43,214 bases of DNA from NCBI GenBank assembly GCA_003454835.1, contig DMTA01000193.1, positions 1-43,214 of the forward strand, written 5' to 3'. This stretch comes from Achromobacter sp. Its GTDB lineage: Bacteria; Pseudomonadota; Gammaproteobacteria; Burkholderiales; Burkholderiaceae_B. Position 1 is the first letter of the stretch, and each line of letters opens with the position of its first letter. This document shows, piece after piece, positions 1 through 43,214 of this stretch. The notes below the pieces were generated by a model that ran no database searches, was not told the DNA's origin, and saw only the letters and a program-made list of their open reading frames with translations. The position numbers were made by a program, and so were the translations under genes.

Positions 1-550
1 TGAGGCGCGCCGGCGCTTTCCAGGCCGCGGGCAGAAAAGCCATCACCGGGTCGCGGCGCCACGGACGCAGCACCAAACCGTCGATGGGCGGCTGGGGCAG
101 CGCCACCAGACCCACGTCCAGCGTGCCGTCCGCCAGCCTCAACAACGTTTCCTGCGAAGTCAGCACCGCCACCTGCACATCGATGCCGGGATGGTCGCGC
201 CCCAGCGTTTCCAGCGCCTGCGGCAGCAGGTGGGCGATGGCCCCGGTCGACGCGCCAAGCCGCACACGGCCCGCCAATCCTTGTACCTGCCGCTGCACGT
301 CGTCCAGCGCCTGGTCCGCCTCCGCGAGCAAGCGGCGCGCGCGCTCCAGCAAGGTTTCACCGATGGAAGTGGGTCGGACCTGGCCGCGCTTTCGCGTCAG
401 CAAGGGCGCGCCGACGCGGGTTTCCAGGTCCGACACGTGCAAGCTGACTGTGGGCGGCGCCAGATGCAGGGCGCGCGCGGCGTCGGCGAATGACCCGAGG
501 TCGGCAATGGCGACCAAGGTGCGCAGACGGTCCAGGCTTATTTCGCGCAT
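1..550 (-). CDS. LysR-family transcriptional regulator (3' part outside window)
   Basis: The leftward frame opens with an ATG at 550 and stays open to the window edge, giving 183 visible residues. Residues 1-60 form a LysR winged HTH (starts MREISLDRLRTLVAIADLGS; then SFADAARAL, PPTVSLHVSDLE and LLTRKRGQVRPTSIGETLL). Residues from about 90 (GRVRLGAS) begin the periplasmic-binding-protein-like effector domain (DVGLVALPQPPIDGL). About 110-120 C-terminal residues of a normal 300-residue LysR protein must lie outside. The gene is divergent from argC across 190 bp that hold an inverted repeat, so regulation of argC or of itself is plausible. The effector is unknown. Confidence 0.9.
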   Translation of the reverse strand, partial: MREISLDRLRTLVAIADLGSFADAARALHLAPPTVSLHVSDLETRVGAPLLTRKRGQVRPTSIGETLLERARRLLAEADQALDDVQRQVQGLAGRVRLGASTGAIAHLLPQALETLGRDHPGIDVQVAVLTSQETLLRLADGTLDVGLVALPQPPIDGLVLRPWRRDPVMAFLPAAWKAPARL

Positions 551-664
551 GGCAGGTTCCGGTTGGATTTAGGTTGCGGACGCGGTGTTCCAAAGCGCCC
601 GCGCCGCAGACGCGTCGGCATCATTCAGAAAACCTGAACCAAGCGATCATGATATTCGACTTTT

Positions 665-692
665 CTTATCTCGCTCGTAGATCGAAGATAAG
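665..692. promoter_or_regulatory. Inverted repeat in the lysR-argC divergent region, candidate LysR operator
   Basis: CTTATCT at 665-671 is mirrored by AGATAAG at 686-692 with a 14-bp spacer, in the AT-rich centre of a GC-rich divergent intergenic region. LysR regulators typically bind dyads containing a T-N11-A motif between divergent promoters. That this is the site for the neighbouring LysR protein is inferred. Confidence 0.45.
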
Positions 693-740
693 GTCCATTC
701 CTGAACGAATCAGGCAACGCCGAACCACCCGGACAGCATC

Positions 741-1673
741 ATGACCCAACCTCTTGTTTTCATCGACGGCGACCAGGGCACGACCGGTCTGCAGATCCAC
801 GAACGGCTCAATGGCCGCAGCGATCTGCAACTGTTGACGTTGCCCGAGTCCGACCGCAAGGATCCGCAGCGCCGCGCCGACGCAATCAATTCCAGCGACA
901 TCGCGATTCTCTGCCTGCCCGACGAGCCCGCGCGCCAGGCAGCCGCTTCCGTCGTCAATCCCAAGGTGCGCATCATCGACGCAAGCTCCGCGCATCGCAC
1001 GGATGCGGGGTGGGTGTACGGGTTTCCGGAAATGAGCGCCGGCCAGGCCGAGCGCATCGCCCACGCGCGGCGGGTCAGCAACCCCGGCTGCTATCCCACG
1101 GGCGCCATTGCGCTATTGCGCCCGCTGGTCCAGGCAGGCCTCGTGCCTGCCGACTATCCGGCGGTCATCAATGCGGTGTCCGGGTACTCGGGCGGCGGCC
1201 GGGCCAGCGTCGATGCCTACGAAGGCGCGGACGGCCTGCGCGGTCCCGCGTTTCAGGTTTACGGTCTGGGCTTGGCGCACAAGCACACCCCCGAGATCGA
1301 GCGGCACGCGGGCCTCACGCAACGTCCCGTTTTCGTGCCGTCTTATGGCGCTTTCCGCCAGGGCATCGTCCTGACCATTCCGCTGCACCTGCGCCTGCTG
1401 CCTGCCGGCGTGGATGCCGGGAAGCTGCACGAGTGCCTGCAACAGCACTACGCCGGCGCGGCGCACGTGCAGGTCGTGCCGCGCGACGAAGCCGCCGCCC
1501 ACACGAACCTGAATCCCGAAGCGCTGAACGGCACGAACGACCTTGGCTTGGGCGTCTACGGCAATGCGCAGCACGGCCAAGTGCTGCTGACGGCCGTGTT
1601 CGACAACCTGGGCAAGGGCGCCTCGGGCGCGGCGGTGCAGAATCTGGATCTGATGCTGGCGGCGATGCGTTGA
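741..1673 (+). CDS. argC: N-acetyl-gamma-glutamyl-phosphate reductase (short ArgC type)
   Basis: 310 aa. It catalyses NADPH-dependent reduction of N-acetyl-glutamyl 5-phosphate to the semialdehyde in cytosolic arginine biosynthesis. The N-terminus carries the nucleotide-binding loop (GDQGTTG, residues 10-16). The catalytic cysteine is Cys117 in SNPGCYPTG. Further family signatures are SGYSGGGR and the [10 protein letters not shown] segment with its catalytic-type histidine. At 310 residues it belongs to the short ArgC family rather than the ~345-residue form. It starts at ATG 741 after a weak GGACAG ribosome site. No other arg gene is adjacent. The only neighbour with a likely link is the divergent LysR gene. 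Confidence 0.93.
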
Positions 1674-1681
1674 TGCCGAAG

Positions 1682-1717
1682 GCCGCGGGGCCGGGCCATC
1701 GGCCGCCGCGGCGTTTT
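1682..1717 (+). terminator. Likely rho-independent terminator after argC
   Basis: The arms GCCGCGG (1682-1688) and CCGCGGC (1706-1712) pair perfectly around a 17-nt loop and are followed by GTTTTA. It lies 8 nt after the argC stop. The T-rich tail is also the first unit of the 12-bp repeat array. Confidence 0.5.
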
Positions 1718-1782
1718 AGGCTGCGTTTTAGGTCACGTGTTTGGCCACGTTTTAGGCCACATTTCAGGCCACGTTTTAGGCC
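1711..1782. repeat. Six tandem copies of a 12-bp unit (minisatellite)
   Basis: Six contiguous 12-bp units with no gaps: GCGTTTTAGGCT, GCGTTTTAGGTC, ACGTGTTTGGCC, ACGTTTTAGGCC, ACATTTCAGGCC, ACGTTTTAGGCC (consensus ACGTTTTAGGCC). The array fills most of the spacer between the convergent argC and Bug-protein genes. Units 4 and 6 are identical, which suggests recent slippage. Each unit carries a small T-run, so the array may act as extended terminator tails. Confidence 0.85.
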
Positions 1783-1851
1783 ATCTCACCGTCGCCGGCC
1801 GCGCGGAATTTCCGGGCGGCCGGGACAGAGCATGCGCCGTAGAACTACAGG

Positions 1852-2841
1852 CTACTTGTCGAGCCAGGGCGCTTCTTTCCAAAGCTGCTGAAACTGCGCT
1901 TCGCCCGCCTTCAGCTCTTTCGCATATTCAGCGGGCGGCAAGTAGCGCAGCGGCGCGAACATGTCCCGCGCCTTGGCCTGGAATTCCGGATCGTCGACCG
2001 TACGCTTGACCGCCGTGACCAGCTTCGTGCGCACGTCGTCCGGCAATCCCTTGGGCGCGGCCAGCCCGCGCAGTGAAGCCAGTTCAAAATCGAATCCCTG
2101 TTCCTTGAACGTGGGTACGTCCGGCAGCGCGGCCGAGCGCGTGTTGCCCATCTGGCCCAGGAAGCGCAGCGGCGTGCCGCCTTTCTGGTATTGAAGCGCC
2201 TCGCCCACGTTGATGGCGCCGATCGTGATCTCGCCGCTTGCCAGTGCACCGCGCACCTCGCCCGCGCCTTTGTACGGGATGTGGCTGAGCTTCGTGCCCG
2301 ACGCGCGCTCGAACCGGAGCATGGCCAGGTGGTCGTCCGACCCCGTACCCGTGGTGCCGACGGTGACCTTGCCCGGGTTCTTCTTCTCGTAGTCGGACAG
2401 TTCTGCAAGGTTCTTGACCGGGTTGTCCTTCAGGACCGTGAAGGCGCCGGGATCATCGATCAGATTGCCAAGCAGGTCAAAACTCTGCCAGGTGAAGGCG
2501 GTCTTGCGTTCGATGGGAATCGTCAACAAGTTGGGCGTGTTGATGAAGCCGATGGTGTAGCCGTCCGGCTGGGCGCGAGCCAGCTCCGCGAAGCCGATCG
2601 CGCCGCCCGCACCGGGCCGGTTCAGCACGACGATGCGCGCGTCACCGCCCAGATGCTTTTGCAGGTAAGGCGCCATCATCCGCGCGACCAGATCGGTGCC
2701 ACCGCCCGGTCCGTAAGACACGATCAGGTTGATCGGACGTTCGGGATAGCCGGCGGCCTGCACCGCGCCCGAGAACAATGCGGCCCCTGCAAGCAGGGTG
2801 GCCAGGGTGCGCAGCGTGCGGCGTTTGTTTTGATGTTGCAT
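1852..2841 (-). CDS. Tripartite tricarboxylate transporter (Bug/TctC) substrate-binding protein
   Basis: 329 aa. A Sec signal peptide (basic MQHQNKRRTLR, hydrophobic core, AVQA cleavage region) precedes the Bug-family start AGYPERPINLIVSYGPGGGTD. Other Bug signatures are RPGAGGAIG, GTTGTGSDDHLAM, IPYKGAGE and LPDVPTFKEQGFDF. Bug proteins are periplasmic binders of carboxylates, greatly expanded in Bordetella/Achromobacter and often without adjacent TctAB membrane subunits; none is seen here. It is the last gene of a leftward operon with the 2-hydroxyacid dehydrogenase and the RraA-like protein, 73 bp downstream of the former. The substrate is therefore probably a hydroxylated or keto carboxylic acid (inferred). 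Confidence 0.93.
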   Translation of the reverse strand: MQHQNKRRTLRTLATLLAGAALFSGAVQAAGYPERPINLIVSYGPGGGTDLVARMMAPYLQKHLGGDARIVVLNRPGAGGAIGFAELARAQPDGYTIGFINTPNLLTIPIERKTAFTWQSFDLLGNLIDDPGAFTVLKDNPVKNLAELSDYEKKNPGKVTVGTTGTGSDDHLAMLRFERASGTKLSHIPYKGAGEVRGALASGEITIGAINVGEALQYQKGGTPLRFLGQMGNTRSAALPDVPTFKEQGFDFELASLRGLAAPKGLPDDVRTKLVTAVKRTVDDPEFQAKARDMFAPLRYLPPAEYAKELKAGEAQFQQLWKEAPWLDK

Positions 2842-2914
2842 GGTTGTCTCCCTCTGTGGTTCTGGCGGTCACCGCGCCGTCCTCGGTGCCTGGACCGGCG
2901 CGTGTGCCGCGTTG

Positions 2915-3958
2915 TTATGTCAGCGTGGCGATACGTTTGGCGGCCAGCGGCCACACCTCCGGATTCACGAGTTGCGGCGGCCGCTCGCCGCGCAGCATCG
3001 CGGCAAGCTGCGTCGCCGATGAACGGGCGACGCTGCGGCGCGCCTCATGCGTGACGCCTGCGGTGTGGAAGGTGGCGACCACGTTGTCCAGGGCCAGCAG
3101 CGGGGCCGAGCGATCGGGCGGCTCCTGTTCCCAGACGTCGAGCCCCGCGCCCCGCAGATGCCCATCACGCAGCGCGTCGTGCAATGCATTCTCGTCGTGG
3201 ATGCCGCCGCGCGCCGTCGAAACGAACACCGCGCCCGGCTTCATCGCCGCAAAGGCCTTGGCGCCGATCAGTCCTCGCGTGGATGCGTCGAGCGGGCAGT
3301 GCAGCGACACGATGTCCGATTGCGCCAGCAACTGGTCCAGCCCGACCGGTTCGGCGCCGCGACTGCGGATGGTCGCGGCGTCCAGCAGCGGATCGTGGGC
3401 GATGACGCGCAGGCCGAAGCCTTGCGCGATGCGGGCGACGCTGGTGCCGATCTTGCCGATGCCCACCAGACCGATGACGCTGCCGTGGATTTCATGGCCC
3501 ATCAGGTCTTCGCGGGAAAATCCCGTGTCCCGGCGCAGGCGGTTGTGCGATTCGACAATTCGCCGTTGCACGGCCAGCAGCAGCGCGTACGTGTGTTCGG
3601 CCACGGATTCCGCGTTGCCGCCGGCCTGATTCACGACCGCGATACCGGCAGCGGTGCAGGCCGCCACGTCGATGGTGTCGTACCCCGCGCCGCCCGAGGA
3701 CACGCACACCAGATCCGGGCATTGCGCAATCAACTCGGCGTTGACGAACCACTGGCGCGGCAGCTCATCCTTGGCCGCGGACACATGGTAGGCGTGGGCC
3801 GTCTTCAGACCGGCCAGCGTGCGCGCGTTGTCGCCGCGTGCCGGAAGCACCGACAACGCGATCCCGGGCGTGGCGCCGATGATCTCGTCGAACACCGGAT
3901 TGAGCCAGAGGTCCAGCCTGCAAAGGCGTGCCGTGTGGCGGAGCGTTGCGGTCGTCAC
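2915..3958 (-). CDS. D-isomer-specific 2-hydroxyacid dehydrogenase
   Basis: 347 aa from GTG 3958. That GTG overlaps the TGA of the upstream gene (GTGA, 3955-3958), the arrangement expected for translational coupling; an upstream start at 3994 would overlap the preceding gene by 40 bp. The Rossmann motif GLVGIGKIG lies near the middle. The family's catalytic Arg (STARGG), Glu (DVWEQEPP) and His (TFHTAG) are all present. The enzyme should interconvert a 2-oxo acid and its D-2-hydroxy acid with NAD(P)H in the cytoplasm. Together with the RraA-like aldolase and the Bug protein it suggests catabolism of an imported hydroxy acid. Substrate not predictable. Confidence 0.9.
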   Translation of the reverse strand: MTTATLRHTARLCRLDLWLNPVFDEIIGATPGIALSVLPARGDNARTLAGLKTAHAYHVSAAKDELPRQWFVNAELIAQCPDLVCVSSGGAGYDTIDVAACTAAGIAVVNQAGGNAESVAEHTYALLLAVQRRIVESHNRLRRDTGFSREDLMGHEIHGSVIGLVGIGKIGTSVARIAQGFGLRVIAHDPLLDAATIRSRGAEPVGLDQLLAQSDIVSLHCPLDASTRGLIGAKAFAAMKPGAVFVSTARGGIHDENALHDALRDGHLRGAGLDVWEQEPPDRSAPLLALDNVVATFHTAGVTHEARRSVARSSATQLAAMLRGERPPQLVNPEVWPLAAKRIATLT

Positions 3959-4623
3959 AGCACGCCTCGCGATTTGAGGGCCGCGTCGACCCAACTGCGA
4001 TCCAGCGTGCCGCGCTCGATGTCCTTCAGGACTTGCGCCTCGGCTTGGGCGATGGCGCGAACGCGCTCCGCAATGGCCGGCGCCTCGTCCGGGCGGATGG
4101 CCAGCAATCCGTCGGCGTCACCTACCAGCAGATCGCCGGGCATCACGACCATGCCATCTACGGTGACGGGCACGTTGATGGCGCCGGGGCCGTCCTTGTA
4201 AGGCCCACGATGCGCGACGCCTCGGGCATAGACGGGGAAATCTCCTTCACCGATGGTTTCGCTGTCGCGGATCGCGCCATCAATCACAAAGCCGCCAAGG
4301 CCACGCTTGGCAGCCCAGCCCACCATGATTTCGCCGATGATGGCGTTGCTCATGTCGCCGCCCGCGTCGACCACGATGACGTCGCCGGGCTGTGCGGTAT
4401 CGATGGCCTTGTGCACCATCAGGTTGTCGCCGGGCCGGGTGCGCACGGTGAAGGCACGGCCCAGGATCCGACGGGTCCGGTGCGTCGGCCGCAGGGACGA
4501 CGTGCCAGTGCTGCGGCTCATCGCGTCGCTGATGTTTGCCACCGCCAGGTCTTGATAGGCCGCAAGCGTCTCGCGGCTGGGGCCTGGTGGGCAGTCCTGC
4601 AAGGTGAATCCAAAATCCGGCAT
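3955..4623 (-). CDS. RraA-family protein, 4-hydroxy-4-methyl-2-oxoglutarate aldolase-like
   Basis: 222 aa. The RraA fold signature is clear: PGDNLMVHKAI, PGDVIVVDAGGD, IGEIMVGWAAKRGLGGFVID, GAIRDSE, then VDGMVVMPGDLLVGDADGLL. In this family the GEI..A...G..G.V.DG..RD block forms the pyruvate/oxaloacetate and divalent-metal site of HMG/CHA aldolases. RraA RNase E inhibitors share the fold but are usually ~160 residues. The longer length and catabolic neighbours favour an aldolase or oxaloacetate decarboxylase. It is first in a three-gene leftward operon. The 132-bp leader upstream (4624-4755) is AT-rich. Confidence 0.85.
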   Translation of the reverse strand: MPDFGFTLQDCPPGPSRETLAAYQDLAVANISDAMSRSTGTSSLRPTHRTRRILGRAFTVRTRPGDNLMVHKAIDTAQPGDVIVVDAGGDMSNAIIGEIMVGWAAKRGLGGFVIDGAIRDSETIGEGDFPVYARGVAHRGPYKDGPGAINVPVTVDGMVVMPGDLLVGDADGLLAIRPDEAPAIAERVRAIAQAEAQVLKDIERGTLDRSWVDAALKSRGVL

Positions 4624-4755
4624 GTCGCCTTGTCTCCAGAGTGGTTGTTTGTGGCGACTCTACGCCCGCAAATTCCGGAGATAAAGCGAATAATTTGACT
4701 ACGGAAACAACGCTTTTTGGAAACGGTAGAAAGGTGCAGCCGGCGTGGCTTGCAC

Positions 4756-5655
4756 TCAGATCATGCCCGTGGGCGCGTGGAAATCCAGGCACGCCTCGGC
4801 ATGCGCGCGCAAGGTCTCAAGCATCGGCCGGGTATCGTCACGGCGCCATTGGAAGGTGTAGGTGAGGGGGCGCAACGGCGGAAACGCAGGCAGGGATTGC
4901 AGGTGACCCCGTTCGATCAGAATCTGCGCCCACGCCGACGGCAGGAAACCCAGCCCCAGACCTTGCTGCAACATCGCCGCAATGCCGCCCCAGCCGTTGC
5001 AGCACTGATTGCGGCCGGGCGACACGCGTTGCTCGGTGAGCCAGTCATCGAGAATGCGGATGGCGCCCGAACTTTGCGGAAGCGTGATCAGCGTCAGGCC
5101 CGGCAGGTCAGCGGGCGTGATAGCGGCCGGATTCGGCACGGCGCTTGGCGCAGCGACCCATTCGAATTGCGCACTCCCGATAACGCGCGACGCGATGGAA
5201 GGGCGGGACGAGGGGCCGGCGATCACGGCGAAGTCGAGTTCGCCTTCCTCCAGACCGCGCTCGACCAGTTCCCCGACGCCCACGAATGGCTCGACCAGCA
5301 GGTTGGGATGGGCCCGCTGGATGACTTCAATCAGCTGGGACATCCAGGTCAGCGACGTCAGCTCGCCCGCGCCAAACCGGCAGCGGCCTGAGTAGCTGAG
5401 GTTGTTGCTGGCCTGCTGCATGAACTGGTCGGCGTTGCGGAGCAGATCCTTGGCGTGCGGCACCAGTTGTTCGCCCAGTGCTGTAAGGGTCGCGCTGCGC
5501 GCGCTGCGGCTGAACAACTCAGCGCCGATCGACGATTCCAGCTCGCCAATCCGCTTGGACAATGAAGAAACCGAAATATTGAGGCGATTCGCGGCGATGG
5601 CGAAATTCTTGCACGTGGCGGCCCAGTAAAAGGCCTCAAGTTGCTTTAGCGTCAT
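4756..5655 (-). CDS. LysR-family transcriptional regulator of the hydroxy-acid cluster
   Basis: 299 aa, full length. The HTH occupies residues 1-60 (MTLKQLEAFYWAA, NFAIAANRLNISVSSLSKRI, ELFSRSARSATLTALG). The effector domain follows (GRCRFGAGELTSLTWM..., ELDFAVIAGPSSRP). It is divergent from the alpha-hydroxy-acid dehydrogenase gene at 5814 and lies immediately upstream of the leftward aldolase operon, so it probably controls both. An inverted repeat and a good -10 in the 158-bp divergent region support this. The inducer is presumably a hydroxy acid (inferred). Confidence 0.92.
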   Translation of the reverse strand: MTLKQLEAFYWAATCKNFAIAANRLNISVSSLSKRIGELESSIGAELFSRSARSATLTALGEQLVPHAKDLLRNADQFMQQASNNLSYSGRCRFGAGELTSLTWMSQLIEVIQRAHPNLLVEPFVGVGELVERGLEEGELDFAVIAGPSSRPSIASRVIGSAQFEWVAAPSAVPNPAAITPADLPGLTLITLPQSSGAIRILDDWLTEQRVSPGRNQCCNGWGGIAAMLQQGLGLGFLPSAWAQILIERGHLQSLPAFPPLRPLTYTFQWRRDDTRPMLETLRAHAEACLDFHAPTGMI

Positions 5656-5685
5656 GGGGGGAGAGAGGCTGGACGATATCGAGAG

Positions 5686-5751
5686 TGAACAAAAGTGTAT
5701 GAAAGGCCATCGATAAAGTCACTTTATTCAAACCGCGTGCGCGCCTATAGT
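5686..5751 (+). promoter_or_regulatory. Divergent operator/promoter region upstream of the alpha-hydroxy-acid dehydrogenase
   Basis: TGAACAAAAGTG (5686-5697) is mirrored, with one base of difference in length, by CACTTTATTCA (5720-5730), a LysR-operator-like dyad. TATAGT at 5746-5751 is a strong -10 (5 of 6). The dyad's right arm overlaps where the -35 would lie, typical of an activator-dependent promoter. Confidence 0.5.
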
Positions 5752-5813
5752 CCCCGCCGATACCGACAACAATAGACGGCCGCTCGCCGAAGTGGCCGCC
5801 GGAGGAGCCCGAC

Positions 5814-6992
5814 ATGTCCGATCCCTTGCGCCGAATGCTGAGCCTGCACGACTTCGAAGCCGCAGCCAAAGCGCTTCTGCCCGCGCCCATCTACGCATAT
5901 GTGTCGGGCGCCGTGGAGGACGGCCAGTCGGAGCGCGGCAACCGTGAGGCGTTTGCCGAATTTGCTTTCCGGCCGAAGGTGCTGGTGGACGTGTCCGCAC
6001 GCAGCACACGGTGCACGGTGCTCGGCCGCGACTATGCGGCGCCCGTGGGCGTGGCTCCCATGGGCATTTCGGCGATCTCCAGCTACCGGGGCGATGTCGT
6101 CCTGGCGTGCGCGGCGGCCGAGGCCGGCGTGCCCTGCATCATGAGCGGCTCGTCGCTCATCCGCCTGGAGACCGTGATGGAAGTGGCGCCGGACACCTGG
6201 TTTCAGGCATACCTTCCCGGTGACGATGCGCAGATCGCCGCGCTGATCGACCGCGTGGCTGCCGCCGGCGTCAACACGCTGGTCCTGACGGTAGACACGC
6301 CCGTCGCCGCCAACCGAGAGAACAACGTGCGGGCAGGCTTCTCCACGCCGCTACGGCCCAGTCTCGGCCTCGCATGGCAAGGGGTGACGCATCCGCGGTG
6401 GCTGTTTGGCACGTTTCTACGAACGCTTGCGCGCCACGGCATGCCGCACTTCGAAAACAACTACGCCACACGCGGCGCGCCCATCATGTCGTCCAGTGTG
6501 CTGCGGGACTTCTCCGACCGAGGCCACCTCAACTGGCAGCATGTATCGGCCATCCGCCGTCGCTGGAAAGGGCACATGGTGCTGAAGGGGATTCTTCATC
6601 CGGACGATGCGCGCGCCGCGCGCACATTGGGCATGGACGCGATCATCGTCTCCAACCACGGCGGGCGCCAACTGGACGGCAGTGTGTCGCCCCTGCTCGC
6701 CTTGCCCGCCATCATGGATGCCGCGGGGCCGATGGAAGTAATGCTGGACAGCGGCGTGCGTCGAGGCACGGACGTGTTGAAGGCGATGGCCCTGGGCGCG
6801 CGCTGCGTCTTCGTCGGCCGTCCGTTCAACTATGCAGCGACGGTGGCCGGCCAACGCGGCGTGGCGCATGCGATAGCGCTGATCACCGAGGAAGTCCGGC
6901 GCAACATGGGGCTGTTGGGGGTGGTTGATTTGAAGGAAGTGAACGCGGGGTTTCTGCGGCGCGCGGGGAGTGATGGGTCTCGCGGGGGCTGA
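5814..6992 (+). CDS. FMN-dependent alpha-hydroxy-acid dehydrogenase/oxidase (LldD/glycolate oxidase family)
   Basis: 392 aa. The start is ATG 5814 with GGAGGAG just upstream. It is a TIM-barrel flavoprotein oxidising (S)-2-hydroxy acids to 2-oxo acids. Visible motifs: YVSGAVEDGQSERGN near the N-terminus, APMGISAISSYRGD, WFQAYLPGDD, LVLTVDTPVAANRENNVR (FMN site), the catalytic-His block VSNHGGRQLDG, and the C-terminal phosphate-binding DSGVRRGTDVLKAMALGA with VGRPFNYAA. Being divergent from LysR and close to the D-hydroxyacid dehydrogenase suggests that both enantiomers, or successive hydroxy acids, are handled. Candidates are L-lactate, mandelate or a longer hydroxy acid; sequence alone does not decide. 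Confidence 0.92.
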   Translation: MSDPLRRMLSLHDFEAAAKALLPAPIYAYVSGAVEDGQSERGNREAFAEFAFRPKVLVDVSARSTRCTVLGRDYAAPVGVAPMGISAISSYRGDVVLACAAAEAGVPCIMSGSSLIRLETVMEVAPDTWFQAYLPGDDAQIAALIDRVAAAGVNTLVLTVDTPVAANRENNVRAGFSTPLRPSLGLAWQGVTHPRWLFGTFLRTLARHGMPHFENNYATRGAPIMSSSVLRDFSDRGHLNWQHVSAIRRRWKGHMVLKGILHPDDARAARTLGMDAIIVSNHGGRQLDGSVSPLLALPAIMDAAGPMEVMLDSGVRRGTDVLKAMALGARCVFVGRPFNYAATVAGQRGVAHAIALITEEVRRNMGLLGVVDLKEVNAGFLRRAGSDGSRGG

Positions 6993-7041
6993 TATTTTGC
7001 GCGGACGCTGATATGGTGCGCACGCTGACATGTCACGCGGG
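6988..7041. repeat. Three imperfect tandem repeats of 17-19 bp
   Basis: Three adjacent units start with GCTGAYAT: at 6988 (GCTGATATTTTGCGCGGAC), 7007 (GCTGATATGGTGCGCAC) and 7024 (GCTGACATGTCACGCGGG). The first covers the stop codon of the preceding dehydrogenase. The remaining spacer to 7194 shows no gene or clear signal. Confidence 0.55.
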
Positions 7042-7194
7042 AGCGCCAACAGGCAAATCGCCTGGCGTTGCCTGTTCCGAGATGGGTATGTCGTATCACA
7101 GCGCGTCCAGCCGATTCGCACGTCTGACCACATAGGAATGGGTGAAAGTGATCCGGGGGGGCATTGGGCGGCGATCCTGCTGCGAATAGTGCGT

Positions 7195-7224
7195 TTGACC
7201 TAGAATGCCGGCACCACTTTTATA
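7195..7224 (+). promoter_or_regulatory. Putative sigma70 promoter of the secreted-protein/lipoprotein pair
   Basis: TTGACC (7195-7200) is followed after 18 nt by TTTATA (7219-7224). This would start a transcript about 20 nt before the TTG codon at 7249. Confidence 0.4.
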
Positions 7225-7248
7225 CGCGGCGCCGCCGCCGATGCCGTT

Positions 7249-8139
7249 TTGCTGCCTCCTAAGAAAACTGTTCCGCCGGATCCGCGCATTGCGCGGATAT
7301 GCACGACCGTCGCGTTAGGGCTGTCGCTTTTCATGACGCTGCCGATGGTCGCGCACGCGCAGGCAATGCCAGCAACGGTCACTGATTCCTCCCCGAACAC
7401 CTTGCGGCCGCTAGGCGGCGACTTTGAATTAGTAGGCGAGCCGGGTTCGACCCTCCACCAGCTCAAATTCCGCGGCAAGCCATACCGGCCTCTGAACGCG
7501 TACAAGTTCGCGCACGTCAGGGCGCTGGGTCCGACTCAGGGCGGCCAGCCGATCCTCCTTGCGGTCTCGAACGATTCCATGGGCGTGGGCACCATCCTGA
7601 TCGCGGTGCAGAACGATACGCCGCTCGCGCGCGTGTTGAGCCCCTCCGTCGATGTGCGCGACCCGGACATGGGTCTGCCGCAGCCCGGACGTCAAGACCT
7701 GCTGCTGTTCACCGCCGGTTCGCGGGCGCTCGTGACGTCGACGGGAAAGGTCCTGTGGTTTGAACACCTGCAGCCCAAGGAGCGCCTGCAGTCGACCCCG
7801 CTCCTGGTGTCGGTGTCGCCGGACAATCGCCACGGCGCCGTGCTGCTCGACAACGAGATCCGCCTGAGCGTCGCGGACGAGGGGCCGTACGCCAGCGTCC
7901 CGTTCACCAAAACAATGCAGCGCGATGCTTTCAAATCGGCGTGGGACCAAAGCGCCGCACGTGCGCGCAAGGCGCTTGATGAAGGCAAACACATCGACCA
8001 GCGCCGGCTCTACGACAACCTGAAGGCGGAATGGATCAACCAGAATTTTCGATGGCAAGAAGGCAAGGACGGCTGGCAATTTGTAGGGCAGGGGTTGAAG
8101 CCAGTGCCGTTGCCGGTTCAACCGCGAAAGGAGCAATGA
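7249..8139 (+). CDS. Secreted protein of unknown function
   Basis: 296 aa as written. The frame opens after a stop at 7201-7203 and has no in-frame ATG before 7333, so TTG 7249 is the best start. A start at ATG 7333 would destroy the signal peptide (RIARICTTVALGLSLFMTLP, then VAHAQA, a good cleavage site). The mature part is rich in short hydrophobic strands (LLAVSNDSMGVG, LLLFTAGSRALVTSTGKVLWFEHL, LLVSVSPDNRHGAVLLD), suggesting a beta-rich, possibly propeller-like fold. The C-terminus is helical and charged. I do not recognise a family. It is followed after 1 bp by a lipoprotein gene, so the two probably act together in the periplasm. Confidence 0.65.
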   Translation: MLPPKKTVPPDPRIARICTTVALGLSLFMTLPMVAHAQAMPATVTDSSPNTLRPLGGDFELVGEPGSTLHQLKFRGKPYRPLNAYKFAHVRALGPTQGGQPILLAVSNDSMGVGTILIAVQNDTPLARVLSPSVDVRDPDMGLPQPGRQDLLLFTAGSRALVTSTGKVLWFEHLQPKERLQSTPLLVSVSPDNRHGAVLLDNEIRLSVADEGPYASVPFTKTMQRDAFKSAWDQSAARARKALDEGKHIDQRRLYDNLKAEWINQNFRWQEGKDGWQFVGQGLKPVPLPVQPRKEQ

Positions 8140-8140
8140 G

Positions 8141-8803
8141 ATGACGCCGATTTCCGCGGTAAGTGGGGTGCGTTGGCTGGCGCTCTCGCTCGTGGTGGCC
8201 CTTGCGGGCTGCGCAAGCACCGCCGACGTGTATGAAAAACATGTGCGCACCGAAGACGCCAATCCGGCGGATGTGGTGATGACGCTGGATGTGGCGTTCG
8301 CCCGGGCGCCGGATTACGAGCCTCGGACGCTGGAATACGGGTCGACGGTGAAGCGCGTGGAGTATTCCGGCTATCCCAGTATCGAGGTTCCGTTTTATCA
8401 GAAGGGCGTGGGATTTGACTTGGGCGTGGTAGGGGATCCGCGGACCTTGCTGGCCTTGCCGTATCCGTCACCTACGACGCGCACGACGTCTGCGCAATTG
8501 AAGATCTTTGGTGAGCGTCTGGGCGCTACGCATTACCGGTTCGTGGTTTTGCCCAGGGCTGGGTGGAGCAGTATGAAAAGCTTCCAGGTGTCGTTCGCGG
8601 TCAATGGGCGGCGCGAGGGGATGACGTTTGCTTATAGCGCGAAGAAGGTTTGCGAGAGCCGGTTTGATGTGACTACGCCGACTTATGGGTTTGGGATGTC
8701 GGTGGAGGCTGGATTTCCAGGAGGAAAGGCGGGATGCTTGAGGGCATGTGACGCACGGCCGGGGTATCCGGGGCAGTGCGCCTTTTTTTCTGGCGTTGAG
8801 TAA
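8141..8803 (+). CDS. Lipoprotein of unknown function
   Basis: 220 aa, starting 1 bp after the previous stop. Residues 1-24 form a lipoprotein signal ending in the lipobox LAGC (ALSLVVALAGCASTADV), so the mature protein starts at that Cys and is membrane-anchored. The rest contains several beta-type segments (YEPRTLEYGSTVKRVEYSG, HYRFVVLPRAGWSSMKSF) and four or more cysteines near the C-terminus (KVCESRF, AGCLRACDARPGYPGQCAFF), which could form disulfides. No family is recognised. Pairing with the secreted protein upstream suggests one periplasmic unit. Confidence 0.65.
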   Translation: MTPISAVSGVRWLALSLVVALAGCASTADVYEKHVRTEDANPADVVMTLDVAFARAPDYEPRTLEYGSTVKRVEYSGYPSIEVPFYQKGVGFDLGVVGDPRTLLALPYPSPTTRTTSAQLKIFGERLGATHYRFVVLPRAGWSSMKSFQVSFAVNGRREGMTFAYSAKKVCESRFDVTTPTYGFGMSVEAGFPGGKAGCLRACDARPGYPGQCAFFSGVE

Positions 8804-8894
8804 GGTCGAACAGCCAGACGAGCGTGTCGCTGTACATATCCACATTTGGGCCTACGCAGCGCAAGCCGTATGGTATCGATCCAAACTTAGCAAG

Positions 8895-8935
8895 TTGACG
8901 CTTATCAATTACCGAGTACTCGGTGGATTTATGCT
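8895..8935 (+). promoter_or_regulatory. FNR/ANR-type box and -10 of the first universal stress gene
   Basis: TTGACgcttATCAA (8895-8908) matches the FNR consensus TTGAT-N4-ATCAA at 9 of 10 positions. TATGCT (8930-8935) is a -10-like hexamer exactly 21 nt further on, placing the box near -41.5 (class II activation). The start of transcription would be about 8942, 50 nt before the ATG. Confidence 0.8.
8911..8924. promoter_or_regulatory. Perfect 14-bp palindrome between FNR box and -10
   Basis: ACCGAGTACTCGGT is a perfect dyad lying 2 bp after the FNR-type box and 5 bp before the -10 hexamer. A protein bound here would block or modulate this promoter. The binder is unknown; the island's NarL-type regulator is a candidate. 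Confidence 0.5.
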
Positions 8936-8991
8936 GGCCTATCTTCGCTGTTCAGCGTGTGGGTCCACGCCCACATTACGGGGGAAAGCCC

Positions 8992-9441
8992 ATGTACTCA
9001 CACATAATTGTCGCCGTTGACAGCAGCCACGCTTCGAATCGCGCATTGGATGAAGCAATAAAGATTGCAAAGGCATTCAAGGCAACGTTGCGCATTATTC
9101 ATTTTCTGGATGATCAATCAATCTCACTCACCGCCAATCCCTATGCGGGGTATTACATGGGAGAACTCATCGAGACACTGCGACGAGGTGGCCAGGAGAT
9201 CCTGAACCAGGCGCGAGAGCGCGCGGCATCGGCGGAAGTGCCGGCTGAAACAATCCTTGCTGACGATCTGGGACTGCCGGTGCAAGAGCGGATTATTGAA
9301 GCGGCGCAAGAATGGCCGGCGGACTTGATCGTGATGGGTACACATGGGCGGCGGGGTGTCCAGCGCGCGATGATCGGCAGTAGCGCTGAAGGCGTTACAA
9401 GACTGTCTCCTGTTCCGGTCTTGCTGGTCCGGGCGGCGTGA
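8992..9441 (+). CDS. Universal stress protein (UspA family, ATP-binding type)
   Basis: 149 aa from ATG 8992 (MYSHIIVAVDSSHASNRAL), preceded by GGGGGAAAG; an upstream GTG in frame at 8923 would overlap the promoter elements. Single Usp domain with the nucleotide-binding signature G-2x-G-9x-G-S in MGTHGRRGVQRAMIGSSAEG and the usual C-terminal VPVLLVRAA. Usp proteins of this kind are cytoplasmic dimers linked to survival during growth arrest and oxygen limitation. It has its own FNR-type promoter and faces a second usp gene across a shared terminator. Confidence 0.92.
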   Translation: MYSHIIVAVDSSHASNRALDEAIKIAKAFKATLRIIHFLDDQSISLTANPYAGYYMGELIETLRRGGQEILNQARERAASAEVPAETILADDLGLPVQERIIEAAQEWPADLIVMGTHGRRGVQRAMIGSSAEGVTRLSPVPVLLVRAA

Positions 9442-9445
9442 GGGC

Positions 9446-9487
9446 ACGCGCGGGCGTGAGGTCTGGAGGGTGATGCCCGCGCGTTTT
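9446..9487 (+). terminator. Rho-independent terminator between two convergent usp genes
   Basis: ACGCGCGGGC (9446-9455) and GCCCGCGCGT (9475-9484) form a perfect 10-bp stem with a 19-nt loop, ending in TTTT. It fills the space between the convergent usp stops at 9441 and 9494. Confidence 0.7.
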
Positions 9488-9493
9488 AGAGGC

Positions 9494-9952
9494 CTATGCA
9501 TCGCCCGCAGGAGCCCGCACGAGCAGCACAGGCACGGTAGCGCCGCGCATGATGCCCTCGGCGCTGCTTCCAAGAACCAGTCGGCTCGGCCCTCGGCGTC
9601 CATGCGTTCCGATAACGATCAGGTCTGCCTTCCATGACAGGGATTCGTCCAGTACTCGCTGTTTGACGGTCCTGTCGAGATTCTCGTGGAGCACGGTGTC
9701 TGCTTCCACTCCCGCCGCCTTGACTTGCGCCAATGCGTGTTCGAGTACCTCTGCACCGTTCCGTCTGACCAAGTCCAGCAGTTGACCTGCGTGATAGCTG
9801 TAAGCATCGGCGGTAAACGCGAACGAGAGTTCATCGACGACATGAATCAGGCGCAGGCGGCCGTGCGTAGTCTGAGCGATCCGGATCGCTTCCCTCAAGC
9901 CCGACTCGGATGTCGGGCTCCCGTCTATAGGAACGAGAATTTTCTGATACAT
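9494..9952 (-). CDS. Universal stress protein (paralogue of the one at 24043)
   Basis: 152 aa from ATG 9952 (MYQKILVPIDGSPTSESGL); a longer frame upstream lacks Usp sequence and covers the FNR-type boxes. The ATP-binding signature is IGTHGRRGPSRLVLGSSAEG. It is closely similar along its whole length to the Usp at 24043-24501: both share MYQ(K/R)ILVPIDGS, LRLIHV(V/I)DELSFA, ENLD(R/K)TV, SWKADLIVIGTHGRRG and VPVLLVRAP. This points to a duplication within the island. It is monocistronic, with an FNR-type promoter at 9987-10027. Confidence 0.93.
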   Translation of the reverse strand: MYQKILVPIDGSPTSESGLREAIRIAQTTHGRLRLIHVVDELSFAFTADAYSYHAGQLLDLVRRNGAEVLEHALAQVKAAGVEADTVLHENLDRTVKQRVLDESLSWKADLIVIGTHGRRGPSRLVLGSSAEGIMRGATVPVLLVRAPAGDA

Positions 9953-9986
9953 GGTGCAACTCCGCGAAGTGTTGGGGTTGACGCTC

Positions 9987-10027
9987 AGTATCGGCGGCCT
10001 CGCGGGCGAAACATTGATTGTTGTCAT
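9987..10027 (-). promoter_or_regulatory. FNR-type box and -10 of the leftward usp gene
   Basis: Read leftward, ATGACaacaATCAA (10027-10014) is followed after exactly 21 nt by GATACT (9992-9987). The proximal half ATCAA is perfect. The same GATACT hexamer at the same distance occurs at the paralogous usp gene (24501). Confidence 0.7.
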
Positions 10028-10092
10028 GAATTTCGCCGGAAGACGGCTCGTGCTGGCGATGGCGGCTGACTGAAATTCGACCCCACATCCGG

Positions 10093-10133
10093 ATGACAAA
10101 AGTCAACAGGATTTCGCAAACAGCGCTCAATAT
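10093..10133 (+). promoter_or_regulatory. FNR-type box and -10 of the BON gene
   Basis: ATGACaaaaGTCAA (10093-10106) is followed after exactly 21 nt by CAATAT (10128-10133). The box differs from TTGAC-N4-GTCAA only at its first base. It lies 66 bp from the leftward box of the divergent usp gene. Confidence 0.65.
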
Positions 10134-10184
10134 GCCCAGAGGCCTGGCCCAAAACACGGGAAATTGGAAACTCGGGAGATCATC

Positions 10185-10832
10185 ATGAGCGATACGGAAC
10201 TGCGGGATAGAGTGCTGAAAGCGCTGGCGTTCGAGCCCAGTGTCGAAGATGAGCATATAGGCGTGGTGGCGGAAGGCGGCGTGGTGACCTTGACAGGACA
10301 TGTCAGCACATTTGCGCAGAAGCTGGCCGCCGAAGACGTCGTTCAGCGGGTCAGGGGAGTTCGCGGAATCGCGCAAGAGATAGAGGTGCGGAGGGCCGCT
10401 GACAAACAACTCGCGGACGATCAGATTGCCGCGCGGGCGCTCAATATTATTGCCTGGGATTCGACGATACCTGACCGCAAGGTGCAGGTGACCGTGAACA
10501 AGGGGTGGGTGACATTGAACGGTACGGTTGAGTGGTTTTTTCAACGGCAGGCAGCCGAGCATGCTGTCCACAAGCTCTCAGGCGTGACCGGCATATCAAA
10601 CTTGATTGAAGTGATTCCTGTGGTGCAAGCGGGCGACATCAAGCGCAAGATCGAAGAAGCGCTGCTGCGCAGCGCGCTGGTCGAAGCACAGCGTGTGGAG
10701 GTCAGCGTGCAGGATCATAAGGTCGTGTTGAGCGGGCGGGTTAATAGCTGGGTTGAACGTGGCGCCGCGGAGAGAGCTGCCTGGGCTGTTCCAGGGGTTG
10801 TCGACGTGCAGGACAAATTGGCCGTTGGCTGA
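10185..10832 (+). CDS. Triple BON-domain protein (OsmY-like, no signal peptide)
   Basis: 215 aa, ATG 10185 after CGGGAG. It has three consecutive BON domains (about residues 4-70, 77-144 and 147-214), each with the alpha/beta pattern ending in V.L.G.V (VVTLTGHVSTFAQK; WVTLNGTVEWFFQRQAAE; KVVLSGRVNSWVERGAAE). BON domains bind phospholipid or other surfaces and are common in osmotic and stress proteins. Unlike OsmY this protein has no export signal, so it should stay in the cytoplasm, perhaps on the inner membrane face. An FNR-type promoter precedes it. A broken copy of its 5' end lies at 17367. Confidence 0.9.
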   Translation: MSDTELRDRVLKALAFEPSVEDEHIGVVAEGGVVTLTGHVSTFAQKLAAEDVVQRVRGVRGIAQEIEVRRAADKQLADDQIAARALNIIAWDSTIPDRKVQVTVNKGWVTLNGTVEWFFQRQAAEHAVHKLSGVTGISNLIEVIPVVQAGDIKRKIEEALLRSALVEAQRVEVSVQDHKVVLSGRVNSWVERGAAERAAWAVPGVVDVQDKLAVG

Positions 10833-10871
10833 ATGCGGGGCAAGCGAAACAGGGCGCGGCTGAGTGCGTGG

Positions 10872-11606
10872 TCAGCCGCTGCTGATCTTGCGCAGGGCGT
10901 CGATGTTGCGGATTTGCAATTGCCTTCTGTGCACGCGAACCAGGGCTGCATCCTGCAATCGGGCGAGAACGCGACACACGGTCTCTACCTTCATGCCCAG
11001 ATGACTGGCAATATCCTGGCGTGTCATCTTGAGGATGAATTCGCGGGGAGAGTATCCGTTGGCAGTCATTCTCTCGGAGATTCTTATCAGAAAGTGCGCG
11101 ACCCGTTCCTCGGTGGTCATGCATCCCAGGGCCATTAGCAAGTCACGGCTCTCATTGATGTCGTGGGAAATCAGCCGATTAAACTGCTGGGCGGCGATGA
11201 AGTCCTGCCGGCAGTTCCTCATCAGGTCGCAGAAGGGCAGGATGCATACGAGGGAATCCTCGAGGGCGATCGCATCGCTGGTGTGAGTGCCAGTCTCAAT
11301 CGCATCTAGCCCGAGTACTGCGCCCGCAACGGGAAAGGCGGTGATCTGTTCAAGGCCGGCAGGATTAGTCGCTCGGATCTTTACCGAGCCGGATCGCAAC
11401 AGGTACAGGTTATGCAAAGCGTCGCCCGCGCGATAAATGGCGTCGCCTTGCCGGACGAGTCGACGGGCGCGGGGCATGCCCGCCTGGGCCGGTTCGGCGT
11501 CAACGCGAGCATGGCAGATGCGGTCCAGGGCACAGGCTTCGCATTCGCCCATCGGCTCTGCGCGTAACGGCAGATGGGCTCCGCAAGACGACGAGAGGGT
11601 TTCCAT
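10872..11606 (-). CDS. FNR-type [4Fe-4S] oxygen-responsive regulator (Crp/Fnr family)
   Basis: 244 aa from ATG 11606 (GTGAGG upstream); the longer frame back to 11804 would run through the promoter. The oxygen-sensing cysteines match E. coli FNR: Cys22-x2-Cys25-x5-Cys31 (ECEACALDRIC) and Cys121 in DSLVCILPF (E. coli C122). A cyclic-nucleotide-type beta-roll spans about residues 45-135, with a dimer helix after it. The HTH is at about 193-217 (MTRQDIASHLGMKVETVCRV). The recognition helix reads V-E-T-V-C-R, so Glu and Arg of the FNR E--SR motif are kept but Ser212 is Cys211. It is the likely activator of the FNR-type promoters in this island. A housekeeping FNR probably also exists elsewhere. 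Confidence 0.93.
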   Translation of the reverse strand: METLSSSCGAHLPLRAEPMGECEACALDRICHARVDAEPAQAGMPRARRLVRQGDAIYRAGDALHNLYLLRSGSVKIRATNPAGLEQITAFPVAGAVLGLDAIETGTHTSDAIALEDSLVCILPFCDLMRNCRQDFIAAQQFNRLISHDINESRDLLMALGCMTTEERVAHFLIRISERMTANGYSPREFILKMTRQDIASHLGMKVETVCRVLARLQDAALVRVHRRQLQIRNIDALRKISSG

Positions 11607-11742
11607 GGCGCACCTCACTGGTTCGGACTGCCGAATCTGCATGGGTCTGGCGGTGCAGGCTCCATCAGAGACGCGGGCCCAGTATGCTTGGCCGGGCGGC
11701 GGCGCGCTATCAGCGTACCTCGCCAGATTGGCGGGGCATTTG

Positions 11743-11767
11743 CCTACCGCTGTAGGAAATTTCCTAC
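11743..11767. promoter_or_regulatory. Palindromic operator upstream of the fnr-like gene
   Basis: GTAGGAAATTTCCTAC (11752-11767) is a perfect 16-bp palindrome. An overlapping dyad, CCTAC-CGCT-GTAGG, spans 11743-11756. Read leftward it gives heptads TAGGAAA and TTTCCTA, then TAGGCAA six bases later. Paired heptads of this form are typical of NarL/FixJ-family sites (BvgA heptads are close to TTTCCTA). It lies between the response-regulator stop and the fnr-like start. Binding by that regulator is inferred. Confidence 0.6.
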
Positions 11768-11800
11768 CCCGGGTGGAACGCCGGCTTGTGCGTCGACAGA

Positions 11801-12454
11801 TCAAACTTCCGGCGTATCCTGGTCGTCAATCAATCGGTGCCGGATTGCATAACGCGCCAGATCGGTCTGGTTGCGCAACTGCATTTTGACCAGGATGCGG
11901 CACTTGTAGGTGCTGACGGTTTTGACGCTCAGAAAGAGCAGCCGGGCGATGTCCGAGTTGCTCAGGCCCGAGGCAAGGTATCGGAATACGGACAATTCGC
12001 GATCGGACAGCAACAGATGGGGGAGGGTGTCGGTATCGGCTTGCCGTTCGAAAGCGATGCTTTCCGCCAAGGACTGGCTCAGGTACCTGCCGCCGGCGGC
12101 GACCTTGCGAACCGCGACTACCAGCTCCTCTGCGGCGCTGTCCTTGGTCAGATATCCGGCTGCCCCCGCCTTGATCGCGCGTACGGCGTATTGCTGCTCT
12201 CCATGCATGGTCAGCACCAGAATCGGAGTTTTCGGGTATTCATGCCGGATCTGGCGGATCAGATCCACGCCGTCGCGGCCGGGCATGGACATGTCCAGCA
12301 CCAGCAGGTCCCACGGGCGCTGGCCGAGGAGTTTCAACGCTTCGAGACCGTTGCCGGCCTCGCCTTCCACCGAGATGCCGCCTGCATGTTCCAGCAAGCG
12401 CCGCAGGCCTGCGCGCAGCAGCGTGTGGTCATCGGCCAGCATGACGGAGATCAT
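11801..12454 (-). CDS. NarL/FixJ-family response regulator
   Basis: 217 aa from ATG 12454, whose ATGA overlaps the kinase stop; GGGAGG lies 4 nt upstream. Receiver domain 1-120: acidic pair DD (8-9), phosphoacceptor Asp54 in LLVLDMSMPG, conserved Thr/Ser in LVLTMHGE, Lys in GYLTKDS. LuxR-type HTH about 150-212 (LSDRELSVFRYLASGLSNSD, then KTVSTYKCRILVKM). It is translationally coupled to the PAS histidine kinase and sits just upstream of the fnr-like gene, whose leader contains a heptad palindrome. It may therefore set the level of the oxygen regulator (inferred). Confidence 0.93.
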   Translation of the reverse strand: MISVMLADDHTLLRAGLRRLLEHAGGISVEGEAGNGLEALKLLGQRPWDLLVLDMSMPGRDGVDLIRQIRHEYPKTPILVLTMHGEQQYAVRAIKAGAAGYLTKDSAAEELVVAVRKVAAGGRYLSQSLAESIAFERQADTDTLPHLLLSDRELSVFRYLASGLSNSDIARLLFLSVKTVSTYKCRILVKMQLRNQTDLARYAIRHRLIDDQDTPEV

Positions 12455-13539
12455 GCTGCCTCCCAATGGGAATCCGGCGTGTGGGCTGGCACGCGCGCAT
12501 GTAGACGGAATCCGGCCATTTTCTGTGTATGTATCGTGACCTCGCCGTTCAGCAGGCGGACCCGTTCCCGTATGCCTTGCAGACCCAGCGACAAGGGTAG
12601 TTTTTTGGCCAGGGTTTCAGGCGCGGTGCCTATGCCGTTATCTTGAACGGTCAATTCGCATGTCGATCCGGTGCAGCAGAGTCGCACCTCGACCTTGCTG
12701 GCCTGCGCATGCTTGGCAATGTTGGTAAGCGCTTCCTGGACGACGCGAAACAGCGTTGTCGCCACCGGTTTACCAGGTTCCTCTGGTCCGATGTCGATTT
12801 TTGCCTCCACGTCGATGCCGTAGCGGGAAACGAAATCCGCCACCAGCCATTCGACCGCGGCGGCGAGTCCAAGGTCGTCCAGCATGACGGGCCGCAGGTC
12901 AGAGGCGATGCGCCGCAATGAAGCGAATGTCTTCTTTATCAGCCGCCGCATGGCACGGACGTGAGCGCGCATGGCAGTGTCGTCAGGCGCGAAACCCGCT
13001 TCCATCTGGGACAGTTCCATGGTCAGCGCGGTCAGTGTCTGACCCAGATCATCGTGCAACTCCCGGGCAATATGCTTTTTCTCTTGCTCCCGGACATGCA
13101 GCAGTGCGTTTGAAAGACGAGTAAGTTCGTCACGGGAGGCGCGCAGCGCTTGGTCGACCCGCTGCCGCTCGGTGATGTCCCGCAGGAAGATGGACAGGTA
13201 CACGCCCGCCTCCGAGTGCGTTTGAGAAATGGAGGCTTCCATGGGAAATTCTTCGCCGTTGGCGCGCAGGCCCCAGAGCGGTGCGCCCAAACCCATCTGG
13301 CGTTCGGAAATGCCGGTCTGCTTGAACCGGTCGACATGTCTGGAATGGGCGGCGCGAAACCGGGCGGGAATGAGGATGTCGAGGTTAGCGCCGATGGTCT
13401 CGTCCGCGCGGCAAAGAAATACACGCTCGGCCGCCGGATTGAACATCACGATGCGCAGGCGCTCGTCTATCGTGATGATCGGCTCGGTGGCGGATTGGAT
13501 GATGTCCAGCAGCGGCGGCGCGTTAAGCGATTGCTTCAT
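12451..13539 (-). CDS. Soluble PAS-domain sensor histidine kinase (NarX/DegS-type HisKA_3)
   Basis: 362 aa from ATG 13539; a GTG at 13611 would add 24 residues, and neither start has a clear ribosome site. PAS domain about 8-125 (LLDIIQSATEPIITIDERLR... RANGEEFPMEASIS... FLRDITERQ). A coiled linker follows, then HisKA_3 with phosphoacceptor His162 in ARELHDDLGQT. The HATPase has ALTNIAKHA and DNGIG. No membrane segment, so it senses a cytoplasmic signal. His65 and Arg71 in PARFRAAHSRHVDRF align with the haem-ligand His200 and Arg206 of FixL. The FixL distal Arg220 is not obviously kept, and similar motifs occur in non-haem PAS kinases, so haem binding is only possible. Confidence 0.92.
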   Translation of the reverse strand: MKQSLNAPPLLDIIQSATEPIITIDERLRIVMFNPAAERVFLCRADETIGANLDILIPARFRAAHSRHVDRFKQTGISERQMGLGAPLWGLRANGEEFPMEASISQTHSEAGVYLSIFLRDITERQRVDQALRASRDELTRLSNALLHVREQEKKHIARELHDDLGQTLTALTMELSQMEAGFAPDDTAMRAHVRAMRRLIKKTFASLRRIASDLRPVMLDDLGLAAAVEWLVADFVSRYGIDVEAKIDIGPEEPGKPVATTLFRVVQEALTNIAKHAQASKVEVRLCCTGSTCELTVQDNGIGTAPETLAKKLPLSLGLQGIRERVRLLNGEVTIHTQKMAGFRLHARVPAHTPDSHWEAA

Positions 13540-13663
13540 TGCGGGAGCGTGCGAGTTGCCATCCCTCAGGCAGTTGGCAAAATCATTGCAGCACACATTC
13601 CCGCACGGCACACTGGTGACGGCGAGCTAATCTGAAAATACTAGCGATTCGGAAATTGGCTGT

Positions 13664-14182
13664 TCAATCGACGGCAGGCAGTACCGGGTCGTCCCATCCG
13701 GCAGGCGCCGCCGCGCGTGTCTGCTCGCGGAAGCGGCAAAGGGACGCATCGCATTCCTCGGCCAGCACGTCGTATTGTTTCAGGAGCAGGATCGAACGCG
13801 GCTTGGAACCGACCAGGGTGGCAATATCGTCCACCGCGCGAAAACCGCCGATGCCGGACATGACGCAAATGACGGAGTAGGCCTTGATGAGGCGTCCCTG
13901 CATTTTCAGGAATGCGCGCATGGGCGCGGCCAAGGATCGAAGCCAGACCGGCGCGATCAGAATGACATGGTCGAAGCCATCGACGGGCGGACCGTCATAG
14001 CGCACATCCGGGCAGCGCTTGAGCAGGCTGTCCACAATGCAGCGCCAATCACCGCTCAGTCCAAATCTTGGGACGGCGTCACGAATTTCATATGCTGGCC
14101 AGTTGCTCAGGGATGACAGGCGCTCGGCAGTGGCGCGGGCGGTGCCTGTGCGCGAATAATAAAAAATTCCTATGCGCTCCAT
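13664..14182 (-). CDS. Flavodoxin-fold protein
   Basis: 172 aa, ATG 14182 with GGGAGAGG upstream. The N-terminal strand-loop IGIFYYSRTGTARATAE has the flavodoxin FMN-phosphate loop pattern (S-x-T-G-x-x-x). VDGFDHVILIAPVWL with the later CVMSGIGGF corresponds to the flavin-ring loops. Probably a cytoplasmic electron carrier or flavin reductase used at low potential. Partner unknown. It follows the CBS gene by 19 bp and is probably cotranscribed with it; the kinase/regulator pair continues on the same strand after 124 bp. Confidence 0.8.
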   Translation of the reverse strand: MERIGIFYYSRTGTARATAERLSSLSNWPAYEIRDAVPRFGLSGDWRCIVDSLLKRCPDVRYDGPPVDGFDHVILIAPVWLRSLAAPMRAFLKMQGRLIKAYSVICVMSGIGGFRAVDDIATLVGSKPRSILLLKQYDVLAEECDASLCRFREQTRAAAPAGWDDPVLPAVD

Positions 14183-14201
14183 GATGCCTCTCCCTGGATG
14201 C

Positions 14202-14657
14202 TCAATTTTCCTGGTCCAGCAGCGCGCGCAGGATGTCCCTGCGGCTTACCACGCCAACGAGTTTTCCGCCGCGGGTGACCGGGACGCGCTTGATGCCGCG
14301 CTTGAGGATAAGGTCGGCGATCTGCGCCAGTTCCGTGTCTTCTTCCACCGTAATGACGGGGCTGCTCATGACGGATGCGGCTGTCTGCTCCCCCAGCTGA
14401 AGGCTGTGCAGGAACTCCAGGTTCAAGGCTTCGCCTTCGGCGAGCAGCGCCAGCCAATGGTCCATCTTTTTTTGATGTGTGCTGTCCTGGCGCCTGACCA
14501 GATCGCCCTCGCTGACAAGTCCGATCAGTTTTCCATCATCGCCCATCACCATCACCGCGCTGATGTTCTTGTCCAACATCGCCCGCATGATCTGGGAAAC
14601 TGGCGTTCTCGCCGTGACGCAGTATGGGTCTGGGGTCATAAGATTTCGCGCGCGCAT
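14202..14657 (-). CDS. CBS-domain-pair protein
   Basis: 151 aa from ATG 14657, with CTGGAGAG 6 nt before it (MRARNLMTPDPYCVTARTPV); an in-frame ATG at 14711 lacks a good ribosome site. Two CBS motifs: residues ~7-62 (ISAVMVMGDDGKLIGLVSEG, DLVRR) and ~93-148 (ASVMSSPVITVEEDTEL, RVPVTRGGKLVGVVSRRDIL). CBS pairs bind adenine nucleotides and usually report energy state. Stand-alone CBS proteins of this size are found in hypoxia regulons (Hrp1/Rv2626c in the DosR regulon). Probably first gene of CBS-flavodoxin. Confidence 0.88.
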   Translation of the reverse strand: MRARNLMTPDPYCVTARTPVSQIMRAMLDKNISAVMVMGDDGKLIGLVSEGDLVRRQDSTHQKKMDHWLALLAEGEALNLEFLHSLQLGEQTAASVMSSPVITVEEDTELAQIADLILKRGIKRVPVTRGGKLVGVVSRRDILRALLDQEN

Positions 14658-14820
14658 GTCGCTCTCCAGGACGTCAAGGTGCAACTCGTCGGTCGAATCC
14701 GACGTTTCCATGTTGAGCCTGCGGAGCCAAGGCTCGTTGATATTGGTCAATCGAGCGATTTTCGTTCGACGATCCCGTGGCGATTTATGTAAGGACTGAA
14801 TTCTTGTCCCTGATTTCTGC

Positions 14821-14861
14821 ATGACAAAGGTCAATTTGGGCGCCACAGGCAGGAGCAGCAT
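14821..14861 (+). promoter_or_regulatory. FNR-type box and -10 of the hsp20 gene
   Basis: ATGACaaagGTCAA (14821-14834) is followed after exactly 21 nt by CAGCAT (14856-14861). The hexamer is weak but has the conserved A2 and T6. The hsp20 ATG is 46 nt after the predicted start of transcription. Leftward, towards the CBS gene, no -10 is found at the same distance. Confidence 0.6.
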
Positions 14862-14913
14862 GGAAAGGCGGGTGAGGTCACCTGCCTTTCATCAGCATGA
14901 AAAGGAGCTAACC

Positions 14914-15339
14914 ATGTCGCGCGTGACGCAATACAGCCCATTCACCAATGATCCATTTGCCGACGTATTTCAAGCGTTCCTGCGGCCGATCCGGCAGAAC
15001 CCGGAGGAACAAACACCTCGCATGGACATCGACGTGACCGAGGCAGGGGACGCATATGTCCTGAAGGCTGACGTTCCGGGGATAGACAAGAAGGACATTT
15101 CGGTAGAGATCGATGGCAACAACGTCATGATCTCAGCCAACAAGGAAAGGCGCAGCGAAACGAAAGAGGCGGGGAAGGTCATACGCCAGGAGCGCTTCTG
15201 GGGGCAGGTTCAACGATCCGTGTCGCTGGCCAGCGCCATTGATCAGGCGGCTGCCAAGGCCGTCTGCGAGAACGGCGTCCTGATCCTGACCTTGCCCAAG
15301 ATCGCCGGAAGCAAGAACAGAACGCTGCAGATCGAATGA
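14914..15339 (+). CDS. Small heat-shock protein (Hsp20/alpha-crystallin family)
   Basis: 141 aa from ATG 14914, preceded by AAAAGGAG; the frame extends upstream to 14821 but that part overlaps the FNR-type box. N-terminal arm about 1-38 (FTNDPFADVFQAFLRP). The alpha-crystallin domain is about 40-135 (PRMDIDVTEAGDAYVLKADV, PGIDKKDISVEIDGNNVMIS) with the family end motif ENGVLILTLPK. The C-terminus is short and lacks a clear I-x-I tail. An ATP-independent holdase, matching HspX in mycobacterial dormancy by family. Likely cotranscribed with the tandem Usp gene 46 bp downstream. Confidence 0.94.
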   Translation: MSRVTQYSPFTNDPFADVFQAFLRPIRQNPEEQTPRMDIDVTEAGDAYVLKADVPGIDKKDISVEIDGNNVMISANKERRSETKEAGKVIRQERFWGQVQRSVSLASAIDQAAAKAVCENGVLILTLPKIAGSKNRTLQIE

Positions 15340-15385
15340 AGCGGACCCCGTCCAGCAAGTCCCTTCGCTTTCCGTGGAGGTAATC

Positions 15386-16219
15386 ATGTACTGCCGAATT
15401 GCCGTTCATCTTGACCGCGGGTTCGATTGTTCTCGGCGGGTCGAATTCTCCCTGCAACTTGCCCGCGCCAATGGCGCGCATCTGACTGGAATATTCGCCA
15501 GTTTCGTCTCGCCCGGTTATTTCTACGACGAAGCAGGTCTTTGGGTCCGGGCAATGGATGTAGCCCGGCAGATCAATGAAAAGGCGCGCACTGCGGTGGA
15601 GCTGGCGTTCAGTCAGGCCGCGCGCGACAGCGCCGTGGCGGCATCATGGCGGCAGGGGGAAGGTGAGCCGGCGGAATGTGTCGTCAGCCATGCCCGCTGT
15701 TCCGATGTCCTGATCATCAGTCAACAGAATCCGGAAGACGTGCAAGCGGCTGTCGGCAATGACTTCGTCGAGCAAGTATTGATGTCCGCAGGGCGGCCCG
15801 TGATCGTCTTGCCGTCGGCCGGCAAGTTTAATGGGGCGGGTGCCCGTGTGCTGTATTGCTGGAACCGTGGACGGGAGGCCGCACGTGCGATCGCCGACGC
15901 TGCGCCGCTTTTGCGCAGTGCGAATGCCCTGGCCATTCTGACGACGGATAGGGAGGGTGAGAGCGGGAACACAGAGGTGCCGTTCGAGGACTTGGCGGCG
16001 TATTGCGCCTGCCACGGCTTTCCTCAACTGGAACACGTATCGCGCAGCACGAGGGACATAGACGTGGGCTCCGCCATCTTAAATGCGGCCGCGGATTTCG
16101 ACGCGGATCTGATCGTCATGGGCGCATATGGACACAGCCGCATGCGCCAATGGGTGATGGGCGGCGCCACGCGTTCGCTGCTGGCTGCGATGACCGTGCC
16201 GGTCTTGTTTTCCCACTGA
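15386..16219 (+). CDS. Tandem-domain universal stress protein
   Basis: 277 aa from ATG 15386 (GGAGG upstream; MYCRIAVHLDRGFDCSRRVE). Two Usp domains: about 1-145 (ends VLMSAGRPVIVLPSAG) and about 150-277 (starts ARVLYCWNRGREAARAI; ends MGAYGHSRMRQWVMGGATRS, VPVLF). The second has G-2x-G-9x-G followed by Gly-Ala rather than Ser, and the first lacks the full loop, so ATP binding may be weak, unlike the single-domain Usps of the island. Cotranscribed after hsp20 and 32 bp before an alcohol dehydrogenase. Confidence 0.9.
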   Translation: MYCRIAVHLDRGFDCSRRVEFSLQLARANGAHLTGIFASFVSPGYFYDEAGLWVRAMDVARQINEKARTAVELAFSQAARDSAVAASWRQGEGEPAECVVSHARCSDVLIISQQNPEDVQAAVGNDFVEQVLMSAGRPVIVLPSAGKFNGAGARVLYCWNRGREAARAIADAAPLLRSANALAILTTDREGESGNTEVPFEDLAAYCACHGFPQLEHVSRSTRDIDVGSAILNAAADFDADLIVMGAYGHSRMRQWVMGGATRSLLAAMTVPVLFSH

Positions 16220-16251
16220 CGATTGACTCATTTCAGCACAGGAGACTTCCC

Positions 16252-17352
16252 ATGACCTCCATGATGAAAGCAGTTGTGTTTGCCGGGAAAGGGCGCATTG
16301 AAATACGGGAAAAGCGCATCCCGGACGTCGGCCCGAATGACGCGCTTTTGAAAATCACGACCACGACCATTTGCGGCACCGACATCCATATCGTCAAGGG
16401 CGAGTATCCCGTAAAGCCAGGTCTGACCATCGGACACGAACCGGTTGGCGTCATCGAAAAGCTGGGAAGCGCCGTCACGGGCTATGCAGAGGGCCAGCGC
16501 GTGATCGCCGGCGCCATCTGTCCGAACTTCAATTCCTACGCTGCTCAAGATGGCGCCCCTTCCCAGGATGGCAGCTATCTGGTGGTCAGCGGCCTGTGTG
16601 GATGCCATGGGTACCGCGCCACCGCGGGATGGCGTTTCGGCAACTTGATCGATGGCGCCCAAGCCGAGTACCTGCTGGTTCCCGATGCGCAGGCCAATCT
16701 GGCGCCGGTACCGGACAGCTTGAGCGACGAGCAGGTGCTGATGTGTCCGGACATCATGTCGACCGGGTTCAAAGGGGCAGAGAACGCCAATATCCGCATA
16801 GGCGACACGGTGGCCGTCTTCGCGCAAGGCCCGATTGGGCTTTGCGCGGCGGCAGGCGCCCGGCTGCTGGGGGCGACAACGGTCATCGGCGTGGACGGTA
16901 ATGCGCAGCGTCTGGAGGTTTCCCGCTTGTGGGGCGCGGACATCGTCCTGAACTTCCATGAGTGCGACGTCGTCGAGGAAATCTTGCGGCTGACGGGCGG
17001 CAGAGGAGTGGACTGCGCGATTGAAGCGTTGGGGCAGCAAAGCACTTTTGAATCCGCATTGCGCGTACTGAAGCCGGGGGGGACCTTGTCCAGCCTGGGC
17101 GTTTACTCGAGCGACCTGAAGATTCCCGTGTCCGCGTTCGCGGCTGGTTTGGGCGACCATAGGATCAACACCGCGCTCTGTCCCGGCGGAAAGGAGCGTA
17201 TGCGCCGCCTCATGAGCGTACTGGAATCAGGGCGCGTGGACCTTGCGAAGATGGTCACGCACCGGTTCACGCTGGATCGGATTGCAGATGCATATGATCT
17301 TTTCGCAAACCAGCGGGACAACGTGCTGAAGGTTGCCGTCGTGCCGGCTTGA
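16252..17352 (+). CDS. Zinc-dependent alcohol dehydrogenase (TDH-like MDR family)
   Basis: 366 aa from ATG 16252 (CAGGAGAC upstream). Catalytic zinc ligands appear as Cys in TICGTDIHIVKGEY and His-Glu in TIGHEPVGVIEKLG. The usual structural-zinc four-cysteine loop is replaced by an insert (AICPNFNSYAAQDGAPSQDG, later GLCGCHGYRAT). The NAD(P) Rossmann motif is AQGPIGLCAAAGARLLGA with GVDGNAQRL. It probably reduces or oxidises a short-chain alcohol/aldehyde to balance NADH when respiration is limited. Lies in the run hsp20-usp-adh, likely on the same transcript. Confidence 0.9.
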   Translation: MTSMMKAVVFAGKGRIEIREKRIPDVGPNDALLKITTTTICGTDIHIVKGEYPVKPGLTIGHEPVGVIEKLGSAVTGYAEGQRVIAGAICPNFNSYAAQDGAPSQDGSYLVVSGLCGCHGYRATAGWRFGNLIDGAQAEYLLVPDAQANLAPVPDSLSDEQVLMCPDIMSTGFKGAENANIRIGDTVAVFAQGPIGLCAAAGARLLGATTVIGVDGNAQRLEVSRLWGADIVLNFHECDVVEEILRLTGGRGVDCAIEALGQQSTFESALRVLKPGGTLSSLGVYSSDLKIPVSAFAAGLGDHRINTALCPGGKERMRRLMSVLESGRVDLAKMVTHRFTLDRIADAYDLFANQRDNVLKVAVVPA

Positions 17353-17366
17353 ACGGGGAATGCACC

Positions 17367-17435
17367 ATGACCGATGCCGAATTGCGGGATTGGGGGGCAG
17401 AGACCACTGGCGTTCGACCCCAATCCGTCAAGTGA
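17367..17435 (+). pseudogene. Degraded 5' fragment of a BON-domain gene
   Basis: A 22-codon reading frame begins MTDAELRD, closely matching the start of the intact BON protein at 10185 (MSDTELRD). After about 8 codons homology continues in another frame as LAFDPNPS, matching LAFEPSVE of the intact gene. The fragment is therefore an out-of-frame, truncated copy; nothing of BON domains 1-3 remains. It sits 14 bp after the first alcohol dehydrogenase and 18 bp before the second. Confidence 0.7.
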
Positions 17436-17453
17436 ATGCGGGGGAAGAAAAAA

Positions 17454-18446
17454 ATGTCTTCCATGAAAAGCATGTCGCAATTGGCTGCGGGTAAGCCCCT
17501 GACATTGGAGCATCGCACGGCACCCGACCCAGACAGTGGCGAGGTCCGGCTGAGGGTCGAGGCGTGCGCCGTCTGCCGCACGGATCTGCACGTGGTGGAT
17601 GGCGAGCTGCCGGGCCTGCGCTATCCGGTTACGCCCGGGCACGAGGTGATAGGCGTCATAGAGCAGGCGGGCTCTGGTGTCGACCAAGGCATGGTGGGGC
17701 TGCGCGTTGGCGCGGCGTGGTTGGGAAGGGCCTGTGGTCAATGCAGCTATTGCCGGTCAGGCAAAGAAAACCTCTGCGATTTCGCGGAGTTCACCGGCTA
17801 CACGCGGGCTGGGGGCTTTGCGTCGCACCTGATCGCCGATGCACGATACCTATTCCCGGCTCCGCCTGACCGAAGCGCGGCCTCGATGGCGCCATGGATG
17901 TGCGCGGGGTTGATCGGCTGGCGTGCGCTGCGGGCGGTGGGTCCAGCGCAGCGGCTTGGCGTTTATGGATTCGGGTCCGCGGGCCGGGTGGTGGGGAAAA
18001 TCTGCGCCTGGCAGGGCCGGCACGTCTACGCTTTCACACGGGCAGGGGATGTGCCTGCGCAACAGCATGCCCGAGCGCTTGGCGCCGTATGGGCGGGAGA
18101 TAGCTTGAGTGAGCCGCCGGTTCAACTGGATGCCGCCATCATCTTCGCGCCATTGGGGGATCTCGTTCCTGTGGCGCTGAAAGCGGTACGCAAGGGAGGT
18201 TGCGTAGTGTGCGGCGGAATCCACATGTCGGACATTCCGTCCTTTCCATACCGATTGCTATGGGGGGAGCGCCAGCTTGTATCCGTGGCCAACCTGACCC
18301 GCGCCGATGGTCTGGAGTTCCTGGATATTGCCGTCGCTTCCGACGTGCAGTGCGACGTGCGCCTCTATCCTCTTGAAGCGGCGAACGCAGCGTTGGACGA
18401 CGTTCGGATGGGCCGTATCCAAGCAACGGCAGTCTTGATTCCTTGA
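17454..18446 (+). CDS. Zinc-dependent alcohol dehydrogenase (AdhP/AdhA-like)
   Basis: 330 aa from ATG 17454 (GGGGGAAG upstream); an in-frame ATG at 17436 overlapping the BON remnant's stop is an alternative. Catalytic zinc: Cys in AVCRTDLHVVDGELP and His-Glu in TPGHEVIGVIEQAG. Structural zinc: CGQCSYCRSGKENLC (C-x2-C-x2-C-x7-C). The Rossmann loop is GVYGFGSAGRVV with TRAGD. Unlike the upstream paralogue it keeps the structural zinc. Expected to interconvert primary alcohols and aldehydes with NAD(H), a fermentative role in this context (inferred). Confidence 0.9.
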   Translation: MSSMKSMSQLAAGKPLTLEHRTAPDPDSGEVRLRVEACAVCRTDLHVVDGELPGLRYPVTPGHEVIGVIEQAGSGVDQGMVGLRVGAAWLGRACGQCSYCRSGKENLCDFAEFTGYTRAGGFASHLIADARYLFPAPPDRSAASMAPWMCAGLIGWRALRAVGPAQRLGVYGFGSAGRVVGKICAWQGRHVYAFTRAGDVPAQQHARALGAVWAGDSLSEPPVQLDAAIIFAPLGDLVPVALKAVRKGGCVVCGGIHMSDIPSFPYRLLWGERQLVSVANLTRADGLEFLDIAVASDVQCDVRLYPLEAANAALDDVRMGRIQATAVLIP

Positions 18447-18514
18447 AACGGCGGCCAGCGTCGTAATGAACCGCGCTACCGCGAGCCTGAAAGTCCCGCA
18501 CCTCTGGAGGAGTC

Positions 18515-19129
18515 ATGAAGACTCGCATTCTTGCCGTATGGTTCCTGCTCCTCCTGGCTGTCGTCCCGGTTGAAATCGCCTTCGGACAGGCGGCGGACTC
18601 GTTGTCGCCCGTTTCCCCCTCCGTACTCAAGCGGGTGGACCTGGAGGCGGAAGCTGCGCTATCGCGTCTCTATCTCCAATCGCCCAAAGCCCAGGCGCTG
18701 ATCGCGCGTTCCTTTGGGGTGCTGGTCGTGCCTGCGCTGCATGCGGATGGCGGCATCCTGGGAATGGCCTATGGTCGGGGTGTGCTGATCGATGCGGTGG
18801 GAGCGCGCAGCTACTACAACGCCATTGCTAGCCCCCCGGGCTCGGTGCTTGGGCTGGACGGAAAGGCACTGATTCTGTTTTTCTCCGCCTACGAGGCGCT
18901 GCGAGGGTTCGAGGCTGCTCCCGGGTGGGTAGAGGGCCCGTGCGGAACCATCCAGGTCCTGGACGAGGCCGCCATGGCTGGACGCAATCCGGTCATCGAG
19001 CCGATTGCGGGCTTCATCCTGTCGGACGCCGGGCTGGTGCGGGGGCTCGGGCTGAAAGGCATTCTTTTCATCAAAGTGCCTGTCTTCATGTGCGCGCAGG
19101 AGAGCGGGGCTTGCAACGCGGCGCCGTGA
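18515..19129 (+). CDS. Secreted SYLF (Ysc84-like) lipid-binding protein
   Basis: 204 aa, GGAGGAG before ATG 18515. Signal peptide residues 1-25 (MKTRILAVWFLLLLAVVPVE then FGQA). The SYLF/Ysc84 pattern follows: ALSRLYLQSPKAQALIARS, FGVLVVPALHADGGILGMAY, GRGVLIDAVGARSYYNAI, then SVLGLDGKALILFF. SYLF domains bind phosphoinositides or other lipids; bacterial exported members have no settled role. The mature protein should be periplasmic. It ends the rightward run and converges on phaC. Confidence 0.75.
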   Translation: MKTRILAVWFLLLLAVVPVEIAFGQAADSLSPVSPSVLKRVDLEAEAALSRLYLQSPKAQALIARSFGVLVVPALHADGGILGMAYGRGVLIDAVGARSYYNAIASPPGSVLGLDGKALILFFSAYEALRGFEAAPGWVEGPCGTIQVLDEAAMAGRNPVIEPIAGFILSDAGLVRGLGLKGILFIKVPVFMCAQESGACNAAP

Positions 19130-19166
19130 TGACCTTGATTGTGCGCCGTTGCGGTAACCCGGCGGT

Positions 19167-20912
19167 TCAATCCTGGAGGACGAAGCGGCCGGGGGCAGGC
19201 GTCAAGGCGCCGCGGGTGGTCCCCGGCTCGCCCAGGGAGGGCAGACCCGGCTGTTCGGGACTGGAGTGGGCATCGAGCCAGGCATGCCAATCGGGCCACC
19301 AGGACCCGGCGCGCAGGCTGCTGCCGGCCGCCCATTCGTCCGGACCGACGCGCAAGCTGTCCATTTCGCCTTCTCTTACGCGGTGCCAACGCCCCGGATG
19401 CCCAGGCTCGCTGACGACACCTGCATTGTGGCCGCCGCTGGCAAGGACGAAGCGGATGTCGGCGTCGGTCTGGTAGTGGATCTTGTAGATGGACTTCCAT
19501 GGCGCGATCCGGTCGTTCTCGGCGCCCAGGGCGTATATGGGCACGCGGATGTTGCGCAAGGCGATTATGCGGCCGTCGACCTGATAGCGGCCGCCCGCCA
19601 ACTCGTTGTTCAGGAAGAGCTTTCGCAAATACTCGGCATGCATGCGGTAGGGCATGCGCGTGGAGTCTGCGTTCCATGCCATCAGGTCATTGGGCGCCGT
19701 ATGCTCGCCCAGCAGATACCTGCGCACGGCGCGCGCAGCCGTATCGCTGACGGGCCGCAGCGACTGGAACGCCGCGGACATCTGACCGGCTGAAAGGTAG
19801 CCCTGCGCCCACATCAGGCTTTCCAGCAAATACACCTCGCTGGCATCGATGTACAGACCCAGTCCGCCCGGTTCGGTGAAGTCGGTTTGCGCCGCCAGCA
19901 GTGTGAGCGTGGCCAGGCGGTCGTCTTTTTTTCCTGCCATCGCGGCGGCGGCGATGCACAGCAGGGTACCGCCCAGGCAGTAGCCCACGGCGTGCACGCG
20001 GCGGCCTGGCGTGATGCGACAAACCGCGTCCAACGCAGTCATGAAGCCCATATGGAGGTAATCGTCCAGCGACAGGTCCCGGTCCCGAGAATCCACATTC
20101 CGCCAGGAGATGCAAAAGACCGTGTAGCCCTGCGCGACCAGATGCCGGATCAGAGAATTTCCCGGCGACAGGTCCAGCACGTAGTACTTCATGATCCACG
20201 CAGGGGTGATGAGTATCGGCTCGGGGTGCGTCGTGGTCGTCGAAGGCTCGTACTGAATCAACTCGATGAGATGATTCCTGAAGACGACCGCACCGGGCGT
20301 GATAGCGACGTCCTTGCCAACCTGAAAGCGTTCCGCACCTTCCTCGGGGGCATTGCTGAGCTTGCGCTGCAGATCGGCGAGAAAATTCATCTGGCCGGCA
20401 ATCAGGTTGCGGCCGCCTTCAGCCAGGGAGCGTTCCACCACGACAGGATTGGACCACGCGAAGTTGGCTGGCGAGAACATATCGCACGACTGGACGCCGC
20501 AAAACGACATCAGATCCGCATGATGGGCGGCGACGCCGGGAACATCCCTGGTGGCGTTCATCCACCATCGCCGTGCCGACTGGAATGTGTGCCACCACAG
20601 GTTGAACGGTTCGCGCTGCCAGGCCTGCAGCGCTTGCGCGCTGTCGACGGCAGGCGCGGATGCGGTTCGGTTCACACCGGTCCAGGGCAGGGCGGCGTGC
20701 CGCCACAGCACCGCGGCTTCCGCGCCGCACATCATCCCCAGTTCGAGCTGCTTGCCGGGCGCGGTGCAAAGGTGCATCCACCAATCGGCGAACGCGAGGG
20801 CGAACGCGGCCGGCGAACCACCGCCCGTAACCTGCGCGATTAGCGCTTCTTTCCTGTGGTTTATCGCCTGAAACGGTCCTTCTGCAGTTTGCCAATGCTT
20901 GACGCTACGCAT
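19167..20912 (-). CDS. phaC: Class I poly(3-hydroxyalkanoate) synthase
   Basis: 581 aa. It polymerises (R)-3-hydroxyacyl-CoA into PHA at granule surfaces. The alpha/beta-hydrolase triad is visible: Cys312 in the lipase-like box VGYCLGG, Asp467 in GAENDRIAPW, His495 in SGGHNAG, with spacing as in C. necator PhaC (C319/D480/H508). The N-terminal domain is about 190 residues (NLWWHTFQSARRWW, FSPANFAWSNPVV). ATG 20912 overlaps the end of the phasin gene by 8 bp, so the two are coupled. It sits in an FNR-type promoter unit with phasin, which suggests carbon/electron storage under oxygen limitation. A second, housekeeping phaCAB locus probably exists elsewhere. Confidence 0.95.
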   Translation of the reverse strand: MRSVKHWQTAEGPFQAINHRKEALIAQVTGGGSPAAFALAFADWWMHLCTAPGKQLELGMMCGAEAAVLWRHAALPWTGVNRTASAPAVDSAQALQAWQREPFNLWWHTFQSARRWWMNATRDVPGVAAHHADLMSFCGVQSCDMFSPANFAWSNPVVVERSLAEGGRNLIAGQMNFLADLQRKLSNAPEEGAERFQVGKDVAITPGAVVFRNHLIELIQYEPSTTTTHPEPILITPAWIMKYYVLDLSPGNSLIRHLVAQGYTVFCISWRNVDSRDRDLSLDDYLHMGFMTALDAVCRITPGRRVHAVGYCLGGTLLCIAAAAMAGKKDDRLATLTLLAAQTDFTEPGGLGLYIDASEVYLLESLMWAQGYLSAGQMSAAFQSLRPVSDTAARAVRRYLLGEHTAPNDLMAWNADSTRMPYRMHAEYLRKLFLNNELAGGRYQVDGRIIALRNIRVPIYALGAENDRIAPWKSIYKIHYQTDADIRFVLASGGHNAGVVSEPGHPGRWHRVREGEMDSLRVGPDEWAAGSSLRAGSWWPDWHAWLDAHSSPEQPGLPSLGEPGTTRGALTPAPGRFVLQD

Positions 20913-21318
20913 TCTTGCCGCCGGCGGAACTTGTGGCGTTGCCGTTGGCCAGAAACTGGCCGGCGCCGAACGCGACCTCCGAGACGCGTTCCTGCCACGG
21001 ATTCTTGGTATCCCTCAAGGTGGCGGACGCGGTCGTGGATGCCGCGCGTGCGATCTTGTCGATCTCGCGCAGGTAGGTCAGCTCACGTCCCAGCAGATCG
21101 GCGGCCAGCTTCTGTTGAAAAGAGCAAATTGCGGCTACCGTGGACATGGTTCCGATTTCGGCTTGCATCTGCTGCGCGAAGGCGAGCATTTCTTTGTCGG
21201 TTTTCAGCTGCAGGGCGCGTAGCTGCCGGGCGCTGTCAAAGTAGTTCTCGGCCATGGCCAGCGCAGTATTCAGACCGTACTTGTACAGCGCCACATAGGG
21301 CTCGTAATCCGGTTGCAT
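20905..21318 (-). CDS. Phasin-family PHA granule protein
   Basis: 137 aa, GAGG 9 nt before ATG 21318. Almost wholly helical and amphipathic: YKYGLNTALAMAENYFDSAR, QLKTDKEMLAFAQQMQAEIG, FQQKLAADLLGRELTYLREI, as in phasins that coat PHA granules. The C-terminus is a flexible Ala/Gly/Ser tail. It overlaps phaC and has its own FNR-type box at 21409-21422. Confidence 0.85.
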   Translation of the reverse strand: MQPDYEPYVALYKYGLNTALAMAENYFDSARQLRALQLKTDKEMLAFAQQMQAEIGTMSTVAAICSFQQKLAADLLGRELTYLREIDKIARAASTTASATLRDTKNPWQERVSEVAFGAGQFLANGNATSSAGGKNA

Positions 21319-21381
21319 GACGAGTTCCTCCGAACAGGTAGCGGGGACGCCGTAGCGGCATTCGCCAGGCGCGATCTGTTC

Positions 21382-21422
21382 AGCGTAGGGCCTCCTGCCC
21401 AGCCCGGCTTGACGAAACTCAA
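21382..21422 (-). promoter_or_regulatory. FNR-type box and -10 of the phasin-phaC unit
   Basis: Read leftward, TTGAGtttcGTCAA (21422-21409) is followed after exactly 21 nt by TACGCT (21387-21382), 64 nt before the phasin ATG. The same TACGCT hexamer occurs at the RNase promoter at 28410. It lies in the 162-bp gap after the magnesium ATPase, which otherwise shows nothing. Confidence 0.65.
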
Positions 21423-21480
21423 TTCGCGGACAACTTTCCGGAGACGGCGACGCGCCCGACGCATGCGCTGCGTCGCGGAC

Positions 21481-24027
21481 CTATTTCTGGCGTGCGAACC
21501 GCGCAAGCAGGAACCGGCGTTTGATCTGATGAACGGCTGCGAGGTAGCAGAAGACCAGGGGGGCGAGCATGAGATAGAAGAGAGGCGGCGGGGGGACAAA
21601 GGAAAAAAAGCCGGCCAGCGGCCCCACGGGTAGCCACAGTGCCGCGGCCACGACCAGAAAGCAGGTTGCCGCCAGGGCGCCATTTGGCCGGCTGCGCAGC
21701 GGGTTGTGCCGGGTCCGGATGACGAAAATCACCAGAACCTGCGTGCAAAGCGATTCTACGAACCAGCAGGTCTGAAATTCGGCCTGCGTGGCGTTGAGCA
21801 CATGCAGCAGCAGATAGAAGGTGATGAAGTCAAAAGCGGAGCTCACCGGCCCGATGACGAACATGAATTGGCGTATCAGCCCGATATCCAGGCGGCGCGG
21901 GCAAGAGATGTCCTCCGCGTCCACGTTGTCCAGGGGAATGGGCAATTCCGACAGGTCGTACAGCATATTGTTCAGCAGGATCTGTACGGGAAGCATGGGT
22001 AAAAAGGGGAGGAACAGCGCCGCGCCTGCCATGCTGAACATGTTTCCGAAATTTGAGCTCGTGCCCATCATGATGTACTTGAACACGTTCATGTAGGTGC
22101 GGCGGCCCTCCAAGACGCCGTCATGCACCACTGCAAGGCTGCGCTTGAGTAGGATGACGCGGGCGGCTTCTCGCGCCACGTCTGTCGCCGATTCCACGGA
22201 TATCCCGACGTCCGCGGCGTGAAGGGCGGGGGCGTCATTGATCCCGTCCCCCATGTAGCCGACCGTGTGGCCGAGCTGCTTGCACGCCCGCACCACGCGC
22301 TCCTTCTGCGCCGGCGTCATGCGGCAGAAGAGCGTGGTCTTCTCCACCAGGCCGCGCAGGGTCAAGGCGTCCATGGCGGCAAGTTCCGTCCCGGTCAGGA
22401 CACCCCCAACGGGCAATTGCAGTTGCGTGCACACATGACGGGTCACGACTTCACTGTCGCCTGAAATGACCTTGATCTGCACGCCGCGCGCGCGCAGCGC
22501 CTTCAGCGCGTTTGCGGCGCCGCGCTTTGGCGGATCCGCGAACGCTGCGTAGCCGCGCAGCACCATGTCCGAGGCGTCGTCGGTGTCTACCGAGGTCGAC
22601 GCGGCCGGCATCACTTTTGACGCAATCGCGAGCACGCGGAATCCATCGCTTTCCATGGCTTGCACGGTCTGCCCGGCCGTCTGCCTGACGGCCGCAGTCA
22701 AGGGCGCGGGGGCGGCGCCGTCGCGTGGCGCATACGCCGAACAAATGCGCAGGACGTCCTGCGGCGCGCCCTTGACGATCAGTTGGACGCCGGACGGCCC
22801 TTGCACCAGCGTTCCCGCCCAGCGCCGGTCAAAGTCAAACGGCAACTGAGCAAGCAGGGTCCATGCGTCCAGGGACATGCCGCTGGCGGACAGCACCGCC
22901 TCGTCCAGGGCGTTCTTGGCTCCCGCCAGGTAACGGCTGTTCACGCGCAACAGGGCGGCTGCGCTTGCGCTGGGCCCGCCCTCCACATCCACCGTCCGGT
23001 CCAGGCGTATCCGCGCTTCAGTGAGCGTCCCGGTCTTGTCCGTGCAGAGCACATCCATGGTGCCCAGGTTCTGGATGACCGGAAGCTGCTTGACGATGAC
23101 GTGCTTGCGGGCCAGCCTGATCGCCCCTCTGGCGAGGGTCACCGACACCACCATGGGCAGCAGTTCCGGCGTCAGTCCGACAGCCAGGGCGATTGTGAAA
23201 AGAATGGATTCCAGCCATGGCCGGTGAAACAGAGCGTTGATCAGCAGGACGAACAGGACCAGGAAGACCGTCAGACGCAGGATCAAGTAGCCGAAGCGCT
23301 GTATGTCCAGATCGAACGTCGTCGGCTTTGCGCGACTGGCGATGTCAGCGCCGATTCTGCCTAATTCGCTTTGCGTGCCGGTGAACACCGCGATTGCCGT
23401 CGCGCTGCCGCTGTGGACAGCGGTGCCGGCCAGGACGGCACGCGGTGAATCGATAGCCTGTTCCGCCCAGATATCCGTGACGGCGGCGCTTTTTTCCACG
23501 GGGAAGGATTCGCCAGTGAGCAAGGCCTGATTGACCTGCAGATGGCGGCTGGAAACCAGCCTGGCATCCGCTGCGATGATGTCACCGGCCTCGAGCGCGA
23601 GCAGATCGCCCGGAACGACTGCGGTGGCCGGAATGCGAATGCTGCGGCCGCCCCGCAGGACGGTAGCCTTTTGCGCAACGGATTGCTGAAGCTTCAACTC
23701 TGCCTGGGCGCTGCGCCTTTCTTGGTAGGCCTCGAGCGTGACGCTCACCATCACGATACCCGCGATGATCAGCGCGTTGCCGAGTTCTCCCAGCGACGCC
23801 GACACGGCGCCGGCGAGCAGGAGGATGAGAACTAGCGGGCTGGCGAATCGGCGCAGAACAAATACGGCATCCTCGCGCAGGCGCCCAAGCCGCGGTGCGG
23901 GCGCCGCCAATCCCTGCCGGCGGGATGCCTCCTGGGCGTCAAGGCCCAGGCTGGTGCAACCTAGGCGCGCGTAGAGCGCCTGCGCGTCCTCGTTCCACCA
24001 GGGATAGACGTCAGGCCGCTCATTCAT
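21481..24027 (-). CDS. mgtA: P-type ATPase, magnesium-transporter (IIIB) type
   Basis: 848 aa, inner membrane. TGES actuator loop at 171-174; phosphorylated Asp330 in CTDKTGTLTEA; M4 motif LTPELLP (285-291) followed by MVVSVTLARGA, typical of MgtA/MgtB importers; hinge GDGINDAPALHAADVGIS; C-terminal helices about 640-845. The N-terminal extension is about 50 residues shorter than E. coli MgtA. It starts 15 bp after a usp gene and is probably cotranscribed with it. Maintaining Mg2+ or membrane potential during anoxia is a plausible role; the ion is assigned by family motif only. Confidence 0.9.
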   Translation of the reverse strand: MNERPDVYPWWNEDAQALYARLGCTSLGLDAQEASRRQGLAAPAPRLGRLREDAVFVLRRFASPLVLILLLAGAVSASLGELGNALIIAGIVMVSVTLEAYQERRSAQAELKLQQSVAQKATVLRGGRSIRIPATAVVPGDLLALEAGDIIAADARLVSSRHLQVNQALLTGESFPVEKSAAVTDIWAEQAIDSPRAVLAGTAVHSGSATAIAVFTGTQSELGRIGADIASRAKPTTFDLDIQRFGYLILRLTVFLVLFVLLINALFHRPWLESILFTIALAVGLTPELLPMVVSVTLARGAIRLARKHVIVKQLPVIQNLGTMDVLCTDKTGTLTEARIRLDRTVDVEGGPSASAAALLRVNSRYLAGAKNALDEAVLSASGMSLDAWTLLAQLPFDFDRRWAGTLVQGPSGVQLIVKGAPQDVLRICSAYAPRDGAAPAPLTAAVRQTAGQTVQAMESDGFRVLAIASKVMPAASTSVDTDDASDMVLRGYAAFADPPKRGAANALKALRARGVQIKVISGDSEVVTRHVCTQLQLPVGGVLTGTELAAMDALTLRGLVEKTTLFCRMTPAQKERVVRACKQLGHTVGYMGDGINDAPALHAADVGISVESATDVAREAARVILLKRSLAVVHDGVLEGRRTYMNVFKYIMMGTSSNFGNMFSMAGAALFLPFLPMLPVQILLNNMLYDLSELPIPLDNVDAEDISCPRRLDIGLIRQFMFVIGPVSSAFDFITFYLLLHVLNATQAEFQTCWFVESLCTQVLVIFVIRTRHNPLRSRPNGALAATCFLVVAAALWLPVGPLAGFFSFVPPPPLFYLMLAPLVFCYLAAVHQIKRRFLLARFARQK

Positions 24028-24042
24028 GGAAGCTCCGCGCGG

Positions 24043-24501
24043 TTACGCGGTGCCGTCGGGGGCTCGTACCAGCAGGACGGGAACTGGGGCTCCCCGCAGG
24101 ATCCCTTCCGCGCTGCTGCCCAGCACCATGCGGCTTACGCCTCGACGGCCGTGCGTGCCGATGACTATCAGATCAGCCTTCCAGCTTTCCGCCTCCGCGA
24201 TCACGCGCTGCTGCACGGTCTTGTCAAGGTTTTCATAAAGCACGCCTTCCGCGGTGGTGCCTTGCTCCCGCGCGGCAGCCATGCCTTTTTCAAGGATCTC
24301 GGCGCCGCTTTTTCTGAGAAGATCCAGCAATTCGCCGGCATAGAAACCGTAGGAGTCCACGGCCAAAGCGAACGACAGTTCATCGATCACATGAATCAGG
24401 CGCAGGCTGCCGTGGGTGAGTTTCGCCAAGCGTATCGCTTCGTTCAGGCCCAGGCTCGAGGTGGAGCTGCCGTCGATGGGTACCAATATGCGTTGATACA
24501 T
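24043..24501 (-). CDS. Universal stress protein (paralogue of the one at 9494)
   Basis: 152 aa from ATG 24501 (GGAGAC upstream; MYQRILVPIDGSSTSSLGL). ATP-binding signature IGTHGRRGVSRMVLGSSAEG. Nearly colinear with the Usp at 9494-9952. First gene of usp-mgtA, read from an FNR-type promoter with a perfect TTGAC-N4-GTCAA dyad. Pairing of a usp gene directly upstream of a P-type ATPase occurs twice in the island, which suggests that the stress protein modulates the pump (inferred). Confidence 0.93.
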   Translation of the reverse strand: MYQRILVPIDGSSTSSLGLNEAIRLAKLTHGSLRLIHVIDELSFALAVDSYGFYAGELLDLLRKSGAEILEKGMAAAREQGTTAEGVLYENLDKTVQQRVIAEAESWKADLIVIGTHGRRGVSRMVLGSSAEGILRGAPVPVLLVRAPDGTA

Positions 24502-24528
24502 GACTGTCTCCGGACGGTGGATGCGCAA

Positions 24529-24569
24529 AGTATCAATCTTTCGAAACGGCGGATCTTGACGGGAGTCAA
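24529..24569 (-). promoter_or_regulatory. FNR-type box and -10 of usp-mgtA
   Basis: TTGAC-N4-GTCAA at 24556-24569 is a perfect dyad. Leftward, GATACT (24534-24529) lies exactly 21 nt away. The box begins 1 bp beyond the stop of the preceding L,D-transpeptidase gene, in an intergenic region of only 69 bp. Confidence 0.8.
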
Positions 24570-24570
24570 G

Positions 24571-25395
24571 TCAGTTTGCGACAGCGCGCCAGGGCTCTGA
24601 CCAGTCTGGCCGGTCCGCGCGATTGGTGTCGACGATGATCAGGTAGCGTCCGGCGCCAGGGGCCGGGGTTCTGTCGCGAAGCAGTATCCAGGGACGAGAG
24701 ATCAGGTCCGCCGCAAGTTCATAATCGGCGTCCAGCAAGCCGTATCTGTCCAGCAGGCGGTTGAGGGTTGCCGGTATTCGGATGCAGCCTTTGGATTGCG
24801 GCGTGCCCAGCTTGGGTTCGAGCAGGACCGGGTCAGTCGCGTGCATTTGCAGTCGCATCGTGCTGGCGCCACGATTGCCCCATCCCCGGTTCGCCTGCTG
24901 CCAGCCGAAATCATAGATTCGCATGCCTTTTGCGCCGTAGCCGAGTATCCCGTTCGCGTTCTTCGTGCCCTGGGCGCGGAAATCGGGATTTGCCAGGGAG
25001 TGCGCGAACACGCCGGTGGGCGTCTCGAAATGGTCGAACTGCCCGACCTTTCCGGTCGAGACGGGAGAGGCGCCCACATGGATGGGCGGACCGGCGGCCG
25101 GCAACCAATAGAGTAGCGCCGCCTGAACCCGCGGGCTCCGGTCGACGACCAGGACATACTGCGAGCCAAGCAGGCCGATGCCGGCATCGGCCAGGGCCTG
25201 CAGCGCCAGGGCGCCATAGTGCACTCGGTCGCCGGCGGACATCTGAAGCGCGGGCGCGACTTCCAGGCGAAAGGTGCGCGCCATGTCTTCGGGCGTGGGC
25301 TGGGCCGATACCTGGGATGCCGCGGCCGCGCACAGGAGCGTAGCCGCGACGGCGCGCATCGCGCAGGCGGCAAGTCCATATGGGACGCGAATCAT
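24571..25395 (-). CDS. Exported L,D-transpeptidase-fold (YkuD) protein
   Basis: 274 aa from ATG 25395, whose ATGA overlaps the stop of the P-type ATPase upstream. Signal peptide 1-31 (AVAATLLCAAAASQVSAQ). The YkuD catalytic region shows His in LQMHATDPVLLEPKLG and the nucleophile motif SKGCIRIP (S-x-G-C-x-R), so the active cysteine is intact. Members crosslink peptidoglycan by 3-3 bonds or attach proteins to it, in the periplasm. 3-3 crosslinks are known to increase in non-growing cells, fitting a survival island (inferred). Last gene of usp-ATPase-ldt. Confidence 0.85.
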   Translation of the reverse strand: MIRVPYGLAACAMRAVAATLLCAAAASQVSAQPTPEDMARTFRLEVAPALQMSAGDRVHYGALALQALADAGIGLLGSQYVLVVDRSPRVQAALLYWLPAAGPPIHVGASPVSTGKVGQFDHFETPTGVFAHSLANPDFRAQGTKNANGILGYGAKGMRIYDFGWQQANRGWGNRGASTMRLQMHATDPVLLEPKLGTPQSKGCIRIPATLNRLLDRYGLLDADYELAADLISRPWILLRDRTPAPGAGRYLIIVDTNRADRPDWSEPWRAVAN

Positions 25396-27857
25396 CGTGC
25401 GGCCTTGCAGTGCAGCCATTTTGGCGTCCTTAGCGGCTGGCCTGGCGGGCGCAGTCGCCGCGCGACCAGCCAGACCATTACCGCGGCGAGCAGGGCGGCC
25501 GCCCAGCCTTTGATGTCCAGGGGGCCGAAGTCGAACAGGCGGCGCAGCGCTGGCCATTCCAAAGTCAACACAAGCAATGCCAGCGTTGCGGCTATCGCCA
25601 ATCGGGTCGCTCCGTCCCACATGCCGGCATGGCGCTGGTGGGAGGCGCGGTTGTTAATCATCAGGGCCAGATTGCCTAGCACCAAGGCGCAGAAGGCGGT
25701 GGATCGAGCGCTATCCGCAGGCGCTTGCATTTGTTGCAGCCCCCCATAGAGCAGCCCCACCGATGCCAGAAGCGCCAACCCCTGGGCAAAGCCCAGCAGG
25801 AACGTCGTCAATGAAAAGAGCGGCCTCGCCACGGGAAGAGGAGGGCGGCGCATAAGGTCCGGTTCTCCTGCGACGGTCTCGAATGCCAGTCCGCACAGGG
25901 GACCGATCACGATCTCCAGGAATGCCACATGGGCTGGGCGCAGCAGCTCCGGCCAGCCGAACAGGAGGGGCAGAATCACCAGCCCTGCTATCGGGACATG
26001 CGCCGCGACGATGTAGACGATCGCCTTGGACAGGTTGTCGAACAATCGGCGGCTTTGCCGGATCGCGTTCAAGATATCGGAGAAGTCATCGCGGGTCAGG
26101 ATCAGGTCCGCCGCCTCCCGTGCGACATCGGTGCCGCGCCCGCCCATGGCGATGCCGACGTGCGCCGCGCGCAGGGCGGGCGCATCGTTAACGCCGTCCC
26201 CGGTCATTGCGACGATGGCTCCCTGTTGTTTCAGGCGCTCGACCAGTCGCAGCTTCTGCTCAGGCTTCACACGGGCGTAAACGCATACGCGCTTGACCAG
26301 TTCGGACAGGCATTCGTCGCTTTCCCGCTCCAGGACATCGCCTTCGGCCACGAGGTCGGCCGGTATGCCAGCCTGGCGGGCGATGGCCCTGGCGGTGGCC
26401 GGGTGGTCTCCCGTCAGCATCAGCACGCGTATGCCCGCGTCATCGCAGGCGGCGACTGATCCGCTCACGCCTTCCTTGAGCGGGTTTTCCAGACCGACCA
26501 GACCGGCAAACTGCAGAGGGATATTTTCCGGGTTATCGGGTAGCGGCGAATTCGGCCAGCGTGCGCTGGCTGCCGCCAGCACACGAAGGCCTTCCCCGGC
26601 CATGCGGCGGACCTCGGCCTCCAGTTCAGCCTTGCGGTCCGGCGTCAGTTGGCAAAGCTTGAACACGGTTTCCGGCGCGCCCTTGCACGCGATCCGGATG
26701 AGGTTCTCCGGTGCGGCTGTCCAGGCGTGGACGACGGCCAGTCGAGCGACAGAGAACGGATAGGCTTTCGTCAGCTTGAGGGAGCCTGGTGCGGGCGGAC
26801 GGCCCGCCAATTCCGAGGCGAAGCTGCGGAAGGCGTCCTCCATCGCGTCGCCGGAATCGGGCACGCTTGCCAGCGCGAGCGTTTCAGCCAGGTTACAGAC
26901 GTCGGGTACTGGTTTGGCGCCGGTGACGGCCACAAGATCGGAAGTGTCCATGCTGATGGACCCGGTGTACAGTTGGCGCACGGCCATCGTGTTGGTTGTC
27001 ATGGTGCCTGTCTTGTCGGCGCACAACACAGTCGTCTTGCCCAACGTCTCGACCACGCTCAGTTTCCGGACGAGTACGCCGTCGCCCGCGATGCGCTTTG
27101 CTTCCATCGCGGAGAAGATTGTCACGATGACCGGGAAATCCTGCGGAAGCAGACTCATTGCCAGCGCGATGCCTGCCAACAGCCCTTCAAACCATCCTCC
27201 CCGCATGTAGACATACAAGGCCCACGTGGCCAGGGAAAGGATAAAGCCAACCCACATGAACCGCAGGATGAAATGGCGGGTCTGTGATTCCAGGGGGGCG
27301 CGTTCGGGTGTCAGTTGCCGCATGGCCTGACCCAACGCTCCCAATCTGGTGTCGTCACCGACGGCATCCACGCGCATGACGCCGGTTCCCGACAGGACCA
27401 ACGCCCCGCAGAACATTTCGGCGCCGCTTCCGGGCACGCTCTGTATCCGCTTGAATACCGGCTGGAACTCTCCGGTAAGTGCGGACTCGTCGACCAGCAG
27501 ACCTTCGCCGTCGATGAGATGACCATCCGCCGGGACGCGGTTCCCTTCCGCCAGCAGCACAGTGTCGCCGCGCGCAAGGTCCGCCGAGGCCACCCAGCAC
27601 CGCTTGCCGCTGCGCAGTGTGAGGGCGCGGGGCGCCGCCAGGCGTCCTAACGCTTCCAATGCGTGCGACGTACGCAGGGACTGCCCGACAGTCAGCGCGA
27701 AGATGACCAGGACGAAGAGCAGCAGCAAGGCGGCTTCATGCCAGGCTCCCAGAATCGAATAAAGCCCTCCCCCCGCGAGCAGCAGGGCAAACATGGGATC
27801 CTTGATCAGGTCCAGGCTGATCGAGATCAGCGTGCGCTGACGATCCGGCGGGGCCAT
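25392..27857 (-). CDS. Cation-transporting P-type ATPase (type II-like), N-terminally short
   Basis: 821 aa. Phosphorylated Asp281 in CADKTGTMTTN; actuator loop LTGEF (128-132) with Phe where Ser is usual; M4 motif LLPQDFP (236-242) instead of PEGLP/PEEFP; hinge GDGVNDAPALRAAHVGIAMG; C-terminal membrane domain from about 600. The protein begins at MAPPDRQRTL, which corresponds to the end of the usual cation-ATPase N-domain, so about 40-60 residues typical of the family are missing. The 11-bp gap to the usp gene leaves no room for them. The ion is uncertain; Ca2+ or another divalent/monovalent cation is possible. A usp-ATPase pair resembles Rv1996-ctpF in the DosR regulon. Confidence 0.88.
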   Translation of the reverse strand: MAPPDRQRTLISISLDLIKDPMFALLLAGGGLYSILGAWHEAALLLLFVLVIFALTVGQSLRTSHALEALGRLAAPRALTLRSGKRCWVASADLARGDTVLLAEGNRVPADGHLIDGEGLLVDESALTGEFQPVFKRIQSVPGSGAEMFCGALVLSGTGVMRVDAVGDDTRLGALGQAMRQLTPERAPLESQTRHFILRFMWVGFILSLATWALYVYMRGGWFEGLLAGIALAMSLLPQDFPVIVTIFSAMEAKRIAGDGVLVRKLSVVETLGKTTVLCADKTGTMTTNTMAVRQLYTGSISMDTSDLVAVTGAKPVPDVCNLAETLALASVPDSGDAMEDAFRSFASELAGRPPAPGSLKLTKAYPFSVARLAVVHAWTAAPENLIRIACKGAPETVFKLCQLTPDRKAELEAEVRRMAGEGLRVLAAASARWPNSPLPDNPENIPLQFAGLVGLENPLKEGVSGSVAACDDAGIRVLMLTGDHPATARAIARQAGIPADLVAEGDVLERESDECLSELVKRVCVYARVKPEQKLRLVERLKQQGAIVAMTGDGVNDAPALRAAHVGIAMGGRGTDVAREAADLILTRDDFSDILNAIRQSRRLFDNLSKAIVYIVAAHVPIAGLVILPLLFGWPELLRPAHVAFLEIVIGPLCGLAFETVAGEPDLMRRPPLPVARPLFSLTTFLLGFAQGLALLASVGLLYGGLQQMQAPADSARSTAFCALVLGNLALMINNRASHQRHAGMWDGATRLAIAATLALLVLTLEWPALRRLFDFGPLDIKGWAAALLAAVMVWLVARRLRPPGQPLRTPKWLHCKAAR

Positions 27858-27868
27858 GGCTCATCGGC

Positions 27869-28294
27869 CTAGTTGACCAGCACCACCGGGATGTGAACCG
27901 TGTGCAGCACCTTCAAGGTGGTCGAACCCAGTAGCAGGCTGCCGGCGGCGCCCATTCCGCGCGACCCCATGACGATATGGTCGCAACCCTGCTCGGTGGC
28001 ATAGGATTTGATGGTCTCGGCGACGTTGCCGACCCGAGCCGCCTTTTGATAGAGAATTCCTGACTGGTCCAGCAGAACCTCCGATTCCGCCAGGGCCGTC
28101 TTCGATTCGTCGTCGTAGTATTCCTGGATCGCTTCCGGCTGAACGAAGGCCAATACCGTTCCGGAGACTATGGGCATTTGCACGTTGAGCAGGTGTATGG
28201 AGCAAGGGCCGTGTTCGCGGACATGGTCGACCATATAGCGCACGGCGCGCACGGAATTGCCTGATCCGTCCACGGGAATGAGTACGTTTTTCAC
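27869..28294 (-). CDS. Universal stress protein
   Basis: 141 aa from GTG 28294 with GGAGG 5 nt upstream (VKNVLIPVDGSGNSVRAVRY); an ATG-type start further out at 28339 would fall on the transcript start. ATP-binding signature MGSRGMGAAGSLLLGSTTLK. It diverges from the other Usps of the island (no HGRRG). First gene of usp-ATPase-ldt. Controlled by the bidirectional FNR-type box. Confidence 0.92.
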   Translation of the reverse strand: MKNVLIPVDGSGNSVRAVRYMVDHVREHGPCSIHLLNVQMPIVSGTVLAFVQPEAIQEYYDDESKTALAESEVLLDQSGILYQKAARVGNVAETIKSYATEQGCDHIVMGSRGMGAAGSLLLGSTTLKVLHTVHIPVVLVN

Positions 28295-28347
28295 GGGGCC
28301 TCCGATAGAAGTGGATGCCAGGGCCGCCTGACCCTGCACTTATTGCC

Positions 28348-28415
28348 ATCATCGCGCGCGTCCTGCGGTTGAAATTGACTCCGGTCAAGTTGTGCACAAA
28401 TCCCCCCTCTACGCT
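28348..28415. promoter_or_regulatory. Bidirectional FNR-type promoter region
   Basis: One perfect dyad, TTGACtccgGTCAA (28375-28388), has -10-like hexamers exactly 21 nt away on both sides: GATGAT leftward (28353-28348) for usp-ATPase-ldt and TACGCT rightward (28410-28415) for the RNase gene. A single regulator dimer could activate both, each from a -41.5 position. Confidence 0.75.
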
Positions 28416-28567
28416 GAAGGCAAGTCTTGCAGGATGTCCAGACGGATACTCTTACCTCCCGACGGCAGCACAACTGCAGTCGAAGACCTGAAGGAAACAC
28501 TGCGTCTGGTCCTTCTCACCAACGCCATACAGCGAAGATTTCGGAAAATAGACCTGGGAGAGAAGCC

Positions 28568-29962
28568 ATGGAAAGCAAGCTTCGGCTGCAATTCTGGGGC
28601 GCTGCCGGCACTGTCACCGGCTCGCGTCACCTGCTCAGCATGGACGGGCGATCCATCCTTCTGGATTGCGGACTATTCCAGGGCGTCAAGACACTCAGGC
28701 TGCGTAATTGGGCCCCGTTTCCCGTTGCGGCCTCCAGCATCGAGGCCGTGGTGCTGTCGCACGCGCACCTGGATCATTCGGGATACTTGCCGCGGCTGGT
28801 GCGCGAAGGATTCAATGGCCCCATTTATGGTTCTAATGCCACTCTTGACCTATGCCAGCTGCTGCTACTGGACAGTGCCCACCTGCAGGAGGCTGATGCC
28901 GATTATATGAACCGGCATGGTCTGACAAAACATCGGCCGGCGCTGCCGCTCTATACCGTCGCCGACGCGCATCGGGCCATCGCCGCCTTTCGTCCGATCC
29001 CGTTTGACACGATGACCGAACTGGCGCCTGGCCTACGGCTCAGCCTGTCGCGTGCCGGCCATATCCTGGGCGCCTCTGTCGTGGAAATCGCGCACTCCGG
29101 CATGCGACTGGCCTTCTCGGGGGATCTTGGCCGATATGACGATCCGCTGATGCCTGCGCCCGCGCCCGTGAGCGAGGCGGACTATTTGATCGTGGAGTCG
29201 ACCTACGGTAACCGGCGCCACAGCAGGGAAAGCGCGCTCAATGCCTTGGCAGACATCATCGAGCGCACCGTCGCGCGCGGCGGCTCCCTGTTGATTCCGT
29301 CGTTCGCCGTGGGTCGTGCACAGCTCCTCCTGTATCACCTTTGGCGGCTTAAGCAGGCGGGCCGCATCGCCCGCAACCTGCCAATATATCTGGATAGTCC
29401 GATGGCGAGCGAAGCCGTTGAAATCTATCTGCGGCACGACGCTGATCAGCGGCTCGCGCGTCAAGACGCCATCGCTGCCTACAACGTTGCATCTTGCGTC
29501 AGCGACGTTGAACAGTCCAAGGCGCTGGACAGATCGCCCATGCCCAAGATCATCCTGTCGGCGAGCGGCATGGCAACGGGGGGACGGGTTGTCCACCATC
29601 TGAAGCACTATGCTGGCAATCCACGCAATACCATCCTGTTCGCCGGCTTCCAGGCGATGGGCACCCGCGGTGCTGCGATGCTAGACGGCGCTCAGACGAT
29701 AAAGATCCATGGGGAATACGTGCCCGTGCGTGCCGAAGTTAGCAACCTGTCCATGTTGTCCGCACATGCAGATGCCGATGAGATCATGCGTTGGCTGAGT
29801 GGATTTTCCCGCGCGCCGCGAGAGACTTTCATCGTGCATGGGGAACCCGACGCGGCCGACGCCCTGCGTCTGCGCATCAAGGACGAGCTGGGGTGGCTGT
29901 GCCGGGCGGTCGAGCAGGGGGATTCTGTGGGGCTCCCGTCCAGTAGTGGAACGCCTTGGTAA
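28568..29962 (+). CDS. MBL-fold beta-CASP RNA-processing exonuclease
   Basis: 464 aa from ATG 28568 (GGGAGAG upstream; MESKLRLQFWGAAGTVTGSR). Metallo-beta-lactamase motif SHAHLDHSG (H-x-H-x-D-H), later metal ligands AGHILGAS and FSGDLG, the beta-CASP part with ESTYGNRRH, SFAVGRAQ, SASGMATGGRV, and final His motifs LSAHADADE and FIVHGEP. This is the CPSF/Ysh1-like bacterial RNase group: zinc-dependent, cytoplasmic. Divergent from the usp-ATPase unit and likely induced with it, so it may adjust mRNA turnover during arrest (inferred). Confidence 0.93.
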   Translation: MESKLRLQFWGAAGTVTGSRHLLSMDGRSILLDCGLFQGVKTLRLRNWAPFPVAASSIEAVVLSHAHLDHSGYLPRLVREGFNGPIYGSNATLDLCQLLLLDSAHLQEADADYMNRHGLTKHRPALPLYTVADAHRAIAAFRPIPFDTMTELAPGLRLSLSRAGHILGASVVEIAHSGMRLAFSGDLGRYDDPLMPAPAPVSEADYLIVESTYGNRRHSRESALNALADIIERTVARGGSLLIPSFAVGRAQLLLYHLWRLKQAGRIARNLPIYLDSPMASEAVEIYLRHDADQRLARQDAIAAYNVASCVSDVEQSKALDRSPMPKIILSASGMATGGRVVHHLKHYAGNPRNTILFAGFQAMGTRGAAMLDGAQTIKIHGEYVPVRAEVSNLSMLSAHADADEIMRWLSGFSRAPRETFIVHGEPDAADALRLRIKDELGWLCRAVEQGDSVGLPSSSGTPW

Positions 29963-30068
29963 CACCGCCCCGCCAGCAAATCCCCCCAACAACGCTAAAA
30001 TACCGCCTCGCGGCATACCGCCCGCTTTCCCGGCTTTCTTCAATCCTGCGCCTCGCGCCCTCACAACG

Positions 30069-30860
30069 ATGAAAAAACTGACTGCTGTACTGCTTGTGTC
30101 CGCAACCGCTCTGCTCACGGCTTGCGGTCCCAGCGACAACGCGCCCGCCGCGGGCGCCCAAGCGCCGGCCACGCCCAAGAAGGTCGTCGTTGGCCTGGAC
30201 GACAACTTCCCGCCCATGGGCTTTCGCGACGCCAGCAACCAGATCGTCGGTTTTGACATCGACATGGCCAAGGAAGCCAGCAAGCGGCTGGGCATTGAAG
30301 TGGAATTCAAGCCCATCGACTGGAGCGCCAAGGAAGCTGAATTGAACGGCAAGCGCGTCGACGTGCTGTGGAACGGTCTGACTATTACGGAAGAGCGCAA
30401 GAAGAACATCAGCTTCACCGCGCCGTACATGGCCAACCACCAGATCATCATCGTGGGCAACACGTCGCCGGTGAAGGTCAAGAATGATCTGGCTGGCAAG
30501 GTCATCGGCGCGCAAGACGGCAGCAGCGCCACCGACGCCATCGCCAAGGACCCGGTTGCCGCGCAGATCAAGGAAGTGAAGAAGTTCGGCGACAACGTGA
30601 CCGCGCTGATGGACCTGGCTGCTGGCCGTCTGGACGCCATCGTGGTGGATGAAGTGGTTGGCCGTTACCTGATCAGCAAGCGTGCGGGCGAATACCGCGT
30701 GCTGGAAGAGAACTTCGGTACGGAAGACTACGGCGTCGGCGTGCGTAAGGACGACACCGAGTTGCTGGCCAAGCTGGATAAGACGCTGGATTCGATGAAG
30801 CAGGACGGCACCGCCGGCCGCATCGCCACCCAGTGGTTCGGCGCCAACATCATCAAGTAA
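30069..30860 (+). CDS. Polar amino-acid ABC transporter binding lipoprotein
   Basis: 263 aa from ATG 30069. Lipobox LTAC at residues 17-20 (LLVSATALLTACGPSD), then a low-complexity Ala/Pro linker and a type II binding fold (KKVVVGLDDNFPPMGFRDAS, GFDIDMAKEASKRLG, WNGLTITEERKKNISFTAPY, QDGSSATDAI). Resembles the glutamine/cystine/arginine binders of SBP family 3; the ligand is not decidable. Followed by permease and ATPase genes after a 130-bp gap containing a GGCGCC hairpin that may reduce read-through. A TAAAAT at 29996-30001 could be the -10. Confidence 0.92.
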   Translation: MKKLTAVLLVSATALLTACGPSDNAPAAGAQAPATPKKVVVGLDDNFPPMGFRDASNQIVGFDIDMAKEASKRLGIEVEFKPIDWSAKEAELNGKRVDVLWNGLTITEERKKNISFTAPYMANHQIIIVGNTSPVKVKNDLAGKVIGAQDGSSATDAIAKDPVAAQIKEVKKFGDNVTALMDLAAGRLDAIVVDEVVGRYLISKRAGEYRVLEENFGTEDYGVGVRKDDTELLAKLDKTLDSMKQDGTAGRIATQWFGANIIK

Positions 30861-30990
30861 GCGCGAGGGCGCCTGTGGCCTAGCCGGCCGCGGCGCCTTT
30901 GCCGTTGCAGTTTGCAGCCCGCCGCAGTGCCGCAAGGCCAGGCGGGCTTGCCCATGATTCTCTCTTGCCCGCGCGGCGCGAACCCACTGC

Positions 30991-31644
30991 ATGGACTACG
31001 TACTCTCCCTTCTGGGGCCCTTGGCGGAAGGCGCGAAAGTGACCTTGACGCTGTTTTTCATCACGCTGGCTTTGGCCGTGCCGCTGGGGCTGGTGCTGGC
31101 CCTGGCTCGCATCTCGAAGTGGCCGCTGCTGAGCCGCGCAGTCAATGGCTATATCTGGCTGATGCGCGGCACGCCGTTGATGCTCCAGATGCTGTTCATC
31201 TACTTCGCGCTGCCGTTCGTGCCGGTGATCGGCATCCGGCTGCCGGATTTTCCGGCGGCGGTGGTGGCGTTTGCGCTGAACTACGCGGCGTATTTTGCCG
31301 AGATTTTCCGCGCCGGTATCCAGTCGGTGGACCGGGGGCAGTACGAGGGCAGCAAGGTGCTGGGCATGACGTACCTGCAGACCCTGCGCCGCATCGTGCT
31401 GCCGCAGATGGTGCAGCGCGTGCTGCCGCCCATGAGCAACGAGACCATCACGCTGGTCAAGGACACCTCGCTGATTTACGTGCTGGCGCTGAACGACATC
31501 CTGCGCACCGCGCGGGGCATCGTGCAGCGCGATTTCACGACCACGCCGTTCCTCGTCGCCGCTGCCTTCTATCTGTTGATGACGCTGCTCCTGACGTGGT
31601 TCTTCCAGCACATGGAAAAGCGCTATGCAAAATATGACCAGTAA
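30991..31644 (+). CDS. Amino-acid ABC transporter permease
   Basis: 217 aa, about five membrane helices, HisM/GlnP type. EAA-loop signature near residue 125 ([20 protein letters not shown] then LRRIVLPQ), and [14 protein letters not shown], typical of polar amino-acid permeases. Presumably a homodimer since only one permease gene is present. Its end overlaps the ATPase start by 20 bp. Confidence 0.94.
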
Positions 31645-32428
31645 TTCTCCGGCCGGACAAAGCGCGCGTCCGGTGATGATCGAAGCCCGCCATATCGTCA
31701 AATCCTTTGGCGCGAATCGTGTGCTGGACGATGTGTCGCTGACCCTGGAGCAGGGCGAGGTGGTGGCAGTGATCGGTCCATCGGGTTCGGGCAAGAGCAC
31801 GTTCCTGCGCTGCCTGAATCATCTTGAGACCATCGACGAAGGCAGCATCGAGATCGAAGGCGAGACGATGGCCGCTGCCGTGCCTGGTGGCCGTAGCCAG
31901 TACGCCAGCGACGGCGACGTGCGCCGCATTTGCCGCAAAATGGGCATGGTGTTTCAGTCGTTCAATCTGTTCCCGCACATGACGGTGCTGCAGAACATCA
32001 TCGAGGCGCCGATTACCGTGAAGGGCATGACGCGCGCCCAGATCGTGCCCAAGGCGGAAGAGCTGTTGCGCAAGGTGGGTCTGTCGAACAAGCGCGACAA
32101 CTATCCGACGCGCCTGTCCGGCGGCCAGAAGCAGCGCGTAGCGATTGCGCGGGCGCTGGCGATGGAGCCGGACATCATGCTGTTCGACGAGCCGACGTCG
32201 GCGCTGGACCCGGAGCTGACGGGCGAAGTGCTGCGCACCATGAAGCAGCTGGCCGACGAGCGCATGACGATGCTGGTCGTGACGCATGAAATGGGGTTTG
32301 CGCGAGAAGTGGCGCATCGGGTCATCTTTATGGACGACGGGCGCATCGTCGAGGAAGCGCCGTCCGCCGAGTTCTTTGCCGCGCCTCAGCATGCGCGCAG
32401 CCGCGAGTTTCTGGCGCATATGCTCTGA
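31625..32428 (+). CDS. Amino-acid ABC transporter ATPase
   Basis: 267 aa. Walker [11 protein letters not shown]-loop [14 protein letters not shown], signature LSGGQKQR, Walker [13 protein letters not shown], switch His in [11 protein letters not shown]: the GlnQ/HisP subfamily. An insert of about 15 residues ([20 protein letters not shown]) before the Q-loop is usual in HisP-like members. Translationally coupled to the permease by a 20-bp overlap. Confidence 0.95.
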
Positions 32429-32452
32429 TCCGAGCCGCCGCCGCACACAGTG

Positions 32453-32476
32453 AAGCCCGCCTTGCCGCGGGCTTTT
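32453..32476 (+). terminator. Rho-independent terminator of the amino-acid ABC operon
   Basis: AAGCCCGC (32453-32460), loop CTTGCC, GCGGGCTT (32467-32474), followed by TTCT. It lies 24 bp after the ATPase stop and 17 bp before the next gene. Confidence 0.85.
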
Positions 32477-32493
32477 CTATATGATGCCTACCC

Positions 32494-33138
32494 ATGCAAT
32501 CCGCGCAGATTCCCTCGCAGGCTGTATCTGACGTGCCGCCGCTGCTCCGGCTGCGCGGCCTGTACAGCGAGCGCCTGGCGCCCGTTAGCCTGGATCTGGC
32601 CGCGGGCGAGTGCGCGGCTGTGGTTGGTGCGTCGGGATCGGGCAAGTCGCTGCTGTTGCGGCAGATCGCGGATCTGGACCCTGGGCATGGGGAAGCGGAA
32701 CTCGACGGGCGCCGCCGGTCGGCCATGCGCGGTTTCGAGTGGCGGCGTCTGGTGGTGTATTGCCAGGCCGAGGCCGGATGGTGGGATGACCATGTGTCCG
32801 CGCACTACGCGGACCGCGCCGGCGCTATCGCCATCATGGAGCGCCTTGGGCTGGCCGAGGCCAAATTCGACGCGTTGGTCCATGAGCTGTCTACGGGCGA
32901 GCGCCAGCGGATGGGCTTGGTGCGCGCGCTGATGCAGAACCCGCGCGTGCTGCTGCTGGATGAGCCCACCGCCGCGCTGGATCAGGAAGCGACGGCGTTG
33001 GTCGAGGCGGAGCTGTCGCGCTTTCTGGCGGCCGGGGCAGGCATTCTGCTCGTCACACATAGCGCCGAGCAGGCCGAGCGCCTGGCGCGCCGGCGTTGGC
33101 GGATGACGCAAGGCCACATGGAGCCGCTATGGACGTGA
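32494..33138 (+). CDS. fetA: ABC ATPase, FetA (YbbL)-like
   Basis: 214 aa. Walker A GASGSGKS, signature LSTGERQR, Walker B RVLLLDEPTAALD, switch His in LVTHSAEQAE. The short length and coupling to a UPF0014-type membrane protein identify the FetAB pair, an exporter implicated in iron homeostasis and peroxide resistance in E. coli. It overlaps fetB by 10 bp. The ATG at 32494 lies just after the preceding terminator, so its promoter must be within the ABC operon end or shared by read-through. Confidence 0.82.
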   Translation: MQSAQIPSQAVSDVPPLLRLRGLYSERLAPVSLDLAAGECAAVVGASGSGKSLLLRQIADLDPGHGEAELDGRRRSAMRGFEWRRLVVYCQAEAGWWDDHVSAHYADRAGAIAIMERLGLAEAKFDALVHELSTGERQRMGLVRALMQNPRVLLLDEPTAALDQEATALVEAELSRFLAAGAGILLVTHSAEQAERLARRRWRMTQGHMEPLWT

Positions 33139-33941
33139 TCAAGCTGCAGGCGCTGGATCTGGTGATCGCGTCGCTGCTGGTGCTGCTGAGCGCCGGCATT
33201 TCCTTTGCGCTGCGCCTGAACCTGCAACGGCAGGTGCTGTGGGCGGCGGTGCGCACGGTGGTGCAGCTGCTGCTGGTCGGCCAGATCTTGCGCATCGTGT
33301 TCGCCCACGCCGCGCCGTGGCTGACGGCGCTGGTGGTGGCGGTGATGATGGCGCTGGCCGCGCGCGAGGTCGCGGCCCGACCCAAGGCGCGCCTGACTGG
33401 TCATGGCAATGGCTGGGTCGGGACGTTGACGGTGGTCAGCACGACGCTCGTGACTGCATTGTTCATCCTGAATACGGCGCTGCGCCCGGACCCTTGGTTT
33501 GATCCGCGCTACACGATTGCGTTGGTCGGGATCGTGTTGGGCAGCGTCTTGAATGCGGCCAGCCTGGCATTGGACGGAATGCTGTCGGGCGTGCGCCGCG
33601 AAAGGCTGGGCGTCGAAGCGCGCCTGGCGCTGGGCGCGACCGTGCATCAGGCGTTTTCGTCGTTGCTGCGCGAGTCGGTGCGGCGCGGCATTGTGCCCAG
33701 CATCAACCAGATGTCGGCGGCGGGGATCATTACGTTGCCGGGCATCATGACCGGGCAGATCATTGCGGGCATGGATCCTGTTGACGCAGCCAAGTATCAG
33801 ATCCTGTTGATGTTTCTGCTGTGCGGCGCGAGCGGCATGGCGGCGATGGGCGCGGCTTATGGTGCGATGCGCCGATTGACGGATGAGCGGGGGAGGTTGC
33901 GTCTGGACAGGCTTGTGTCGGGGACGACTGCGAAGCGGTAG
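33129..33941 (+). CDS. fetB: FetB (YbbM, UPF0014)-like membrane exporter subunit
   Basis: 270 aa from ATG 33129 (MDVIKLQALDLVIASLLVLL). About seven membrane helices, with the UPF0014 motifs RTVVQLLLVGQILR, GSVLNAASLALDGM, and the family block IVPSINQMSAAGIITLPGIM followed by TGQIIAGMDP. Partner of the ATPase upstream. Converges with icd across a strong terminator. Confidence 0.88.
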   Translation: MDVIKLQALDLVIASLLVLLSAGISFALRLNLQRQVLWAAVRTVVQLLLVGQILRIVFAHAAPWLTALVVAVMMALAAREVAARPKARLTGHGNGWVGTLTVVSTTLVTALFILNTALRPDPWFDPRYTIALVGIVLGSVLNAASLALDGMLSGVRRERLGVEARLALGATVHQAFSSLLRESVRRGIVPSINQMSAAGIITLPGIMTGQIIAGMDPVDAAKYQILLMFLLCGASGMAAMGAAYGAMRRLTDERGRLRLDRLVSGTTAKR

Positions 33942-33990
33942 CGGGGGCAAAAAAAGGTACCAAGCCCCATATCGCAACCCGCCGCAAAAA

Positions 33991-34024
33991 AAAACCGGCA
34001 GCCCCAACGGGTCTGCCGGTTTTT
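33991..34024. terminator. Bidirectional terminator between fetB and icd
   Basis: AAAACCGGCA (33991-34000) and TGCCGGTTTT (34014-34023) form a perfect 10-bp stem with a 13-nt loop. A-run on the left and T-run on the right serve both convergent genes. Confidence 0.9.
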
Positions 34025-34070
34025 CACATGCCCGCCAGCCAGCAAACACTGGCCAGCAAGGGCAGGGGGC

Positions 34071-36697
<2,627 letters not shown>

Positions 36698-36760
36698 ATG
36701 AATTTCCGCGCCGTCCGCATTTCGCTGATTATTACCATCATTCCTGGAATGGTGGGTTAG
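36698..36760 (+). CDS. Ile-rich leader peptide of ilvA
   Basis: 20 residues: M-N-F-R-A-V-R-I-S-L-I-I-T-I-I-P-G-M-V-G. Five of the 20 are Ile, plus one Leu and two Val. A strong ribosome site AGGAGGAAAG ends 8 nt before the ATG. It is directly followed by a terminator hairpin and then ilvA, whose product makes the isoleucine precursor. This is the arrangement of ribosome-mediated attenuation controlled by Ile-tRNA charging. Confidence 0.85.
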   Translation: MNFRAVRISLIITIIPGMVG

Positions 36761-36810
36761 CGCGCGACCGCAACAGTCACAAGCCACCCGCCCCACGAGG
36801 CGGGTTTTTT
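36751..36810 (+). promoter_or_regulatory. Transcription attenuator of ilvA
   Basis: Terminator: ACCCGCC (36786-36792), loop CCACGA, GGCGGGT (36799-36805), then TTTTT. Competing antiterminator: GGTGGGT (36751-36757), the end of the leader coding region, can pair with the same ACCCGCC with one G-U. A ribosome stalled at the Ile codons (36719-36742) leaves 36751-36757 mostly free; one that reaches the stop at 36758 covers it and lets the terminator form. Confidence 0.8.
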
Positions 36811-36852
36811 GTGGCCGCCTCTGCCGGGCAAGCAACCCAAAGCAGAGAAACC

Positions 36853-38424
36853 ATGTCCGATTCATCCTCCCACGCACCCTCGGCATTCCAGGCCGGCGCC
36901 GCCACGCCGATGGAGTACCTGCGGCAAATCCTGACCGCCCGGGTATACGACATCGCCCGTGAAACCGAGCTGGACCTGGCGCGTGGGCTTTCCACCCGGC
37001 TGGGCAACACCGTGCATTTCAAGCGCGAAGACAACCAGCCGGTGTTCTCGTTCAAGGTGCGTGGCGCTTACAACAAGATGCGCAACACGCCGCGCGCCGC
37101 GCTGGAACGCGGGGTCATCACGGCGTCGGCCGGCAACCATGCGCAGGGCGTCGCGATTTCGGCGGCCAAGCTGGGCGTGCGGGCCATCATCGTCGTGCCG
37201 CAGACGGCGCCGCAGGTGAAAGTGGACGCGGTGCGCGCGCATGGCGGACCGACCGTGACGGTGGTGCAGGCGGGCGATTCGTACAACGACGCCTACGCCC
37301 ATGCGCAGACGCTGGCGCAGGAACAGGGCCTGACGTTCGTGCCGGCGTTCGACGATCCCTACGTGATCGCGGGGCAGGGAACGGTGGGCATGGAGATCCT
37401 GCGGCAGCACCCCGAGCCGCTGCACGCCATTTTCGTGCCGATCGGCGGCGGTAGTCTGGCGGCGGGCGTGTCGACCTATGTGAAGGCGGTGCATCCCGGC
37501 GTGAAGGTCATCGGCGTACAGACCGAGGATTCCTGCGCGATGGCCCAGTCGCTGCGGGTGGGCGAGCGGGTGATCCTGGCCGACGTGGGCCTGTTCTCGG
37601 ACGGCACGGCCGTCAAGCTGGTGGGCGAGGAGACGTTCCGGCTGTGCCGCGAGTATCTGGATGAAGTGATCCTGGTGGACACGGACGCGGTCTGCGCGGC
37701 GATCAAGGATGTGTTTCTGGATACGCGCAGCGTGCTAGAACCCGCGGGTGCGTTGGCGGTGGCCGGGCTGAAAAAGTACGTGGAGCGCGAAGGCGCGCGC
37801 GGTCAGTCGCTGGTGGCGATCACGTCGGGCGCGAACATGAATTTTGATCGCATGCGTTTTGTGGCGGACCGCGCCGAGGTGGGCGAGGCGCGCGAGGCGG
37901 TGTTCGCGGTCACCATCCCGGAAGAGCGCGGCAGCTTCCGCCGGTTCTGCCAGGTGATCGGCCAGCGCAGCGTGACGGAGTTCAATTACCGGATCGCAGA
38001 CGCGCGTACCGCGCGCATCTTTGTCAGTGTGCAGATTGCGCGGCGCGGCGAGTCCGCCGATATCCTGGCCGCGTTGCAGGCGGAGGGGTTTTCGGCTTCC
38101 GACCTGACGAACAATGAGGTGTCCAAGCAGCACATCCGCTACATGGTGGGCGGGCGTTCGCCGCTGGCGGGCGGCGAGCGCCTTTTCCGGTTTGAGTTTC
38201 CCGAGCGGCCGGGCGCGCTGATGAAGTTTCTGTCGGCGATGGCGCCCAACTGGAATATCAGTCTGTTCCATTACCGCAATCAAGGCACGGACTTCAGTTC
38301 GGCGCTGGTGGGCATTCAGGCGCCAGTGGCGGATGATGCGGCGCTGGATGGCTTTTTGCGGCAGCTCGGTTATGCGCACGCCGAGGAAACGGATAACGAG
38401 GCTTATCGGCAGTTCCTGATCTGA
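36853..38424 (+). CDS. ilvA: Biosynthetic threonine dehydratase
   Basis: 523 aa from ATG 36853. Converts threonine to 2-oxobutyrate and ammonia, the first step to isoleucine. PLP-enzyme domain about 20-340: PLP lysine Lys68 in FSFKVRGAYNKM, glycine-rich PLP-phosphate loop IGGGSLAAGV, SAGNHAQGVA. Two ACT-like regulatory domains follow (about 340-520: TIPEERGSFRRFCQVIG and FEFPERPGALMKFLSAM), as in the isoleucine-inhibited long form. Preceded by the leader peptide and attenuator. Confidence 0.96.
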   Translation: MSDSSSHAPSAFQAGAATPMEYLRQILTARVYDIARETELDLARGLSTRLGNTVHFKREDNQPVFSFKVRGAYNKMRNTPRAALERGVITASAGNHAQGVAISAAKLGVRAIIVVPQTAPQVKVDAVRAHGGPTVTVVQAGDSYNDAYAHAQTLAQEQGLTFVPAFDDPYVIAGQGTVGMEILRQHPEPLHAIFVPIGGGSLAAGVSTYVKAVHPGVKVIGVQTEDSCAMAQSLRVGERVILADVGLFSDGTAVKLVGEETFRLCREYLDEVILVDTDAVCAAIKDVFLDTRSVLEPAGALAVAGLKKYVEREGARGQSLVAITSGANMNFDRMRFVADRAEVGEAREAVFAVTIPEERGSFRRFCQVIGQRSVTEFNYRIADARTARIFVSVQIARRGESADILAALQAEGFSASDLTNNEVSKQHIRYMVGGRSPLAGGERLFRFEFPERPGALMKFLSAMAPNWNISLFHYRNQGTDFSSALVGIQAPVADDAALDGFLRQLGYAHAEETDNEAYRQFLI

Positions 38425-38427
38425 AGT

Positions 38428-39372
38428 TCAACTGGGCGTTTCGGCGGCTTGGCAGCCCGGCTTGCGCGGTAATTGCACGCCCGGTTTCAAGCGCAGCGTC
38501 GCGCGGCCATTCGTCTGGGTCAGTTCCAAGGCGCTTGCGCGCCACGCCCGCACGTCGTCGAACGCGATGGCGGGCGTGGCGCTGGAAGCGGGTTTCGCGT
38601 CCGACCGTTCGAATTGCAGTGCCGGCAGGCTCACGCACGTGTCGTCGAAATCCAGCCGCGCCAGCTCGCGCCCATCGGTCAGGCGCACCGCGCGGAACGC
38701 CAGGGGCGCATCCACGAATTTGGTGATCTCGGGCACGTATTGCAGGTCGCCATGCGCGTCCTTCACGCGGGTGGCGGGCTGCAGCACGACGACCTTCCGG
38801 CCGGGCGGGACAGCCAGATAGGCCACGTCGCCGGCAATGTCCAGCAGCTTTCCGGGGCCGAGATTCAGCGCCTTCAGCGGCGCATGGCGGATCATCACGG
38901 TTTCGTTCCAGGCCGAGTTCACGCGCGTCCAACCGGGCAGGCGCGCGTCCTCGAACCGCGTGCCGTGGATGCTGTCGCGGTCCGGCTTGTCGGAAAGCGG
39001 CAGGCGCTGCACGCGCAGTGAGCCGTTGACGACCTGCAGATGCGCGAGCACAGTGCTGGCGCTGGAACTGGTGAAGAATGCCAGTACCGCATCGGTTTCC
39101 AGAACGGCGACCGGACCTGGGCAGAAGAACGCGCGAGCCTGCGGCGCATTGCTGCCGGGATAGAGCAGTGCGCCGACGTCGGCGCCGCACAGGGTCTTGC
39201 CCTGGAAGGTGATGGTGGTGGCGCGGGTGGTCTGGCGCTGACCGGTGTTCCAGTCGCTGCGGCTGCCGGTTGCCACGTCGACGACGAGGCCGTGATTGTC
39301 GTAGACGATGGCGGCGCCGGAGGGCGCGGCAAGCAGGGTCAACAGAAACGCGAGGGCGCGACGGGTCGGCAT
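38428..39372 (-). CDS. Secreted protein of unknown function
   Basis: 314 aa from ATG 39372. Signal peptide about 1-22 (MPTRRALAFLLTLLAAPSGA). The mature part is beta-rich and has at least four cysteines (TLCGADVG, FFCPGPVAV, DDTCVSLP, KPGCQAA) that could form disulfides. No family is recognised. It is convergent with ilvA, 3 bp from its stop. AATATA at 39403-39408 reads as a TATATT -10 for this gene. Confidence 0.7.
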   Translation of the reverse strand: MPTRRALAFLLTLLAAPSGAAIVYDNHGLVVDVATGSRSDWNTGQRQTTRATTITFQGKTLCGADVGALLYPGSNAPQARAFFCPGPVAVLETDAVLAFFTSSSASTVLAHLQVVNGSLRVQRLPLSDKPDRDSIHGTRFEDARLPGWTRVNSAWNETVMIRHAPLKALNLGPGKLLDIAGDVAYLAVPPGRKVVVLQPATRVKDAHGDLQYVPEITKFVDAPLAFRAVRLTDGRELARLDFDDTCVSLPALQFERSDAKPASSATPAIAFDDVRAWRASALELTQTNGRATLRLKPGVQLPRKPGCQAAETPS

Positions 39373-39447
39373 GGGCGAACTCTCGGAATGGCGTGACCGG
39401 TGAATATATACCGTTGTAAACGCCGCTCGGTCCGAAGTGCCGACCCA

Positions 39448-39496
39448 GTGTCTGACACCTATGGTGAAGGCCGGCGCATGTTTGCCCGGTGTCTGA
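39448..39496. repeat. Copies of the palindrome GGTGTCTGACACC
   Basis: GTGTCTGACAC at 39448-39458 and the half-copy GGTGTCTGA at 39488-39496 lie between the secreted-protein gene and the ABC ATPase stop. A full 13-bp copy, GGTGTCTGACACC, is at 41640-41652 inside the permease gene (encoding part of EVSDTGTR). It looks like a dispersed short palindromic repeat. Confidence 0.55.
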
Positions 39497-39499
39497 AAT

Positions 39500-40291
39500 C
39501 TACGAAGCCGAGCGTTCAGACAGCCCATCCACGTGGATCTGCGCCTGGCCCTGCGGGCAATGCTCGACGCGCGCCCGCACGCGATACACGCGGCGCAGCG
39601 TATCAGGCGTCACCACATCGCCCGGCAATCCCTCGGCTTCGATCGCGCCCGCGTGCAGCAGCAGCGCATGGTCGGCGTGACGCAGCGCGATGTTCAAGTC
39701 ATGCAGCACCACCAACGTGATAAGGCGATGCGTACGGGTCTGGCGGCGCAGCACGTCCATGACGTGAAACTGGTAATTCAGATCCAACGCGGACAGCGGC
39801 TCATCGAGCAGCAGCAGGCGCGGACGCCGCACCAGCGCCTGCGCCAGCGAAGCCAACTGCTTCTGCCCGCCGGACAGTTCGTCCAGATGGCGGCTGGCGA
39901 GCGATGCGATGCCCAGCTCAGTGATGACGGCCATGGCGTCTTCCATCAGCGCATGGCCGGGCTGTCCATGCCGGCCGGATCGCGCCGCCACCAGCACGGA
40001 TTCGAAGACGGTCATGTGTACGCCCTTGGGCAGGGCCTGCGGCATGTACATCGCGCATTCGGCGCGGCGGGCCGGGCTGGCGTTTGCGAGGTCTTCGCCG
40101 TCCAGCCAGATCGCGCCTTGCATCACGGGATGCAGACCCGCCAGCGTTTTGAGCAGCGTCGATTTGCCGCTGCCGTTCGGCCCCAGCAGCGCGGTGACGG
40201 CGCCTTCCAGCATGGGACCGGCGCTGGCGTTGCGCAGCACCGGCCGCCCGCCGTAGCCGGCGGACAGGGTCTGGATGCGGAGCTGCGTCAT
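39500..40291 (-). CDS. FecE/BtuD-like ABC ATPase (metal chelate importer)
   Basis: 263 aa from ATG 40291, 2 bp after the azurin stop. Walker A GPNGSGKST, Q-loop YMPQALPKGVHMTVFESVLV, signature LSGGQKQ, Walker B RLLLLDEPLSALD, switch His in VLHDLNIALRHAD: the iron-siderophore/haem/cobalamin subfamily. Last gene of the operon SBP-permease-azurin-ATPase. Confidence 0.93.
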   Translation of the reverse strand: MTQLRIQTLSAGYGGRPVLRNASAGPMLEGAVTALLGPNGSGKSTLLKTLAGLHPVMQGAIWLDGEDLANASPARRAECAMYMPQALPKGVHMTVFESVLVAARSGRHGQPGHALMEDAMAVITELGIASLASRHLDELSGGQKQLASLAQALVRRPRLLLLDEPLSALDLNYQFHVMDVLRRQTRTHRLITLVVLHDLNIALRHADHALLLHAGAIEAEGLPGDVVTPDTLRRVYRVRARVEHCPQGQAQIHVDGLSERSAS

Positions 40292-40293
40292 CG

Positions 40294-40746
40294 TCAGGGT
40301 TGCAGCACCAGCGTGCCGCGCATGTGCTGCGCGTGCGCGGGGAACGAGCAGTAGTAGGTGTACGACTGGCCCGCGCGCAGGCGGCTGACGGGGAAGGTGA
40401 CGGTGGCCGTTTCGCCGCCGCCCAGCATGGGCGTCTTGGCAAGGATGCGGGCATCGCCCGGCGTCAGGAAGTCGCTGCTCGCGCCGGCCTTGATGCCGTC
40501 GACCATCACCGCGTCGATGTCTTCCGTCTTGGTCAGCACCCAGTTGTGGCCTGCCTTTTCCTTGCTGTTCTTGCCCGTGTGGATGAGGCGCACGGTGAAT
40601 TCCTGGCAGGTGGCGGGCACCACGATGTGGTCCGGGCCGAATTGCTTGCCGGGACGGCCTTCGACGTCGATGGAGCAAGCGGGGGCGGCGTGGGCCGTGC
40701 CGGCGATCATCAGGGCCGCAAGCGTCAGCGTCAGGCGGAATTTCAT
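40294..40746 (-). CDS. azu: Azurin (type 1 blue-copper protein)
   Basis: 150 aa. Signal peptide of 21 residues. With that cleavage the copper ligands fall at canonical azurin numbers: His46 (GHNW), Cys112 and His117 (YYCSFPAH), Met121 (QHMRGTL). The Cys3-Cys26 disulfide is also kept. A periplasmic one-electron carrier between cytochromes and oxidases/reductases, or in copper handling. Unusually it lies between permease and ATPase genes of a FecBCD-like importer, with gaps of 29 and 2 bp, so it is cotranscribed with them. That links it to metal uptake rather than to a denitrification locus (inferred). Confidence 0.93.
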   Translation of the reverse strand: MKFRLTLTLAALMIAGTAHAAPACSIDVEGRPGKQFGPDHIVVPATCQEFTVRLIHTGKNSKEKAGHNWVLTKTEDIDAVMVDGIKAGASSDFLTPGDARILAKTPMLGGGETATVTFPVSRLRAGQSYTYYCSFPAHAQHMRGTLVLQP

Positions 40747-40775
40747 CGGGGTGTCTCCTTGTTGCGGAATAGCCG

Positions 40776-41858
40776 TCAGGCGCGCTTGAGGGCGCGCACG
40801 ACGATGGTGAGAAAGAAGGGAATGCCGACCAGCGAGGTCACGATGCCGACCGGGATGAGCGCGCCGGGCAACACGGTCTTGGATGCCACGGAGGCCAGCG
40901 AGAGGATCAGCGCGCCGGCGAGCGCGCTGCCCGGCAAGTAGTAGCGGTGGTCCTCACCCAGGAGCAGCCGGGCGATGTGCGGCGCGACCAGGCCAACGAA
41001 GCCGATCGTGCCGACGAACGACACGGCCAGCGCCGCCAGCGCGCTGACGCGCAGCAGGCTGACGAGACGCAGCCGTTTGACGTCGATGCCGAAACTGGCC
41101 GCGCGTTCCTCGCCCAGCCGCACGGCGGTGAGCTTCCAGGCGTCGCGCATCGAGAACGGTATGGTCAGGACCAGCGCCGCCGCCATCACGCCGACGGTGG
41201 TCCAGTTGGCGCGCGCCAGGCTGCCCATGGTCCAGAAGACGATGCCCTGCAGCGCTTCCTCGCTGGCGACGAACTGCAGCAGCATGACCAGCGCCTGGAA
41301 CGAATACACCAGCGCGATGCCAAACAGCACCACGCCCAGCGTCGAGCCGCCGCGCCAGCGCGCCACGCGTTCCAGCACCAGCACGGACAGCAGCGTGCAC
41401 GCGAAAGCAGATACGGACACGGTCATGCCGGCCGGCAGCGCGGGCAGATGCCAGTCCAACGTAATGGCAAGCGACGCGCCGAACGCGGCGGCGGCGGAGA
41501 CGCCCAGCGTGTAGGGGCTGGCGAGCGGATTGTCGAGCATGGTCTGCATTTCGGCGCCGCCCAGCCCCAGCGCGACGCCGACCAGCAACGCCATCAGCGC
41601 GTAGGGCAAGCGGAACTGCCAGACGATGACGCGCGTGCCGGTGTCTGACACCTCGGGATGCAGCAGCGTGTGCAGCAGCCCGGGCAGGGATAGCGGAGCC
41701 GGTCCGCTGGCAATGTCGGCGAGCAAACTGGCCACGATGGCCAGTACAAGGACAACGGTCAGCAGCAGGCGCTTGCGCACCGCGCGCCGGTACGCGGCGA
41801 TGGGATCGTCGGGAACAGACGCCGTGGGCGATGCGGCGGCGGGGGCGAATCCGGTCAT
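40776..41858 (-). CDS. FecCD-family ABC permease (metal chelate importer)
   Basis: 360 aa, about ten membrane helices. Signatures: RLPYALMALLVGVALGLGGA, MQTMLDNPLASPYTLGVSAA, and GTIGFVGLVAPHIARLLLGE, then GALIPVGIVTSLVGIPFF. The BtuC/FecCD family imports siderophores, haem or cobalamin as a homodimer. Its start lies 6 bp after the binding-protein stop. The coding region carries one GGTGTCTGACACC repeat. Confidence 0.94.
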   Translation of the reverse strand: MTGFAPAAASPTASVPDDPIAAYRRAVRKRLLLTVVLVLAIVASLLADIASGPAPLSLPGLLHTLLHPEVSDTGTRVIVWQFRLPYALMALLVGVALGLGGAEMQTMLDNPLASPYTLGVSAAAAFGASLAITLDWHLPALPAGMTVSVSAFACTLLSVLVLERVARWRGGSTLGVVLFGIALVYSFQALVMLLQFVASEEALQGIVFWTMGSLARANWTTVGVMAAALVLTIPFSMRDAWKLTAVRLGEERAASFGIDVKRLRLVSLLRVSALAALAVSFVGTIGFVGLVAPHIARLLLGEDHRYYLPGSALAGALILSLASVASKTVLPGALIPVGIVTSLVGIPFFLTIVVRALKRA

Positions 41859-41864
41859 GGCGGA

Positions 41865-42992
41865 CTACTTTGCAGGTGCTGCCGGAGACGTCCAGAAGGC
41901 GCCCGCGTTGTCCAGATCCAGGAACTGGCCGTACAACGCGTCCAGCGTGCCTTGCGGATCCAGCGCGGCGGCGCGTTCGGGGTACAGCCATTTCGCCATC
42001 GCCTCGATGGCGGCCACGTTGTAGGGCGAGTTGTAGAACGCGTGCCAGATGCCGTAGGCGCGATGCTGCTTCACGGCGTCCAGATCGCGGATGCCGTCGC
42101 GGTCCAGCAGTGTGGTCAGGCTGTCGGCGGATATCTTCGGATCGGCGCCGGGGCCGGCCAAGAGACCCGGACGGCCGGGTTCGGAACGGCTGCCGGTGGC
42201 GATGTAGACATCCGGCTTGGCGTCGATGACGAACTCCAGGCTCACGTCGCCGATCGCGCCGGGCAGCACGGGCGCCGCGACGTTCACGCCGCCCGCGGCT
42301 TCCAGCAGGTCGCCGAAGCTGCCGTTGCCCGTGGTGTGGCAGCAGGCCGGCCACACGCCTGCCAGCATTTCCACGAAGACGCGGGGCCGCTGCGCCTGTG
42401 GCACCGGTTCCACGACCTTGCGCACGCGGGCAAGGTGGTCTTCGTAGAAGGCGATGTAGCTTTCCGCCTCGGCTTCGCGATCCAGCGCCTGGCCCAGGAT
42501 GCGCATGCTGGGCACCGTGTTGCGCACGGGGTGCTGGCGGAAGTCGATGAAGACGATCGGGATGCCGGCCTCCTGCAACGCCGGGATCATCGGATTGTTG
42601 CGCCCCGGGCCATGGCCGCTGACGCTGAAGATCGCCACGTCGGGCCGCAGCGAAACGATCTTTTCCGGGCTGACGCTGGCCTCCGACGTCTTGCCGATCA
42701 GCGGCACATCGGCCGCCTTGGGAAAGCGCTTGACGAGCTGGTTCCAGGAATAGGGATCCTGCTGCTTCAGCTCTCCCTGCCAGCCGACCACACGCGCCAC
42801 CGGGTCGTGCCGGTCCAGCAGCGCCATGGCGAACGCGAAGCGGCCTTCGCCCAGCAGGATGCGTTTCGGGTGGTCAGGCACCGTCACGACACGGCCGGCC
42901 AGATCGGTGACCTCGCGGGCATGGGCGCCGGGCAGGGCGCAGAACAGGGCGGCGGCGGCCACGGCCGCACGGAAAAGGGCAATCGAACGCAT
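41865..42992 (-). CDS. FepB/BtuF-like periplasmic metal-chelate binding protein
   Basis: 375 aa. Signal peptide 1-25 (ending ALPGAHA). The two-lobed TroA-like fold shows as REVTDLAGRVVTVPDHPKRI, SVSPEKIVSLRPDVAIFSVS, and AGIPIVFIDFRQHP. A distinctive GVWPACCHTTGNGSFGDLLE follows, with adjacent Cys and His residues not typical of FepB; these could bind a metal directly. First gene of the operon with permease, azurin and ATPase. The substrate is probably iron- or copper-chelate. Confidence 0.92.
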   Translation of the reverse strand: MRSIALFRAAVAAAALFCALPGAHAREVTDLAGRVVTVPDHPKRILLGEGRFAFAMALLDRHDPVARVVGWQGELKQQDPYSWNQLVKRFPKAADVPLIGKTSEASVSPEKIVSLRPDVAIFSVSGHGPGRNNPMIPALQEAGIPIVFIDFRQHPVRNTVPSMRILGQALDREAEAESYIAFYEDHLARVRKVVEPVPQAQRPRVFVEMLAGVWPACCHTTGNGSFGDLLEAAGGVNVAAPVLPGAIGDVSLEFVIDAKPDVYIATGSRSEPGRPGLLAGPGADPKISADSLTTLLDRDGIRDLDAVKQHRAYGIWHAFYNSPYNVAAIEAMAKWLYPERAAALDPQGTLDALYGQFLDLDNAGAFWTSPAAPAK

Positions 42993-43032
42993 GGCGAATC
43001 CTTCAGGAGCGTCTGCAGCAGGGTGCAGGTAA

Positions 43033-43051
43033 CGCGAACCATTCTTATCGC
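43033..43051 (-). promoter_or_regulatory. Weak Fur-box-like sequence before the metal-chelate operon
   Basis: Read leftward, GCGATAAGAATGGTTCGCG contains GATAAG plus AAT but only partly matches the Fur 19-mer (GATAAT repeats). It lies 41 bp before the binding-protein ATG, a sensible position for Fur control. Confidence 0.3.
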
Positions 43052-43118
43052 CGGGCAGTGTCCACCAACCCTCCTCAAGAATTCGTTAAGACGCAGCGCG
43101 CTTGTGGCGTGGGGGCCG

Positions 43119-43169
43119 CCCCCCCCCCCCGCGCCCGCCCGCCGGGCGGCCGGTCCTTCCCCCCCCCCC
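43119..43169. repeat. Two poly-C tracts in a GC-only segment at the window end
   Basis: Runs of 12 C (43119-43130) and 11 C (43159-43169) are separated by a GC-only stretch with CCCGCCCGCCGGGCGG. The 45 bp beyond could encode part of a leftward gene (frame SVVPSTNGERLFAPP) that would be interrupted by the second tract. Slippage, phase variation or low-quality sequence at a contig edge are all possible. Confidence 0.6.
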
Positions 43170-43214
43170 GGCGGGGCGAACAGGCGCTCGCCATTGGTGC
43201 TGGGCACCACCGAA

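Follow-up and report, generated by a model that had tools for sequence, protein, structure and literature searches.

The lxa (low-oxygen-activated) locus of Burkholderia cenocepacia, BCAM0275-BCAM0323, contains about 50 genes, and excerpts of the published work report its induction by low oxygen and the need for it in anoxic persistence. It was likened to DosR in print in 2018 (excerpts of PMC6127331). In the lxa passages of three further papers, the putative transcription factors of the locus are three Fnr-type proteins (PMC4981469), the functions of these are called poorly defined and several Fnr paralogues of B. cenocepacia are induced by low oxygen (PMC4505428), control of five lxa Usps is attributed to the protein Bnr1 (PMC9733578), and no role is given to the embedded two-component pair. 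By gene number, the lxa tables, as far as excerpted, have Fnr BCAM0287 and regulator BCAM0288 lying between alcohol dehydrogenase BCAM0286 and Usp BCAM0290. We also compared our locus with the FixL-FixJ-FixK cascade of rhizobia (from excerpts of PMC9104804), the mycobacterial DosR (DevR) regulon and the BarA-UvrY/GacS-GacA systems, in which the UvrY site is TGTAAG-N6-CTTACA and lies far upstream of the promoter at the strongest targets (excerpts of PMC4682653).

The window analysed here is a stretch of 43,214 nucleotides from Achromobacter sp. (contig DMTA01000193.1 of the draft assembly GCA_003454835.1). Genes between positions 8895 and 29962 were called from Pfam and NCBIfam profile scans, and 21 were assigned (Table 1). 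We read this region as an lxa-type low-oxygen survival island of Achromobacter with a proposed chain from kinase to regulator to fnr to payload, and give this reading a probability of about 0.7. The initial annotation had supposed that related clusters may be known in other proteobacteria, and the lxa type of Burkholderia is indeed one. Nearly all gene families that it named were recovered, among them five Usps, Hsp20, PHA synthase, two alcohol dehydrogenases, a BON protein, a beta-CASP protein, an FNR-type regulator and a NarL-type two-component pair, and its "CBS pair" is one gene with two CBS domains. Both P-type ATPases exceed the general NCBIfam P-type cut-off (TIGR01494, 62.3 bits), and the one at 25392(-) exceeds no specific cut-off among the best 25 models listed, the Ca type being nearest. 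The flavodoxin fold of 13664 is upheld by its AlphaFold model (mean pLDDT 87), whose best PDB matches in Foldseek are FMN flavoproteins (3edo, E 3.4e-9). Two labels are weak: the phasin found no match in the Pfam and NCBIfam scans, and the L,D-transpeptidase scores below its cut-off. The SYLF-domain gene at 18515 had been overlooked. Moreover, a genome search for Usp gave 13 matches, read as 11 genes, of which five lie in these 21 kb; none of 200,000 random placements equalled this clustering, so the Usp cluster is not due to chance.

Table 1. Genes and predicted regulatory sites of the island (positions in the window).
Feature	Position	Strand	Basis or remark
Predicted Fnr box TTGACGCTTATCAA	8895..8908	.	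5' of Usp 8992; exact TTGAY-N4-RTCAA
Usp	8992..9441	+	Pfam PF00582, 104 bits
Usp	9494..9955	-	Pfam PF00582, 105 bits
Near-match Fnr box	10014..10027	.	one mismatch to TTGAY-N4-RTCAA; between Usp 9494(-) and BON 10185(+)
BON-domain protein, three BON domains	10185..10832	+	Pfam PF04972, 163 bits
Fnr-type regulator, four conserved Cys	10872..11612	-	Pfam Crp HTH and cNMP domains
Predicted response-regulator operator GTAGGAAATTTCCTAC	11752..11767	.	regulator-fnr spacer; sole such site found in the assembly
NarL/LuxR-type response regulator	11801..12454	-	Pfam Response_reg and GerE
PAS-HisKA_3 sensor kinase	12451..13539	-	Pfam; FixL PAS nearest in PDB
Flavodoxin-fold protein	13664..14182	-	AlphaFold model and Foldseek; without Pfam match
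Two-CBS-domain protein, heads CBS-Flav-HK-RR run	14202..14711 (start provisional)	-	Pfam PF00571, 106 bits
Predicted Fnr box	14737..14750	.	between CBS 14202(-) and Hsp20 14914(+)
Hsp20	14914..15339	+	Pfam PF00011, 64 bits
Usp, long form	15386..16219	+	Pfam PF00582, 54 bits
Zinc-type alcohol dehydrogenase	16249..17352	+	Pfam PF00107 and PF08240
Alcohol dehydrogenase	17454..18446	+	Pfam PF08240
SYLF-domain lipoprotein-like	18515..19129	+	NCBIfam NF049970, 86 bits, below its 200-bit cut-off
PHA synthase PhaC	19167..20912	-	Pfam PF07167 and PF12551
Phasin-like small protein adjoining phaC	20905..21318	-	size and position only
Near-match Fnr box	21409..21422	.	one mismatch to TTGAY-N4-RTCAA; 5' of phasin-like gene
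Mg-type P-type ATPase (MgtA-like)	21481..24027	-	NCBIfam TIGR01524, 765 bits, cut-off 611
Usp	24043..24504	-	Pfam PF00582, 106 bits
Predicted Fnr box	24556..24569	.	5' of Usp 24043(-)
YkuD/L,D-transpeptidase-like protein	24571..25395	-	Pfam PF03734, 21.9 bits, below cut-off 23.4
Ca-type P-type ATPase-like	25392..27857	-	Pfam E1-E2 and cation ATPase domains; TIGR01522 best, below cut-off
Usp	27869..28312	-	Pfam PF00582, 90 bits
Predicted Fnr box	28375..28388	.	between Usp 27869(-) and beta-CASP 28565(+)
Beta-CASP/RMMBL metallo-hydrolase (RNase-like)	28565..29962	+	Pfam PF10996 and PF07521

The comparison with lxa was made through the B. cenocepacia locus L081. An all-frame mass search of L081 gave 33 matches, of which 10 were taken as genes by order and family, and these follow the order of the published gene numbers. 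For nine of them the mass agrees to two decimals with that of a published lxa protein (Pta 35.26, PhbB 26.32, BCAM0295 19.82, cytochrome c 12.04, BON 23.52 and four Usps 30.59, 17.74, 30.52 and 16.14 kDa), and the tenth is within 0.01 (nitroreductase-like, 36.08 vs 36.09); Hsp20, whose frame runs off the locus end, was left out. Kinase, regulator and Fnr are adjacent in L081 and are 52%, 56% and 41% identical to those of our island, with 49% for PhaC. The island shares with lxa the Usp cluster, Hsp20, BON protein, Zn-ADH, metallo-beta-lactamase/beta-CASP protein, PhaC and cation ATPase, the embedded kinase-regulator-Fnr set, the same predicted operator ahead of fnr and the patchy presence among strains. 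However, it has 21 assigned genes against about 50 and does not reach the full 50-gene extent, the kinases are only 52% identical, and in the island the kinase is preceded by the CBS and flavodoxin-like genes. PhaC is common to L081, whereas PhbB is not; the DUF1488, cytochrome c, nitroreductase, Pta, PhbB and BCAM0295 proteins of lxa had no match in the window.

Within the genus, the kinase is present in 19 of 43 genomes, irregularly among related strains. Gene order was examined for 12 of the 18 kinase-bearing congeners, and the sensor-regulator-Fnr core is linked in all 12, so scattering of the genes in close relatives, which the initial annotation had named as a refutation, does not apply to the core. 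Payload content and order vary, though, and the kinase is missing from 24 of the 43 genomes. In the other six (G324, G325, G329, G332, G334 and G336) only kinase and operator were located, the operator 665-689 nt 3' of the kinase match, against 684 nt in G016. The proposal of a dedicated low-oxygen stress module with Fnr and a NarL-type pair is supported.

The Fnr-type protein has a Crp-type HTH and four putatively cluster-binding Cys (24, 27, 33 and 123; Pfam, alignment), invariant in 15/15 aligned sequences, and scores 169 bits, below the 228-bit cut-off of the NCBIfam Fnr subfamily. In 13 Achromobacter islands, exact TTGAY-N4-RTCAA lies 5' of 67 of the 117 genes with free upstream sequence, counts that are not independent because the islands are related, divergent genes also sharing boxes. 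The same string does not occur in 124,596 bases (124.6 kb) of island coding sequence; 59 other palindromes of equal composition gave at most 4 matches each and other spacings at most 2. The site conserved before the payload is, judged by sequence, a predicted Fnr box. It stands 32-40 nt 5' of the assumed start of the CBS gene in 13/13 islands. The present assembly has 28 exact sites, four of them in the island where 0.13 would be expected. The first base of one of these, 8895, is also the start that the initial annotation gave to the island.

A second palindrome was found ahead of fnr. Among the best 25 strings listed in a palindrome enumeration of 105 upstream regions, the Fnr box and operator families lead, with a few other strings having four to six matches. 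The exact operator occurs ahead of fnr only, in 13/13 Achromobacter islands. Genus-wide, the genomes with GTAGGAA-N4-CCTAC are the very 19 that carry the kinase, and the site lies a short way 3' of the kinase gene; it is absent from all 24 genomes without the kinase, and one further site exists in the genus. Among 80 named loci there are 36 exact GTAGG-N6-CCTAC sites (reversed-arm control 1), and for 32 of them the next mapped gene is fnr or a receiver-fnr pair. In 300 genomes of the order, the string occurs in 53 against about 95 for the reversed control (hand count), not above chance, so it is informative by position only. We rejected the alternatives of an intrinsic terminator or a chance palindrome: the arms are kept while the centre varies (in the alignment of sites the L040 row is shortened, the regulator's end coordinate overlapping the site), and in L049 the operator precedes receiver-fnr with the regulator gene ending about 9.5 kb away. 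In titles and abstract openings of the literature, a scope outside which the founding paper (Sass 2013) lies, we found no Achromobacter lxa-type island, no such operator and no account of this wiring of Fnr boxes and second operator. The importance of lxa lies in persistence without oxygen, and a conserved single operator gives a concrete, cheap handle on the control and logic of lxa-type islands.

The exact operator is missing in 28 of 60 named loci having an fnr or receiver match. Matches with at most three mismatches occur in 15 of these 28, hardly commoner than in shuffles (11.65), and none of the degenerate sites is convincing except a symmetric variant, TGTCAG-N6-CTGACA. Across 86 loci it has nine sites, all of them outside mapped genes (against 0 sites for a scrambled control), and eight are read as lying in the spacer adjoining fnr, in Cupriavidus, Ralstonia and two unplaced Burkholderiaceae loci. 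The covariation of the variant operator with the recognition helix of the regulator follows phylogeny; L051 and L105 combine a regulator bearing the Met residue with the ordinary operator, and the variant helix is present in L053, which has neither operator.

The sensor is of PAS type, with the FixL PAS domain as closest solved relative, and matches DevS/DosT only weakly and only in the ATPase domain. A kinase His invariant in 19/19 sequences aligns with a FixL His that we take to be the haem ligand; the residue matching what is presumably the distal Arg of FixL is not conserved in the Achromobacter kinases. In the PDB, DevR (3c3w, E 1.5e-28) ranks fifth for the regulator, after three VraR sequences and NarL, and UvrY/SirA/GacA, the best NCBIfam match, falls well short of the family cut-off (182 against 280 bits). 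The operator palindrome resembles the UvrY site; the predicted target, however, is fnr and not small RNA genes. FixL-FixJ-FixK is similar in its PAS kinase, its NarL/FixJ-class regulator and a predicted step in which a CRP/FNR-type gene is switched on to spread the signal, but the distal regulator of the island keeps the four Cys of Fnr, its response regulator is nearer to VraR, NarL and DevR than to FixJ, and its payload concerns stress survival.

From the Fnr boxes and the operator we predict a cascade like FixLJ-FixK, in place of direct control as in DosR. The FixL-type PAS kinase would sense low oxygen or a linked redox cue and, as in its family, phosphorylate the NarL/GacA-type regulator, which may then bind the single palindrome TGTAGGAA-N4-CCTACA ahead of fnr and switch this gene on. 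Fnr, probably holding an oxygen-labile 4Fe-4S cluster on its Cys, would bind the boxes before Usps, Hsp20, beta-CASP and others; binding at the box before the CBS-Flav-HK-RR run would add a second oxygen check and positive feedback. From family knowledge, the payload would help a non-growing cell to last: Usps and Hsp20 may have a protective role, reducing power may be absorbed or given off through PHA and the alcohol dehydrogenases, the P-type ATPases may retain ions, and beta-CASP may adjust RNA. With somewhat better than even odds, we regard this as a transferable Burkholderiales low-oxygen module with its own two-tier switch, composed of the dedicated kinase-regulator pair, one operator per genome that stands solely before the fnr of the module, and a freely reshuffled payload with Fnr boxes; the operator would have stayed ahead of fnr while gene orders changed, and in Cupriavidus/Ralstonia-type loci its two arms would have altered symmetrically, from TGTAGG to TGTCAG, along with the recognition helix of the regulator.

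The "DosR-like" label of the initial annotation found no support as mechanism or descent. The functional classes agree (Usp, Hsp20, CBS, P-type ATPase, storage polymer), the regulator is of the NarL family and DevR is among its PDB relatives, which would suit a module in which the regulator activates payload genes without an intermediate and Fnr is a second input alongside it. But DosS and DosT are GAF-type sensor kinases, the predicted wiring and the boxes differ, and the island shows no excess of the DosR-type core palindrome (8 matches with at most three mismatches vs 13.8 in shuffles). Neither this search nor the enumeration found regulator boxes before payload genes, where Fnr boxes stand instead, and the exact operator of the 13 islands lies ahead of fnr only. 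DosR homology as mechanism was rejected on the PDB ranks of regulator and sensor and on the missing core enrichment, and DosR-style direct activation is thought quite unlikely. NarL-type regulators can use degenerate half-sites, which escape a palindrome search, so direct payload control by the regulator may exist. It is also conceivable, if unlikely, that the payload obeys a genome-wide Fnr/Anr encoded elsewhere, the island pair answering to a different cue (nitrate, redox or membrane stress) and having fnr as just one of its targets. The haem of the PAS domain is only putative, 24 of the 28 exact Fnr-box sites lie outside the island, three of them close 5' of other Usp genes, and the low-oxygen-induced Fnr paralogues of B. 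cenocepacia mentioned above would fit. Against it stand the linked core (12/12) and the operator just 3' of the kinase (19/19), which argue for one circuit.

That the stress genes were loosely gathered by insertions and share no regulation is very improbable. The variable payload would agree with it, as would the G+C content (61.9% in the island vs 65.9% and 65.8% in the flanks) and the alignment of the same flanks with only 0.9 kb between them in G020 and 6.4 kb in G005, but the conserved Fnr boxes and the fixed regulatory core do not. The flanks of the island in the window share no stretch of at least 400 nt with the flanks of the 12 congener islands, a weak test of insertion-site number with some congener flanks being short. 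Some relatives of the island are found on plasmids, which suggests that the module is mobile as a unit.

The window comes from a draft genome of 4.53 Mb in 585 contigs (79% complete), which is probably metagenome-assembled, and the closest named relatives of its kinase belong to Achromobacter denitrificans (84%) and A. piechaudii (76%) in sequence comparison. The locus is real, non-random and mostly of a known kind. Profile scans upheld the island gene list of the initial annotation with few corrections: the supposed CBS pair is a single gene bearing two CBS domains, the phasin lacks profile support, the L,D-transpeptidase match is borderline, and the list gains a SYLF lipoprotein-like gene. 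A genome search gave 13 Usp matches, counted as 11 genes because two ORFs bear two matches each. Five Usps lie within 21 kb, and such clustering was reproduced in 0 of 200,000 random placements.

Coordinates of features in the window and in named Burkholderiales loci
Feature	Sequence	Position	Strand
Island	window	8895-29962	
Fnr	window	10872	-
Regulator (NarL-type)	window	11801	-
Kinase (PAS-HisKA_3)	window	12451	-
Regulator-fnr spacer	window	11612-11801	
P9 match	window	36725-36808	+
Threonine dehydratase ORF, listed start	window	36811	
ATP synthase and arginine deiminase genes	L054 (pOLGA1)	1353-15400	
Receiver-like protein	L051	21854-22285	
Receiver-like protein	L054 (pOLGA1)	21906-22337	

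Our results place the island with lxa, the low-oxygen-activated locus of Burkholderia cenocepacia. Both lxa and its resemblance to the DosR regulon are already in print (PMC6127331); its patchy presence (PMC4981469, PMC9104464, PMC3759415) and a motif resembling the Fnr box at low-oxygen genes (PMC4505428) have been published too. At L081, a locus of B. cenocepacia NCTC13227, the masses of ORFs agree with those of ten published lxa proteins in gene-number order, these ten being among 33 matches listed over all frames. Identities between window and L081 are 56% for the regulator, 52% for the kinase, 49% for PhaC, 46% for Hsp20 and 41% for Fnr. The window gave no match at E 1e-3 to DUF1488, cytochrome c, nitroreductase, Pta, PhbB or BCAM0295, lxa proteins whose query sequences came from L081 or from its relatives on plasmids. 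Among the best 80 of 547 named loci by kinase similarity, 55 are longer than 20 kb; these contain the regulator (53), Usp within about 10 kb (51), Fnr (38), ADH (22), beta-CASP (15), CBS (13), Hsp20 (13), BON (12), flavodoxin-like (9) and PhaC (7) genes. A receiver-like protein stands ahead of or beside fnr in many Burkholderiales copies (match in 31 of these best 80); none fits in the short regulator-fnr spacers of 13 Achromobacter islands. In the literature searched, to which the founding lxa paper did not belong, we found no description of an Achromobacter lxa-type locus or of the control circuit predicted below.

The kinase is also present in 29 plasmid-collection records, of which many are 1-3.5 Mb in size. 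Clusters that combine kinase, regulator, an Fnr-type gene and Usps were read on four plasmids: two typed as conjugative (P. graminis pPHS1_P, Pandoraea pPV15), one as mobilizable (C. metallidurans WXY105 p1) and one as non-mobilizable (P. phytofirmans pOLGA1). The pOLGA1 cluster is annotated with an F-type ATP synthase gene set and with genes of the arginine deiminase pathway, as would fit energy supply without oxygen.

Within Achromobacter, 19 of 43 genomes have the kinase. All 12 kinase-bearing congeners read keep one gene order, CBS, flavodoxin-like, kinase, regulator, Fnr, while the surrounding payload differs in content and order. In two congeners, G020 and G005, the sequences flanking the window's island can be aligned, with 0.9 kb between them in the former instead of 23 kb and 6.4 kb in the latter, and each of these genomes has its own island at another location. 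Moreover, G+C is 61.9% in the island and 65.9% and 65.8% in the flanks. These alignments and the G+C contrast suggest that the island arrived by insertion or relocation; a chimaeric contig is a possible alternative in a draft assembly.

The Fnr box TTGAY-N4-RTCAA precedes 67 of the 117 island genes with free upstream sequence by no more than 250 nt (drawn from 174 genes of L081 and the 13 Achromobacter islands), and is absent from 124,596 bases of island coding sequence. The 59 control palindromes of equal composition gave at most 4 each and other spacings at most 2; sequence kinship and divergent genes using one spacer raise the Fnr-box count, but the contrast is large nonetheless. Of the 28 boxes in the window's assembly, 4 lie within the island, against 0.13 expected. 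Three Usps outside the island (contigs C36, C110 and C296) also have an exact box no further than about 150 nt from the match start. Since a box is placed 32-40 nt ahead of the assumed CBS start in 13 of 13 Achromobacter islands, the CBS-flavodoxin-kinase-regulator run appears to be under Fnr control, and the real CBS start may be further in.

Palindrome enumeration upstream of 105 Achromobacter island genes yielded one more clear family, centred on GTAGG-N6-CCTAC, with no match in coding sequence. The exact form of this second, predicted operator, with conserved arms and a variable centre, is present once per island in all 13, in the regulator-fnr spacer. The form GTAGGAA-N4-CCTAC occurs in 19 of 43 Achromobacter genomes, the same 19 as the kinase: in 13 it was read as sitting in that spacer, and the remaining six carry it 665-689 nt downstream of the kinase match, which is the same spacing. 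This co-occurrence is partly trivial because the site is part of the locus; the near-absence elsewhere in the genus (one additional site, in G019) is the telling part. The best 80 of 547 named loci hold 36 exact sites, and for 32 of these the next gene mapped is fnr or a receiver-fnr pair, against one reversed-arm control site altogether; the exact operator is missing from 28 of 60 named loci with an fnr or receiver gene. A symmetric variant, TGTCAG-N6-CTGACA, has nine sites in 86 loci, none within mapped genes. Two are directly ahead of fnr or receiver by automatic labelling, six are in divergent fnr/kinase or BON/fnr spacers by gene order and coordinates (L104, L106, L122, L123; L111, L050), and the ninth (L096) is without placement relative to fnr. 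Seven hybrid sites carry one arm of either kind, and four of them precede fnr. All eight loci with the variant adjoining fnr have YKMRL as the regulator recognition helix, found otherwise only in L053 among the sequences listed; this apparent pairing tracks phylogeny and is only suggestive. Downstream of the operator, GCYGATAG and a hexamer near CATACT recur in the Achromobacter spacers and may be pieces of the fnr promoter.

The predicted wiring would run from kinase to regulator to fnr to payload, with feedback onto the kinase operon; phosphotransfer, operator binding, haem and low-oxygen induction are all putative. This wiring resembles the FixLJ-FixK2 cascade (PMC9104804), and FixL is the nearest solved structure to the sensor's PAS domain (E 1.6e-22). 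Unlike that cascade, the island's distal regulator retains the four cysteines of Fnr. As a mechanism, the DosR-like reading proposed initially found no support.

Elsewhere in the window, a match to Rfam P9, a Pseudomonas sRNA, scored 65.8 bits. Its end is two bases ahead of the threonine dehydratase ORF, so the element may be a 5' leader of this gene rather than a free sRNA.
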